Source: Pseudovirgaria hyperparasitica (Eukaryota; Ascomycota; Dothideomycetes; Acrospermales; Acrospermaceae). Taken from it: DNA of 64,000 nt. The stretch lies in the NCBI RefSeq assembly GCF_010093815.1, contig NW_022985573.1, forward strand, positions 1,685 through 65,684. The letters run 5' to 3'. Shown here one piece after another: positions 1-64,000 of the stretch; the stretch's first letter is position 1, and each line of letters begins with the position of its first letter. The notes beneath the pieces are model-generated. The model was not told where the DNA came from and ran no database searches. It was given only the letters and a program-made list of their open reading frames with translations. The translations under genes were made by a program, and so were the position numbers.

Positions 1-657
1 CTAGAGGTACCTCTCGTAGTCCTATTCTAGTCATCTACACGTTCGGTTAGTATTATTATTAATAGCTAGGAGGTATATGTTATCGGCGTATCCGACTACC
101 TCTATATACTTTATTCCTTAAAGAAGGTCTACTATAAAGAAGAGGAATAGAATTAGAGAGATAGTGCTCCCTTATAGGATGCCGTATACCGTCTCTTTAT
201 ATTCGCTCTAGTACCTAGAGATATATATCTAAGTTATTCTTCCTATAAGGAATAACTATATAAAGCGTATAATCTATTCTAGTATTCGTCTTATCTAGAG
301 ATTATAAATAAGTCTTATATAGTTTACCTTATTAAACGCTCCGGCTATATCGAGGGAGAGAAGCGATACTACCCGTCCCTATTTCTATACGGCCTAGACG
401 ACTTTAATAATATATTAGATAGCTATTATTAGGGAGCTATCTACCTTTACCTTCTAGTTTAGAGGGAGGAGATTATATTCCTATACCGCGGTACTTATCT
501 TCTTCGCTATCGTGGCCTCTAGTATCTTATCTAGGTAGAAAAGAAGGGCGATTAGTCTCTATCCCTTTAGGGAGTTAGAGCTCTTTCCTAGTTTCGGGAG
601 TATAATGGTATAGGCGACTTAGAAGCTCTAGGGGTGGTACCCCTACGTGACGCATGC

Positions 658-873
658 TTAGAATATATAAGTAATAAGTGGTAGGGTCACTTTTATAGTA
701 CTTTTTAGGCATCGATTTAGAATTCCATCTGGTCCGGGTGCTTTATTATTTAGGAGTGTCTTAATAATATTAAGTATGTCCTCCTTCGTAACTTCTTTAG
801 GGATATCTACCGCGTATAGATATTCGGCGCTGTGAACGTCTAATAGGTCTACTAGTTCCGGGAGAGGGAACAT
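658..873 (-). pseudogene. LINE A reverse transcriptase, N-terminal fragment
   Basis: A 71-codon open stretch on the minus strand holding the start of the LINE RT domain. It contains NNKAPGPDGI, the conserved segment in non-LTR RTs that leads into the fingers/palm, preceded by a linker with DIPKEVTKEDILNIIKTLL. It is part of a much longer ORF2 that is interrupted on both sides, and it is not a gene on its own. Equivalent fragments lie at 40754-40969 and 63549-63779 (same subfamily) and at 8133-8315 (more diverged copy B). Confidence 0.85.
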
Positions 874-3520
874 GGCCTCCCGTAGGGCCTTAGTTTTCTT
901 AAGGCCCGTAGAGTATGTTCTCCCCTAATATATTAGGGGAGGCATAAGTAGCGGGGGTATCGGAGTGTCTACGCCCTTAGCCCATTTCGCCATGCGCCAT
1001 AGCCCTATTATGTATCATATCTATTAACTAGTAATTATACGCTACTATTTACGCCTTTCGTTACGGAGAACTTTATCGCGTTATTATATTGCTTCCTTCT
1101 ATTCTTTCTACGACTCGGGTATTCTTATATAGTATACGCGTGTATATAGCCTTCGGGCGTCTTATCTACTTTCCTATACTTAAGGAATCCCCTTTACTTC
1201 CGGGGGCTAGTATATTTAGTATAGTACGTGTTTATTTCTCGCATTCTAATATATTTATAGGAGTATCTATATGGCCTAGTCTATAGCTAGCTCGTTAGAT
1301 ATATCGACTATAGAGAGATCTAGGATCGCCGATTCTAGGTCCTTTAGGTACTTTTCCTAGTCGGTATCCTTCTATATCTATTATCCCTATTATTTATTCG
1401 GGGTATATACGTTTATTACGGTTTCTATATATTCATGGTCGGAATCCGTCTATACCTAGCCTAGGCGGTAGTATTAGATCCGGTAACTAATATACTCCGT
1501 GGCGAAGGTAAGGTTAAGCGTAGACCCGTCTTTATCCTATTTATATTTTTTCTATATAACTTATTCTATAGGTATAAGTAGGTATAGAAAGTCGTAGTAG
1601 TAGGTGCGTAGTTCCCTTACTCTAAGTTCTTCCCTAACTACGGCTAGGTCTCCCTACTATTAGTAGTAGAGGTTAAAGTCTCCTAGGAGGATGTGTTACT
1701 CTAGTTCCGTAGTACTCTCGAGTATCTCGTCTAGTATAAGTATATGTTATTAGTTATATATGTTATATATATATAGGGGGCCTATATCTATTTATAGGTA
1801 TAGTATTATTCTAAGGTTATCGCGCTCGGTATACGACTATAATAAGAGTAGTATTAACCTATAAATGTGGAAGAGGACTCGTCTTTCTAGTCCTAGAGGG
1901 TGTATAGTATGGTATCCGGGGTATGTGGTTAGTTTACTCGTCTAGTAGTATTTATAGGGTTCCTAGATGGCGAGTATTATAGCCCCGGTCTCTTCGAGGA
2001 GCGTCGCCTAGTTCTCTCTTTTATATTATATGTTTACCTATATAATTTAGAGTATATTCTAGTCCCTTATTAGGTACTAGGGAGTATATATATCTATATA
2101 CTTATTCCTTAGAGGCGCGACTATCCTCACGCGGTAGCGGCTTTAACTATACCTTTTAGTCGTCCTATCGTCTTCGGGATAGTCTACTATCCTACCTAAC
2201 TACCTTCCGGAGGGGAGGTTAGGGGTATTATAAAGGAAGGGCTCGTGGTAGGTATTATATTCTATAACTATCTCACGCCTCTTACTTTTATCGTGCGAAT
2301 ATATTCTATAACCTATTTACGTTTTATGCACGTTAACGACTACGATAGGTGTTTCCCATCGTAGTTTAAACACTATACTATGTCCCTATTTCTTAGTCTA
2401 TCTCCTTGCGGTTTATAAGGGTACTCCTAGATAGCGTGGTCCCCACGGTACTATCCGCACTTGGTCTTCTATAAGTACCTTTATATAGTATGTCTATACC
2501 CTTAATAGTTAAAGTACTATATTATTACCTATACCCTATTCTATAGCTCGGCTATAAGGAGCTCTCCTTCTATTAGGAATCCCTCCTATATAATATGTTA
2601 TACGAGGGCGGGGTCTTAGAGCTCTATAATTATAGTAGAGTGTTTTTTCGCCGTCGTCTTAATCGCCTATAGGTTCTTCTACCACGCTTTTACGATCTTA
2701 ATCCCTAGGTATTTTCGCGTGTTAGATTATTCTATACGCGTAATATCCTCCGCTCCGATAGCCTATCCCCGTATAGGTACTACGTATACTATAATCGGAT
2801 ATATAGCTACTCTAATAGACGCGCTAGAGAAGATACTACCTATCGCGTTCGGATCTCGCGAGATGTTTTACTATATAGTATTCGTTATAGTAGTAAGTAC
2901 TATCCTATCTAGCGTAACTTTAGTAGCTATGATACTCGACCATATTCCTTTCTATTTATTAATCTTATTTATAATTTCCTTTAGGGATGCCTATTAGACC
3001 TACGCTAGCGTGTCCTTATCCTAGATTACGATATATATACTATATACTCTATCTATGGTCCTAGTAGTCCTTAGTACGGTGGCTCCGGATATTACTATAA
3101 TCTAAGCCCACGTGTTAGGGCGCTTACCTTAGAATAGCTCTTCCTAGATTCTCCGTAGGCTAGCTTCTATTCGGTCGAGCCTACTACTAGGTTTCTCTCG
3201 TGGCGACTTCCTTTCTTCCTCTATAATTCCTCTTAGGTTCCGGATAAGGTCCCGGAATATATAAAGGAGGGTCTTCTTTCCCTCCTCGGCGTCCCTCTCT
3301 ATATATATTACCTAGTATTTAATTTTATCTAGGAGGGTCTCCCCTCTCGGGGTCCCCTTAGTCTAGGTTATCTATAGCGCTTCGCACCCTTAGTTAGTTC
3401 CTATATTTTAGATAGGTATCTAGCTATCTATATTAATATCGCTATATGGCCGTTTCTACCGTACTAGTAGGGGTATATCCAGCGTATACCGGGGTATTAT
3501 GATGCCTAAGGCCGCCATGG

Positions 3521-3551
3521 TTATTAGTTAAGGGTAGCCCTTAACTAATAA
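3521..3551. repeat. 31-bp palindrome, LINE A 5' region
   Basis: Perfect 14-bp arms TTATTAGTTAAGGG and CCCTTAACTAATAA around core TAG (CTA in the LINE sense). It lies about 240 bp inside the element 5' end, upstream of ORF1. Arms contain stop codons in two frames on each strand. Confidence 0.95.
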
Positions 3552-3787
3552 AAGGGGGTTAGCGTGTCGGCGTTTATTAGATATAGTCTATACTCGTGTT
3601 ATCGAAGAGTCTTCGAGCGTATATATATAGTATCTCTATACGTTAGTATCGTCGTGTATTATACACTATACGTACGCACGTGTGTCGGAGGTTGTTATAC
3701 TCGGTGTGCTCTATCGTTTGATGTATGTAAATCGCTGTTTTACCCCGAATTGACTAGTTTAGTCCGTTAGGGTGTAAGAAGTTTTTT

Positions 3788-5202
3788 ATAGCTATATATA
3801 TAGTTCTTCCTAGTTAAATACTAATATTATTATTATTATTATAGTAATACCTCTTTAATTAGTAATAAGATATTAATATATATCTAGATAATACTCTAGT
3901 TATAGCTATTAAGTCTACTTTCTATAATAAATAATAGAGTCTTATTTATTAAGTTAATATCTTTATTATTAGAATCTCTATCTCTATTATCTATAAAGAT
4001 ATCTATATTAACTACTATTTAGATACTACTCTAATATATCTACTAGAAGAGAAATTTCTCTATATACTTATTAATTATAGTTTAGAGCTTAAGGCTATAC
4101 TCTATAAAGTTATAATAGCTATTCTAGTATATCTTAACTAGCTTAATAAGCTTAGTAGAAGTAAAGTTTATATCTAAAGTAATTATATTCTTATTATACT
4201 ATTACTTCTATATAGTAATAAATTTCTATTATCTCTTAGCTAAGTAATAGATAAATATCATAATTAACTATAGTACTATAATTAGTTCTATTTTCTACTA
4301 CTCTTATAGAAAGATAAGCTCTATAATAAGGTTCTTAGATAGGTTATTAAAGGTATTCTTATCTTTACTAAAAAGTAGAGACTAGATAATAAGATTAAGA
4401 GTATATAGAAAGTAGTTAAGCTATAAGAACTTACTTACTCTAGAAAGAGCTTAAGAGAGAAGTTCTATGGCCCTAGTATTATTACTTACTCTATTAAGAA
4501 TAAAGTAACTAATCTTATTCTTAATTCTATATCTCTTAAGTACTATAAGAGTTAAATCTCTAAAGCTTTTACTAGTATAGCTATCTCTAATCTTAGATAA
4601 TTCTAAGGAGATATTAATAAAGCTACTCTCTTTATTTATAAAGTACGCTATATAGAATTATAGAGATAGATAGTAGTTCTATAAACTCTAGCTATTAAAT
4701 ATAATATAAATCTTTAAGATAGTAGTACTAAGAATCTTATAAAGGTATACTAAGCTATATCTATAGGTATTTAAGATATAGCTTTAAAGGGTATCTATAC
4801 TCTTCTATATTAAGGCTTCTATCTCTAGATTTACTCTTAAAATAGCTTTATAGAGATAAGGGTTTTTAATAATATAAAGAGACTATAAGTTAAGTATAAT
4901 CTACTTTACTAGTAGCTAATTAAATCTATTAGAATAAAAGGTCTAGATAAGTAGATTTACTATATTCTAATCTATTCTAGCCTTCTTAACTATTATCTTT
5001 AGTATATTACCCTTCTTATACTTTCTCTTACTACTTAGATACTACTAGTATATATTATAGAGATAGTCTATAGTATTAGTAGTTAACGCTACCTTAAATC
5101 TTCCTTTTATATATTTCTCTTTATAGTAGATTTAATACTACTAGTACTTATCTCTATTACTAATTTACTCTAGATAGAAACTATACTTCTAGATCTAATT
5201 AA
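3788..5202. other. Unassigned RIP-saturated AT-rich block
   Basis: About 1.4 kb between LINE A and LINE B, extremely TpA-rich and with no long open frame. The plus strand shows protein-like stretches between stops (for example around 4430-4560), so this is probably the remains of an older transposon. I do not recognise the family and see no terminal repeats. The block continues past LINE B at 10517, because LINE B's TSD shows that 5202 and 10517 were once adjacent. Confidence 0.5.
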
Positions 5203-5442
5203 GTTAAAAACTTCTTTTACATCCCCAAGAGGCTAACTTAGTCCATTCGGGGTAATACAGCGAGATATACACCTTAATTAATAGAGTATACTAAGTATAC
5301 TAACTACTACTATACGTATGTACGTGTAGCATCGAAACTAAGACGTTATCGCCGTGTAAAGATATATATATACCCTCTTAAAATCCTCACGGAGATAGAG
5401 GCACGGACTACGCTACTAGAACGCCGATACGCCGACCCCCTT

Positions 5443-5473
5443 TTATTAGTTAAGGGTAGCCCTTAACTAATAA
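5443..5473. repeat. 31-bp palindrome, LINE B 5' region
   Basis: Same arms as the other copies, core TAG in the LINE sense, the reverse of the CTA core at the matching site in copies A and D. Lies about 240 bp from the element 5' end. Confidence 0.95.
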
Positions 5474-6829
5474 ATATAGCGGCCTTAGGCACCGATATAC
5501 CCCGGTATATACCGGATATACCCCCACCGGTACGATAGAAAAGGCCATATAGCGATATTACTAAGGGTAACCATATACCTATCTAAAACGTAGAATACAC
5601 CTAAAGGCGCACGCCGCCATAGATAGACGGAATAAAGGGGACCCTAAGAGGGGAAACCCTTCTAGATCGTATCGACTACTAGGTAGTATATATAGAGAAG
5701 GAAGCCGGAGAGGGCTAGAAGACCCTCCTATATATATTCTAGAACCTTATCTAGAATCTAAAGGGAATTACGGAGGAGGAGAAGAAGATATAACTAGGAG
5801 GACTAGAGGACAGGCTCGACTAAATAGAGGCTAGCCTACGTAGAATCTAGGAGGAACTTACTTAAGGTAAGCGCCCTAGTATATAGGTATAAATAGTAGT
5901 AATACTAGAGGCTATACTATAGGCCCCCCGGACCGGTAACGCGGCGTATAGTATACGCGTTATAATCTAGGATAAGGATACCCTAGTATAGGTCTAGTAA
6001 GCATCCCTAAAGGATATAGTAAGTAAGATTAATAAATAAAAGGGAATATAGTTAAACGTCGTCGCCGCTAAACTCACGCTAGGAGGAGTAGTACTTACCA
6101 CGATAACGAATATTACGTAGTAGACTATCTTGCGTAATCCGAACGCGATTAGTAGTATCTTCCTAGGCGCCTCTATTAGGGCGGCTATATACCCGATATA
6201 GGTATACTCTATGCCCGTAAGCGGATAGGTTATTAGAGAAGAGGATATTACGCGGATAGAATAGTTAAACAAGCGAAAATACCTAGGGATTAAGATCGTA
6301 AGAGTATAGTAGAAGAATATATAAGGGATTAAAACCAGATCGAAGGTATACTCTACTATAATAGTAGAGCTTAAGGACCCCGCCCTCGCGTATTAAATTA
6401 TATAAGAGGGATTCCTAGCGGAAGGGGAGCTTCTTATAGCGGAACCATAGGATAGAGCATAGGCGATAATATAGTGCTTTAACTATTAGGGATACGGGTA
6501 TACGGTATAGCGGTACTCCTAAAAGACTAGGTATAGGTAGTATTAATAAGAATATAGTACCTAGGAGTACCCCTACGGGACACGAGGAGAGGGCTAGAGG
6601 GATAGAGATACGGCGAAGTACTCTAACTACGACGGTAAGTACCCGTCGTGGTCGGCTACGTACGCGAAACGTAAATAGGTTACTAAATATATCTACTTAA
6701 TCCGGATAAAGGGAGTAAGATAGCTATAAATAATGCGATCTACTACTATTCCTCTCTTTACTATAATACTATTACTATAGACTACCTCCTTATAAGGAAG
6801 CGGTTAGGAATGGTAAACCGTCCCAAGAA

Positions 6830-9800
6830 AGCTAATAATAGAACGGCCCTAAGGAATTACTAAGGCCGCCGCCGTACGAGGATAGTCGCGTCTTAGAGGA
6901 ATAAATATATAGGTCTATATATTCCCTAGCACCTAATAAGAGACTAAGATATACTCCTAATTATATAGATAAACGTATAGTATAAACGTAAGAACTAGAC
7001 GATACTCCTCGAGGAGACCGGAGCTATAATACTCGCTATATAGAAGCTATATAAATACTACTAGACGAATAAACCAATAACACACCTAGGATATTATATA
7101 ATACACCCCCTAGGACCGGAGAGGAGAGTCCTCTTCTATATCTATAAGTCTATTCTACTCTTATTATAGTTATATACTAAACGGGATAACCTCCGGATAA
7201 CACTATACCTCTAGATAAATATTAGACCCCTCTACATATATAATATATATAATTAGAACCGATCGCTTTAGGCGGATAATATACTTAAGGGCACTACCGA
7301 GCTAGGATAATACATCCTCCTAGGAGACTTTAACCTCTATTATAGCTAGTAGGGTGGACTAACTATTACCCGCGAAGAGCTTCGAGCTAGAGAACTACGT
7401 ACCTAATACTATAGCTTTCTATACCTTCTTATACTAGTAGAATAGATTACCTAGCGAAAATATAAATAAGATAAGGGCGGATCCATACTCGACCTTACCC
7501 TAGCCACTAGATATATTTATAATAGAACTTAATACTACCGCCCAAGCCTTATATAGATAGACTCCGACTATAAATGCATGGAGACTATAATAGACGTATC
7601 TACCCCTTAAGACTAATAAGGGCGATAGCTATAGAAGGATACTAACTAGGAAAAGTACCTAAAGGACCTGGAATTAATAATCCTAGACCCGTCTATAGTT
7701 AATATATCTAATGGCCCGGCTATCGACCAGGCCGTGAATACACTCCTATAGGCGTACTAGGGAGTAAGAGATAAACACGTGCCGTACCGAATATATAGAC
7801 CCCTAGACCCGAAAAGTATATCTTAAGTATAAGAGTATAGGCGAGAAGTCCGGAGATTATATATACGCGTATACTATAACCGTATACCTAAAGCATAGGA
7901 TAAATAGAGAGAGGCGAGAAGATAATAAGATAAGGTCCTCCGTAACGAGCGACGTAAATAGTAGCGTATAGTCACGGATAGATATACACGTAATACTACT
8001 AGACTATAGTATATAGTAAAATAGGCTAAAAGCACCGCCTCCCCGACACCTATACCACTTATACCTCCCCTTATATATTAAGAAAAGACGTACTCCACGA
8101 GCCTCGAGAAAATAGAGATTCTATAAGAGGTTATGTTCCCTCTCCTAGAACCCGTAGACCTATTAGATATTAATAGCACGGAATACCCGGAAGCTATAAG
8201 TATCCCTAGGGAAATCACGGACGACGATATACTCGGCGCTATTAAGACACTCCTAAATAATAAAGCGCCCGGGCTAGATAGAATTCCGAATCGATACCTT
8301 AAGAGGACTATATAGGCGACCTTACTAATTATAGGCCATATATTCCGAGCGTGCGCCCGTATAGGATACTATCTATAGAGCTTCTAAACTATATACATAG
8401 TTATACTCCTAAAACTAGGGAAGAGCCTAAACACGCCGAAGGGATAGAGGCCGATCGCCCTCCTCTCCTACCTTAGTAAGGTACTAGAAGCTACGATTAC
8501 TAAGAAGATAAGTATAGTAGTATAGGTACACGGCCTTCTCCTAGTAAACTAGAAGGCGAAGATATAAAGCTCCCTAATTATAGCTATTTAATATATCCTC
8601 GAGGTTATCTAGACTATATAGAAATAAGGACGAGTCGTCACGCTACTCTCCCTAGATATAGTAGAGGCGTTTAATAAGGTAAACTATATAAGACTTATCT
8701 ATAACCTCTAGATAAGGCGAATACCTAAGTAGATTATACGATTTATATAGTCCTTCCTCGCGTAAAGGACTACTTAAATATATATCCCCGGATACCGAAG
8801 CGAATATAAGGAGATAGTATACGGCATCCCGTAAGGGAGTACCATCTCCCCGATCCTCTTCCTCTTCTTTATAGTAGACCTCCTTTAGAGAATAGAATAT
8901 ATAGAGATAGTCGGATATATAGACGATATATATCTCCTCACGGTCGATAGTAGTACTAGTAGAACATGTACACGACTCGAACGAGACCACGAGAAATACG
9001 TCTAGTAGATAAAGCGCTACGGAGTAAAATTCGCACCTAAAAAATACTAGCTTATATACTTTATTAACCGCTATAGAGGATAGGCTACTAGGGAGGGGGC
9101 ACGTCGCCCCTAAATCGACGCCTTTATAGAACTACCAGCATAGAGTATATAAGCACTCGGCGTCATAATTAATAATAAGCTAAAATAGGGACCATAGATG
9201 GCACACGCCGTCTCTAGAGCCCTCTAGGTAGAAACCGCTATACGCCGGATTACGGTATCCACGTAGGGAATAGCCCGGGATAAGGCGAGACAGCTATATA
9301 TCTCCCTAGCACGCCTAGCCTTTATATATAGACACGAGTGCTAGTATACGGCCCTTATATAAGCTCGGCGGGTAAAGCTTAAGTCCATATAAAACCGTAT
9401 ACTCCGCCTTATCTCCGGTATATATAAAGCTACTAACACGACGCTCCTCCGACGCGAGATAAATGTAATAAGTATATAGGACTTCTACTAGATATAGAGA
9501 CTTATATACTTTACTAAATAATAAGTATAAGAACGTGGAGGAGATAGGGTATATACCTTCGCCGTACTACGTACACGTATCTATACATATTACTAGGCCC
9601 TCCCTACTATAGGATAAACTCGAGTATAATATAAATACTATATAGAGGCGGACTCAAGCTAGACCGTGTAGAAGGTTTAAAATAACCCAGACACCATCCT
9701 AAGCTAATAGAGCCCTAAGGAGCTTAGCCGCGTTATATAGTTATAGATCTAGGATAAATAGAGGGAGGTACTTAAAGCCTAGTGGGCCTCCTAATAGAAT

Positions 9801-10190
9801 AGGTATCTAGAATAGATCTAAGGGCCTTAGAAGGAACTAAGTAAATAGATATATAAAGGGCTAACGAAGGCCTAAGCATCTATACTCCTCTAAGCCCGAA
9901 TAGGCGCTATAGGTCTCCTATATTATCTCTACTAGAGAGGCGTTCTAGATATATCTTTCTAGTGCGAGGACTACGGCCGGAGAGGTATAATACGCCACTA
10001 CCTTACGACGTGCTCTAGCCTCTATACCCTAAGATAAGCCCTCGTCTATATAACGAGGACCTCTAATATCACGCGATAGCTTAATAAGTACCCTAAGGAC
10101 GTCGCCCGATGGATACTCGTACACCTTCCTCTCCCCTAGTTCTAGTAGACCCGCGTATATATACCGGAAGAAGCCTAATATATGCCGGAA
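6830..10190 (+). pseudogene. LINE B ORF2 remnant (endonuclease-reverse transcriptase)
   Basis: Remains of the polyprotein that nicks target DNA and primes reverse transcription. GDFNLYY at 7324-7344 corresponds to the exonuclease/endonuclease/phosphatase-family GDFNxHH motif. The RT domain spans roughly 8130-9000, with NNKAPG near 8250 and the catalytic YIDD at 8916-8927, where both Asp codons survive, unlike in copies A, D and E. Near 9965-10020 a Cys-rich segment (CEDYGRRG followed by HYLTTC) matches the terminal Cys/His cluster common in fungal Tad-type LINEs. The reading frame is broken by many stops, mostly where Gln or Trp codons would become TAA/TAG by C-to-T or G-to-A change. Outer boundaries are approximate. 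Confidence 0.75.
8133..8315 (+). pseudogene. LINE B reverse transcriptase, N-terminal open fragment
   Basis: Open 60-codon stretch beginning MFPLLEPVDLL and containing NNKAPGLDRIPNRYLK, the RT entry motif. It is the diverged counterpart of the fragments at 658-873, 40754-40969 and 63549-63779. It forms part of ORF2 and is not an independent gene. Confidence 0.85.
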
Positions 10191-10231
10191 GAACCCTAGT
10201 ATACGTTAGAAGAACCCCGGGAGAACGGCGA

Positions 10232-10262
10232 TTATTAGTTAAGGGTAGCCCTTAACTAATAA
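10232..10262. repeat. 31-bp palindrome, LINE B 3' region
   Basis: Core TAG. The arms extend by one base to ATTATTAG and CTAATAAT. Lies about 235 bp before the element 3' end, after the last ORF2 motif, mirroring the 5' copy. Confidence 0.95.
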
Positions 10263-10516
10263 TCTCCGCACCTATACGTGCTACCTAAGGGTAAACTATT
10301 ATAATATAGGCTATAGACCTATAGATAGCCCCTAGGGCTATATATATATAAAGAACGAGAGGATAGATAGAGCGTAGTTATGGATATGAGGGAGTTTTTC
10401 CTATTTATAGGTTTCTTCTTATATAGTAGCTTAGACTAGAGGAGGCATGCGCCTATAGAGTGGTACTCTACCTAGTTTACTAATATTATTATTATTATAC
10501 TTCTAGATCTAGCTAA

Positions 10517-10886
10517 ATACGTTTATATACCTAAGTAGTACTATAGGTTTTATAAAGTCTAGAAGATAGAATTATATAATATCCTTATATAAAGACTCTA
10601 TATCTAGGCCTATAAAACTCTAGGAATCTTTATTATCTTTATCTTCCCTAGTACTATCTATCTCTATTATCTCCTTCTCTTATACTAGGTAGCTATATAG
10701 ATCTTTAGATATAGACTAGTATAGTATAGAGCTAGTACTAGATAGAGGTAGTAGTATTAGCTTATAGATAGTTATATTATTATTATTATCTTTATTATCT
10801 TTATTAAGAGGTAATATATTCTAGAACTTTCTAGAACGTATAATTCTCTATATATACTTAACCTAGAAATATTACTATTTAAATAT
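10517..10886. other. Unassigned RIP-mutated block between LINE B and Gypsy 1
   Basis: Continuation of the sequence left of LINE B; it ends at the ATAT target of Gypsy 1 (10883-10886) and resumes at 22298. Very TpA-rich, no recognisable domain. Confidence 0.5.
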
Positions 10887-11258
10887 TATGGAAGGCCGCT
10901 CCTACAGCCCCACATGTATGTGTCCCTGGCTCGATTACATGGCTCATTGTATATTTAAGGAGGGCGTTTTCCTTGGTCATTCTGCTCGGCACGCTTCCCC
11001 CATCACGAATATTCGACGATTCGACCTTTCCTTACGTTCATGGGCCTCTATGGGTATTGATTATTAGGCTTAGCTATTGATAAATTGATTAAGAGTATTA
11101 TATAGACCCGTCCTATCGTAAAAGAGAACTAATAAGAAGTCGTGCGTTCAAAGAGAACTCATAATACCTGGGAGAGATACTTGTGAGTTCGTCGCGACTA
11201 CTATACTAAGAACACAGCCATTTACAAAAAGGGACATACGTGGTAATAGCTTATTACA
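10887..11258 (+). repeat. Gypsy 1 5' LTR
   Basis: 372 bp, direct repeat of 21926-22297. Termini read TATGGAAGG and TTACA here. Comparison with the 3' LTR of copy 2 (TGTGGAAGG) and with the 3' LTR here (TCACA) gives TGT...ACA as the original ends. Confidence 0.92.
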
Positions 11259-11758
11259 ATTTTAGAGGTCGTACCCGGACCGCGAACTTACAGGGGGAGA
11301 TTAGGACTCCGAAACTAGCTTAGGGGAAGTATATGGCGTGCCTAATAAGGTAGTCTAGACTTACTAGATCGAAGCCACGAGTCCGGAAAACAGGGAGTCT
11401 AGAGTCGCTAGGGGCTAGCCTCTTAAAAGTAGCCGTAAAAAGCATGCGCATGCTAACACGGGTAATAGCGCGACTCGAAAATGTCTTAGGGGAATAGGAT
11501 AAAACAGGGCCAGATAAAGCAGCAAAGAAGAGTTCAAAAACGACAAATACAACCTGTTTAGTGCTACTATAGCTGTTATTCATAAACACGGCCACACGAG
11601 TACACCACTTTAGGAACGCCTTATACGAAGATAATAACATAAGTAGAATACCATGAACCTTATATCGATAAAGACGATAGTAATAGTTCACCTTATAAAG
11701 GGATTAATTAACATAAAGAAGGGATAATAGGTGTTATGGGTAGACGCATTGGGCCAAC

Positions 11759-11788
11759 CTTTAGTTAAGGCAATCCCTTGACTAATAA
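11759..11788. repeat. Degenerate palindrome before the Gypsy 1 gag block
   Basis: Arms TTAGTTAAGG and CCCTTGACTAA with a looser centre. It lies about 85 bp upstream of the gag-like block. It retains CTTGACTAA, suggesting that the original palindrome arm was AGTCAAGGG before CpA to TpA change. Confidence 0.75.
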
Positions 11789-11873
11789 CCTTACCCCTAG
11801 CGTCTCTACTAGCACACCTACTACTAGTAATGGTGCGATAGGAGCTTAAAACGACCTAGTAACTCGTAGAGAG

Positions 11874-13930
11874 ATGCTTAACTTCTTCGTAGCATTTGCG
11901 CGACAAGGAAGGATGGTACCTCTATCTACTCTAGCCCCCGAGCGCTTTGAAGGAATAAACATTACGGCCTTCCTTCGGAAGTACGAGGACATATATATAA
12001 ACTATAAAGTTCCGCCTAATAAGAAGATAACCTCTCTACCGTTATACTACGAGGACTATCTCCGTCCTACTATTAAAGGAATGGGTGGGTTTTAGAAATA
12101 GTAGTGGGCCACACTACGTAAAGAATTATTAAAGGAATTCTCTCTATTTGACTCCGCCCTCGAGGAAGGCACCATCTACTTTATCCGAAAATACGTAGAA
12201 ATGGTTAAAGCAGACCCATCCTACTCTCTCCCCATGTACTACTCCCGGTATCGTGTTATTACGGAGAAACTTACGGCTAAAGGAAGCCTAAGCTCGTATT
12301 CGCGAATAGAGCTCTTCCTAGAAGGGCTGCCTAATAGTCTTAAGGCTCGGGCTATAGAGAAATATTAACTCACGATGGAAGTACATAGTTACGACTAGGT
12401 AATTATCTATGGCTTCGTATTACGAAAGGCTAGAGTACTTAAGGAACTAGCTCGTATTAACAAGCACTTAGCCGCATAAGAGCTGGCCATAGCCATATAC
12501 CATAAATCAAAGATAGGGAGTAAGAAGACTAGCTTAGAAGAGCAGTTACATGAAGAAAGAAGAACTAATGAATTTAGCCACCCCTTTCTAGTTAAAGTAT
12601 ATATCGCGCTAGGATTGGATAAGTTCAACGAGATAGTAGAGAGATTTAGTAAACTAGACCTCACGTCAATTAAGATAAAGTCCTACTTTACCTCTAATCC
12701 CTTATTCTCATCCCTTAAGAAGTACGAACCTAAGCTACTTTCGGCTATTATTAACTAGTAGGCGCGAAGGCTAAATCTTTTAACACACCCCTAAGTACGA
12801 GGCATGCCTATAGAACTAACGTAAGTTTATCTATAGAATTATATATAGAATAGAGAATACGTCTCCACCCGAGACTCCTAAGGAGGCGTTATAGCCTAGG
12901 ATAGGCCTCGAAGACCGATCGTGTGCATCACGTACGGAGGAGATTACCTAATATATAGATGTCCGGAGATGGTAGGATACATTAGAGACGGATTACTAAA
13001 TATTAACGGGGTGCGAGTATTCCGAGGGCGTTTCGGGGCAAACGGAGAAGAAATTCTATTACTACCCTCCTCGGTAGGGCCATAAGCTACCCTATAAGCT
13101 ATCCGGAACTACGTAGTAACGGTTTAAAACGGCCTAAGCTAGTACGGAGAGGGAGTAAAGGTTTCTACGTCCGTAGTAAACATTAACGCTTTATAGGGAG
13201 TGCCGGTATATAGTATTAGTGCAAAATCTATAAAGGGTCCCTACTAGGCCTCGGCGGACAGCGATTCGGAAGAAGAAGTTACGTCGCCCGAGAGTAAGAA
13301 AGATAGATATATAGAATTCCACGAACGCTTCGACGTGGCTAGTAATAGATATATCCGCGAGGAAATAGCCCTAGAAGAGCCTACTATACTTGTAATATCT
13401 AGAAGGGGGATCACGAAGAGTACACCTAATTATACTAAGGAAAGAAAGATCGCCTATCTCCGCGGAATACGTGAAGGGTAGTATATAAGAATTATTAAGG
13501 AATAGGAGGACGGCGAGAAGAGTGGCGACTAGAGAACGTCTAAATAAGAGCTAACGGCGCCTAAGGATAAGATGGATAAAGGGGATGGCCTAAATCCTAG
13601 TTAAAAGGCACGTATCCGAGGCGTTAAGCTTAATAACTATCTACGCGAGGGACAGCGGCTAAGCATAGAAGCTAGCGAAGCATGGCTGGTACGCGTTCTA
13701 GGGACAACTATAAATATTACTATTAGCGAACTATTAAGCCTTAATAGTAACTTACGTCGTGCGGTGTTCGAGAAGGGCGCCCCCGACTTCATAGCTAGAG
13801 AGGTCCGCGAGGCTCGAGAGGAGAGAGCTAAGAAGAAAGGAAGAAACGACCATGCCATGGCTCCCGAGATAAATAAACTTAATATATTAGCACCCCTCTA
13901 TGCCACGGGGACGGCCATTATATAATAAGA
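11874..13930 (+). pseudogene. Gypsy 1 gag-like block (fossil)
   Basis: Begins with a segment reading FEGINITAFLRKYEDIY, typical of the capsid-region N-terminus of fungal Ty3/Gypsy elements (a pattern like FEGxNITxFLxxYE). Gag would form the particle that packages element RNA. Broken, with multiple breaks. The matching block in copy 2 begins near 49751. Extent is estimated from the start of the protease-like region. Confidence 0.75.
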
Positions 13931-13949
13931 CATTAATTAGCTTAAAGAA

Positions 13950-16900
13950 GGGATAGTAAGGCTAGTGGCCGAGTGTCCGAGGTACCCCGTGGAAGTTAGT
14001 CCTAAAAGGGCGACTAGTATAGTACTATTCGATAGTAGCGCGTAGGTAAATGGCATTCGACTAGATGCTACGAGGCGTCTCGGGCTAGCGATATCTTCGC
14101 TTCTACCATATATAAAGAACTCGAGTTTAGTTAGCGCTACTTAGTATAGTACTCTATTCGTGGGAATAGTATAGTAATGCCCTATCCGCATAGGTCGGAT
14201 CGTTACGGCCACTTTAATATTTATATATAGCGAACTTAATTATGACCTTATCCTAGGGGAGCCATATACTAGGCAGGCCTTACTTACGGTGTAGAGGTCA
14301 GCCTCCGGGTAAGTACTCTTAATAGTCTACTCCGTATATAGATAAGAACGTGTAACCTTCGAAACTAGTCTAGACGAGTATATTCTAGTCTTAGAGAAGG
14401 AGGGTAACTCCGTGGCTAGAGACTAACTATATAGCGGAGTATGTTACTAGAAGCCGGAGTTAAGCCGGATTATTAGTTAAGGGCTACCCTTAACTAATAA
14501 TCCGCACTAAATAGGGTCCGGTAAACCTACTAACGAAGGGGATAGGATATATTTTTATACGGATATAGAAATAAGTTATATAGAGTTGCTTTCCGAGAAA
14601 ATCCGGCCTAAAAATATTACTTAGTTATCGAGAAAAGATAACTTAGCCGCCCTAGTTACGGCGGCAAGGTACGCTGCCTTTATACATAAATAAGGTACGA
14701 TAATAGAATAGCTTATAGTAGGCTCCACCGGCCTCTAAAGACGGTATTCATCCGGGGTATTAAAGGGATTTAGTATAGCTACCATATATAAAAGAAAGGG
14801 AGTTAAAGTACACCCCGTGGATGACTCCGAAGCCCACCGAAAGGTCCCTAGGAATCCATTAGGGTATCTAGACTAGCGTGAACGAGCAATCGCACGGCAG
14901 GCACTTCTTCTAGCCGTCCACCTAGGCCTTAATATATTTAATAGGCTAATAGAGCCTCGAAGGGTAACTATCCCGCTAGAAACACGTCTAACGCCTCTAC
15001 GTATAAGTTAGCTAAAGATTAGAATAGAGCTACGTCCCACGGAACTTAAGTTACTATATATAATCTTATTATATCGCGAGGAAGCACTAGTATAGGAATT
15101 CTTATACCTTAGTAAATTTAACGAAGAGGTGGCATCTCCGTAGGAGATCCGAACGGTAGAACATAAGGTATAGTAGGCTAAGAACTTTAATATTCCTAGA
15201 GCCCTTTATAGGAAGGTACTCACGATCCTAAAAGAGCGTCTTAATAGCGGAAGGCTTAAGCCCTATAGTAGTCCTTATCGAAACGCCTATTTTCTCGTGG
15301 AAAAGAAGAAGGAAGCCAATAAGGAACGAGATTATAGGTTAATCAATTCGGCGATAGAAATCAACCGAGTTACCATTCGTAATACGGCCACGCCGCCCTT
15401 ATGTAAAGAATTCTCGGAGCACTTTACGGGGATGGCCGTCTTAACGTTTACCGACTTCTTCTTAGGATACGATTAGATTCTATTAGTAGAGTATTACCGA
15501 GACTTAACGGGGTTTATAACGCCCCTAGGATTACTACACGGGATAATATTACCTTAAGGGGCCACTAATTTAGTAGCTTAGTTCGTTAGGATTATGTTAA
15601 CTATTATATAAGAACACATCCCGGAGAGGGCTCTACTATTCCTAGATAACTTAGGTATTAAAGGACCTACGACGAAATATAACTCTAAGGAGGCCCTGCC
15701 TAGAATTCGTAGGTATATCCTAGAACATTTAATTAACGTAGATAAGGTTCTCGCGGATATAGAGCGCGCCGGATACGCCCTAAGTGGTAAGAAGACTTAG
15801 TAGTGTGTTAAAGCCGCTAACATTATAGGATACGTCTACGGCATTAAAGGGAGGCGACCGAGTAATAAAAAGGTTACTACTATTAGGGACTGGAAACCCT
15901 GTAAAAACACGACGAATGTGCGAGCCTTCCTTGGCGTTTATATATATTTCCGGATATGGATCCCCGGGTACGCTGTTATCGCATTACCGCTATTTATACT
16001 ATTAAAGAATGAATCGGCCTAGTAGTAGATAGCTAAGGAGTAGACCTTAATAGACGCGCTAAAGATAGCTCTAACTACTACTCCCGCACTAATAACGTTA
16101 CGGTACGGGATAGATGCGGGAGACATAATCCTAGTAGTAGACTCTAGTAACGTTGGGTGGGGGGCTACGTTAATACAGGAGAACGAGGATTATAAATGTT
16201 AGCTATCGCGGTATAATAGAGGAATGTGGTTAAAAGCTAAGAGAAACTACGATACCGTGAAACTAGAGTACCGAGCCCTCCTCCACGCGTTATAGAAGTT
16301 CCGGTAATACCTCTATAGTACGCACTTTATTATAGAAATAGACGCGAATACTCTAGTCGCTTAAATTAACCGCACCGTAACTAACTTACTAGGGGCGCTC
16401 GTTACTAGGTGGCTCGCGTGGATTTAGCTATAGAACTTTATAGTTAGGCACGTACCTAGGAAGCGTAACGTAGTCGCCAACGGTATCTCACGGATACACG
16501 AAGGAGAAGAACTACCAGACGTCTCTACCTTTGACCTAGACGAGTTCGTGGATATGGCTCTATATATAGACGTACTAGAGACGTCGTTAATCAAGCCTAT
16601 TAGCGGGAGAGATTACACGATAGGGATACTCGACTATACCGCCATTAAGTCTCCCTTAATAGATAAATATAGCGATAAATGGTAGAGGATTATAAAGTAT
16701 CTTACTATACTCGAGAGGCTAACCGACCTAACTAACTAAGCGTATAAGGCCTTTATAACCGACTATCTAAAGTTCCTCGTACGTGACCGAATACTCTAGT
16801 AGAGAGGAGATAGGTATCGCTAATATACATGAGTAATTGAGGATCCGAATACTAGGGCGTATATAATTACTACCACTTACGACGAGATAGATCATAGAGA

Positions 16901-18020
16901 TAGCGAAGGGACCCTCGGAAGGATTAAGGATAAGTATTAGTAGGTAGGTATGCGTAGAGACGTGCGATAGCACGTGAAAACCTATAACGAATATTAACGA
17001 CGAAGTAAGCTCCTCGGAGGTCTTAATAAAGGGCTCCACCACGTTATAACGCCTATTCTTTAGTAAAGAATATACTTAGACGTAACGGTACTACTACCTT
17101 CCATGGGGTATAGTAAAGTGGTATCTATACGAGAATAGCTAAGCGGATAGACTAAGGCGGAGGCATGTACGGTAGCCACGTCCATAGTCGTCGTAAAGTT
17201 CCTCTTTAAGAATATAATCTATAGATACGGAATTATTCCTAAAATTACCTATAATGGTAGTAGAGAAAATATAGGTGCTATAGAGGAGCTCCTCTAACTC
17301 TATAGAATTCATTAGAAGGTTACGTCTACGTATAATCCCCGAGTAAATAGGATTATCGAGAGAAGTTTTATACTACTCGCTAATGCTCTCGCGAAGATAA
17401 CTAATAGCGGATTTAAGAACTAGCCCGACCACCTCCATGCGGTCGTCTAGATAGATAGAATAACGACACGTGCTAGTATAGGGTATAGTACTATATACCT
17501 CGTGCTCGGCCATGAACCAATCATGCCTATCGAAGTCGAATTCGAGTCGCTCCGAATACTCCCTTAGGACGAGGTGCGATCGATGTCTAACTTACTCGCT
17601 CTTCGAGCTAGATAACTTAAGAGAAGATCCGAGGATCTTAAGGAGGCCCATGCCTACGCGATACGAACGCGTGAGGAATCGAGAGAGGCATAGAATAACG
17701 ACTATTACCTTCGTTAAGAGTCGTTACTAGTTGATATAATTATCCTCCTATACGACTCGTAGTAATAGAAGGACATGGGGCGGAAGCTAAGGTAGCATTA
17801 GAGGGGGCCATATAGAATCTAGTCCGTGTTTAATTATACTTATAAGCTCGCGGAGCTTAATAGAGCCATACTTAGAGGGACGTTTCCTAGCCATAGGTTA
17901 AAGAAATATTTTATGAGAAATATAAGTAACGAGAGTCATGACGAGCTCTCGCGACTACTAATTAGAAGAATTACCGAGGAAAATAAGGAGAGTAGCGATA
18001 AGGAAAACTATTATAAATAA
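13950..18020 (+). pseudogene. Gypsy 1 pol block: protease, RT, RNase H, integrase (fossil)
   Basis: Order typical of Ty3/Gypsy. Rough positions: aspartic-protease-like region 13990-14400, RT about 15230-15800 (segments reading YRLINSAIEINR and FTDFFLGYD), RNase H about 16130-16500, integrase about 16750-17500. A palindrome at 14470-14500 separates the gag-protease part from the RT part. Fossil, with many breaks. Copy 2 carries the same order about 37,877 bp to the right. Confidence 0.8.
14470..14500. repeat. 31-bp palindrome inside Gypsy 1, before the RT block
   Basis: Core CTA. Arms extend to 18 bp (CGGATTATTAG...CTAATAATCCG, 14466-14504). Same palindrome as in the LINEs. Confidence 0.95.
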
Positions 18021-18468
18021 CTTACGGAACACCTCGACGACGCCACACGAACCCGGGTGGAAGTGGTGATTCCTACTCCGCAAGGCTTTAATAGAGAGAA
18101 ATATTTACGTTTCCCTAGAATCGATATCTCCTTCTAGGGGATAGAAGTTTTTTTAAGGAGGGAAGGAATGCTTGTAAAAGTAGTCTTATAACGATGAACT
18201 CTATTATCGAAAGAGGATGATAAACCCTATCATTACTATAAAATAATAAAACCCATTATTAAAGTAAGCAATGCTCGAAAGAAGACATAATGGCGTTTAC
18301 GCGAAATTCCACCTACCACATATTAAAACCGGTCGTGTAATCGAAGCCTACCTATCGAAGGCCTATTTCGTTACTATAGAACGGGCCCTATTAGGAACTA
18401 ATAAGGAAGAAAAGAAGAAGAAGGTATAAGAGAAAAAGATACTTATAGGAAGTCTTATAAGGATGAGA

Positions 18469-18576
18469 ATATACCCGGTATCTATTCATTTATAGATTCC
18501 GCTATATACCCGGTAGACACATTTATTCATAGATTTCCTATATACCTAGTATATATTCATTCATAGATTCGACACG
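18469..18576 (+). repeat. Short tandem repeats between pol and third block, Gypsy 1
   Basis: Three imperfect units of about 36-38 bp, each with ATATACCYRGTA followed by ATTCATAGATT. A further ATATACCCGGCATTCG lies near 18622. The array sits in the spacer between the integrase block and the third coding block and is conserved in copy 2 (56346-56453). Confidence 0.8.
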
Positions 18577-18793
18577 TATACGGGCCTACGGCCGTTGGCA
18601 AGGATCATTTATAAAAATTACTATATACCCGGCATTCGAGGAGGCATAAAAAAGAGAACTCAAGATAGTATATAACTCTTCCCTCTTACACCTCTCCATA
18701 TCTCCTTAATTAATAAAACCTCCTCCTCCACTTCCGCCTCGCTTAAACTACCTCTTCTTAGAATGTAACTCGCCGATAGAACTAATAATAATA

Positions 18794-21725
18794 ATGGCCC
18801 CGCCGAAGAAGAAAACGCCTACCCGTGAAGAGTTATAAGATCGTTAAGCACTAATAAGATAGACGCGGTCCTAGTTAAGAGTCGTAAGTGCTAAAGCAGG
18901 GCCATCGACGGCTATCGTAGTATTAAGGCCATCTACTACTCCGCACGGATAGGCTATAGAAGCTATAGAAATAAATAAGTCTACTATTAACCGAATTATC
19001 GCCATCTAGGACCCGCAAGAGCGATAGGACTATATTCTAGACACGTTTAATAATCTCCTTCACATTACCAGCCTCATAGAATAGCTCTTAAGTAGTATAG
19101 TTAACCTCTTCTAGGAAGTAGGAGCCGTAATAGGGTATAGTAAGGTAAAGATTAACTCCTCTATTCCGAAAGAAGTCCACGAGATGATTCGTCGTAGAAG
19201 AGACACTAACTTCTATATCCTAAAAGCCAAAAATACGATCCTATAAAACTAGCGAAAAGACCTCTCTAATAATAACGGCTAGTCACTCTAATCCGCCCTC
19301 GGATAGCTCTAGTAAACATAGAACTTTATAGAAAAGCTAGTAGCGCTCTCACGAGTGCGAACATGGGCGAGAGTAAGGAACTAGTTAAACGCATCCCTAT
19401 GGTCCCGAATCGGCCAGGGATAGAAGGGAAGGGGAATTAAGGCATATCTTTAGAGCTCTAATATTAATGCCGCCCTAGCCAGCGATAGTAACGAGGACGG
19501 CCTATCTCTCTAGTAACTCTTAAACTACCCTAGCCGATAAAATAAACTAACGTTCTATAATAAGACGGGACTTATTATCCCCGCTAGTTAATAGTCACGG
19601 ATAAGTAGAATGGTTTATAGGCCCGTTAAACACTACCTATAAATCAAAGAGATAAGTGTATCGCCTCCGCCTTAGACCTTACCGTCGCTAAAACCAGCGT
19701 AGGTAACGCCTATAGTAAAGTCCCCTCCACGAAGCACGCCTTCTAGTTTAGTAGCACGTCGTCTCTTCGAAGCTAGTCGTCCGTTTAAAGTAAGTATTCC
19801 TCCTACTACTACTAGTAAACGTCTCTTACCGGGCCATGTAAGAACGTCTTTAGTACCCGTCACGGCCATACCGATAAAACCCACTCGCGGACGTGCCTTA
19901 TCTACCGGCCCTTAGCAATTACTAGGGGCGCCTATATAATAATCCCTAGTTATTCTTAGTTCGTACCCTAAGACGATAGCATTAGTCGAGGAAGAGGACG
20001 AGCCTAAGAAGTATTAATACGCGCCTTTAGTGACGAAGACTTTTAAGGTAGCTACATTATTAAAGAAGAATTTCACGAGCATTAAGGGAATAGCCCTACT
20101 AGTACGCTAGAAAGCGTAGATAGGTAACATGGCTATTCCGTATAAAGTCTACTACAAGCATTACTAAGACGTAGCTAGAAAGAATAATATACTCGTTAGC
20201 GTATCCCACTTAAACCTAGTAGCAAGACTTAAAATAGTATATAAGTTTAGAGATAACGTGGGGGCCCTTAAAGTTTATAAGGACCGCTATACCTGGTTCA
20301 CGAAGTACGCGCGGCCACCTTATCCGATAGAGGCATTAGGTGTCTATCATTACTAGGCCCTAGAGACCCCGAAGTAAGTTATTAATATTAAAACCATCCT
20401 TACTAGTATCGCATTTATAATTTAGAAGGAGGATAGTAGGATAGGCAGGTAATTCTTCGACGAGTGGGAACGTACCGGAAGTGTTAATATTAAAGGGCTC
20501 TTCGAGCCACTTAAAAAGACGACCTCCATACTTAATAAGAGTATTCTAGAGCTCGCGAGGGATGAATTTAATATATATAAGTACCACTAGTGCATGTTTA
20601 ATAAGAAATCGAACTACGGCTAGCTACGAACTATATACCACTCCTATATCTAATAGTTTATTAGGTAATGCCTACTTTACTAGCTTACCTATGTCGCTCT
20701 TCGGCCCGATCTTAACTACTATCTAATCTCGTACCCGTACTATGCGAAGTCCTAGGATAGGGACGATAAGACGGGTTTTAAGCATCTCGATAACGCCATT
20801 AATCGAATCCTTAATCCTAGCGATAGACACGGGTTTAATATAATCTAGGGGAGTATTAGTCTTGACGACGAACGAAGTGACGACTATACTATAATCATTC
20901 CCCGCTCCTATAAGTTCTTAAACGAATGGTAGTTAAAGGCTAAGCTCCACGAGGGGGTCAATCGAAATAGTATAATCACGGCTATTAACGACAAGATCTA
21001 TAATACGGACGATAGGAAACGATTTAGTCCCTTCGTCCCGGTCCCCTACTAGTCCCTTAAAGTACGTATCTCTAGCCTACTAATAATACACGGCGCCTAG
21101 GGTCCCGTAAAGGGTGGAAGACGCACGATGCTTCTATGGTATGTCGCGATTAGCCCTAATTACATGACAATGGAAGTGCCTAAAATAGGCACATGGGAAT
21201 AACTCGCAGCAGCTTATAGGAATTTAACTCCGGGACCCACGTCTCCGTCGGGATTTTCTAATAAATATAGCGCGATTCCTTTTGCCTTCCTAGCCGTAGT
21301 TTAACTCCCGAGTTTTAACGCCGTTAGTAATGTATTAGTCGGCCGTAAAAGATAGAATAGCTAGAAGGTAAAAGAAGAGGCAGCTGCGTGGCTTAACGCA
21401 AGTCCTTAATAACTTAAAGCCAAGGTAGACGCCTGGTTTAAGAAGGGCTCGAGGGTATTCGTGGAGACCTTTAAGAAAATAGTAAGGTAGGAAAGGCTAG
21501 TCTATAGGGATAGGTCGTTCTAGAAGGAATTTAACGAGGCGCGCGCCGCTAAGCGGCTAATTAATTTTAAGAAATTCGAGCCCGACGCGGGCCTAGATAA
21601 TATTAAAGAGAACTTCTACGGATAAGAGAGGCCTAATAAACTATCCGACGAGGAGGAATCTAACCTCTCTAAGATAAGCGACACGATTCTTTAGGAGCTG
21701 GCTCGCGACCTCGAGTACTAAGATT
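18794..21725 (+). pseudogene. Gypsy 1 third coding block, possible 2OG-Fe(II) dioxygenase-like part (fossil)
   Basis: A coding block of about 2.9 kb lies downstream of pol, where ordinary Ty3/Gypsy elements have none. It opens with a basic stretch reading MAPPKKKTPTREE at 18794. In its second half FKHLD (HxD at 20783-20791) is followed about 100 codons later by IIHGA (His at 21089-21091), and then after about 10 residues by a basic RR. This is the HxD...H...R spacing of 2-oxoglutarate/Fe(II) dioxygenases. Seen: the motifs and their spacing. Inferred: the fold. It could instead be an env-like or unknown accessory protein. Broken, several breaks. Conserved in position and sequence in copy 2 (56670-59600), so it is part of the element and not a chance insertion. 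Confidence 0.55.
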
Positions 21726-21747
21726 AGGCGCCTGAAAACCTACCTAA

Positions 21748-21778
21748 TTATTAGTTAAGGGCTGCCCTTAACTAATAA
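21748..21778. repeat. 31-bp palindrome, Gypsy 1, after third block
   Basis: Core CTG, the least changed version (AGTTAAGGGC-T-GCCCTTAACT). Directly follows the third coding block, about 150 bp before the 3' LTR. Confidence 0.95.
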
Positions 21779-21925
21779 TCCGGGCTAAGGTTTACCCGCG
21801 CCGAGAGGTTTACTAGGGGCGCATTTTATTCGTATTAAGGTCTTTCTTTTAGGCGTTCTTCACACGGTTTCTTACACGGTTACTATACTACTAAGGGCAG
21901 TAGTTCTATAGGCCGGGGAGGTATA

Positions 21926-22297
21926 TATGGAAGGCCGCTCCTACAGCCCTATATATATGTGTCCCTGGCTCGATTACATGGCTTATTATATATTTAAGGA
22001 GGGCGTTTTCCTTGGTCATTCTACTCGGCACGCTTCCCCCATCACGAATATTCGATGATTCGACCTTTCCTTATGTTTATAGGCCTCTATAGGTATTGAT
22101 TATTAGGCTTAGCTATTAATAAATTGATTAAGAGTATTATATAGACCCGTCCTATCGTAAAAGAGAACTAATAAGAAGTCGTGCGTTCAAAGAGAACTCA
22201 TAATACCTAGGAGAGATACTTGTGAGTTCGTCGCGACTACTATACTAAGAACACAGCCATTTATAAAAAGGGACATACGTGGCGATAGCTTATCACA
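21926..22297 (+). repeat. Gypsy 1 3' LTR
   Basis: 372 bp; ends in TCACA. Preceded by the purine-rich GGGGAGG at about 21915-21921, the expected place for a plus-strand primer. Differences from the 5' LTR are almost all C/T or G/A. Confidence 0.92.
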
Positions 22298-22680
22298 ATA
22301 TATTATAAGAGTATATTTTAGGTATATAAACTAGATACTAAGTAGCTATATTAATAGTATTAACGCGTAGTAGTAGATATAATAATTATAAGTTAAGATA
22401 GTAAATACTTTAAAAATATAAGGCTTAGAATAATAGCTAGAATAGACTAGATATAGAGAGACTAGTATAGGTTACTATTAGCTAATAGACTATCCTTAGT
22501 AGATAGCCCCCTAAACTTAATATCTAAAAATACTACTCTATATATATTATATATAACTTTAGTTTAACTTAACTATTAGTAACTTAATTCTACCCTAGAA
22601 TTAAATTAGACTAAAGATCTAACCCTTAGTAAGAGGCCTTAGTTGAACTAGACTAAGTCAATTCTAGAGAGGCAGAATTG
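22298..22680. other. Unassigned AT-rich block between Gypsy 1 and the NRPS
   Basis: RIP-type sequence without a recognisable product. Close to the NRPS edge it holds several short inverted repeats: TCAATTCT at 22658-22665 against AGAATTGA at 22674-22681, and CTTAGT against ACTAAG near 22640-22655. These may be the terminus of an element that cut off the NRPS 3' end, but no partner end was found in the window. Confidence 0.45.
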
Positions 22681-23280
22681 AAGTTGGACTGATTGATAGG
22701 AACTCTGGGTAGACTCCTTCATTTCTTCCGTCCGTAGTCGATTCCATATCTGGAATAGCAAACTCTGCGGCGAGATAGTTTCTCCAGCTAGTATTGCTTC
22801 CAGGTCTGCAAGAATGATCCTCCAGGAAACAAGGTCAACAACGAGATGGTGCGTAATGAGTAGTAAGTAGAGCTCCGCCCCAGTGCCCACTTAGTAAAGA
22901 TCGGCAGAGAACACAAGGCCACGGTTTACAAGAAGCTGCTGCTGCCGTAAAGCCGCGAAAGGCGCAAGATCGGCATATGACTCCAACATCGACGTTTCGA
23001 ACCGATGGTTTGAGGCACTTGGTTGCGGAATGATTTGCATCCGTTTGGAATCAGTTTCCTTATAGAAACATGCACGGAGCATGGAATGCGTTTCCACAAT
23101 TTTCGCGATAGTAGCACGTATGGTCCCGACAGAGACTGCTTTGTTCATACGAAGATAAAAAGACTGGTTGCAACGGTAACCGGATTCGTCAATTGAGTGT
23201 TGACCGAGCTGGTTGAAGAACCATTGCTGCATTGAAGACGGAGCAAATGGTGCGTTAAAATCTTCGCTAAAGGTGGCTGC
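22680..23280 (-). pseudogene. NRPS E3 epimerisation domain, C-terminally truncated
   Basis: Begins with APSSMQQWFFNQ and contains HHLVVDLVSWRII, the epimerisation-type version of the HHxxxD active-site motif (the DxxSWRII tail favours E over C). It follows T3. The C-terminal half of the domain, including the FNYLG-type motif seen in E1, is missing because the homology stops at about 22680 against AT-rich sequence. Confidence 0.88.
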
Positions 23281-23299
23281 CGAGTCCGTAGCCACGGGA

Positions 23300-23500
23300 G
23301 ACTTCAGTGCGACCTCGACCAAGGACTTGCTTTTTAGTAAGTTTGCGACAGTGACATTAATGTCTGCGGAACATTGGGCACTCAGCCGCATCGCTGAAAT
23401 AGAGTCACCTCCATTAGCTACAAACGATCGTGCAAGGTTGATATCGGAGGCCGAGACGTTGAGGACAACAGAGCATGCGTGTTTAAGGAGTCTCTCTGCT
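23300..23500 (-). pseudogene. NRPS T3 carrier domain
   Basis: Carrier-protein core motif NGGDSISAMRLS; the Ser that would take the phosphopantetheine arm is at 23401-23403. Lies in frame between A3 and E3 within an open stretch at 22891-24066. Confidence 0.9.
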
Positions 23501-25378
23501 TCGGTGACTGGATGCCGCAGAACAGCATTGCGATCAATATCGGTCACAAGGTTATACGTCTGCGGATCCATTCTGGATATCCAGTAATCTAGCTGTCTGC
23601 GACTGGTCTTCCCAGATGAATCAAGAGGAATGCCCTTAAGCACAATCCAGATAGTCGGGATCATGTAAGAAGGTAAAATATTCCCGAGATAGCCCTCTAG
23701 CTCCACTAGATCATCTTTCACACTAGTCGTGAGCCGCTCTAGACTTATCTTATCATGCGGTGTTGTTGGTGAGTCGGAGTCTATAAAAGTGATACTAGTA
23801 GCCAGGGTCGATGAGGCGGAGGCACTGAAAGCATTTTTTACGACTATTGAATCTACTTCGTTGGTATATCTAACACTAATCAGGCCCACCAACCTATTGG
23901 CGCAAAGACTAGTCTTGGGTAGTAAGCATGCGGATTGTCGGACTTGACGAAATTGTGCAATATGGTTTTCAATATCGCCAAGCTCGACACGTTGGCCGTG
24001 AATTTTTACCTGCGCGTCCTTTCGACCAATGAACGTAAGTGATCCGTCCTTATTATAAGTAACCAAATCGCCCGTTCTATATAGACGGCCTTTTCGGCCA
24101 GTGCGATCTAACGCACTATGAAGCAGCTAAGGGGGGTCCTCGATAAATGCGGAGAAGATGCTAGTGGGGGAATTAAGATACCCGGATCCTACCAAAGGCC
24201 CTTCGAGTACCAATTCGCCGATGCTACGTATTGGCACAAGCGATTGACCTGAGGCCGAGTCCACAATCCACGTGTTGACGCCGAGACCTATCCTGATTGT
24301 CGTCATGTCGCCGCCTGGACGAATGTCTGCCACAGTCGCGGTTGGTGTACATTCGCAAGGACCATACGAGTTCTTTAGCGTGACCAGCGAAGCCCACACC
24401 TTGGCTTGCTCTTCAGACAAGCGCTCACCACCAAGGATAAGGGTGTCAAGAGATTGTATAGTCTTCTGCGGCAAAAGCGAGGCCGTAGAAGAGGTTAATT
24501 TAACGTGCGTCACACGGAAGCGACGGAGAGACCCGGCTGTTATCTGATCAGCAGAGCTCATGCACAAGAATGTTAACGCAGATATATAGCATCTTCGAAT
24601 GTCCTCAAGAGCTTACCTAGGTCGTCACGCCGTTCTGCATCTGTGGGGATACATAAACAAGCCCCGCACTCCAAGGCCCCAAGCACATTTGACCAGGACA
24701 CATCAAATGCATATGATGCAAAATCATAGATGCGCGCGCCCGGTCCGAGGTTATGAGCACCATTTTGGTATCGTAGGGCACTGCTGAAATTTGAATGGCT
24801 GATTCTAACTCCCTTTGGCGTGCCAGTGCTGCCGGAAGTGAAGACAATGTAAAGCGTCTGAGACGGTTGCACTTCTAGAAGAAGTTGCAATGTCTGCTTA
24901 TCAAACAACGGTCGGAGTGTGTCGTTGACAACGATGACCGCCTTCTCCTCGTATAATCGACTAGAAAGGTGCCTGTTGGTAAATGAAGACAGAATGATCG
25001 ATGGCTCGATCTGCTGTACAATCTTGTACAGGCGATCTTGTGGGAGGGCGGGATCCAATGTCACGCAAGTGCCACCTGCTTTCATCACAGCGAGTATCGC
25101 AATAGGCGTCCACTTCGACTTCTCAAAGCATAGAGGAACAACAGTCTCGCAGCCGACTCCGAGATGCACCTAGAAGCATGAGGGTATTAGTGATATTGAT
25201 GTCTGGATGCAAGATGCACTGGAACCCTGAGGTACAAAGTGTAGTAATGACTTACCAGATGATGCGCCAGGCGAGTAGACATATCGTGCACTTCCGTATA
25301 CGTCCACATACCGTCCCAAGCGTGGATCGCTGTAGCATGACGTTGTTTTCGACATGTATCAGCGATGAGATCGTGGAC
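23500..25378 (-). pseudogene. NRPS A3 adenylation domain
   Basis: Motifs in order: WTYTEVHD near the start, LCFEKSKWTPIAILAVMKAGG (A2), YIVFTSGSTGTPKGV (A3, AMP loop), FDVSWSNVL (A4), NSYGPCE (A5), YRTGDLVTY (A7), GQRVELGDIE (A8), and SGKTSRR with the catalytic Lys (A10). An intron of 86 bp interrupts it at 25170-25255. The reading frame has a few interruptions but all core motifs are readable. Substrate unknown; only the DV start of the specificity code can be read with any confidence. Confidence 0.9.
25170..25255 (-). other. Spliceosomal intron in NRPS A3
   Basis: On the minus strand, donor GTAAGT at 25255-25250, branch-like CACTAATAC, acceptor CTTCTAG ending at 25170; 86 bp. The exons on either side read RLAHHL and VHLGVGCE, matching the continuous LARNLVSLGVGP of A2, so the splice is predicted with the phase preserved. 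Size and signals are typical of filamentous ascomycetes. Confidence 0.88.
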
Positions 25379-25439
25379 TAGAGCCTCTATTGTTGTCGGC
25401 ACCTTTGCATTCCAGGTCCAAATAATATCGAGCTCCATC

Positions 25440-25834
25440 TTGCTGATCACCTCAATCTCCGCGATTCGTTTTGTGCTGTTTGAAGAGTCGCACAACTGGC
25501 GCAAAATGTGCTTAAACTGGTCTGCCATGTTTGAAACACGGCTGCTGCCGATGACTTCGTCGTCATACTCAAATCTAAGCTTTAGACTATGCTCCTCCAA
25601 TTCACACTCTACTATTAAGGCGTAAGATGCGAAGTCTTTAGAGGTAATTTCTTCCGCATCGTCGTTATCGTGAGCAACAAATAACAAGCTCGCTGGATCC
25701 TTTGTCTCCTCGAGAGGATTGATAAGTAGTAACAATTGGAAGTTGCATGCCTGCCTGCATTCATTGTTGATTCTTGAAATGTTCTATAGACCCTTTTGTT
25801 CGTATAGAATCATTTCAGTCATCTCTCTTTAGAC
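25440..25834 (-). pseudogene. NRPS C3 condensation domain, C-terminal end
   Basis: Carries the end of the C domain and the linker into A3 (REMTEMILYEQKG, INNECRQACNFQLLLLINP, FEYDDEVIGSSRV). It is separated from the N-terminal part at 31291-32161 by the Copia insertion. The phase of the C-domain codons on the two sides of the insertion agrees. Confidence 0.85.
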
Positions 25835-25839
25835 CTAAT

Positions 25840-26000
25840 TATTATAAGAGAAACGTAGACGTAATTAAGGTCATTAAATATATTCTATAAGTTACATAGA
25901 GAACTAAGTTCTAGAGGACAGAGTCGAAGCTATTCAACCGTTTAGATACTAGTCCCGTTTAGAAAGTAGTATCTCTTACTTAAAGTACCTTCTAATAACA
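25840..26000 (-). repeat. Copia 3' LTR
   Basis: 161 bp, direct repeat of 31125-31285. Carries more C-to-T changes than the other LTR. Polypurine stretch immediately to its right on the plus strand (minus-strand AGGGGAG). Confidence 0.9.
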
Positions 26001-27984
26001 CTCCCCTATACTAAGTATATATATATATATATTTAGTAATATTAGAATAAAGGAAAGCTTAAAGTAAGTAATAGTAAGAGATAGTACTAAAGAATAAAGG
26101 AAAGAGGGGTACTAGAGAAATAACTCTACTATAAACTAATTATTACCTTTATTTAATCTAGTAGTAGTAGAGGTAGTTCTTTTATTTCTATATTAGTAAT
26201 ATTATTATAACTTATAATATACTAGATAGATATAACTCTATTAGTAAATAATTTATAGACTATATAATAATATATAGCTATATATTTAGACTATACTATA
26301 ATTTATTAGTTTTAGATAAGAGCTATAATAGCTTAATTATCTATAAGAAGATAGAGAACTAGAATATTATAACTTATAAAGATCTCTTTTATATCTAGTA
26401 GGGCCTACTATAAGTAACTTATAGTCTTTAAGTAGACTATATACTCTACTTTATAGATCGACTTAGTAATATATAATTATCTTTTACTATTCTAGGCTAT
26501 AGAGCTTCTATTTAATTAAAATATATATATAGAGATAGACTTTATAGTATTAGGGTCTAAACCCTAGGAAGTATCTAAGAATATATTAATTTCTATAGTA
26601 TCTTTTAACTTCTTTAGTATAAGGTATTAATTAATAGTCTACTTAAGATAGTATAATATACTAAAGGTAATCTATATATATTATACTAACGGATTTATAT
26701 TAAATATAGTATATATATCTACTATAAAAGTAAGATCTAGATACGTACTAGTAGTAAGGTAATTAAGTAACCCAATTAATTATATATATATAAGCTACTA
26801 TTCTTAATTAATAATTTCTTCTAATTATATTAGAAAGGTATTTATATTAACTAGAGTCTTTCTACTATTATAGTCTATTATACTAAACCTCTTTAGAATA
26901 TATTAAGAGTAAGCCCTCTAAGAGAGCTTAATTTTACCTTCTTATAATTAATTAATTTTAATACCTAGAATTAGGCGAGCTTCTCTAAGGTCCTTATATT
27001 TTATATAATTTATAACCTTATATTTAAATTATTATATATATAAGCTCTCCTCTATAAGTAGAAGGTTATTAATATATATAGTAATAATAATATATCTAAT
27101 AAAGATATATAGATTAAACTATAACTATTAAAATTAAAGAGACTAGAGAAGGTTATATAAGGTATAAAACCATTTCTAACTAGACTATTTTAATCTATAA
27201 ATTACCTTTTATAGCTTAAGAATCTTACCTAGCTTTTCGAAGCCTAGTAGGTATCTTATATAGTTATTTTTAGATAGACTACTATTTAGATAGATAGTAT
27301 TAAAGTTAATCTAGTAAATATACTTATTAAATTATATAGTCTATTAGAGTATAATATAGAGAGAATTATACTTAATAATAGATATAAAAGTTTTATTATA
27401 ATTAAGACCGTGTTTCTATATAAAGCTCTATATAATAAGGTATATCTTATAAACTTTAGTATTATCTATAGTAGTCTTAATATTAAATACCTATCTAGAA
27501 CTAACTATTATAGAGATATTTATAGTAAGTAGAGCTTCTTACTATAATTAGTTAATCTTATAACTTCTTAGCTCTCTCTTAATAGCTATTTACTACTAAT
27601 ACTAGTTAGAAGAATTTCTAGTCTCTTTTAGATTTAAAGGAATATCTATATTTAAGATAGTATTAACTAATAGAGTATAGATTATTTCCTTCTCTTCTAT
27701 ATCTATAAAATTTATAGAGTTATTAAAATAAATTATATATTTATATTTCTTTCTAAAATAAGATATATTAGAAGATAATCTTAATAGATATAGATTTTTA
27801 TAAGGTAGGTTATAGCTAGAGAAAGATTTAAATTTTAGTTAATTAGCTCTAGGTATAGTAGAAGGCATCCTACTATAAGAAAGGGTAGATAATCTTTATT
27901 AGAGTATCTAAGTAAGACTTATTATATTATCTATATAGGGCTAGAGGTCCTATATATTTTAGACTACGACTAGTATATTATAAG

Positions 27985-28312
27985 ACTAGGGTGGCCTACG
28001 ACCGGCAGACTGCGTACAGTCCTAATTTAAGGCACTAAGGCACTAAGGCACGCCGGAAAATCCACGGCTAAGACATGCGAATTTTCAACTCTCAAACCTG
28101 CCACCAAACGCGACACTAGAGACTTATAAACCTATCTCGTCCGTGAGTATAGCCCTATAGAGGGTAAAAAGTATATGAAAATACTCGTCGTAGGCAGGGC
28201 TATAAAACTAGGGACTAGATTTTTAAATTAGGCCCTAGTTAATTTAATATGTGGCAAAAGGTGGTTTTTTATCGTGGTTTTAGTAAGGGCGCTAGCGGGC
28301 GCTAGACAAAAC
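27985..28312. other. GC-normal island inside the Copia element
   Basis: About 330 bp with ordinary base composition and many intact CpA/TpG, in sharp contrast to the RIP-saturated sequence on both sides. Contains the short tandem GGCACTAA x2.6 near 28030, an inverted pair CCTAATTTAA / TTAAATTAGG, and a doubled GGGCGCTAG near the right end. CTAG occurs at both edges but is too short to prove a target duplication. It is probably a small non-autonomous insertion (MITE-like) that arrived after RIP or is too short to be mutated. No coding capacity; family not recognised. Confidence 0.6.
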
Positions 28313-31124
28313 ATTATATCTTTTTATAATTCCTTTGGAATACTTCTCTATTATCCGACTCTTCTTTAGAGCTATCTCTTTCTATAATAATTAAGGAAAG
28401 AGATTACTATAGAAGTAGTCTTAGATTAAAGGGTATAAAAGTAATATCTTATAACTTAATAATAACCTTATAGTTAGGAATATAGTACTTATAGATTTTA
28501 TCTAACTTACTATAGCTAACTAGAATACCCTTCTCTAATCTATAAAGAAGCTTACTATCTAGCTTTTATACTTCTTTTAGAATATATATATAGTAGATAA
28601 CTCTAAATAGATATAAGTTTTAGATAGAAGGCTTCTTACTAAAGAGAGTATAATATAGTATATTAACTATTAGAAGAGAGGTATATAGTATAATATTCTT
28701 AATAAACGTTATTATATAAATTACTTTAGCCTAGAATTTTAACTTAGTATTAGAAGAGAGAATAGATTTTACTAATATTTAAACTATATAGTTAAACCTT
28801 TTAGCTATTTCGTTTAACTTATAAGAGTAGATAGAAGAGATAATATATATAGTATCTATCTTATAAAAGAAGTCTTAAAGACTTTTAGTAATATATTTAC
28901 TATCTTAGTTAGATATAAATTCTTTAATAGCTATATTAAACTACTTCTTAATATATATAAAGGATTATATAATAACTTTAGAAGCTTTAGACTTATACTT
29001 TATAAAATAGATCTATATAAAATAAGTTAATTCTTTAATAGAGGAGATATAGTACTATAATCTGTTTAGAGACTTATATAGTATTTTACTAGAGAGATTA
29101 TTATAAACTCTACTAAACTATATCTTATATTACCTATTTAAGCTTAAAGACTTCTTATATATAGATTTAGATATACTATAACTCTTATAGTAGAAGTTAC
29201 TTAGCTACTTAGAAATTATATTAAAATCTTTATAAAGTCTTTTAGAATTTATAATATAATAATAATCTATAGTATAATAGAATTCTTTATATAATATAAA
29301 ATATACTATAGTATATAATAGAAGCGGAGAAGATATATAGCGTAGATGAATCTTTATAAGGCCCTTATAGAATTTTACCTATATTACTTTAGATTTATAG
29401 TAGTTATATAAGAAGAGATTATTCTCTTTTACTCTTAAACTATACCCTTAATTTCTAATATAGAACTAGAAGAAAAGATATATAGAATTTAGTTACTTAC
29501 TAAAGAGAATATTAGTAAGTTTAATCTTTTTTATAGAACTATCTAAGAGAATATAATCTAGGAAAACTATTCTAATACTATTAATAGAAATCTTCTAATA
29601 ATTTATAATTAATATATTACTAGAGGTACGCGGCTCTAGTAAGGTAAAGTTATCTATATAATCTAATATATACTATAATATACCTAAATTAAAGATCTAG
29701 TTATATATATCTATAATTATATTAGAATTTATAAGAAGTCTAATAGCCTTAATACTTAGATCTAAAAATATTACTAAAATAAGAGACTAACTTACTACTT
29801 AAGATCGCTTACTATTTATATTATCTATAGTTATAAAGAAACTAACGACGTTATTATTAGAGTTAGAGTTAGATTTAGAATCTAAAATTTTAATAACTTT
29901 AGCTTTATTAGCCTTTTACTACTTACTTAAGAAGTTCTTTTTAGAAGAAAACTTCTTATCTAACTTACTTTTAGACTTATTATTATCTTTAGAAGTCTTA
30001 AGCTTATAGTAGTTCTAATACTTATAGCCTTTAGAATAGAAGCTACGTTTCTTATACTAGATATATTTAATATTAGAGATAGAAGTAGAGATAGAGAAGG
30101 AGTTAGACTTCTTTAACTTAGAAGACTAACTAGACTTACCCTTATAGCTTATCTTATAGCTAGTAGTATTAGATTTAATACTATATTTCTTAGCTAGGTT
30201 AAGTATCTTTAGCTTAATATCTTAAAATTATAATATATCTTAAGTTAATAAATTATTAATAATATAGTCTATAGTATTAGATTAGGAGATAAGAAAGAAT
30301 AAGCCCTTAACCTCTTTAGACTTAAAGATTAGATATATTACTTTTATAACTATATAAGATAAAGTAGTATATCTTTTTACTATTTATATCTAGATATAAT
30401 AGAAATTATTAATATACTTATAGATATCTTCTCTATCTTTATAGTAGAGATTAGTAAGTAATCTAAATAAATATATTAAGAAGTTATCTATATTATAATT
30501 AAATTATAATAATAGATATATCTAGATAGTAGCTACTATATTATAGAATATAAGACCTATAATAAGATCTTAGTATATTAACGAAAGTAATATAATTATT
30601 ACTTTATTATTCTTTATATTCTAATCTATTATATCTATATATAGATCTATAACTTCTATACTAAAAGGTCTAATAGCTCTACTAGAAACTTCTATCTATA
30701 ATTATATATACTTAAATACTATAGTCTATACTAATCTCTATTTAGGAAAATTCTCTTCTCTTAAAGATAGCTTAGAGAGAGAGAAAGAATCGAGTTTAAA
30801 GTTAATAGATATAATAATTATTATTAATAAATTTCTTAAGTTCCTTCTCTTTCTTTATATAGAACTAATAGTTTTCTAGCTCTAACTCTTTCTTCTTTAT
30901 TACTTATTTATAAGGAAGATAGTAAGAGTAAAAGAGATAGAAGAATAGTATAGATAGTAGAGGTTAATTATAGATAGAAGGAGTTAATAAAATAGAAGTA
31001 GATTAATAAAGTTAATAAAAAACTAAGGTTTTAGAAGTAAGGTTAATTTTTATTAAAATAAGAAGGTTTTTATTAATAATAAGATAGTATTAAGCTTTTA
31101 TAGTAAAATACCGGGCTTATAACC

Positions 31125-31285
31125 TATTATAAGAGAAATATAGACGTGATTAAGGTTATTAAATATATTCTATAAGTTATATAGAGAACTAAGTTCTAGG
31201 AGATAGAGTCGAAGCTATTTAACCGTTTAGACACTAGTCCCGTTTAGGAAGCAGTGTCTCTCACTCAAAGTACCTTCCGACAACA
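31125..31285 (-). repeat. Copia 5' LTR
   Basis: 161 bp; the better preserved LTR on its NRPS side. The primer-site-like GGTTATAAGCCCGG starts directly inside it on the minus strand. Confidence 0.9.
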
Positions 31286-31290
31286 CTAAT

Positions 31291-31714
31291 CCAGGTATAC
31301 TTTAACGGACTAGTCCCAGTCAAAGATCATTCGTACGGGCAGAGTTTCGAGAGTGGGACCTGTCATCTCATTAATCTAATGAACTACTGCCTAGCGACCA
31401 CTCATCGTTACGCCGAAGACCACGTCACTCGAGTTCGTGAGGCGAGCTGTGAGTATCGCCCACGAGGAGCGGATTGCTGTAGCAGCGGTGATACTCGACC
31501 GAGACCATGTGATATCTTGGAGATGATGAATGACATACGACTCCGCTCTTGGTTCATACATTGCTGAAGGTAATGGTGGAAACAACTGCGCTTCTAATCC
31601 AGCAAATCTTGCTTGCCAGAAGCTGTTAGAATCTTCCTTTTCGAGGCTAAGAATGTGTTTGACGAAGCGGTTAAAGGCAGGAGCAGGCTGCAGAGCAGAA
31701 GTATCGTGGTAAGC
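31291..31714 (-). pseudogene. NRPS C3 condensation domain, middle part
   Basis: Continues the C domain that begins at about 32161. It reads FGVTMSGR and then MTGPTLETLPVRM, both standard late C-domain motifs. The Copia target lies at its 3' edge. Interrupted by a few RIP-type changes near the insertion. Confidence 0.85.
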
Positions 31715-34423
31715 CTAATTTAGCCTGTCCATGATGAGCCTCATTGATGATCCATCGTAGAGTGCGTGATGGATTGTCCATGCGAAGCGGTGTGTGTCGT
31801 TCTCGGAGATGATGGCGCATCGTACGAGTGGCTTGCCCAGACCAATTCCTTCGTTTTTGTGGACTTCTTGATACTCGCTAACACTAGTGTAATGAGACCG
31901 TTGAACATTGTCATCAATAATGACCTGTACAAGTCCCTGATCCGCAAGGTCCACGATCCTGGAACGCAGAGTTGGAGTCGTTCTCAGCACTTCCTCCCAC
32001 GCGCGTTGAAATTGTGCGAGGTCAACTAAGGGTCGTAAGGGCAGGATATACTGAGCAGTATAGTCGCCAGATCTTTTTGCCGTGAGCGCTAGAAGACCTT
32101 CCTGCAGCGGAGTGCACGGAAAGATGTCTTGGATTTGAGCAAGGTCGACTTGACACAGTTTTGCGGTTTGTTCCAACAGCTTTACTGAATCTTTTGTGGT
32201 ATTAAGCAGTGAGAATGGAGGTATCTCGTCCTCCTCGAGACCGGAGACCTGGCCTGTCGAATTTGCCATGTCCTGAAGTATCGGCCGCTTGAAGATGCTT
32301 TTGACGGTTAAATGAAGCCCTTCCTTACGAGCCAGGCCCACTAGTTTCATGGCTCTGATTGAATCTCCTCCGATTTCGAAGAAATTGTGATCTATTCTAA
32401 TGGTGCCTGACGTCTTGACACTGAGCACTTGAGCCCAGAGGCTTCGCAATTGCTGCTCTGTATCTGTACAGGGCTGTTGGGGTCCGCTAGTACCAGAACT
32501 AAGTGACATAATCTGCTCGAATGTTAGATCTTTCCTAATTTCACGGAGCCGGCGACGATGAACTTTTCCCGTAGTCGTTATAGGCAACTCCTTCAGCATC
32601 AGGTAGGCAGATGGAATCATATGAACAGGGACCTGCGCCGCTAGTCTCCCATTCACACCGGCGAGGATGCTGGTACCCTGTCCAGTAAGGTCGCGCGCAC
32701 TGTTGTCAGCGTGTCGCTCATTGACAACATGAACGAAGACTATGAGGATCGATGTATCGCTTTGGAATGGTGTGAGTATCTCAGCGAACACCTGGACTTG
32801 AATATCGGCAATGGTAATGCTGTTTCGAACATGATACTCGACGTCACCGAGCTCTACTCTCTGCCCATTGATCTTGACTTGAGCATTATTGCGACCAACG
32901 AAGGCCATGGTCCCATCAGGCTCATATCTTACTAGGTCCCCAGTCTTATACAATCGACCACAACGACCAGGGTGACCTGCAGCGCCAGATGAGGCGTCGT
33001 GCGGCATCCCACGGATAAGCCAAGGAGGATTTTCAATGAAAGCTTCCTGTGTTCTTGACGCATCTCCAAGGTAACCGGCCCCGATAAGAGGACCCTCTAG
33101 TAGAACCTCTCCAACAGCACCGATCGGTATAAGCTTGTCGTGGTTGGTAGGCTGCACGATCCAAGTGTTCAATCCGAATCCGCGTCCGATGTTGCCAACT
33201 TGTGCTTTATTCTCGCCGATTTTTGCCAAAGTTGCCTTGACACTGCATTTAGCAGGACCGTAGGTATTGAGAACAGTCGCTCGTTCAGCCCACTGAGCGC
33301 CAATATGTGTAGGCAGGACTTCACCACTGAACAATATGTGGTTTAGGCCAGGGAGGTCATCCGGCTGTATAGTGCTTGTGACAGAAGGTGTTAGATCGAC
33401 AAATTTCGCTTTGTACTTCAAGAAGGAGCTGGCTAGATTGTCCATCGCTTCGGTTTCAGATGGGATGCACAGGCATCCACCACTAGTCATTATATGTAAG
33501 AAATTCGACCAAGTGACGTCGAAGGCATACTTGACGAAGTCGTACACCCGCGAAGTGCTCTTGAACCCCATGTAAGTCTGCTGATGTTGAATAGCACTGC
33601 TGAAGTTAGAGTGTGTGATGATGACACCTTTGGGCACTCCAGTACTACCAGATGTGAACACAATATACAGCTGATCCGAAGGGTCTACATCTGGCATCTC
33701 GACTGCCGGCTCTACCAGTTCGCTGAGATGCACATCGCTTATGACTACCATGGGCTTGTCCGTGAGCTGCTTGGACAGTTCAGTCTGCGCAACAGACACT
33801 AATACCAACAGAGGGTCCACCTGTTGTACGATACTGCGCAGACGCTCTCTGGGAAGAGTGCAGTCTATTGCTAATGACGCTGCACCTGCCTTCATCACCG
33901 CAAGCATCGATACTGGCATCCATTTTGACTTCTCAAAAAAGAGAGGGACAACGGCCTTAGGTCCCACACCAAGGCTGACCAGATTCCGAGCAAGTTTGTG
34001 GGCAACAGCTTCAAGCTCGCCGTAAGTGAGATCACCATCCCATGCGCATATGGCAGGCGCGCTCGGGTTCCGGCTGGCTAAATCTACAATAGCATGGTGT
34101 ACCAACTTGTCGACAGTTTCTGGGACTACCTTGTTCCAGTTCCAGACATCTCGCAAATCATCTATACTAGCAGACTGTGCTGCCGTAAGTTTCGATAGGG
34201 TCCCGTGTGTGTCCATAGGAGGTCCAACAGTTTCAGTGGCTAGTGAGATGATAGTCGACTCTAAGAACGAAATAACTCGGCGTGCTTGCTCGGAGTCCAT
34301 GCAAGCTTGACGATATTCTGCAGTCACGCGGATGGCCATTCTTGACTGATTGATGTTGATAGTGATATCGTATTCGGTTGGATCACGCCAATCAACTTCG
34401 ATAAAATGTATCCCCTGGCGCAC
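31715..34423 (-). pseudogene. NRPS open stretch: C2 end, A2, T2, C3 start (902 codons)
   Basis: The only long open reading stretch in the window. Residues 1-95 are the C2 C-terminus. A2 spans about 100-650: EKSKWMPVSMLAVMKAG (164-180), YIVFTSGSTGVPKG (253-266), FDVTWSNF (301-308), NTYGP (about 386-390), YKTGDLVRY (492-500), GQRVELGDVE (520-529), TGKVHRR (618-624). T2 has EIGGDSIRAMKL with carrier Ser at about 688. C3 begins near 755 with FPCTPLQEGLL and has the HHALYDG active site at 885-891. The stretch is open only by chance of RIP sparing; the neighbouring parts of the same gene are interrupted, so it is not an independent CDS. The first Met is internal to C2. Confidence 0.9.
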
Positions 34424-35560
34424 TGGATATTACTCATCCACGCAATCTTCATCTTTCTAGAAGGACATGATGGTATTAAACAGTGATGACAGCCTAAGCT
34501 CGTGTAGGATTCCTGCGACGGAGCAGTGCTGAAATGCTATATCTTCCATGACTTGCTTATAGACATAGTGCACCAAGCCCCTCTCATCCTGTTTGTCAAG
34601 GTCTGCACGGCAGATTATCATATTCGCATAGGCACCGATGGACTAATCGATGCCTTTAACAGGCAGTTGACGCCCAGAGGCCAGATATCCGAAACAGACA
34701 CTGTTAGAAGCGACATAAGCTGATAGCACCAAAGCCTAGGCGCTTTGGAAGAAACTGGCCAGCGTAACGGCTTGCGATTTGCAAAACCGCTCAACAAGCT
34801 TGAGTGTTTCCGCACTGATTTCAAGGCATGTGACACCATTCGGCTGAGAGCTTGTAGCCGGTGTGCGGCCCCTAAGATGAGGAAATGCACAAGATTCCAC
34901 ATTCGATAGCTTTGCCTTCCAGTACGTCGTCCTCTCGATGCCTGAACAGGCTATCAAAGCCAACGCGAAATCTCGATTGACATCTCGAAGTTCCCGAACA
35001 TCAAGACTTCCTGAATATACTTGCACCTAGTCCTTTATAGTGATAGTAGTCGAGGCGCCATCGCATATGGCATGACTAATTTCAACCTGGCATAGGATGT
35101 GCGGCTAACCGGAGATAGTACAGAGTGTGAGTCGATGCGGAGGTCGAGGTTGAGTATAGTCGACCCTCGGCAGATGCTTCATTGTATCGAGCGCTCCTTC
35201 GTAGCTCTCACTTTCCACAAGGAGGACGTTGCCACGATGCGAACATAGAACAACAGAGTTGAAGGCGCTTTTAGTGGTGTCCATGCTTTCAATGAAAACT
35301 GTTCGCAATGCTGAATGGCGTGCGATCAATACCTGCTAGGCGTCGACGAGCCTACTGATCTCTATGTGATTTGATTCGCGTGGTACGATCTACCAGGTCT
35401 AAGAAGTCTCGTACGACCCTGTACCTTTTGTTTAACTTAGTAGGATGCCATCGACTATCGGAAGGCATGGTAGGACGTCCTCAATGTGAGAGTCATTGAC
35501 TAGCTCGAGGTGCGGTAAAGTTATATTCAGCAATTTGTCAAGCCCGCGATAATCAAGGCT
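34424..35560 (-). pseudogene. NRPS C2 condensation domain
   Basis: Starts with a PCLPIVDGILLS motif near 35440. The active site near 35066-35090 reads SHAICDG, where the canonical motif is HHxxxDG: the first His is replaced but the catalytic second His is present. Follows E1 directly, as expected for a C domain that accepts a D-configured donor. Interrupted at several points. Confidence 0.85.
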
Positions 35561-35639
35561 CAGGAACTGAAAATCACATAAAGTGCGTGACGTAGTTCTT
35601 CCACGCAATTCATTGCAAAGAACTTGCAGTGATGGTACG

Positions 35640-36960
35640 ATCTATGCGGTCCAAGCCAGAATCGAATCTTGATGGTCGATGTGACGGTTCCAAGCGAAAC
35701 AAAACTTGGCCACCCCAGCCTCAATGACAACATTAATGTCAAATAGGACGGAAGTTGGCATGTGCGGACTTGCTGCGGAGACGGCGTCATCAAGATTTAT
35801 GGAACTGAAGAGTGAGTTTGTTCGCTCGAGCTGTTGAAACTGGCCGAGATAGTTGAATTGGACCTCCATGGGAGAACTGTGTGGTTGGAAGGCTCTTATG
35901 CCATCGGGGTTCAAGAACCTTGAGACCCAGTATGCCAGTCCATTGGTCGGCAGGCTTCTTCGAGCGTCTTTGACTAGTCTTACTGTATGCAAGACGTTAT
36001 CGTCTGTATTTCGATCCACATGTAAAGGACTGAGCGTTGTAAACCAGCCCACAGTTCGAGATAGATCGATAGCTACGTCCATTAGTGGTTCGCGGCCGTG
36101 CCCTTCGTTAAAGATGGTGAGCCCGGCCCGTTCAGGAAATGACTGGAAGAAAGCGTTCTACACCGTAGATAAAATGATGTCTATAGGTTTAGAATTAAAC
36201 GCAGTGTTGGAATCCCTAAGTAGTAGTGATGTAGTGGTAAAATCCGCTTTAAAAGTCTTCATGATATGGTCGTGAGTATTGTTAGGAGTCTGCTCGTTGA
36301 AGTTCCAAAAATCTAGGTTATTATATACCTTGCTACGCGAGAGGACATTCTCCGGTGAAAATCTTAATGATCATGCTTCTTCGGCTTGCAGCTGCGTCCA
36401 AATCTGGAATGGAGTGCTGGGCATAAGTTCTTTGTCTAACAACAAGGTTTCCAGGTCGTCTAGTATAATCCGCCAGGAGACTAGGTTAACCACCAGATGA
36501 TGGGCGACCAGAATGAGATATTGAACGTTTTCAGTGGTTAGGTGGTATACTGCTGCTGTAAAGACTAGGGCCCGCTTAAAGTTCAGGCTTCGATGGAGCT
36601 CTCTAGCATTCGATTTGATCTGATATAAGCTCTAAGCATCTATAAATTTAAAACTAACCATAGCTTCTTCTACCCGAAGAACGCTTTGCGTCCAGCCACC
36701 CTTAGATGCCGTGAAGCGTGCACGAAGCATGGAATGGTGTTGAACAAGTTTGCGCATAGCGATAGAGAGTCTGTCAGGAGACATAAAGCGACTTATCTTG
36801 ACATAGAAGCCTTGGTTGTAGTAATGTCTTTCGTCGAGATGTTCCTCACGCGGCGCTTGATTAAAGAACCACCTCTGAATTAGCGCTAGATTGAATGCCT
36901 CGTTAAAAACTTCGGTATATCTCAAGAGAGGTATTGCGGCATCCATCGAGGCAGGTTCTG
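35640..36960 (-). pseudogene. NRPS E1 epimerisation domain
   Basis: Opens with a RWFFNQ segment, has HHLVVNLVSWRII with the His pair at 36497-36502, and ends with EVQFNYLGQFQQLER, a hallmark of E domains. The usual Asp of HHxxxD is Asn here, a G-to-A change. An A-T-E first module suggests the peptide began with a D-configured residue. Confidence 0.88.
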
Positions 36961-36969
36961 CCACAATCC

Positions 36970-37165
36970 TTAGGGACTTGCACTTCAGTAGGCTAGGGAC
37001 TGAGAGTGTCAGGCCTAAAGTACGGCAGTAAGACGACAGACGCATTGCTGAAATTGAATCCCCGCCATTTGCAAACATATGAGCGCTCTATATCAATCTC
37101 GGCCGGCGATGAGTTCAGAATATCACTGCAGGCGTTGCGTAGGACAAGTTGTTTGCGTGTCTTAG
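36970..37165 (-). pseudogene. NRPS T1 carrier domain
   Basis: NGGDSISAMRLS with the carrier Ser at 37055-37057, nearly identical to T3. A frame change lies within the domain. Confidence 0.85.
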
Positions 37166-37169
37166 GCCC

Positions 37170-37916
37170 GACAGTCGTGGAAGGATGACGCGTATTGTTA
37201 ATTTCGGCAACACTTTGCGAGTCTAGATTAGATAACCAGTCTTCCAAGAGATGTCGATTGAGCTTTCCCGAAGCGGTGAGAGGCAGATCCTTGAGTGGTA
37301 CCCAGATAGAAGGGACCATATATGGCGGCAAACGGTCTCCTAGCAGATCTTCCAGGTCCTGAATGTGCTGTGCAACATTCGGATCAGCCTCTGAATCAAT
37401 CAACTGGATAATAGCTGCAGTTTTGCTTGGTTGGAAGCCATGAATATCGAACACTCCCACCAGCTTATTCGCAAAGGGACCGGTTTGTGGAAATAAAGAT
37501 GCTGACTGGCGTGTGCGTTCATAACGAGCCATAAAGCTATCAATCTCTGCAAGCTCGACTCGTTAACTATTGATCTTGAATTGGCAGTCCTTTCGGCCAA
37601 TAGGCATAAGAGTGCCGTCTAGATTATATCTTACAAGGTCGCCGGTTCTATAGAAAGGACCTCTACAATTTTGCCCAACAGCACTAAGCCAGGATGGTCG
37701 TTCGATAAAGGCTGCTGCTGTCTTTGCTTCGTCACCAAGGTATCCAAGCCCAACGAGAGGTCCTTCCAGCACCAACTCCCCTATTGTACTGACTAGGACG
37801 AGAGTTTTGCCCTCCGCAGTATCTGTGATCCAGGTTAAGCAACCAGCTCCGTGGCCGATAGTTGGCTCGCCCACATGACTGGGGGTGATGGCAGCAATAG
37901 TTGCGGTAGGTGTGCA
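37170..37916 (-). pseudogene. NRPS A1 adenylation domain, C-terminal half
   Basis: Begins at the hAT target with CTPTATIAAITP, aligned to the same point in A3 (CTPTATVADI). Contains YRTGDLVRY at 37652-37626, GRKDCQFKIN, and SGKLNRH (A10). The sequence is little affected by RIP although it touches the hAT element. The N-terminal half lies 8.8 kb away at 46751-47640. Confidence 0.88.
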
Positions 37917-38839
37917 CAGACGTGAGCATATACAATCGGATACAATCCGAGGTACTAGATTAGGATTATATGATTAGTCACCCTAAAAGTATAGATTAAG
38001 CTTAGAATCTACGCTAAGGGATTAAGATTACTTATATTAGATTAACTTACTTATATAATAATTATCTAATTAGAAAGGAGATAGAGAAACTAAGAGATAA
38101 GTATATCTAAATATAGTTACTTATAGATAACTTTAAGTTTAAAACCGAGGAAATAGCTAAAATCCGAGCTTTTTTAATAGAATCACCCTCTACTAAGTTA
38201 AGTTAATTACTATATAGAATAGAAAAGTATATTATTAGCCTTACGACTTAGACTATAAGTTAATAAGTTCTTTTTCTATCTATAACTTTAAGTAGAGTAC
38301 TAGCTAAACTATTATAGGATAAAGCTTTACTTAATAAGTAGTAATTATATTACTAGCCTTACTAAAGGTATATTTATACTTATAACTTAAGGCTAGAATA
38401 CTTAGAACGTTAATTACTAGTTAACTTAGCTAAGGATAGTTATTCTAATAAGCTATCTAGAAGGTAATTAGTATATTAGTCTATTTACTATTATAGCTAA
38501 TAGAAGGTTTATATTACTAGTAGATAAGCTTATCCTTAATAATCTTATACTATTCTTTCTCTAGTAAGTTAGAGTACTAAGAGATAAAGCTATTAATATC
38601 TATAATAATAATAATAATATTATATAACTAGGTAGAGTAGTACTCTATAGGCCTATGCCTTCTCTAGTCTAAGCCACTATATAAGAAGAAACCCCATAGG
38701 GAAAAACTTCCTTATATCTATAACTACATCTCGTTAAACCTCTATTTCGTCTTAAGTATATAGCTATAGGGTACGCCTATTAGCCTATAGCCTATATTAC
38801 TATTATTTTACCCTTAGGTAGCACGTATAGATGCGGAGG

Positions 38840-38870
38840 TTATTAGTTAAGGGCTGCCCTTAACTAATAA
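38840..38870. repeat. 31-bp palindrome, LINE D 3' region
   Basis: Core CTG on the plus strand. About 235 bp from the element 3' end, matching copies B and E. Confidence 0.95.
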
Positions 38871-40753
38871 TTAGGGTTCTCCCGGGGTTCTTCCGGTATA
38901 TATCGGGTTACTACCAGCGTATACCGGGTCTCTTCCAGTATATATTTCCGGGTCCACTAGTACTAGAGGAGTAGTAGATATATAAGTATCTATCGGGAGA
39001 CGTCCTTAGGGTACTTATTAAGCTATTATACGATATCTAAAGTCTTTATAATATAGATAAGCTATTACCGTTATATATAGAGGTTAGGGTATATAGCTAG
39101 ATAGTAGCGTATTATACCTCTCCGGCCATACGCCTTATACTATAGAGAGGTATTAGAAACGCCTCTCTTATAGATATAGTATAGGAGTCCTATAGCGCCT
39201 ATTCGGGCTTAGATAAGTATAGATACTTAGGCTTTCGTTAGCCCTTTATATATCTATTTACTCGGTTCCTTCTATAGCCCTCGAATCTACTCTAGATATC
39301 TATTCTACTAGGAGGTCTAGTAGGCACGGAGTGCCTCTTTCTACTTATCTTAAGTCTATAACCGTATATTTTTTATAAGTTCTTAAAGGCTCTACTAGTC
39401 TAGGAGAGCGTCCGGGTTATCTCGGACTTCTTATACTACTTAGCTAGAGTCGGCTTCTATTAAGCACCTATACCGTATTCGATTCCGGCCTATATATAGG
39501 AGTGTGTAGTAATATATACTAATTTATACACGTAGTACGGCGAAAGTATATTCTACGTTTTCTATACATTCCTATACTTATTATTTAGTAAAGTATACTA
39601 CCCTCTATGTCTAGTAGAAGTTATATATACTTATAACGTCTATCTCGCGTCGTAGTAGTACCGTATTAGTAGCTTTATATACGCCTAATATAAGACGGAG
39701 TATACGGTTCTATATAGATTTAAGCTTTATTCGCCTAGTCTATATAAGGGCTATATACTAGTACTCGTGTCCGTACATAAAGGCGGGTCGTGCTATAGAT
39801 ATATATAGCTGGCGTGCCTTATCCCGGGCGGTTCCCTATATAGAGGCTATAATCCGTTATATAGTGGCTTCTATCTAGAGGGCCCTAGAGACGGCGTATA
39901 CTACTTATAGTCCCTATTTAAGCTTACTATCTAGTATGACTCTAAGCGCGCGCATGCTTTATACTAGTAGTTTATTAAATACGTCGATTCGGGGGCGTCG
40001 TTCGCCTTCCCTAGTTATCTATTTCCCTTAATAATTAATAAAGTATATAAGCTAGTATTTCTCCGGGGCGAACTTTACTCCGTAGCGTTTTACCTACTAG
40101 AGGCACCTCTTATAGTTCTATTCTAGTCATCTACACGTTCGGTTAGTATTATTATTAATAGCTAGGAGGTATATATTATTAGTATATCCGACTACCTCTA
40201 TATACTTTATTTCTTAAAGAAGGTCTACTATAAAGAAGAGGAATAGAATCGGAGAGATAGTACTCCCTTATAGGATGCCGTATACCGTCTCTTTATATTC
40301 GCTCTAGTACCTAGAGATATATATCTAAGTTATTCTTCCTATAAGGAATAACTATATAAAGCGTGTAATCTATTCTAGTATTCGTCTTATCCGGAGGTTA
40401 TAAATAAGTCTTATATAGTTTATCTTATTAAACGCTCCGGCCATATCGAGGGAGAGGAGCGATACTACCCGTCCCTATTTCTATACGGCCTAGACGACTT
40501 TAATAATATATTAGATAGCTATTATTAGGGAGCTATCTATCTTTACCTTCTAGTTCGGAGAGAGGAGATTATATTTCTATACCGTGGTACTTATCTTCTT
40601 TACTATCGTGGCCTCTAGTATCTTACCTAGGTAGAAGAGAAGGGCGATTAGTCTCTATCCCTTTAGGGAGTTAGGGCTCTTTCCTAGTTTCGGGAGTATA
40701 ATAGTATAGGCGACTCGGAAGCTCTAGGGGTAGTACCCCTACGTGACGTATGC

Positions 40754-40969
40754 TTAGAATATACGAGTAATAAGTAGTAGGGTCGCTTTTATAGTACTTT
40801 TTAGACATCGATTTAGAATTCCATCTAGTCCGGGTGCTTTATTATTTAGGAGTATCTTAATAATATTAAGTATATCCTCCTCCGTAACTTCTTTAGGGAT
40901 ATCTACCGCGTATAGGTATTCGGCGCCGTGAACGTCTAATAGGTCTACTAGTTCCGGGAGAGGGAACAT
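40754..40969 (-). pseudogene. LINE D reverse transcriptase, N-terminal fragment
   Basis: 71-codon open stretch with NNKAPGLDGILNRCLK, the LINE RT entry motif, nearly identical to 658-873. Part of a broken ORF2. Confidence 0.85.
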
Positions 40970-43616
40970 GGCCTCCCGTAGGGCCTTAGTTTTCTTAAGG
41001 CTCGTGGAGTATATTCTCCCCTAATATATTAGGGGAGACATAAGTGGCGGGGGTGTCGGAGTATCTACGCCCTTGGCCTATTTCGCTATACGCTATAGCC
41101 CTATTACGTATCGTATCTATTAACTAGTAACTATACGCTACTATTTATACCTTTCGTTATAGAGGACTTTATCGCGTTATTATATCGCTTCCTTCTATTC
41201 TTCCTACGACTCGGGTATTCTTATATAGTATACGTATATATATAGCCTTCGGGTATCTTATCTACTTTCCCGTACTCGAGGAATCCCCTTTACTTCCGGG
41301 GGCCGGTATATTTAGTATAGTACGTGTTTATTTCTCGTATTCTAATATATTTATAGGAGTGTCTATACGGCCTGGTCTATAGCTAGGTCGTTAGATATAT
41401 CGACTATAGAGGGATCTAGAATCGCCGATTCTAGGTCCTTCAGGTACTTTTCCTAGTTAGTGTCCTTCTATATCTATCGTCCCCGTTATTTATTCGGGGT
41501 ATATATATTTATTACGGTTTCTATATATTTATAGTCGGAATCCGTCTATACCTAGCCTAGGCGGTAGTATTAGATCTAGTAACTAATATACTCCGTGGCG
41601 AAGGTAAGGTTAAGCGTGGACCCGTCTTTATCCTATTTATGTTTTTTCTATATAACTTATTCTATAGGTATAAGTAGGTATAGGAAGTCGTGGTAGCGGG
41701 TACGTAGTTCCCTTACTCTAAGTTCTTCCCTAACTACGGCTAGGCCTCCCTACTATTAGTAGTAGAGGTTAAAGTCTCCTAGGAGGATGTATTACCCTAG
41801 TTCCGTAGTACCCTCGAGTATCTCGTCTAGTATAAGTACACGTTATTAGTTATATATATTATATATATATAGGGGGCCTATATCTATTTATAGGTGTAGT
41901 ATTATTCTAAGGTTATCGCGCTCGGTATATAACCATAATAAGAGTGGTATTAACCTATAAATATGGAAGAGGACTCGTCTTTCTAGTTCTAGAGGGTATA
42001 TAGTATAGTATCTAGGGTGTGTGGTTGGTTTACTTGTCTAGTAGTATTTATAGGGTTTCTAGATAGCGAGTATTATAGCCCTAGTCTCTTTAAGGAGCGT
42101 CGCCTAGTTCTCTCTTTTATATTATATATTTATCTATATAATTTAGAGTATATTCTAGTCCCTTATTAGATACTAGAGAGTATATATATCTATATGCTTA
42201 TTCCTCGGAGGCGCGACTATCCTCGCGCGGTAGCGGCTTTAACTATGCCTTTTAGTCGTCCTATCGTCTTTAGGATAGTCTACTATCCCGCCTAACTACC
42301 TTCTAGAGGGGAGGTTAGAGGTATTATAAAGGAAGGGCTCGTGGTAGGTATTATATTCTATAACCATCTTACGCCTCTCGCTTTTATCGTGCGAATATAT
42401 TCTATAATCTATTTACGTTTTATACACGTTAACGACTATAACGGGTGTTTCCTATCATAGTTTAAATACTATACTATATCCCTATTTCTTAGTCTATCTC
42501 CTCGCGGTTTATAAGGGCACTCCTAGGTAGCGTGGTCCCTACGGCACTATCCGCACTTAGTCTTCTATAAGTACCTTTATATAGTGTATCTATACCCTTA
42601 ATAGTTAAAGTACTATATTATTACCTATACCCTATTCTATAGCTCGGCCATAAGGAGCTCTCCTTCTATTAGGAATCCCTTCTATATAATGCGTTATATA
42701 AGGGCGGGGTCTCGGAGCTCTATAATTATAGTAGAGTGTTTTTTCGCCGTTATCTTAATCGTCTATAGGTTCTTCTACCACGCTTTTACGATCTTAATCC
42801 CTAGGTATTTTCGCGTGTTAGATTATTCCATGCGCGTAATATCCTCCGCTCCGATAGCCTATCCCCGCACGGGTACTACGTATACTATAATCGGGTATAT
42901 AGCTATTCTAATAGACGCGCCGGGGAAGATACTACCTATTATGTTCGGATCTCGCGAGATGTTTTACTACGTAGTATTTATTATAGTAGTAAGTACTATT
43001 CTATCTAGCGTAACTTTAGTTACTATAACGCTCGACTACATTCCTTTCTATTCGTTAATCTTATTTATAATTTCCTTTAGGGATACCTATTAGACCTACG
43101 CTAGCGTGTCCTTATCCTAGATTATAACACGTATACTATATACTCTATCTATGGTTCTAGTAGTCCTTAGTACGGTAGCTCCGGGTATTACTATAATCTA
43201 AGCCTACGTGTTAGGGCGCTTACCTTAGGATAGCTCTTCCTAGATTCTCCGTAGACTAGCTTCTATTTAGTCGAGTCTACTACTAGGTTCCTCTTATGGC
43301 GACTTCCTTTCTTTCTCTATGATTTCTCTTAGGTTCCGGATAAGGTCCCGGAATATATAAAGGAGGGTCTTCTTTCCCTTCTCGGCGTCCCTCTCTATAC
43401 GTATTACCTAGTATTTAATTTTATCTAGGAGGGTCTCCCCTCTCGGGGTCCCCTCGGTCTAGGTTATCTATAGCGCTTTATACCCTTAGTTAGTTCCTAT
43501 ATTTTAGATAGGTATCTAGCTATCTATATTAATGTCGCTATATAGCCGTTTCTACCGTACTAGTAGGGGCATATCCGGCGTATACCGGGGTGTTATAATA
43601 CCTAAGGCCGCCATGG

Positions 43617-43647
43617 TTATTAGTTAAGGGTAGCCCTTAACTAATAA
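43617..43647. repeat. 31-bp palindrome, LINE D 5' region
   Basis: Core TAG on the plus strand (CTA in the LINE sense), as in copy A. About 240 bp from the element 5' end. Confidence 0.95.
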
Positions 43648-43900
43648 AAGGGGGTTAGCGTGTCGGCGTTTATTAGATATAGTCTATACTCGTGTTATCG
43701 AAGAGTCTTCGAGTATATATATATAGTATCTCTATACGTCGGTATCGTCGCGTATTATACGCTATACGTACGCACATGTGTCGGAGGTTGTTATACTCGG
43801 TGTACTCTATCGTTTAATGTATGTAAATCGCTGTTTTACCCCGAATTAACTAGTTTAGTCCGTTAGGGTGTGAGAAGTTTTTTTCCTATTAATATCTATA

Positions 43901-46500
43901 GTAATAGAGTTATAATATACTACTTACGGTATTATAGATAATACTAATATCTATATAGGCTCCTCGCTAGCTAACTATCTCTTATACTACTACTAATATT
44001 ACTAGAAGATAGACTTAGTATCTTTAAAGTCGTCCTACGCGCTTTAATAGAAGGTCTTAAGGTTTAGATAAAAATTTATAGTAGTATAGTATATAGAAGA
44101 CTTATTAAGTACTATAAAGTATTTATTTATCTTTAGCTAGCCGTTATTAATAGTAATAATTATATAGTTACTATTAGTAAGTATCTCCGCTATTATCTTA
44201 TCTTTATTTACTAAATTAGATACTATATATTATATTTTAAGTCTCTTAAAATATTCTATAAGATAAGTAATAATAGGGATAACTTACTAGATAGCTCTAA
44301 ACTTACTATTAGATCTATATCTCTTAAGGTAATAAGTAGTAACTCGGAGTAGTAGTAGTAACTTAAGATACTAGCCTATTACGTCCTAGTTATATTTAGT
44401 AAGGCTACTAACCTAGATAAATAGAGGCTTCTAGTTTTAAGTATTAACTCTTCTTATAGAAGTCTTAATTAGTAGAGCTAACTTAATCGCCTTCTCTTTC
44501 TTAGCCTAAGTCTTAAGAGTACGCCTTAAATACTTTCTTAAACTACTAGGTAGGTAACTTAATTAAGTATACCTATTTCTCTTATAGGCTGCCTTTATAC
44601 ACGTAGCTTCCTTACGCTTTATCTCTATCTCTATTACTCTCTTATATTATATAACTAGGTTAATATAGTATTAAGAGAACTAGTAGAGAGCTTCTCTAAG
44701 CTTAATTACTTACTTAATTATAGAGATATAGCTATTCTATTATATCTTTATAGGTATAATAATATCTAGTAGCTTAAAATTAGGGTCTATAGAAGTAAGT
44801 AATAGAATATATACTATAGAGTAATATACCTAGCGTAGAAAGACTATTATTAATATCTCTCTAAATATTATAGAATCGCCGTAAGCGTTTAGAAGTATTA
44901 ATATACTAGATAATAGTAAAAAGAGTACTAAGAGGCCTAAATCTACGCTATTCCTTAATTAATATATCCTTATCTTTAGAATCTAGTATATCTTTATAAG
45001 CGAGCTTATCCTTTCCAAATAGAATACTCTTTATAATAAGGTTAATAATATAGTAGAAGTACTAAATAGAAAGATTTAGGTGCTAATTGTCTCCGGAGCT
45101 AACTCCTAGCTAGAGTTCCTTATAAATATACTCTATAGTAGTATTATTATTTAAAGTAGAGTCGAGTATAAAGTAGCTAATATTCTTTACTATAAGGTTA
45201 TATTAATTAAGTATAAAGAGAGTAAGTTTAGCGTAATTTAAGTCTATATAGATATCTATTATCTCTAGTAGATTAAGTAGAAAGTTATAGAATTTACCTA
45301 TAGTAGTAATATTTATTAGTAGACTTATTTCTTAGTAGCTAAGCTTTATAATATAATAGTCTTACCTTCTATATCTATAAAATAAATATAATACCCTATT
45401 AGGGTAAATCTCTACTATTATATTATCTAGCTATTAAAGGAGATATATATCCTTAATAGTACGCTAGCTATAGCCTTAGTAAGTATACTAATATTTATCT
45501 AGTATATACTAATAATATTCTAACGTAGTATACTTTGAGTAATAAGCTATTCTACTATATATAGATTTATAGCTTAAATTATCTTAATAAAGAAAGGGTT
45601 CTCTATCTTCTTTAGCGTGTAGTTACTATATATAATCTATTTTAGTACTTTCTTCGCGAACTTATCTATATAGTAAGCTTTAATAATAGTATTTATAGTA
45701 CTTTAACTAATACTAGATCTATTTAGAAGTTAGTAAAGAATAGAAGGAGTATTATTAACTACTCCGTCCCGTATAATTCTATAAATAATATCTATATAAT
45801 AGCCGGTAGCTAAAGTCTATTAAGTGGCGTAGTATATATCTATAAGATAAAGCTTTTTAAGATTATAATAATAGTAGTAAACCTAGAAGATTTAATCTAT
45901 TTTCTTCTTCTTAACCCTATACCTATAATACTATAGCTAGCTTAGCTTACTATAAGATAAGAGATACTTAATAGAGATATAATATTGACGGAGACACGTC
46001 TAATTAATTATCTTATAGTCTTTAGATAACTTAAAGTCGAAGGTAGTATTATCTAAGTTATCTTATTAAGTATATACTATCTTTAGAGTATTACTAGTAA
46101 TTAGTACTACTAGTAGTATATTTAATAACTCTATAGTATTAATAGAGATTATTAATGAGAATAGAATAGAGGTAGTAGATAAGGATAGAATAGATATATT
46201 AAGGTAATAATTAAGGTTCTTTAAATAGGTAAAAACGTATAGTAATTAATAGATATTAGGAATATTTAATATTAGTAGATATAGTATATATAGTATATCC
46301 GCCTAATTCGTGTCTCTAACTATAATTAACTTATAAACCTAGCTAATTTAAAGAGATTTTACGTCGCTAACTAAACTTAATTCTAGAACCTATCTATATT
46401 TACCTAATATAGATATATATAGGGTCTTAAGTTATACGTCTCTTAGTAAATAAACTCTCTTATAGTATAGAGTTAGGTATATTAAGAAACTTACTACTAG
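43901..46500 (-). pseudogene. hAT transposase remnant
   Basis: Minus-strand remains of a cut-and-paste transposase. LFGKDKLAYKD near 45025-44991 matches the F(L)FGKD segment of fungal hAT transposases. Just before it lies a degraded DN.HLNL (family: DNxxHxxNL). Further upstream near 45400-45460 a degraded ISFN..., followed by GYYIYFIDIEGKT, fits the DLWTS...HFIDxxGK region holding the first catalytic Asp. The frame is interrupted by many RIP-type stops. The C-terminal part was separated by LINE D and should continue at 38589-37940, where I could not recognise the hATC dimerisation motifs. Confidence 0.72.
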
Positions 46501-46750
46501 AACCCTACTAAAATCGACTAGTTTAGCTATATATAGAGCCTTACATTATATATCTATTAACTTATTAAATATCTACTATCTAGAACCTATATATTTAATC
46601 TAATATAATTAATCTAACTAATTAGATTAAGATTATACTATCTTAGTAATTATTTTAAGTTATAGATTAAGCTTATATTCTCTATTAAAATTTTGGCCTA
46701 GATTAAGATTATATAGATTCGGATTGTATATGCTTACGTCTAGATATATA

Positions 46751-47640
46751 TTTACATAGTAACATGGCCTATACGGAAGTCTAATATCAACGAGCCTTAA
46801 CCATCGTTCGGCATACTTAGAAGTCAATCTCTCCCCTCCTAGAATCAAAGTACATAGGGATATAATAGTACTATCGTCTAAGATTATAGCGGTAGACGGC
46901 GTAATATTAAGGATGGTTGGATTAAATTACTTAATAGAAGTAGCTAGATCGTCGCTACGTTCTTATTCCGAAGGAATGTAAAGATAGATACCGATAATAA
47001 ATATACTCATGAAGTTAAAGCAAATAGAATCGAAAGCGTAAGAACCGAAGTCGTATACTCGCGCATTAGACATGTAACCATAGGCCCGCCTCTAGTAGCG
47101 TAAGACGCTATATACATTCGAATGGCTAATCTAAGCGCCCTTTAGTATACTAGTACTACTAGAAGTAAAGATTATATATAGTCTATCTAATGGCTAAACT
47201 CGTGGTAAGATCGCCTTAGTAATAATAGAGCTAGTAATCTCTCTTATTAGATTATCGTTAAGCACGATAGTTGGCGTAGCGCTAAGGGTACTTATAAACT
47301 TTTCATCGTCTACTAACGTAATGAAAATAACAGTGAAGGCTTAATCTAATCGAGAACGGATTTTATACGTTCTAGTGGCTGGCGCGAATCTATTATAATA
47401 GACGTACTACTTAACTTTATTATACCTAACATCGCGATAGAAGTCTACTTGGATTTTCTAAAGTACAACGGCACGATTGCATTTCGGTCCACCTGTCACC
47501 TAATTAGATGCCTGGTAAGAAGCGAAGATAGTTCGTTAAACTATTAATAAGTATAGTTACTATCCTATGCGTTAATAGCTATCCGTTTGTCTATAGTTAC
47601 ATGGGAAAGCTTAGCGCCTAATGTATATCTATGTTACTAA
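46751..47640 (-). pseudogene. NRPS A1 adenylation domain, N-terminal half, RIP-mutated
   Basis: Minus-strand A-domain motifs in degraded form: LYFRKSK near 47440 (A2), LYIIFTSSSTS at about 47181-47135 (the AMP-binding YIVFTSGSTG motif with Gly-to-Ser changes), ILGGERL at 46848-46828, then YRPC matching SYGPC of A3 just before the hAT target. Unlike the C-terminal half, it is strongly RIP-mutated. Homology fades at about 47640 without a clear start codon or an upstream C domain. Confidence 0.82.
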
Positions 47641-48809
47641 CACGCGTTTTTATATATAATTAATATTTTATAACATTGTTAATGAATACTTACATACCTA
47701 TTAAAATACCTATTATATATTAGTATTATATAATATTAGCTATATATTAGTGTTTTTTTAACTATTTTATACTATCTATTATACCTTCTAAGTAGCGTAA
47801 AGATATTTAATTCGGATAGAATAACTCGATAGAACCTCTACTACTATCTCCTAGGCTACGGCTACGTATATCTATGTTAAAGGCACTCTAGTATAGTATA
47901 GATAAGGTATTAAGGGCTATAAAGATAGTAGTAAGATATAAAAATATACTACTAGCGCCCTCTAATATACCCTTATTAAGTAATTCTCTAGTCTTACTAG
48001 ATAATATATCTAATAATACTAATAACTCTACTTTAGTTTATAGAGATATAGCTAAGATTAAGAAGAAGAAGAATCTATAGAATAATAACGCGGCTCTTAA
48101 TAAGATAATATAGTCTATCTATATAAATTAGTAACTTAGAGTAGATAGTTTTAGAAAGATTATTAAGACTATATTACTAAAGATAGAAGCCTAGTATAAG
48201 TTCAAGAAGGAGTTATATAAGAAGAAGATTTAGTAGTTAATTAATAAGGCTCTTAGTACTAATAACTAGCTATTTAAGACTTAAGGCTTTACTATAAAGC
48301 TTGGAATATCTAGTCGTACTAGGAAATAGTTAATACTTCTAGACTAGAGTCTAGATAACTAGGATAAGCTTCTTACCTTCCTTAATAAGATCTATAGTCT
48401 AGTAAGAAAGAATCTACTAGAGGCTATATTTCTTACCTTCGAGGATACTATTATCTATAAGTCTTATTAGCTACTAGAACGTAAGAAGGCTATAGTATCT
48501 AATCCGAAGTCTTCTATACTATTACTACTTACTAGTTATAAGGATTATAGACGTAGGATAGTAGTCTAACAGGTCATAGAAGAATTTAGAAATATATTTA
48601 AAAGGGTAGTCTACTCTTATAACGAGGTTAATTCCTAAAGAGTAGAAATTAAGTATATATAGCCTACTTATATAGTAGTCTCGCTTAATCTAGCTAACTT
48701 AATCTAGGTCTATCTATTACGGACTATACTAGACTATAGTAGTCTAGTTAAGTCTATTCTAGTATTAGCCCTAATAATATTCTTCTTCTTTTTTATACTT
48801 CGCTCTAAA
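47641..48809. other. Unassigned RIP-mutated block left of Gypsy 2
   Basis: AT-rich; 47641-47790 is almost pure AT. From about 47880 the plus strand shows a degraded protein-like stretch rich in Lys and Leu (for example near 48380-48560). It could be an old transposon or the NRPS upstream region overlaid by one. Not recognised. It was continuous with 60123 onward before Gypsy 2 arrived. Confidence 0.5.
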
Positions 48810-48813
48810 GTAC

Positions 48814-49130
48814 TATGGAAGGCCGCTCCTGCAGCCCCACATGTATGTGTCCCTGGCTCGATTACATGGCTCATTGTATATTTAAGGAGGGCGTTTTCCT
48901 TGGTCATTCTGCATGACACGCTTCCCCCATCACTAATATTCGACGATTCGACCTTTCCTTACGTTCATGGGCCTCTATGGGTATTGATTATTAGGCTTAG
49001 CTATTGATAAATTAATTAAGAGTATTGTATAGACCCGTCCTATCGTAAAAGAGAACTAATGAGAAGTCGTGCGTTCAAAGAGAACTTATAATACCTGGGA
49101 GAGATACTTACGTGGCGATGGCTCATCACA
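48814..49130 (+). repeat. Gypsy 2 5' LTR
   Basis: 317 bp, starts TATGGAAGG and ends TCACA; the short LTR form. Direct repeat of 59802-60118. Confidence 0.92.
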
Positions 49131-49633
49131 TTTTTAGAGGTCGTACCCGGACTACGAACTTACAGGGGGAGATTAGGACTCCGAAACTAGCTTAGGGGAA
49201 GTATATGGCGTGCCTAATAAGGTAGTCTAGACTTACTAGATCGAAGCCACGAGTCTAGAAAACAGGGAGTCCGGAGTCGCTAGGGGCTAGCCTCTTAAAA
49301 GTAGCCGCAAAAAGCATACGCATGCTAACACGGGTAATAGCGCGACTCGAAAATGTCTTAGGGGAATAGGATATAAAATAGGGCCAGATGAAGCAGCAAA
49401 GAAGAGTTCAAAAACGACAAATATAACCTGTTTAGTGCTACCATAGCTGTCATTCATAAACACGGCTATATAAGTATACTACTTTAGGAACGCCTCACAC
49501 GAAGATAATAACATAAGTAGGATACCGTGAACCTCATATCGATAAAGACGATAGTAATAGTTCACCTTATAAAGGGATTAATCAACATGGAGAAGGGATG
49601 ATAGGTGTTATAGGTAGACGCATTAGGCCAACC

Positions 49634-49662
49634 TTTAGTCAAGGTAATCCCTTAACTAATAA
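49634..49662. repeat. Degenerate palindrome before the Gypsy 2 gag block
   Basis: TTTAGTCAAGG ... CCCTTAACTAATAA; homologous to 11759-11788 but with the CpA retained in the opposite arm. Together the two copies indicate original arms with AGTCAAGG. Confidence 0.75.
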
Positions 49663-49750
49663 CCTTACCCCCAGCGTCTCTACTAGCACACCTACTACTA
49701 GTAATAGTGCGATAGGAGCTTAAAACAACGACCTAGTAACTCGTAGAGAG

Positions 49751-51807
49751 ATGCTTAACTTCTTCATAGCATTTGCGCGATAAGGAAGGATAGTACCTCT
49801 ACCTACCCTAGCCCCCGAGCGCTTTAAAGGAATAAATATTACGGCCTTCCTTCGGAAGTACGAGGACATGTATATAAACTACGAAGTTCCGCCTAATAAG
49901 AAGATAACCTCCCTACCGTCATACTACGAGGACCATCTCCGTCCTACTATTAAAGGAATAGGTGGGTTTTAGAAATAGTAGTAGGCCACGCTACGTGAAG
50001 AATTATTAAAGGAATTCTCTCTATTTAACTCCGCCCTCGAGGAAGGCACCATCCACTTTATCCGAAAATACGTGGAAATGGTTAAAGTAGACCCATCCTA
50101 CTCTCTCCCTATGTACTACTCCCGGTATCGTGTTATTATAGAGAAACTTACGGCTAAAGGAAGCCTAAGCTTGTATTCGCGAATAGAGCTCTTCCTAGAA
50201 GGGCTGCCTAATAGTCTTAAGGCTCGGGCTATAGAGAAATGTTAACTCACGATAGAAGCACATAGTTACGACTAGGTAATTGTCTATGACTTCGTATCAC
50301 GAAAGGCTAGAGTACTTAAGAAACTAGCTCGTATTAATAAGCACTCAGCCGCATAAGAGCTAGCCATAGCCATATACTATAAATCAAAGATAGGGAGTAA
50401 GAAGACTAGCTTAGAAGAGTAGTCACATGAAGAAAGAAGAACTAATGAATTTAGCTACCCCTCTCTAGTCGAAGTACACGTCACGCTAGAATCGGACAAG
50501 TTTAACGAGATAGTAGAGAGATTTAGTAAACTAGACCTCACGTTAATTAAGATGAAGTCCTACTTTACCTCTAATCCCTTATTCTTATCTCTTAAGAAGT
50601 ACGAACCTAAGCTACTTTCGGCTATTATTAACTAGTAGGCGCGAAGGCTAAATCTTTTAATACACCCCTAAGCACGAGGCATACCCATAGAACTAACACA
50701 AGTTTATCCATAGAATTATATATAGAATAGAGAATACGTCTCTACCCGAGACTCCTAAGGAGGCGTTATAGCCTAGGATAGGCCTCGAAGACCGATCGTA
50801 TACATTACGTGCGGAGGAGATTACCTAATATATAGATGTCCGGAGATAGTAGGATACATTAGAGACGGATTACTAAATATTAACGGGGTACGAGTATTCC
50901 GAGGGCGTTTCGGGGCGAATAGAGAAGAAATCCTATTACCACCCTCCTCGGTAGGGCTATAAGCTACCCTATAAGCTATCCGGAACTACGTAGTAACGGT
51001 TTAAAACGGCCTAAGCTAGTACGGAGGGGGAGTGAAGGTTTCCACGTCCGTAGTAAACATTAACGCTTCATAGGGAGTGCCGGTATATAGTATTAGTATA
51101 AAACCTATGAAGGGTCTCTACTAGGCCTCGGCGGATAGCGATTCGGAAGAAGAAGTCACGTCGCCCGAGAGTAAGAAAGATAGATACATAGAATTCCACG
51201 AACGCTTCGACGTGGCTAGTAATAGATATATCCGCGAGGAGATGGCCCTAGAAGAGCCCGCTATACTTATAATATCTAGAAGGGGGATCACGAAGAGTAC
51301 ACCTAATCGTACTAAGGAAAGAAAGATCGCCCGTCTCCGCGGAATGCGTGAAGGGTAGTATATAAGGATTATCGAGGAATAGGAGGACGGCGAGAAGAGT
51401 GGCGACTAGGGAACGTCTAAATAAGAGCCAACGGCGCCTAAGGATAAGATAGATAAAGGGGATGGCCTAAATCCTAGTTAAAAGGCACGTATCCGAGGCG
51501 TTAAGCTTAATAACTATCTACGCGAGGGACAGCGGCTAAGCATAGAAGCTAGCGAAGCATAGCTAGTGCGCGTTCTAGGGACAACCATGAATATCACCAT
51601 TAGCGAACTATTAAGCCTTAATGGCGACTTACGTCGTGCGGTGTTCGAGAAGGGCGCCCCCGACTTTATAGCTAGAGAGGTCCGCGAGGCTCGAGAGGAG
51701 AGAGCCGAGAAGAAAGGAAGAAACGACTATGCCATAGCTCCCGAGATAAATAAACTTAACGTATTAGTACCCCTCTATACCACGGGGACGGCCATTATAT
51801 AACGAGA
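49751..51807 (+). pseudogene. Gypsy 2 gag-like block (fossil)
   Basis: Counterpart of 11874-13930. The same FxGINITAFLRKYEDMY segment occurs near 49825-49880. Broken, multiple breaks. An open stretch at 51566-51802 near its end has no recognisable domain. Confidence 0.75.
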
Positions 51808-51826
51808 TATTAATTAGCTTAAGGAA

Positions 51827-54800
51827 GAGATAGTAAGGCTAGTAGCCGAGTGTCCGAGATACCCCGTGGAAGTTAGTCCTAAAAGGGCGACTAGTATAGT
51901 ACTATTCGATAGTGGCGCGTAGGTAAATAGTATTCGACTAGATACTGCGAGGCGTCTTAGGCTAGCGATATCTTCGCTTCTACCATATATAAAGAACTCG
52001 AGTTTAGTTAGCGCTACTTAGCATAGCACTCTATTCGTAGGAATAGTATAGTAATACCCTATCCGTATAGGTCGGATCGTTATAGCCACTTCGATATTCA
52101 TGTATAGCGAACTTAATCATGACCTTATCCTAGGGGAGCCATATACTAGGTAGGCCTTACTTACGGTATAGAGGTTAGCCTCCGGGTAAGTACTCTTAAT
52201 AGTCTACTCCGTATATGGATAAGAACGTATAACCTTCGAAACCAGTCCGGACGAGTATATTCTAGTCTTAGAGAAGAAGGGTAACTCCGTGGCTAGAGAC
52301 TAACTATATAGTAGAGTATATCGCTAGAAGCCGGAGTTAAGCCGGATTATTAGTTAAGGGCTACCCTTAACTAATAATCCGCACTAAATAGGGTCCGGTG
52401 AACCTACTAACGAAGGGGATAGGATATATTTTTATATAGATATAGAAATAAGTTATATAGAGTTGCTTTCCGAGAAAATCCGGCCTGAAAATGTTACTCG
52501 GTTATCGAGAAAAGATAACTTAGCCGCCCTAGTTACGGCGGTAAGGTACGCTACCTTCGTATATAAATAAGGCACGATAATAGAACGGCTTATAGTAGGC
52601 TCTACCGGCCTCTAAAGACGGTATTCATCCGGGGTATCAAAGGGATTTAGTATGGCTACCATGTATAAAAGAAAGGGAGTTAAAGTACACCCCGTGGATG
52701 ACTCCGAAGCCCACCGAAAGGTCCCTAGGAATCCATTAGGGTATCTAGACTAGCGTGAACGAGCAATCGCATAGTAGGCACTTCTTCCGGCCGTGCACCT
52801 AGGCCTTAACGTGTTTAATAGGCTAATAGAGCCTCGAAGGGTAACTATCCCGCTAGGAACACATCTAACGCCTCTACGTATAAGTTAGCTAAAGATTAGA
52901 ATAGAGCTACGTCCCGCGGAACTTAAGTTACTATATATGATCTTATTATATCGCGAGGAAGCACTAGCATGGGAATTCTCACACCTTAGTAAATTTAATA
53001 AAGAGGTGGCACCTCCGCAGGAGATCCGAACGGTAGAACATAAGGCATAGTAGGCTAAGAACTTTAATATTCCTAGAGCCCTTTATAGGAAGGTACTCAC
53101 GATCCTAAAAGAGCGTCTTAATAGTAGAAGGCTCGAGCCCTATAGTAGTCCTTATTAAAACGTCTATTTTCTCGTGGAAAAGAAGAAGGAAGCCAATAAG
53201 GAACGAGATCATAGGTTAATCAATTCGGCGATAGAAATCAACCGAGTTACTATTCGTAATGCGGCCACGCCGCCCTCGTATAAAGAATTCTCGGAGCACT
53301 TTACGGGGATAGCCGTCTTGACATTTACCGACTTCTTCTTAGAATATAATTAGATTCCATTAGTAGAGCATTACCGAGACTTAACGGGGTTTATAACGCC
53401 CCTAGGATTACTACATGGGATAATATTACCTTAAGGGGCCACTAATTCAGTAGCTTAGTTCGTTAGGATTATATTAACTATTATATAAGAACATATCCCG
53501 GAGAGGGCTCTACCATTCCTAGATAACTTAGACATTAAAGGACCCACGACGAAATATAACTCTAAGGAGGCCCTGCCTAGAATTCGTAGGTATATCCTAG
53601 AATATTTAATTAACGTGGATAAGGTTCTCGCGGATATAGAGCGCGCCGGATACGCCCTAAGTAGTAAGAAGACTTAGTAGTATGTTAAAGCCGCTAACGT
53701 TATAGGATACGTCTACGGTATTAAAGGGAGGCGACCGAGTAATAAAAAGGTTACTACTATTAGGGACTAGAAACCCTATAAAAACACGACGAATGTGCGA
53801 GCCTTCCTTAGCGTTTATATATATTTCCGGATATAGATCCCCGGGTACGCTATTATCGTATCGCCGCTATTTATACTATTAAAGAATAAATCGGCCTAGT
53901 AGTAGATAGCTAAGGAGTAGACCTCGATGGACGCGCTAAAGATAGCTCTAACCACTACTCCTGCACTAATAACGTTACGGTACGGGATAGGTACGGGAGA
54001 CATAATCCTAGTAGTAGACTCTAGTAACGTTAGGTAGGGGGCTATATTAATATAGGAGAACGAGGATTATAAACGTTAGCTATCGCGGTATAATGGAGGA
54101 ATATAGTCAAAAGCTAAGAGAAACTACGACACCGTGAAACTAGAGTGCCGAGCCCTCCTCCACGCGTTATAGAAGTTCCGGTAATACCTCTATAGTACGT
54201 ACTTTATTATGGAAATAGACGCGAATACTCTAGTTACTTAAATTAACCGTACCGTAACTAACTTGCTAGGGGCGCTCGTTACCAGGTGGCTCGCGTGGAT
54301 TTAGCTATAGAACTTTATAGTTAGGCATGTACCTAGGAAGCGTAACGTAGTCGCTGACGGTATCTCACGGATGTACAAAGGAGAAGAACTACTAGACGTC
54401 CCTACCTTTAACCTAGACGAGTTCGTGGACATGGCTCTATATATAGACGTGCTAGAGATATCGTTAATTAAGCCTATTAGCGGGAGAGATTATATAATAG
54501 AGATACTCGACTATACCGCCATTAAGTCTCCCTTAATAGATGAATATAGCGATAAATAGTAGAGGATTATGAAGTATCTTACTATACTCAAGAGGCTAAC
54601 CGACCTAACCGACCGAGCGTATAAGGCCTTTATAACCGACTACCTAAAGTTCCTCGTGTATAACCGAATACTCTAGCGGAGAGGAGATGGGCATCGCTAA
54701 CACACACGAGTAATTAAGGATCCGAATACTAGGGCGCGTATAATTACTACTACTTATAACGAGATAGATTATAGAGGCAGCGAAGGGACCCTCGGAAGGA

Positions 54801-55897
54801 TTAAGGATAAGTATTAGTGGGTAGGTATACGTAGAGACGTACGATAGCACGTGAAAACCTATAATAAATGTTAACGACGAAGCAAGCTCCTTAGAGGTCT
54901 TGATAAAGGGCTCTACCACGTTATAACGCCTATTCTTTAGTAAAGAATGCACTTAGACGTAACGATACTACCACCTTCTATAGGGTATAGTAAAGTGGTA
55001 TCTATACGAGAATAGCTAAGCGGATAGACTAAGGCGGAGGCATGTACGGCGGCCACGTCCATAGTCGTCGCAAAGTTCCTCTTTAAGAACGTGATCTATA
55101 GATATGGAATTATTCCTAAAATCACCTATAATAGTGGTAGAGAAAATATAGGTGCCATAGAGGAGCTCCTCCGACTCTATAGAATTTATTAGAAGGTTAT
55201 ATCTATATATAATCCCCGAGTAAATGGGATTATTAAGAGAAGTTTTATACTACTCGCTAATACTCTCGCGAAGATAACTAATGGCGGATTCAAGAACTAG
55301 CCCGACTACCTCTATACGGTCGTCTAGGTAGATAGAATAACGACACGTGCTAGTATAGGGTATAGTGCCGTATACCTCGTGCTCGGCTATAAACCAATCA
55401 TGCCTATCGAAGTCGAATTTAAGTCGCTCCGAATGCTCCCTTAGGACAAGGTGCGATTAACGTCCGACTTACTCGCTCTTTAAGCTAGATAACTTAAGAG
55501 AAGATCCGAGGATCTTAAGGAGGCCCATGCCCACGCGACACGAACGCGTAAGGAATTAAGAGAGGCATGGAATAACGACCATTACCTTCGTTAAGAGTCG
55601 TTACTAGTCGACACGATTATCCTCCTATACGACTCGTAGTAATAGAAGGACATAGGGCGAAAGCTAAGGTAGCATTAGAGGGGGCCATATAGAATCTAGT
55701 CCGTGTTTAATTATACTTATAAGCTCGCGGAGCTTGATAGAGCCATACTTAGAGGGACGTTTCCTAGCCATAGGTTAAAGAAATATTTTATAAGAAATGC
55801 GGGTAACGAGAGTCACGACGAGCCCTCGTGACCACCGATTAGAAGAATTACCGAGGAAAATGAGGAGAGTAGTAATAAGGAAAACTATTATAAATAA
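51827..55897 (+). pseudogene. Gypsy 2 pol block: protease, RT, RNase H, integrase (fossil)
   Basis: Counterpart of the copy 1 pol block, same domain order, about 37,877 bp downstream. Fossil with many breaks. An open stretch at 54371-54559 lies between the RNase H and integrase regions. Confidence 0.8.
52347..52377. repeat. 31-bp palindrome inside Gypsy 2, before the RT block
   Basis: Core CTA, arms extended by CGGA/TCCG as in copy 1. Confidence 0.95.
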
Positions 55898-56345
55898 CTC
55901 ATGGAACACCTCGACGACGCCACACGAACCCGGGTGGAAGTGGTAATTCCTACTCCGCAAGGCTTTAATAGAGAGGAATATTTACGTTTCCCTAGAATTA
56001 ACATCTCCTTCTAGGGGATAGAAGTTTTTTTAAGGAGGGAAGGGATGCTTATAAAAGTAGTCTTATAACGATAAACTCCATTATCGAAAGAGGATAATGA
56101 ACCCTATTATCACTATAAAATAATAAAACCTATTATTAAAGCAAGCAATGCTCGAAAGAAGACATAATAGCGTTTACACGAAATTCCACCTACCATACAT
56201 TAAAACCGGTCGTGTAATCGAAGCCTACCTATCGAAGGCCTATTTCGTTACTATAGAACGGGCCCTATTAGGAACTAATAAGGAAGAAAAGAAGGAGGAG
56301 GTATAAGAGAAAAAGATACTTATAGAAAGTCTTATAAGGATGAGA

Positions 56346-56453
56346 ATATACCCGGTATCTATTTATTCATAGATTCCGCCATATACCCGGTAGATATATT
56401 CATTCATAGATTTCCTATATACCTAGTACATATTCATTCATAGATTCGACACG
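56346..56453 (+). repeat. Short tandem repeats between pol and third block, Gypsy 2
   Basis: Same three units of about 36-38 bp as at 18469-18576 (ATATACCCGGTA followed by ATTCATAGATT). Confidence 0.8.
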
Positions 56454-56669
56454 TATACGGGCCTACGGCCGTTGGCAAGGATCATTCATAAAAATCACTA
56501 TATACCCGGCATTCGAGGAGGCATAAAAAGAGAACTTAAGATAGTATATAACTCTTCCCTCTTACACCTCTCTATACCTCCTTAATTAATAAAACCTCCT
56601 CCTCTACTTCCGCCTCGCTTAAACCACCTCTCCTTAGAACGTAACTCGCCGATAGAACTAATAATAATA

Positions 56670-59600
56670 ATGGCCCCGCCGAAGAAGAAAACGCCTACCC
56701 GTAAAGAGTTATAAGATCGTTAAGCACTAATAAGATAGACGCGGTCCTAGTCAAGAGTCGTGAGTACTAAAGTAGGGCTATTAACGGCTATCGTAGTATC
56801 GAGGCCATCTACTACTCCGCACGGATAGGCTATAGAAGCTGCGGAAATAAATAAGTCTACTATTAACCGAATTATCGCTATCTAGGACCCGCAAGAGCGA
56901 TGGGACTATATTCTAGACACGTTTAATAATCTCCTTCATATTACCAGCCTCGTAGAATAGCTCTTAAGTAGTATAGTTAACCTCTTCTAGGAAGTAGGAG
57001 CCGTAATAGGGTATAGTAAGGCAAAGATTAACTCCTCTATTCCGAAAGAAGTCTACGAGATGATTCGTCGTAGAAGAGACACTAACTCCCGCATCCTAAA
57101 AGCCAAAAATGCAATCCTATAAAACTAGCGAAAAGATCTCCCTAATAATAACGGCTAGTTACTCTAATCCGCCCTCGGATAGCTCTAGTAAATATAGAAC
57201 TTTATAGAAAAGCTAGTAGCGCTCTTATAAGTGCGAACATGGGCGAGAGCGAGAAACTAGTTAAACGCATCCCTATAGTCCCGAATCGGCTAGGGATAGA
57301 AGGGAAGGGGAATCAAGGCATATCTTTAGAGCTCTAATATTAATACCGCCCTAGCTAGCGATAGTAACAAGGACGGCCTATCTCTCTAGTAACTCTTAAA
57401 CTACCCTAGCCGATAAAATGAACTAACGTTCTATAACGAGACGGGACTTATTATCCCCGCTAGTTAATAGTTACGGATAAGTAGAATGGTTTATAGGCCC
57501 GTCGAACACTACCTATAAATTAAAGAGATAAGTGCATCGCCTCCGCCTTAGACCTTACTATCGCTAAAACTAGCGTAGGTAACGCCCGCGGTAAAGTCCC
57601 CTCCATAAAGTACGCCTCCTAGTTTAGTAGTATATCGTCTCTTTAAAGCTAGTCGTCCGTTCGAAGTAAGTATTTCTTCTACTACTACTAGTAAACGTCC
57701 CTTACCGGGCCATGCGAGAACGTCTTTAGTGCCCGTCACGGCCACGCCGATAAAACCTACTCGCGGACGTGCCTCATCTACCGGCCCTTAGTAATTACTA
57801 GGGGCGCCTACACGATAATCCCCGGTTATTCTTAGTTTATACTCTAAGACGATAGCATCGGTCGAGGAAGAGGACGAGCCTAAGAAGTATCGATGCGCGC
57901 CTTTAGTGACGAAGACTTTTAAGGTAGCTATATCATTAAAGAAGAATTTCACGAGTATTAAGGGAATAGCCCTACTAGTGCGCTAGAAAGCGTAGATAGG
58001 TAATATGGCTGTTCCATATAAAGTCTACTATAAGCATTACCAAGACGTGGCTAGAAAGAATAATATGCTCGTTAGCGTGTCCTACTTGAACCTAGTAGCG
58101 AGACTTAAAATGGTATATGAGTTTAGAGATAACGTAGGGGCCCTTAAAGTTTATAAGGACCGCTATACCTGGTTCGCGAAGTACGCGCGGCCACCTTATC
58201 CGATAGAGGCATTAGGTATCTATCGTTACTAGGCCCTAGAGACCCTGAAGTAAGTTATTAATATTAAAACCATCCTTACTAGTATCGTATTTATAATTTA
58301 GAAGGAGGACGGTAGGATAGGTAGGTAACTCTTCGACGAGTGGGAACGTACCGGAAGTATTAACATTAAAGGGCTCTTCGAGCTACTTAAAAAGACGACC
58401 TCTATACTTAATAAGAGTATCCTAGAACTCGTGAGGGATTAATTTAATATATATAAGTACCACCAGCGCATGATTAATAAGAAATCGAACTACGGCTAGC
58501 TACAAACTATATACCACTCCTATATCTAATAGTTTATTAGGTAATACCTACTTTACTAGCTCACCTATGTCGCTCTTCGGCCCGATCTTAACCACTATCT
58601 AATCTCGTACCCGTACTATGCGAAGTCCTAGAATAGGGGCGATAAGACGGGTTTTAAGCATCTCGATAACGCCATCAATCGAATCCTCGATCCTAGCGAT
58701 AGACACGGGTTTAATATAATCTAGGGGAGTATTAGTCTCGACGACGAACGAAGTAACGACTATACCATAATCGTTCCCCGCTCCTATAAGTTCTTAAACG
58801 AATGGTAGTCGAAGGCTAAGCTCCGCGAGGGGGTCAATCGAAACGGTATAATCACGGCTATTAACGATAAGATCTATAATACGGACGATAGGAAACGATT
58901 TAGTCCCTTCGTCCCGGTCCCCTACTAGTCCCTTAAAGTACGTATCTCTAGCCCACTAATAATGCACGGCGCCTAGGGTCCCGTAAAGGGTGGAAGACGC
59001 ACGATGCTTCCATGGTATATCGCGATTGGCTCTAATTATATAATAATGGAAGTGCCTAAAATGGGCATATAGGAACAACTCGCAGCAGCTCATAGGAATT
59101 TAACTCCGGGACCCACGTCTCCGTCGGGATTTTCTAATAAATACGGCGCGATTTCTTTTGCCTTCCCAGCCGTAGTTTAACTCCCGAGTTTTAACGCCGT
59201 TAGCGACGTATTAGTCGGCCGTAAAAGATAGGACAGCTAGGAGGTAAAAGAAGAGGCAGCTGCGTGGCTTAACGCAAGTCCTTAATAACTTAAAGCCAAG
59301 GTAGACGCCTGGTTTAAGGAGGGCTCGAGGGTATTCGTGGAGACCTTTAAGAAAATGGTAAGGTAGAAAAGGCTAGTCTATGGGGATAGGTCGTTCTGGA
59401 AGGAATTTAACGAGGCGCGCGCCGCTAAGCGGCTAATTAATTTTAAGAAATTCGAGCCCGACGCGGGCCTAGATAATATTAAAGAGAACTTCTACGGATA
59501 GGAGAGGCCTAACGAACTATCCGACGAGGAGGAATCTAACCTCTCTAAGATAAGCGACACGATTCTTTAGGAGCTGGCTCGCGACCTTGAGTACTAAGAT
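56670..59600 (+). pseudogene. Gypsy 2 third coding block, possible dioxygenase-like part (fossil)
   Basis: Counterpart of 18794-21725, opening with ATGGCCCCGCCGAAG. FKHLD recurs near 58655-58670 and a HGA segment near 58965, so the HxD...H pattern is conserved between copies. An open stretch at 58005-58232 reads YKVYYKHYQDVARKNNMLVS. Broken, several breaks. Confidence 0.55.
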
Positions 59601-59623
59601 TAGACGCCTGAAAACCTACCTAA

Positions 59624-59654
59624 TTATTAGTTAAGGGCTGCCCTTAACTAATAA
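59624..59654. repeat. 31-bp palindrome, Gypsy 2, after third block
   Basis: Core CTG; about 150 bp before the 3' LTR, as in copy 1. Confidence 0.95.
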
Positions 59655-59801
59655 TCCGGGCTAAGGTTTACCCGTGCCGAGAGGTTTACTAGGGGCGCAT
59701 TTTATTTATATTAAGGTCTTTCTTTTAGGCGTTCTTCACACGGTTTCTCACACGGTTACTATACTACTAAGGGTAGTAGTTCTATGGGCCGGGGAGGTAT
59801 A

Positions 59802-60118
59802 TGTGGAAGGCCGCTCCTACAGCCCTATATGTATGTATCCCTAGCTTAATTATATGGCTTATTATATATTTAAGGAGGGCGTTTTCCTTGGTCATTCTAT
59901 ATGACACGCTTCCCCCATCACTAATATTCGACGATTCGACCTTTCCTTACGTTCATGGGCCTCTATGGGTATTGATTATTAGACTTAGCTATTAATGAAT
60001 TAATTAAGAGTATTGTATAGACCCGTCCTATCGTAAAAGAGAACTAATGAGAAGTCATGCGTTTAAAGAGAACTCATAATACCTAGGAGAGATACTTACG
60101 TGGCGATGGCTCATCATA
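59802..60118 (+). repeat. Gypsy 2 3' LTR
   Basis: 317 bp. Its start, TGTGGAAGG, is the only one of the four LTRs that keeps the original G; the end TCATA is a RIP form of TCACA. Preceded by GGGGAGG. Confidence 0.92.
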
Positions 60119-60122
60119 GTAC

Positions 60123-61407
60123 TTAGCTATATATAAATCTATAATTCTATAAGTATTATATTTATATATATATCTAATTAAATCTATATAACGTTATTAA
60201 TAGTCTTTATATTAGTAAACTTAAACTCTAGTTTACTTTTATTTATACACACGCTTATCTCTTACTTTCTAGCTACTACCTTAGAGATAGCTTCATAGGT
60301 TATATAACCGCTATATTAACTAAGCTTATATTTAGTTCTCTTATTCTAAATTTTCTTCTTTAATATATCTACCTTACTCTTAAGATAAGTTATTAATTTA
60401 TATACTATCTTCTTTAGTTTAGATCTATTTAGGTCTAGAGTAGTCTATTCTTATTAGAGCTAGTTCTATATAATCTATTCGCGTTATTATAGTTACTAAT
60501 TTAGCTTCTTTAATCGCCTTTAAGGCTAAACGGATATTCTACTATTAGATCTCTAGCTAATATATATATATAGATATCTAATACTAGTTCTATTTCTAAG
60601 TCTATCTCCTCCTCTTATAAGACTTACTCTAAAGGGATTATCTCTACTCTAGCTATACCGGCTAAAAAATCCACTTATTATAGTAGTATAAAGGCGTACT
60701 CTAAGTTAGAGAAGAAGATAGCTAAGGCTACTACTACTATTACTACTAATATAGCTACTAGTCACTCTAATCTAGGTAATTCTAGTACTAGTATTATAGA
60801 AGAGATAGCTATAAAGCCTATCTATATCTACTTACGCTATCTATCTACTCTACCTTCTTTAGAGAATAAAGAAGATCTTATTATAGATAATAATTAAGAG
60901 TTCATACCTTCGCCGCCCCGCTCTAAACGCTATTTCTCTTTTTAGTCTAATATAGACTAACTTAGTTACTCTAGGTTCTTTAAGGACCTTAATATTTACT
61001 CTAAACCTAGCTCTAGTAATAATAAGGTCTAGGTTACTAAAGATACTAAATATAGTTACGGTTTACGCCATAGAAAAATAGTAAACTATAGTTTAATATA
61101 CTTTAAGTATATTAAGGCTTATATAACCGGCTCTAAATATCTCTTCTACTCTAACTCTAGTATTAGCTACTACTCTACTAACTATAATAGGTCTATATAT
61201 CTAATCTTTAAGCTCTCTACCCGCTACCGCTACTATACTATCCTTAGTAAAGTTTATCTTTAGGTAAGTCTATTAGACTATTTTAGTCTAGAGTAATCTA
61301 AAGTTATCTATACTAATATATTTTTAGGTTTCTATTTATATATAGAATATATATAATAATCTTCGCGTCTATAAGACTCTTAGTAGTTTTAGTAATTATC
61401 TAGCTTC
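60123..61407. other. Unassigned RIP-mutated block between Gypsy 2 and LINE E
   Basis: About 1.3 kb. The plus strand from about 60590 to 61320 has long stretches with few stops and a Ser/Tyr/Lys-rich composition (for example LRYLSTLPSLENKEDLI near 60830), so it was probably coding once. I cannot assign it. It is continuous in origin with 47641-48809. Confidence 0.5.
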
Positions 61408-61649
61408 TATAATAATAATAATAATAATATTATATAACTAGGTAGAGTAGTACTCTACAGGCCTATGCCTCCTCTAGTCTAAGCCACTATGTAAGAAGAA
61501 ACCCCATAGGGAAAAACTTCCTTATGTCTATAACTACATCTCGTTAAACCTCTGTTTCGTCTTAAGTATATAGCTATAGGGTACGCCTATTAGCCTATAG
61601 CCTATATTACCGTTATTTTACCCTTAGGCAGCACGTGTAGATGCGGAGG

Positions 61650-61680
61650 TTATTAGTCAAGGGCTGCCCTTAACTAATAA
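61650..61680. repeat. 31-bp palindrome, LINE E 3' region
   Basis: Core CTG. The left arm keeps the pre-RIP form TTATTAGTCAAGGG while the right arm has TTAACTAATAA, direct evidence that the family arm was AGTCAAGGGC. Confidence 0.95.
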
Positions 61681-63548
61681 TCGGGGTTCTCCCGGGGTTC
61701 TTCCGGTATATGTCGGGTTACTACTAGCGTATGCCGGGTCTCTTCCGGTATATATTTCCGGGTCCACTAGTACTAGAGGAGTAGTAGATATATAAGTATC
61801 CATCGGGAGACGTCCTTAGAGTACTTATTAAGCTATCGTGTAATATCTAAAGTCTTCGTGACGTGGATAAGCTATTACCGTTATATATAGAGGTTAGGGT
61901 ATATAGCTAGATAGTGGCGTATTATATCTCTCCGGCCGCACGCCTTACACCATAGAGACACGTTAGGGACGCCTCTCTTATAGAGGTAGTATAGGAGTTC
62001 TATAGCGCCCGTTCGGGCTTAGATAAGTATAGATGCTTAGGCTTTCGTTAGCCCTTTATATATCTATTTACTCGGTTCCTTCTATAGCCCTCGAATCTAC
62101 TCTAGGTACCTATTCTACTAGGAGGTCTAGTAGGCACGGAGTGCCTCTTTCTACTTATCTTAAGTCCACGACCGCATGTTTTTCACGAGTTCTTAAAGGC
62201 TCTACCGGTCTAGGAGAGCGTCCGGGTTATCTCGGACTTCTTATACTACTTAGCTAGAGTCGGCTTCTATTAAGCACCTGTACCGTATTCGATTCCGGCC
62301 TATATATAGGAGTGCGCGGTAATATATGCTGATTTATGCGCGTAGCGCGGCGAAAGTGTATTCTACGTTTCCTATACGTTTCTATACTTATTATTTAGTA
62401 AAGTATACCACCCTCTATGTCTAGTAGAAGTTATATATACTTATAACGTCTGTCTCGCGTCGTAGTAGCACCGTGTTAGTAGCTTTATATGCGCCTAATA
62501 TAAGACGGAGTATACGGTTCTATATGGATTCGAGCTTTATTCGCCTAGTCTATATAAGGGCCGTGTACTAGCACTCGTGTCTATACGTAAAGGCGGGTCG
62601 TGCTATAGATATATATAGCTAGCGTACCTTATCCCGGGCGGTTCCCTATATGGAGACTATAATCTATCGTATGGCGGCTTCTACCCGGAGGGCCCTAGAG
62701 ACGGTGTATACTACTTATGGTCCCCATTTAAGCTTGCTATCTAGTATAACTCCGAGCGCGTGTATACTTTATACTAGTAGTTCGTTAAATGCGTCGATTC
62801 GGGGGCGTCGTTCGCCTTCCCTAGTTATCTATTTCCCTTAACGATTGATAAAGTGTATAAGCTAGTATTTCTCCGGGGCGAACTTTGCTCCGTGGCGTTT
62901 TACCTACTAGAGGCACCTCTTATAGTCCTATTCTAGTCTTCTACACGTTCGGTTAGTATTATTATCGATAGCTAGGAGGTATGTATTATCAGCGTATCCA
63001 ACTACCTCTATATACTTCATTCCTTAAAGAAGGTCTACCATAAAGAAGAGGAATAGGATTAGAGAGATGGTGCTCCCTTATAGGATGCCGTATACCGTCT
63101 CTTTATATTCGCTTTGGTATCTAGGGATATATATCTAAGTTGTTCTTCCTATGAGGAATGACTATATAAAGCGTGTAATCTATTCTAGTATTCGTCTTAT
63201 CCGGAGGTTATGAATAAGTCTTATATGGTTTACCTTATTAAACGCTCCGGCCATATCGAGGGAGAGGAGCGATACTACCCGTCTCTACTTCTATGCGGCC
63301 TAGACGACTTCGATAATATATTAGATAGCTATTATTAGGGAGCTATCTACCTTTACCTTCTAGTTCGGAGGGAGGAGATTATGTTTCTATGTCGCGGTGC
63401 TTATCTTCTTCGCTATTATAGTCTCTAGTATCTTACCTAGGTAGAAGAGAAGGGCGATTAGTCTCCATCCCTTTAGGGAGTTAGGGCTCTTTCCTAGTTT
63501 CGGGAGCATAATAGTATGGGCGACTCGGAAGTACTAGGGGTAGTACCC

Positions 63549-63779
63549 CTACGTGACGCATGCTTGGAATATACGAGTAATAAGCGGTAGGGTCGCCTTT
63601 ATAGTTCTTTTTAGGCATCGATTTAGAATTCCATCTGGTCCGGGTGCTTTGTTATTTAGGAGTATCTTAATAATGTTAAGTATATCCTCCTCCGTAACTT
63701 CTTCGGGGATATCTACTATATATAGGTATTCGGCGTCGTGAACGTCTAATAGGTCTACTAGTTCTAGGAGAGGGAACAT
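63549..63779 (-). pseudogene. LINE E reverse transcriptase, N-terminal fragment
   Basis: 76-codon open stretch with NNKAPGPDGILNRCLKRTIKATLPLI, slightly longer than the fragments in A and D and continuing a few residues into the RT domain. Part of a broken ORF2. Confidence 0.85.
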
Positions 63780-64000
63780 GGCCTCCTGTAGGGCCTTAGT
63801 TTTCTTAAGGCTCGTGGAGTATGTTCTCCCCTAATATATTAGGGGAGGTATAAGTGGCGGGGGTGTCGGAGTATCTACGCCCTTGGCCCATTTCGCTATA
63901 CGCTATAGCCCTATTACGTGTCGTGTCTATTAACTAGTAATTATACGCTACTATTTACGCCTTTTGTTACGGAGGACTTTATCGCGTTATCGTATCGCTT

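Follow-up and report, generated by a model that had tools for sequence, protein, structure and literature searches.

A 31-bp palindrome of the form TTATTAGTTAAGGG-NNN-CCCTTAACTAATAA is a cis-element shared by two classes of retrotransposon, LINE and Gypsy, in Pseudovirgaria hyperparasitica, and, it seems, not a freely mobile palindrome. It recurs at a few fixed internal positions of its hosts and, as far as these contexts go, its copy number is shown to come from copying of the hosts and not from movement of its own. We tentatively suggest, at somewhat short of even confidence, that it works as DNA, as a fixed internal site for a putative dimeric host factor used by both elements.

Palindromes and their retrotransposon hosts

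The window, that is the whole stretch of 64,000 nucleotides analysed, contains four LINE and two Gypsy copies:

1..3787, minus strand: LINE copy, subfamily A, truncated by the window start (self-BLAST, 93% to 40097-43883)
5190..10498, plus strand: LINE copy, subfamily B, with both palindromes (self-BLAST, 73% to the LINE at 38605-43898)
38602..43900, minus strand: LINE copy, subfamily A, with both palindromes (self-BLAST; RVT_1 E 4e-11, X at stops)
61392..64000, minus strand: LINE 3' part, subfamily A, truncated by the window end (self-BLAST, 92% to 38602-41190)
10887..22299, plus strand: Gypsy copy 1, LTRs at 10887-11260 and 21926-22299 (LTR pair, 95%)
48808..60116, plus strand: Gypsy copy 2 (93% to copy 1 over 11.3 kb)

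The original prediction had assigned these hosts to two unrelated retrotransposon classes, and their domain content bears this out. The LINE copies have a reverse transcriptase without LTRs: RVT_1 lies in the LINE frame, PF00078 is carried by 35 of 35 ORF2 relatives, and self-BLAST of the window finds no LTR-like direct repeat in these copies. The Gypsy (Metaviridae) copies have LTRs of 374 bp (self-BLAST) and RNase H ahead of integrase in the second half of the frame; in copy 1, RT_RNaseH (E 3e-15) spans residues 535-658 and is followed at 800-852 by Integrase_H2C2, a sub-threshold match (E 0.003). A search with gag, a weak query with X at many stops, returned no relatives at E<=1e-5.

A full-length scan finds 12 palindromes in the window, ten of them full, of which nine are exact and the tenth departs at one un-RIPed base, plus a degenerate pair, and all 12 lie inside the LINE or Gypsy copies defined by self-BLAST, as had been predicted. 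Exact matches start at 3521, 5443, 10232, 14470, 21748, 38840, 43617, 52347 and 59624; the palindrome at 61650, also found by arm search, has one difference from this form (C for T), and the degenerate ones at 11758 and 49632 have five each. At up to two mismatches the window has 24 arm matches against 2.6 expected, a number reached in none of 100 shuffles. Two lone two-mismatch arms at 18703 and 56579, which occupy one shared Gypsy position, are within chance and were rejected as real arms. The palindromes fall into five sites, L5 and L3 in the LINE and G1 to G3 in the Gypsy element:

3521..3551, minus strand: L5, 2 nt upstream of the likely ATG of LINE ORF1
5443..5473, plus strand: L5, where the ATG reads ATA, as after RIP
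43617..43647, minus strand: L5, likely ATG at 43614-43612
10232..10262, plus strand: L3, with the LINE ORF2 stop TAG within the left arm
38840..38870, minus strand: L3
61650..61680, minus strand: L3, one arm un-RIPed (TTATTAGTCAAGGG)
11758..11788, plus strand: G1, degenerate, 19 nt downstream of the likely gag start codon ATG (11736-11738)
49632..49662, plus strand: G1, degenerate
14470..14500, plus strand: G2, within the gag-pol frame, upstream of the reverse transcriptase portion; arms reach 18 bp
52347..52377, plus strand: G2
21748..21778, plus strand: G3, with the third Gypsy ORF stop TAG inside, 147 bp before the 3' LTR
59624..59654, plus strand: G3

The ORF borders in this list are taken from RIP-damaged copies, the ORF2 frame at L3 from L028 and L040, two copies with little RIP; the reverse transcriptase part downstream of G2 is assigned by eye, with RNase H and integrase found downstream by Pfam. 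A stop inside the palindrome is a partly circular observation, as the palindrome has stops in two of its three frames. G1 at 11758 is in the gag frame as S(Q)GNPLTNN, the Q codon being a stop in that copy. A peptide role for SQGxPLTNN (G1 and G2) was rejected, as L3 and G3 use another frame and SQGxPLT is present in 0 of 36 proteins compared, 35 of which are the ORF2 relatives.

The genome-wide arm search that the original prediction proposed yields 426 exact palindromes, again at few fixed internal positions, and 531 within three mismatches of a RIP-tolerant form (backward control, 0). Flank patterns class 284 of the 426 across the whole genome, 146 as L5 and 138 as L3; the remaining 142 are put to G2 or G3 not individually but by a sample and by a spacing of ~7.3 kb among the matches listed. 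Across the window and the fetched loci, with duplicates left out, automatic classing placed 46 of 48 Y/R-exact palindromes in L5, L3, G2 or G3; of the other two, L028 is a LINE 3' end and L029 a chimeric junction. The palindrome has no match in IMG/VR or in a prokaryote genome collection (0 and 0), and literature searches with the arm strings and peptides gave, among the matches listed, only animal papers.

Dyad, spacer and RIP

With RIP allowed for, L5, L3, G1, G2, G3 and a single-copy intergenic locus on contig C19 share a dyad of conserved letters, 10-bp inverted half-sites TTAGTCAAGG / CCTTGACTAA around a 5-bp spacer. The spacer is fixed in length and varies in letters (GCWGC, CAATC, GATTC); its letters differ in G1 and at the C19 locus with the length unchanged. 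Arm letters are identical in four contexts with unrelated flanks, and what is common is thus the sequence, not just the symmetry.

The proposal that CAAGGG is the unmutated form agrees with six un-RIPed dyads in the genome. Within one mismatch of the un-RIPed form there are 25 dyads. Those with a CTG, CTA, CAG or TAG core have one arm (eight dyads) or both arms (three) un-RIPed, in contrast to the 426 exact palindromes, in which both arms are RIP-changed; the other 14 comprise nine half-RIPed G1-type dyads, one un-RIPed G1, the C19 copy and three otherwise changed (C22, C39 and C45). Inspection of 14 of the 25 placed 12 at LINE or Gypsy sites, one at a chimeric junction and one in intergenic DNA. 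Today's copies are mostly fossils, their half-sites broken by RIP in nearly all.

The near-identity of the palindromes is weak evidence, because RIP saturation and low divergence of the hosts together predict it. Two subfamily-A LINE copies differ by transversions in 2 of 5,283 columns, and the two Gypsy copies in 0 of 2,009 over 2 kb (18 gap columns). A recent spread, which near-identity might suggest, was therefore rejected: the single CpA of each arm is RIP-saturated and the hosts are little diverged. Between LINE subfamilies A and B, counting only transversion and gap columns, L5 has 1 change in 31 columns and L3 has 4 in 33, values equalled or bettered by 15 of 518 and 21 of 539 outside windows, respectively. 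The inner 21 bp of L3 are unchanged between the subfamilies save the centre base. Conservation between the subfamilies is nevertheless not exceptional: the conserved run that holds L3 ranks third in the element.

Tests of mobility and of exchange between classes

A tiny mobile palindrome, one option of the original prediction, would be expected to leave target-site duplications and many independent insertion contexts. We find few fixed internal contexts, no V-palindrome-G context among Y/R-exact copies genome-wide, and no target duplication of at least 3 bp at any of eight site versions; a direct repeat abutting both edges has length 0 in seven of these and 2 nt in one. The palindrome is present in 58 of 58 BLAST-spanned copies from the window and fetched loci, and the suggested check for empty sites thus gave none, among loci mostly selected for holding the palindrome. 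Outside these 58 lie the LINE 5' end in L006, which has the palindrome with one mismatch, and L034, which keeps its inner 21 bp and has lost one Yap1 site (TCAGTCA). Free mobility is weakened by the absent contexts and duplications. Of the original interpretation, the sharing between unrelated classes and the unmutated CAAGGG are upheld and the mobile palindrome is not. MITEs are small palindromic elements that are likewise short, symmetrical and multicopy, but the palindrome here is far shorter, shows no target duplication and is not dispersed in its contexts.

An old form of the same idea, which we consider unlikely, is that the palindrome is the fossil of a tiny MITE-like or hairpin-derived insertion that entered a few times, survived in tolerant places and was copied with its hosts. 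The sites do lie where an insertion could be tolerated, at UTR borders and in a linker, G1 and G2 are in the sole frame that lacked stops before RIP, and one un-RIPed relative with longer arms lies in single-copy intergenic DNA (C19:255587-255633). However, the missing duplications, empty sites and V-palindrome-G contexts weigh against such a fossil, and 31 bp inserted without duplication would shift the G2 frame.

Recombination, or template switching by reverse transcriptase, could also have moved a short LINE piece into Gypsy or back, leaving the palindrome as a functionless scrap or a switching hotspot. Such joints occur: in L029 (C47:11016), the palindrome together with ~20 bp of the 5' flank it has in the LINE is joined to the pol of another Gypsy family. 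By eye, short likenesses are also seen in the flanks, CGCAC after G2 and L3 and GARAAC before G3 and L3. Against this, anchored LINE-Gypsy flank comparisons fall below p 0.05 in 2 of 48 cases, about chance, both being L3 versus G2 on the left side (lowest p 0.006). The original prediction's own alternative, that LINE and Gypsy copies align beyond the palindrome, is not seen, and a longer shared segment was rejected. Several Gypsy places with nearly identical cut points would also be required, and we regard this route as improbable.

A possible DNA site or RNA hairpin

A functional RNA hairpin is a possibility to which we give limited credence: transcripts of both elements would fold the palindrome into a stem at ORF borders, with a role in starting or stopping translation, in processing or packaging, or in reverse transcription. 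All six contexts folded have a predicted stem, with z between -3.5 and -5.5 and a stability that none of 200 shuffles reached; it measures 10 bp at G1, 15-18 bp at the remaining four transposon sites and more at C19. The sites touch the LINE ORF1 ATG (2 nt), the gag ATG (19 nt), the LINE ORF2 stop and the Gypsy ORF3 stop, flanks pair across the core above random places at G1 (p 0.018), G3 (0.022) and C19 (0.043), and an A to G variant in L039 and L040 preserves a G-U pair in the sense RNA. Yet folding is a property of any palindrome, and the z-scores are therefore poor proof; eight of 11 flank-pairing tests are not below 0.05, including the less RIPed G1 copy L031 (p 0.148). A stem directly before AUG should impede scanning, the identical letters in four contexts exceed what a stem requires, and no both-sided compensatory changes were noticed in the alignments by eye.

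A very improbable alternative is a Pol I terminator or fork-barrier site borrowed from rDNA and read by a Reb1/TTF-I-like Myb protein. AAGGG resembles the S. pombe site, and one CAAGGG and one TAAGGG lie within ~115 bp downstream of the LSU end. The C19 copy lies 0.76 kb downstream of an 885-codon Myb ORF; among solved structures, the best relative of this ORF is Reb1 of S. pombe (5eyb, E 4e-11). An origin in rDNA is weakened, however, by the absence of AGTYAAGG on both strands of the 3,021-base locus L046, which reaches ~1.2 kb past the LSU end, looks RIPed and is the sole copy matched by the rDNA pattern. Moreover, scoring of 6,838 candidates gave the Myb protein no relative at E<=1e-10 other than the matching Pseudovirgaria record.

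Retrotransposons are known to carry host-factor sites, and the su(Hw) insulator of Drosophila Gypsy is an internal protein-binding element near a retrotransposon coding start; its sites are clustered in one element, whereas here a single palindrome occurs in two classes. A further precedent is the Sap1 site in the LTRs of Tf1/Tf2 in S. pombe (PMC5371812), which like the palindrome is a conserved host-protein site in a retrotransposon family; there it lies in the LTRs of one class, and here it is internal, in LINE and Gypsy, with a putative reader. The first candidate for that reader would be a Yap1-like (AP-1-like bZIP) factor, because TTAGTCA and TGACTAA, which occur in the arms, are Yap1 response elements (PMC6545440). 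Each un-RIPed arm has one such element, in inverted orientation, although the conserved dyad here is longer (TTAGTCAAGG-N5-CCTTGACTAA) and its spacing is fixed.

On the DNA-site reading, at least one class would have gained the palindrome other than by common descent, the LINE family coming to hold two sites and the Gypsy family three. A dimeric host factor would bind the dyad beside the beginning and the end of coding parts, where the site may act as a promoter, insulator or roadblock; RIP has since disrupted the half-sites of almost every copy. We infer the factor, its binding and its effect from the sequence. In favour of the reading are the fixed positions, the presence in all 58 spanned copies, the arm letters common to four contexts, the low transversion and gap counts at L5 and L3, and the constant length of the spacer with changing letters. 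Several observations count against it. For a host factor, more host copies would be expected than the single intergenic one among 14 inspected dyads. The centre, too, is close to a palindrome (GGGCWGCCC), for which a spacer has no need, and the sites hug ORF borders, which is not required of a DNA site. Conservation between the LINE subfamilies is unexceptional, L034 has lost one Yap1 site, and the Yap1 link is a 7-bp match.

More speculatively, and with clear reservations, the two classes may have converged on or traded one palindrome that brackets coding parts, with a single host factor (or RNA-level step) controlling both and the copy near the Myb ORF as the host's source site. If true, the same long palindrome at matching LINE and Gypsy places would be a rare natural experiment in convergent capture or interclass exchange. 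The palindrome is a convenient probe with which to look for the factor, and it also illustrates how RIP makes old copies look freshly identical.

Host elements in the window and across the genome

The window contains ten full and two degenerate palindromes, every one inside a LINE or Gypsy element, as the original prediction had it. Arm matches with at most two mismatches number 24 in the window, against 2.6 expected by chance. The hosts are four LINE copies and two Gypsy copies (11.3 kb each), with class assignments supported by Pfam; the LINE has 35 relatives at 22-31% identity, several named fungal and one Xenopus. These elements are heavily RIPed (composite index 1.1-1.5). Two lone arm-like 14-mers with two mismatches (window 18703 and 56579) share one Gypsy position, at chance level. 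The coding features are:

18794-21757: third Gypsy ORF, ~988 codons, X at stops; no match in a Pfam search
22891-25783 and 31715-37973, minus strand: NRPS-like coding pieces (AMP-binding, PP-binding, Condensation)

The NRPS-like pieces are non-RIPed and are separated by an AT-rich block (~26000-31000, GC 0.23).

Across the genome scanned (35.03 Mb, 59 contigs; window C25:1685-65684), we find 426 exact palindromes, and 531 within three mismatches of the RIP-tolerant form (backward control, 0). Genome-wide tabulation by flank patterns places 284 exact copies at two LINE positions, L5 before the ORF1 ATG (146) and L3 over the ORF2 stop (138). The other 142 are taken to be the Gypsy sites G2 and G3, by sample rather than singly, because 46 of 48 palindromes that are exact allowing RIP-type changes (window plus fetched loci, duplicate loci excluded) auto-class as L3 (16), L5 (13), G2 (9) or G3 (8). 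Of the remaining two, L028 is a LINE 3' end that the strict pattern missed, and L029 is a chimeric junction. A spacing of ~7.3 kb among the matches listed fits this assignment. One diverged LINE 3' end (L034, C45:24164) retains the inner 21 bp with an altered outer arm; by eye, its ORF2 frame appears to continue through the palindrome.

Anatomy of the sites

Four of the five sites touch coding borders, "stop inside" being partly circular as a criterion. Two nucleotides separate L5 from the Kozak-like ATG that follows it (subfamily A reads CTAATAACCATGGCGGCC), and L3 contains the ORF2 stop TAG, with ENPDY/ENSDY-stop in little-RIPed copies. The degenerate Gypsy site G1 lies 19 nt downstream of the likely gag ATG. 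G2 lies within the gag-pol frame, upstream of a reverse transcriptase part assigned by eye, with Pfam matches to RNase H and integrase downstream. G1 (SQGNPLTNN) and G2 (ISQGLPLTNN) both fall in the sole frame without a stop before RIP. G3 holds the stop of the third Gypsy ORF, 147 bp upstream of the 3' LTR. Once RIP is allowed for, the common core is TTAGTCAAGG-N5-CCTTGACTAA, with the spacer usually GCWGC, CAATC in G1 and GATTC in C19.

This last site, a relative outside the LINE and Gypsy elements, is an imperfect 47-bp palindrome (C19:255587-255633). On one side it has a Myb ORF of 885 codons, whose best solved relative is S. pombe Reb1, and on the other a DNL zinc-finger gene, each with its 3' end towards the palindrome. 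The stretch of 601 bases that contains it matches nothing else in the genome, and its arms are longer, with extension letters distinct from other sites. Pairing of flanks across the core exceeds random at C19, G3 and the window copy of G1. A G1 copy with less RIP (p 0.148) and the other seven site versions tested show no such excess. Fourteen of 25 dyads (inverted half-sites within one mismatch of the un-RIPed form) were read: 12 LINE/Gypsy sites, one chimeric junction (C47) and C19.

Origin and identity of the copies

The tiny, freely mobile palindrome that the original prediction named as one possibility does not fit these fixed contexts. Many independent insertions would yield V-palindrome-G flanks, which are absent genome-wide among copies exact allowing RIP-type changes. 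Neither target duplications of at least 3 bp abutting the palindrome (8 site versions) nor empty sites were seen; all 58 spanning copies, from the window and loci mostly fetched for the palindrome, carry it (L5 14, L3 19, G1 8, G2 9, G3 8), the G1 copies with 4-5 differences. A fossil insertion seems quite unlikely. A longer common LINE-Gypsy segment, named beforehand as refuting, was sought in the flanks and no alignment was found (2/48 comparisons with p<0.05). At L029 (C47:11016), the palindrome and ~20 bp of 5' flank from the LINE are joined to the pol of another Gypsy family, directly behind FTTAP; LLVK, encoded next in that pol, would correspond to the arm sequence, so microhomology is possible.

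RIP acts on CpA, which occurs once per arm. Eight of the 25 dyads combine the usual core with a change in a single arm, and three combine it with two unchanged arms; in the 426 exact palindromes both arms are changed. Since two subfamily-A LINE copies also differ by only 2 transversions in 5,283 columns, palindrome identity requires neither selection nor recent spread. Across LINE subfamilies, counting transversions and gaps, L5 changes in 1/31 columns (15/518 outside windows equal or better) and L3 in 4/33 (21/539); the palindrome is thus kept better than most windows, not uniquely. The run containing L3 ranks third within the element between subfamilies A and B.

Candidate functions

The original prediction also offered an RNA hairpin or a protein-binding site. 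We consider the hairpin unlikely: its sites at ORF borders fit and the predicted stem folds in 6/6 contexts, but any palindrome would fold. A role as rDNA terminator is very unlikely, AGTYAAGG being absent from the fetched LSU locus and 1.2 kb beyond; CAAGGG and TAAGGG each occur once shortly after the LSU end. This locus (L046, C40), the only one that the LSU rRNA 3'-end pattern matched, appears RIPed by eye, with many A/T-rich changes, and carries a group I intron (357-647).

Fixed spacing, a variable spacer and equal arm letters in several contexts fit a dyad DNA site for a host factor, the reading that we tentatively favour over the others. Yap1 sites, as given in PMC6545440, are present in both palindrome arms. 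Sap1 at the LTRs of Tf elements provides a precedent for such a candidate site, as a host-factor site carried by a retrotransposon (PMC5371812).
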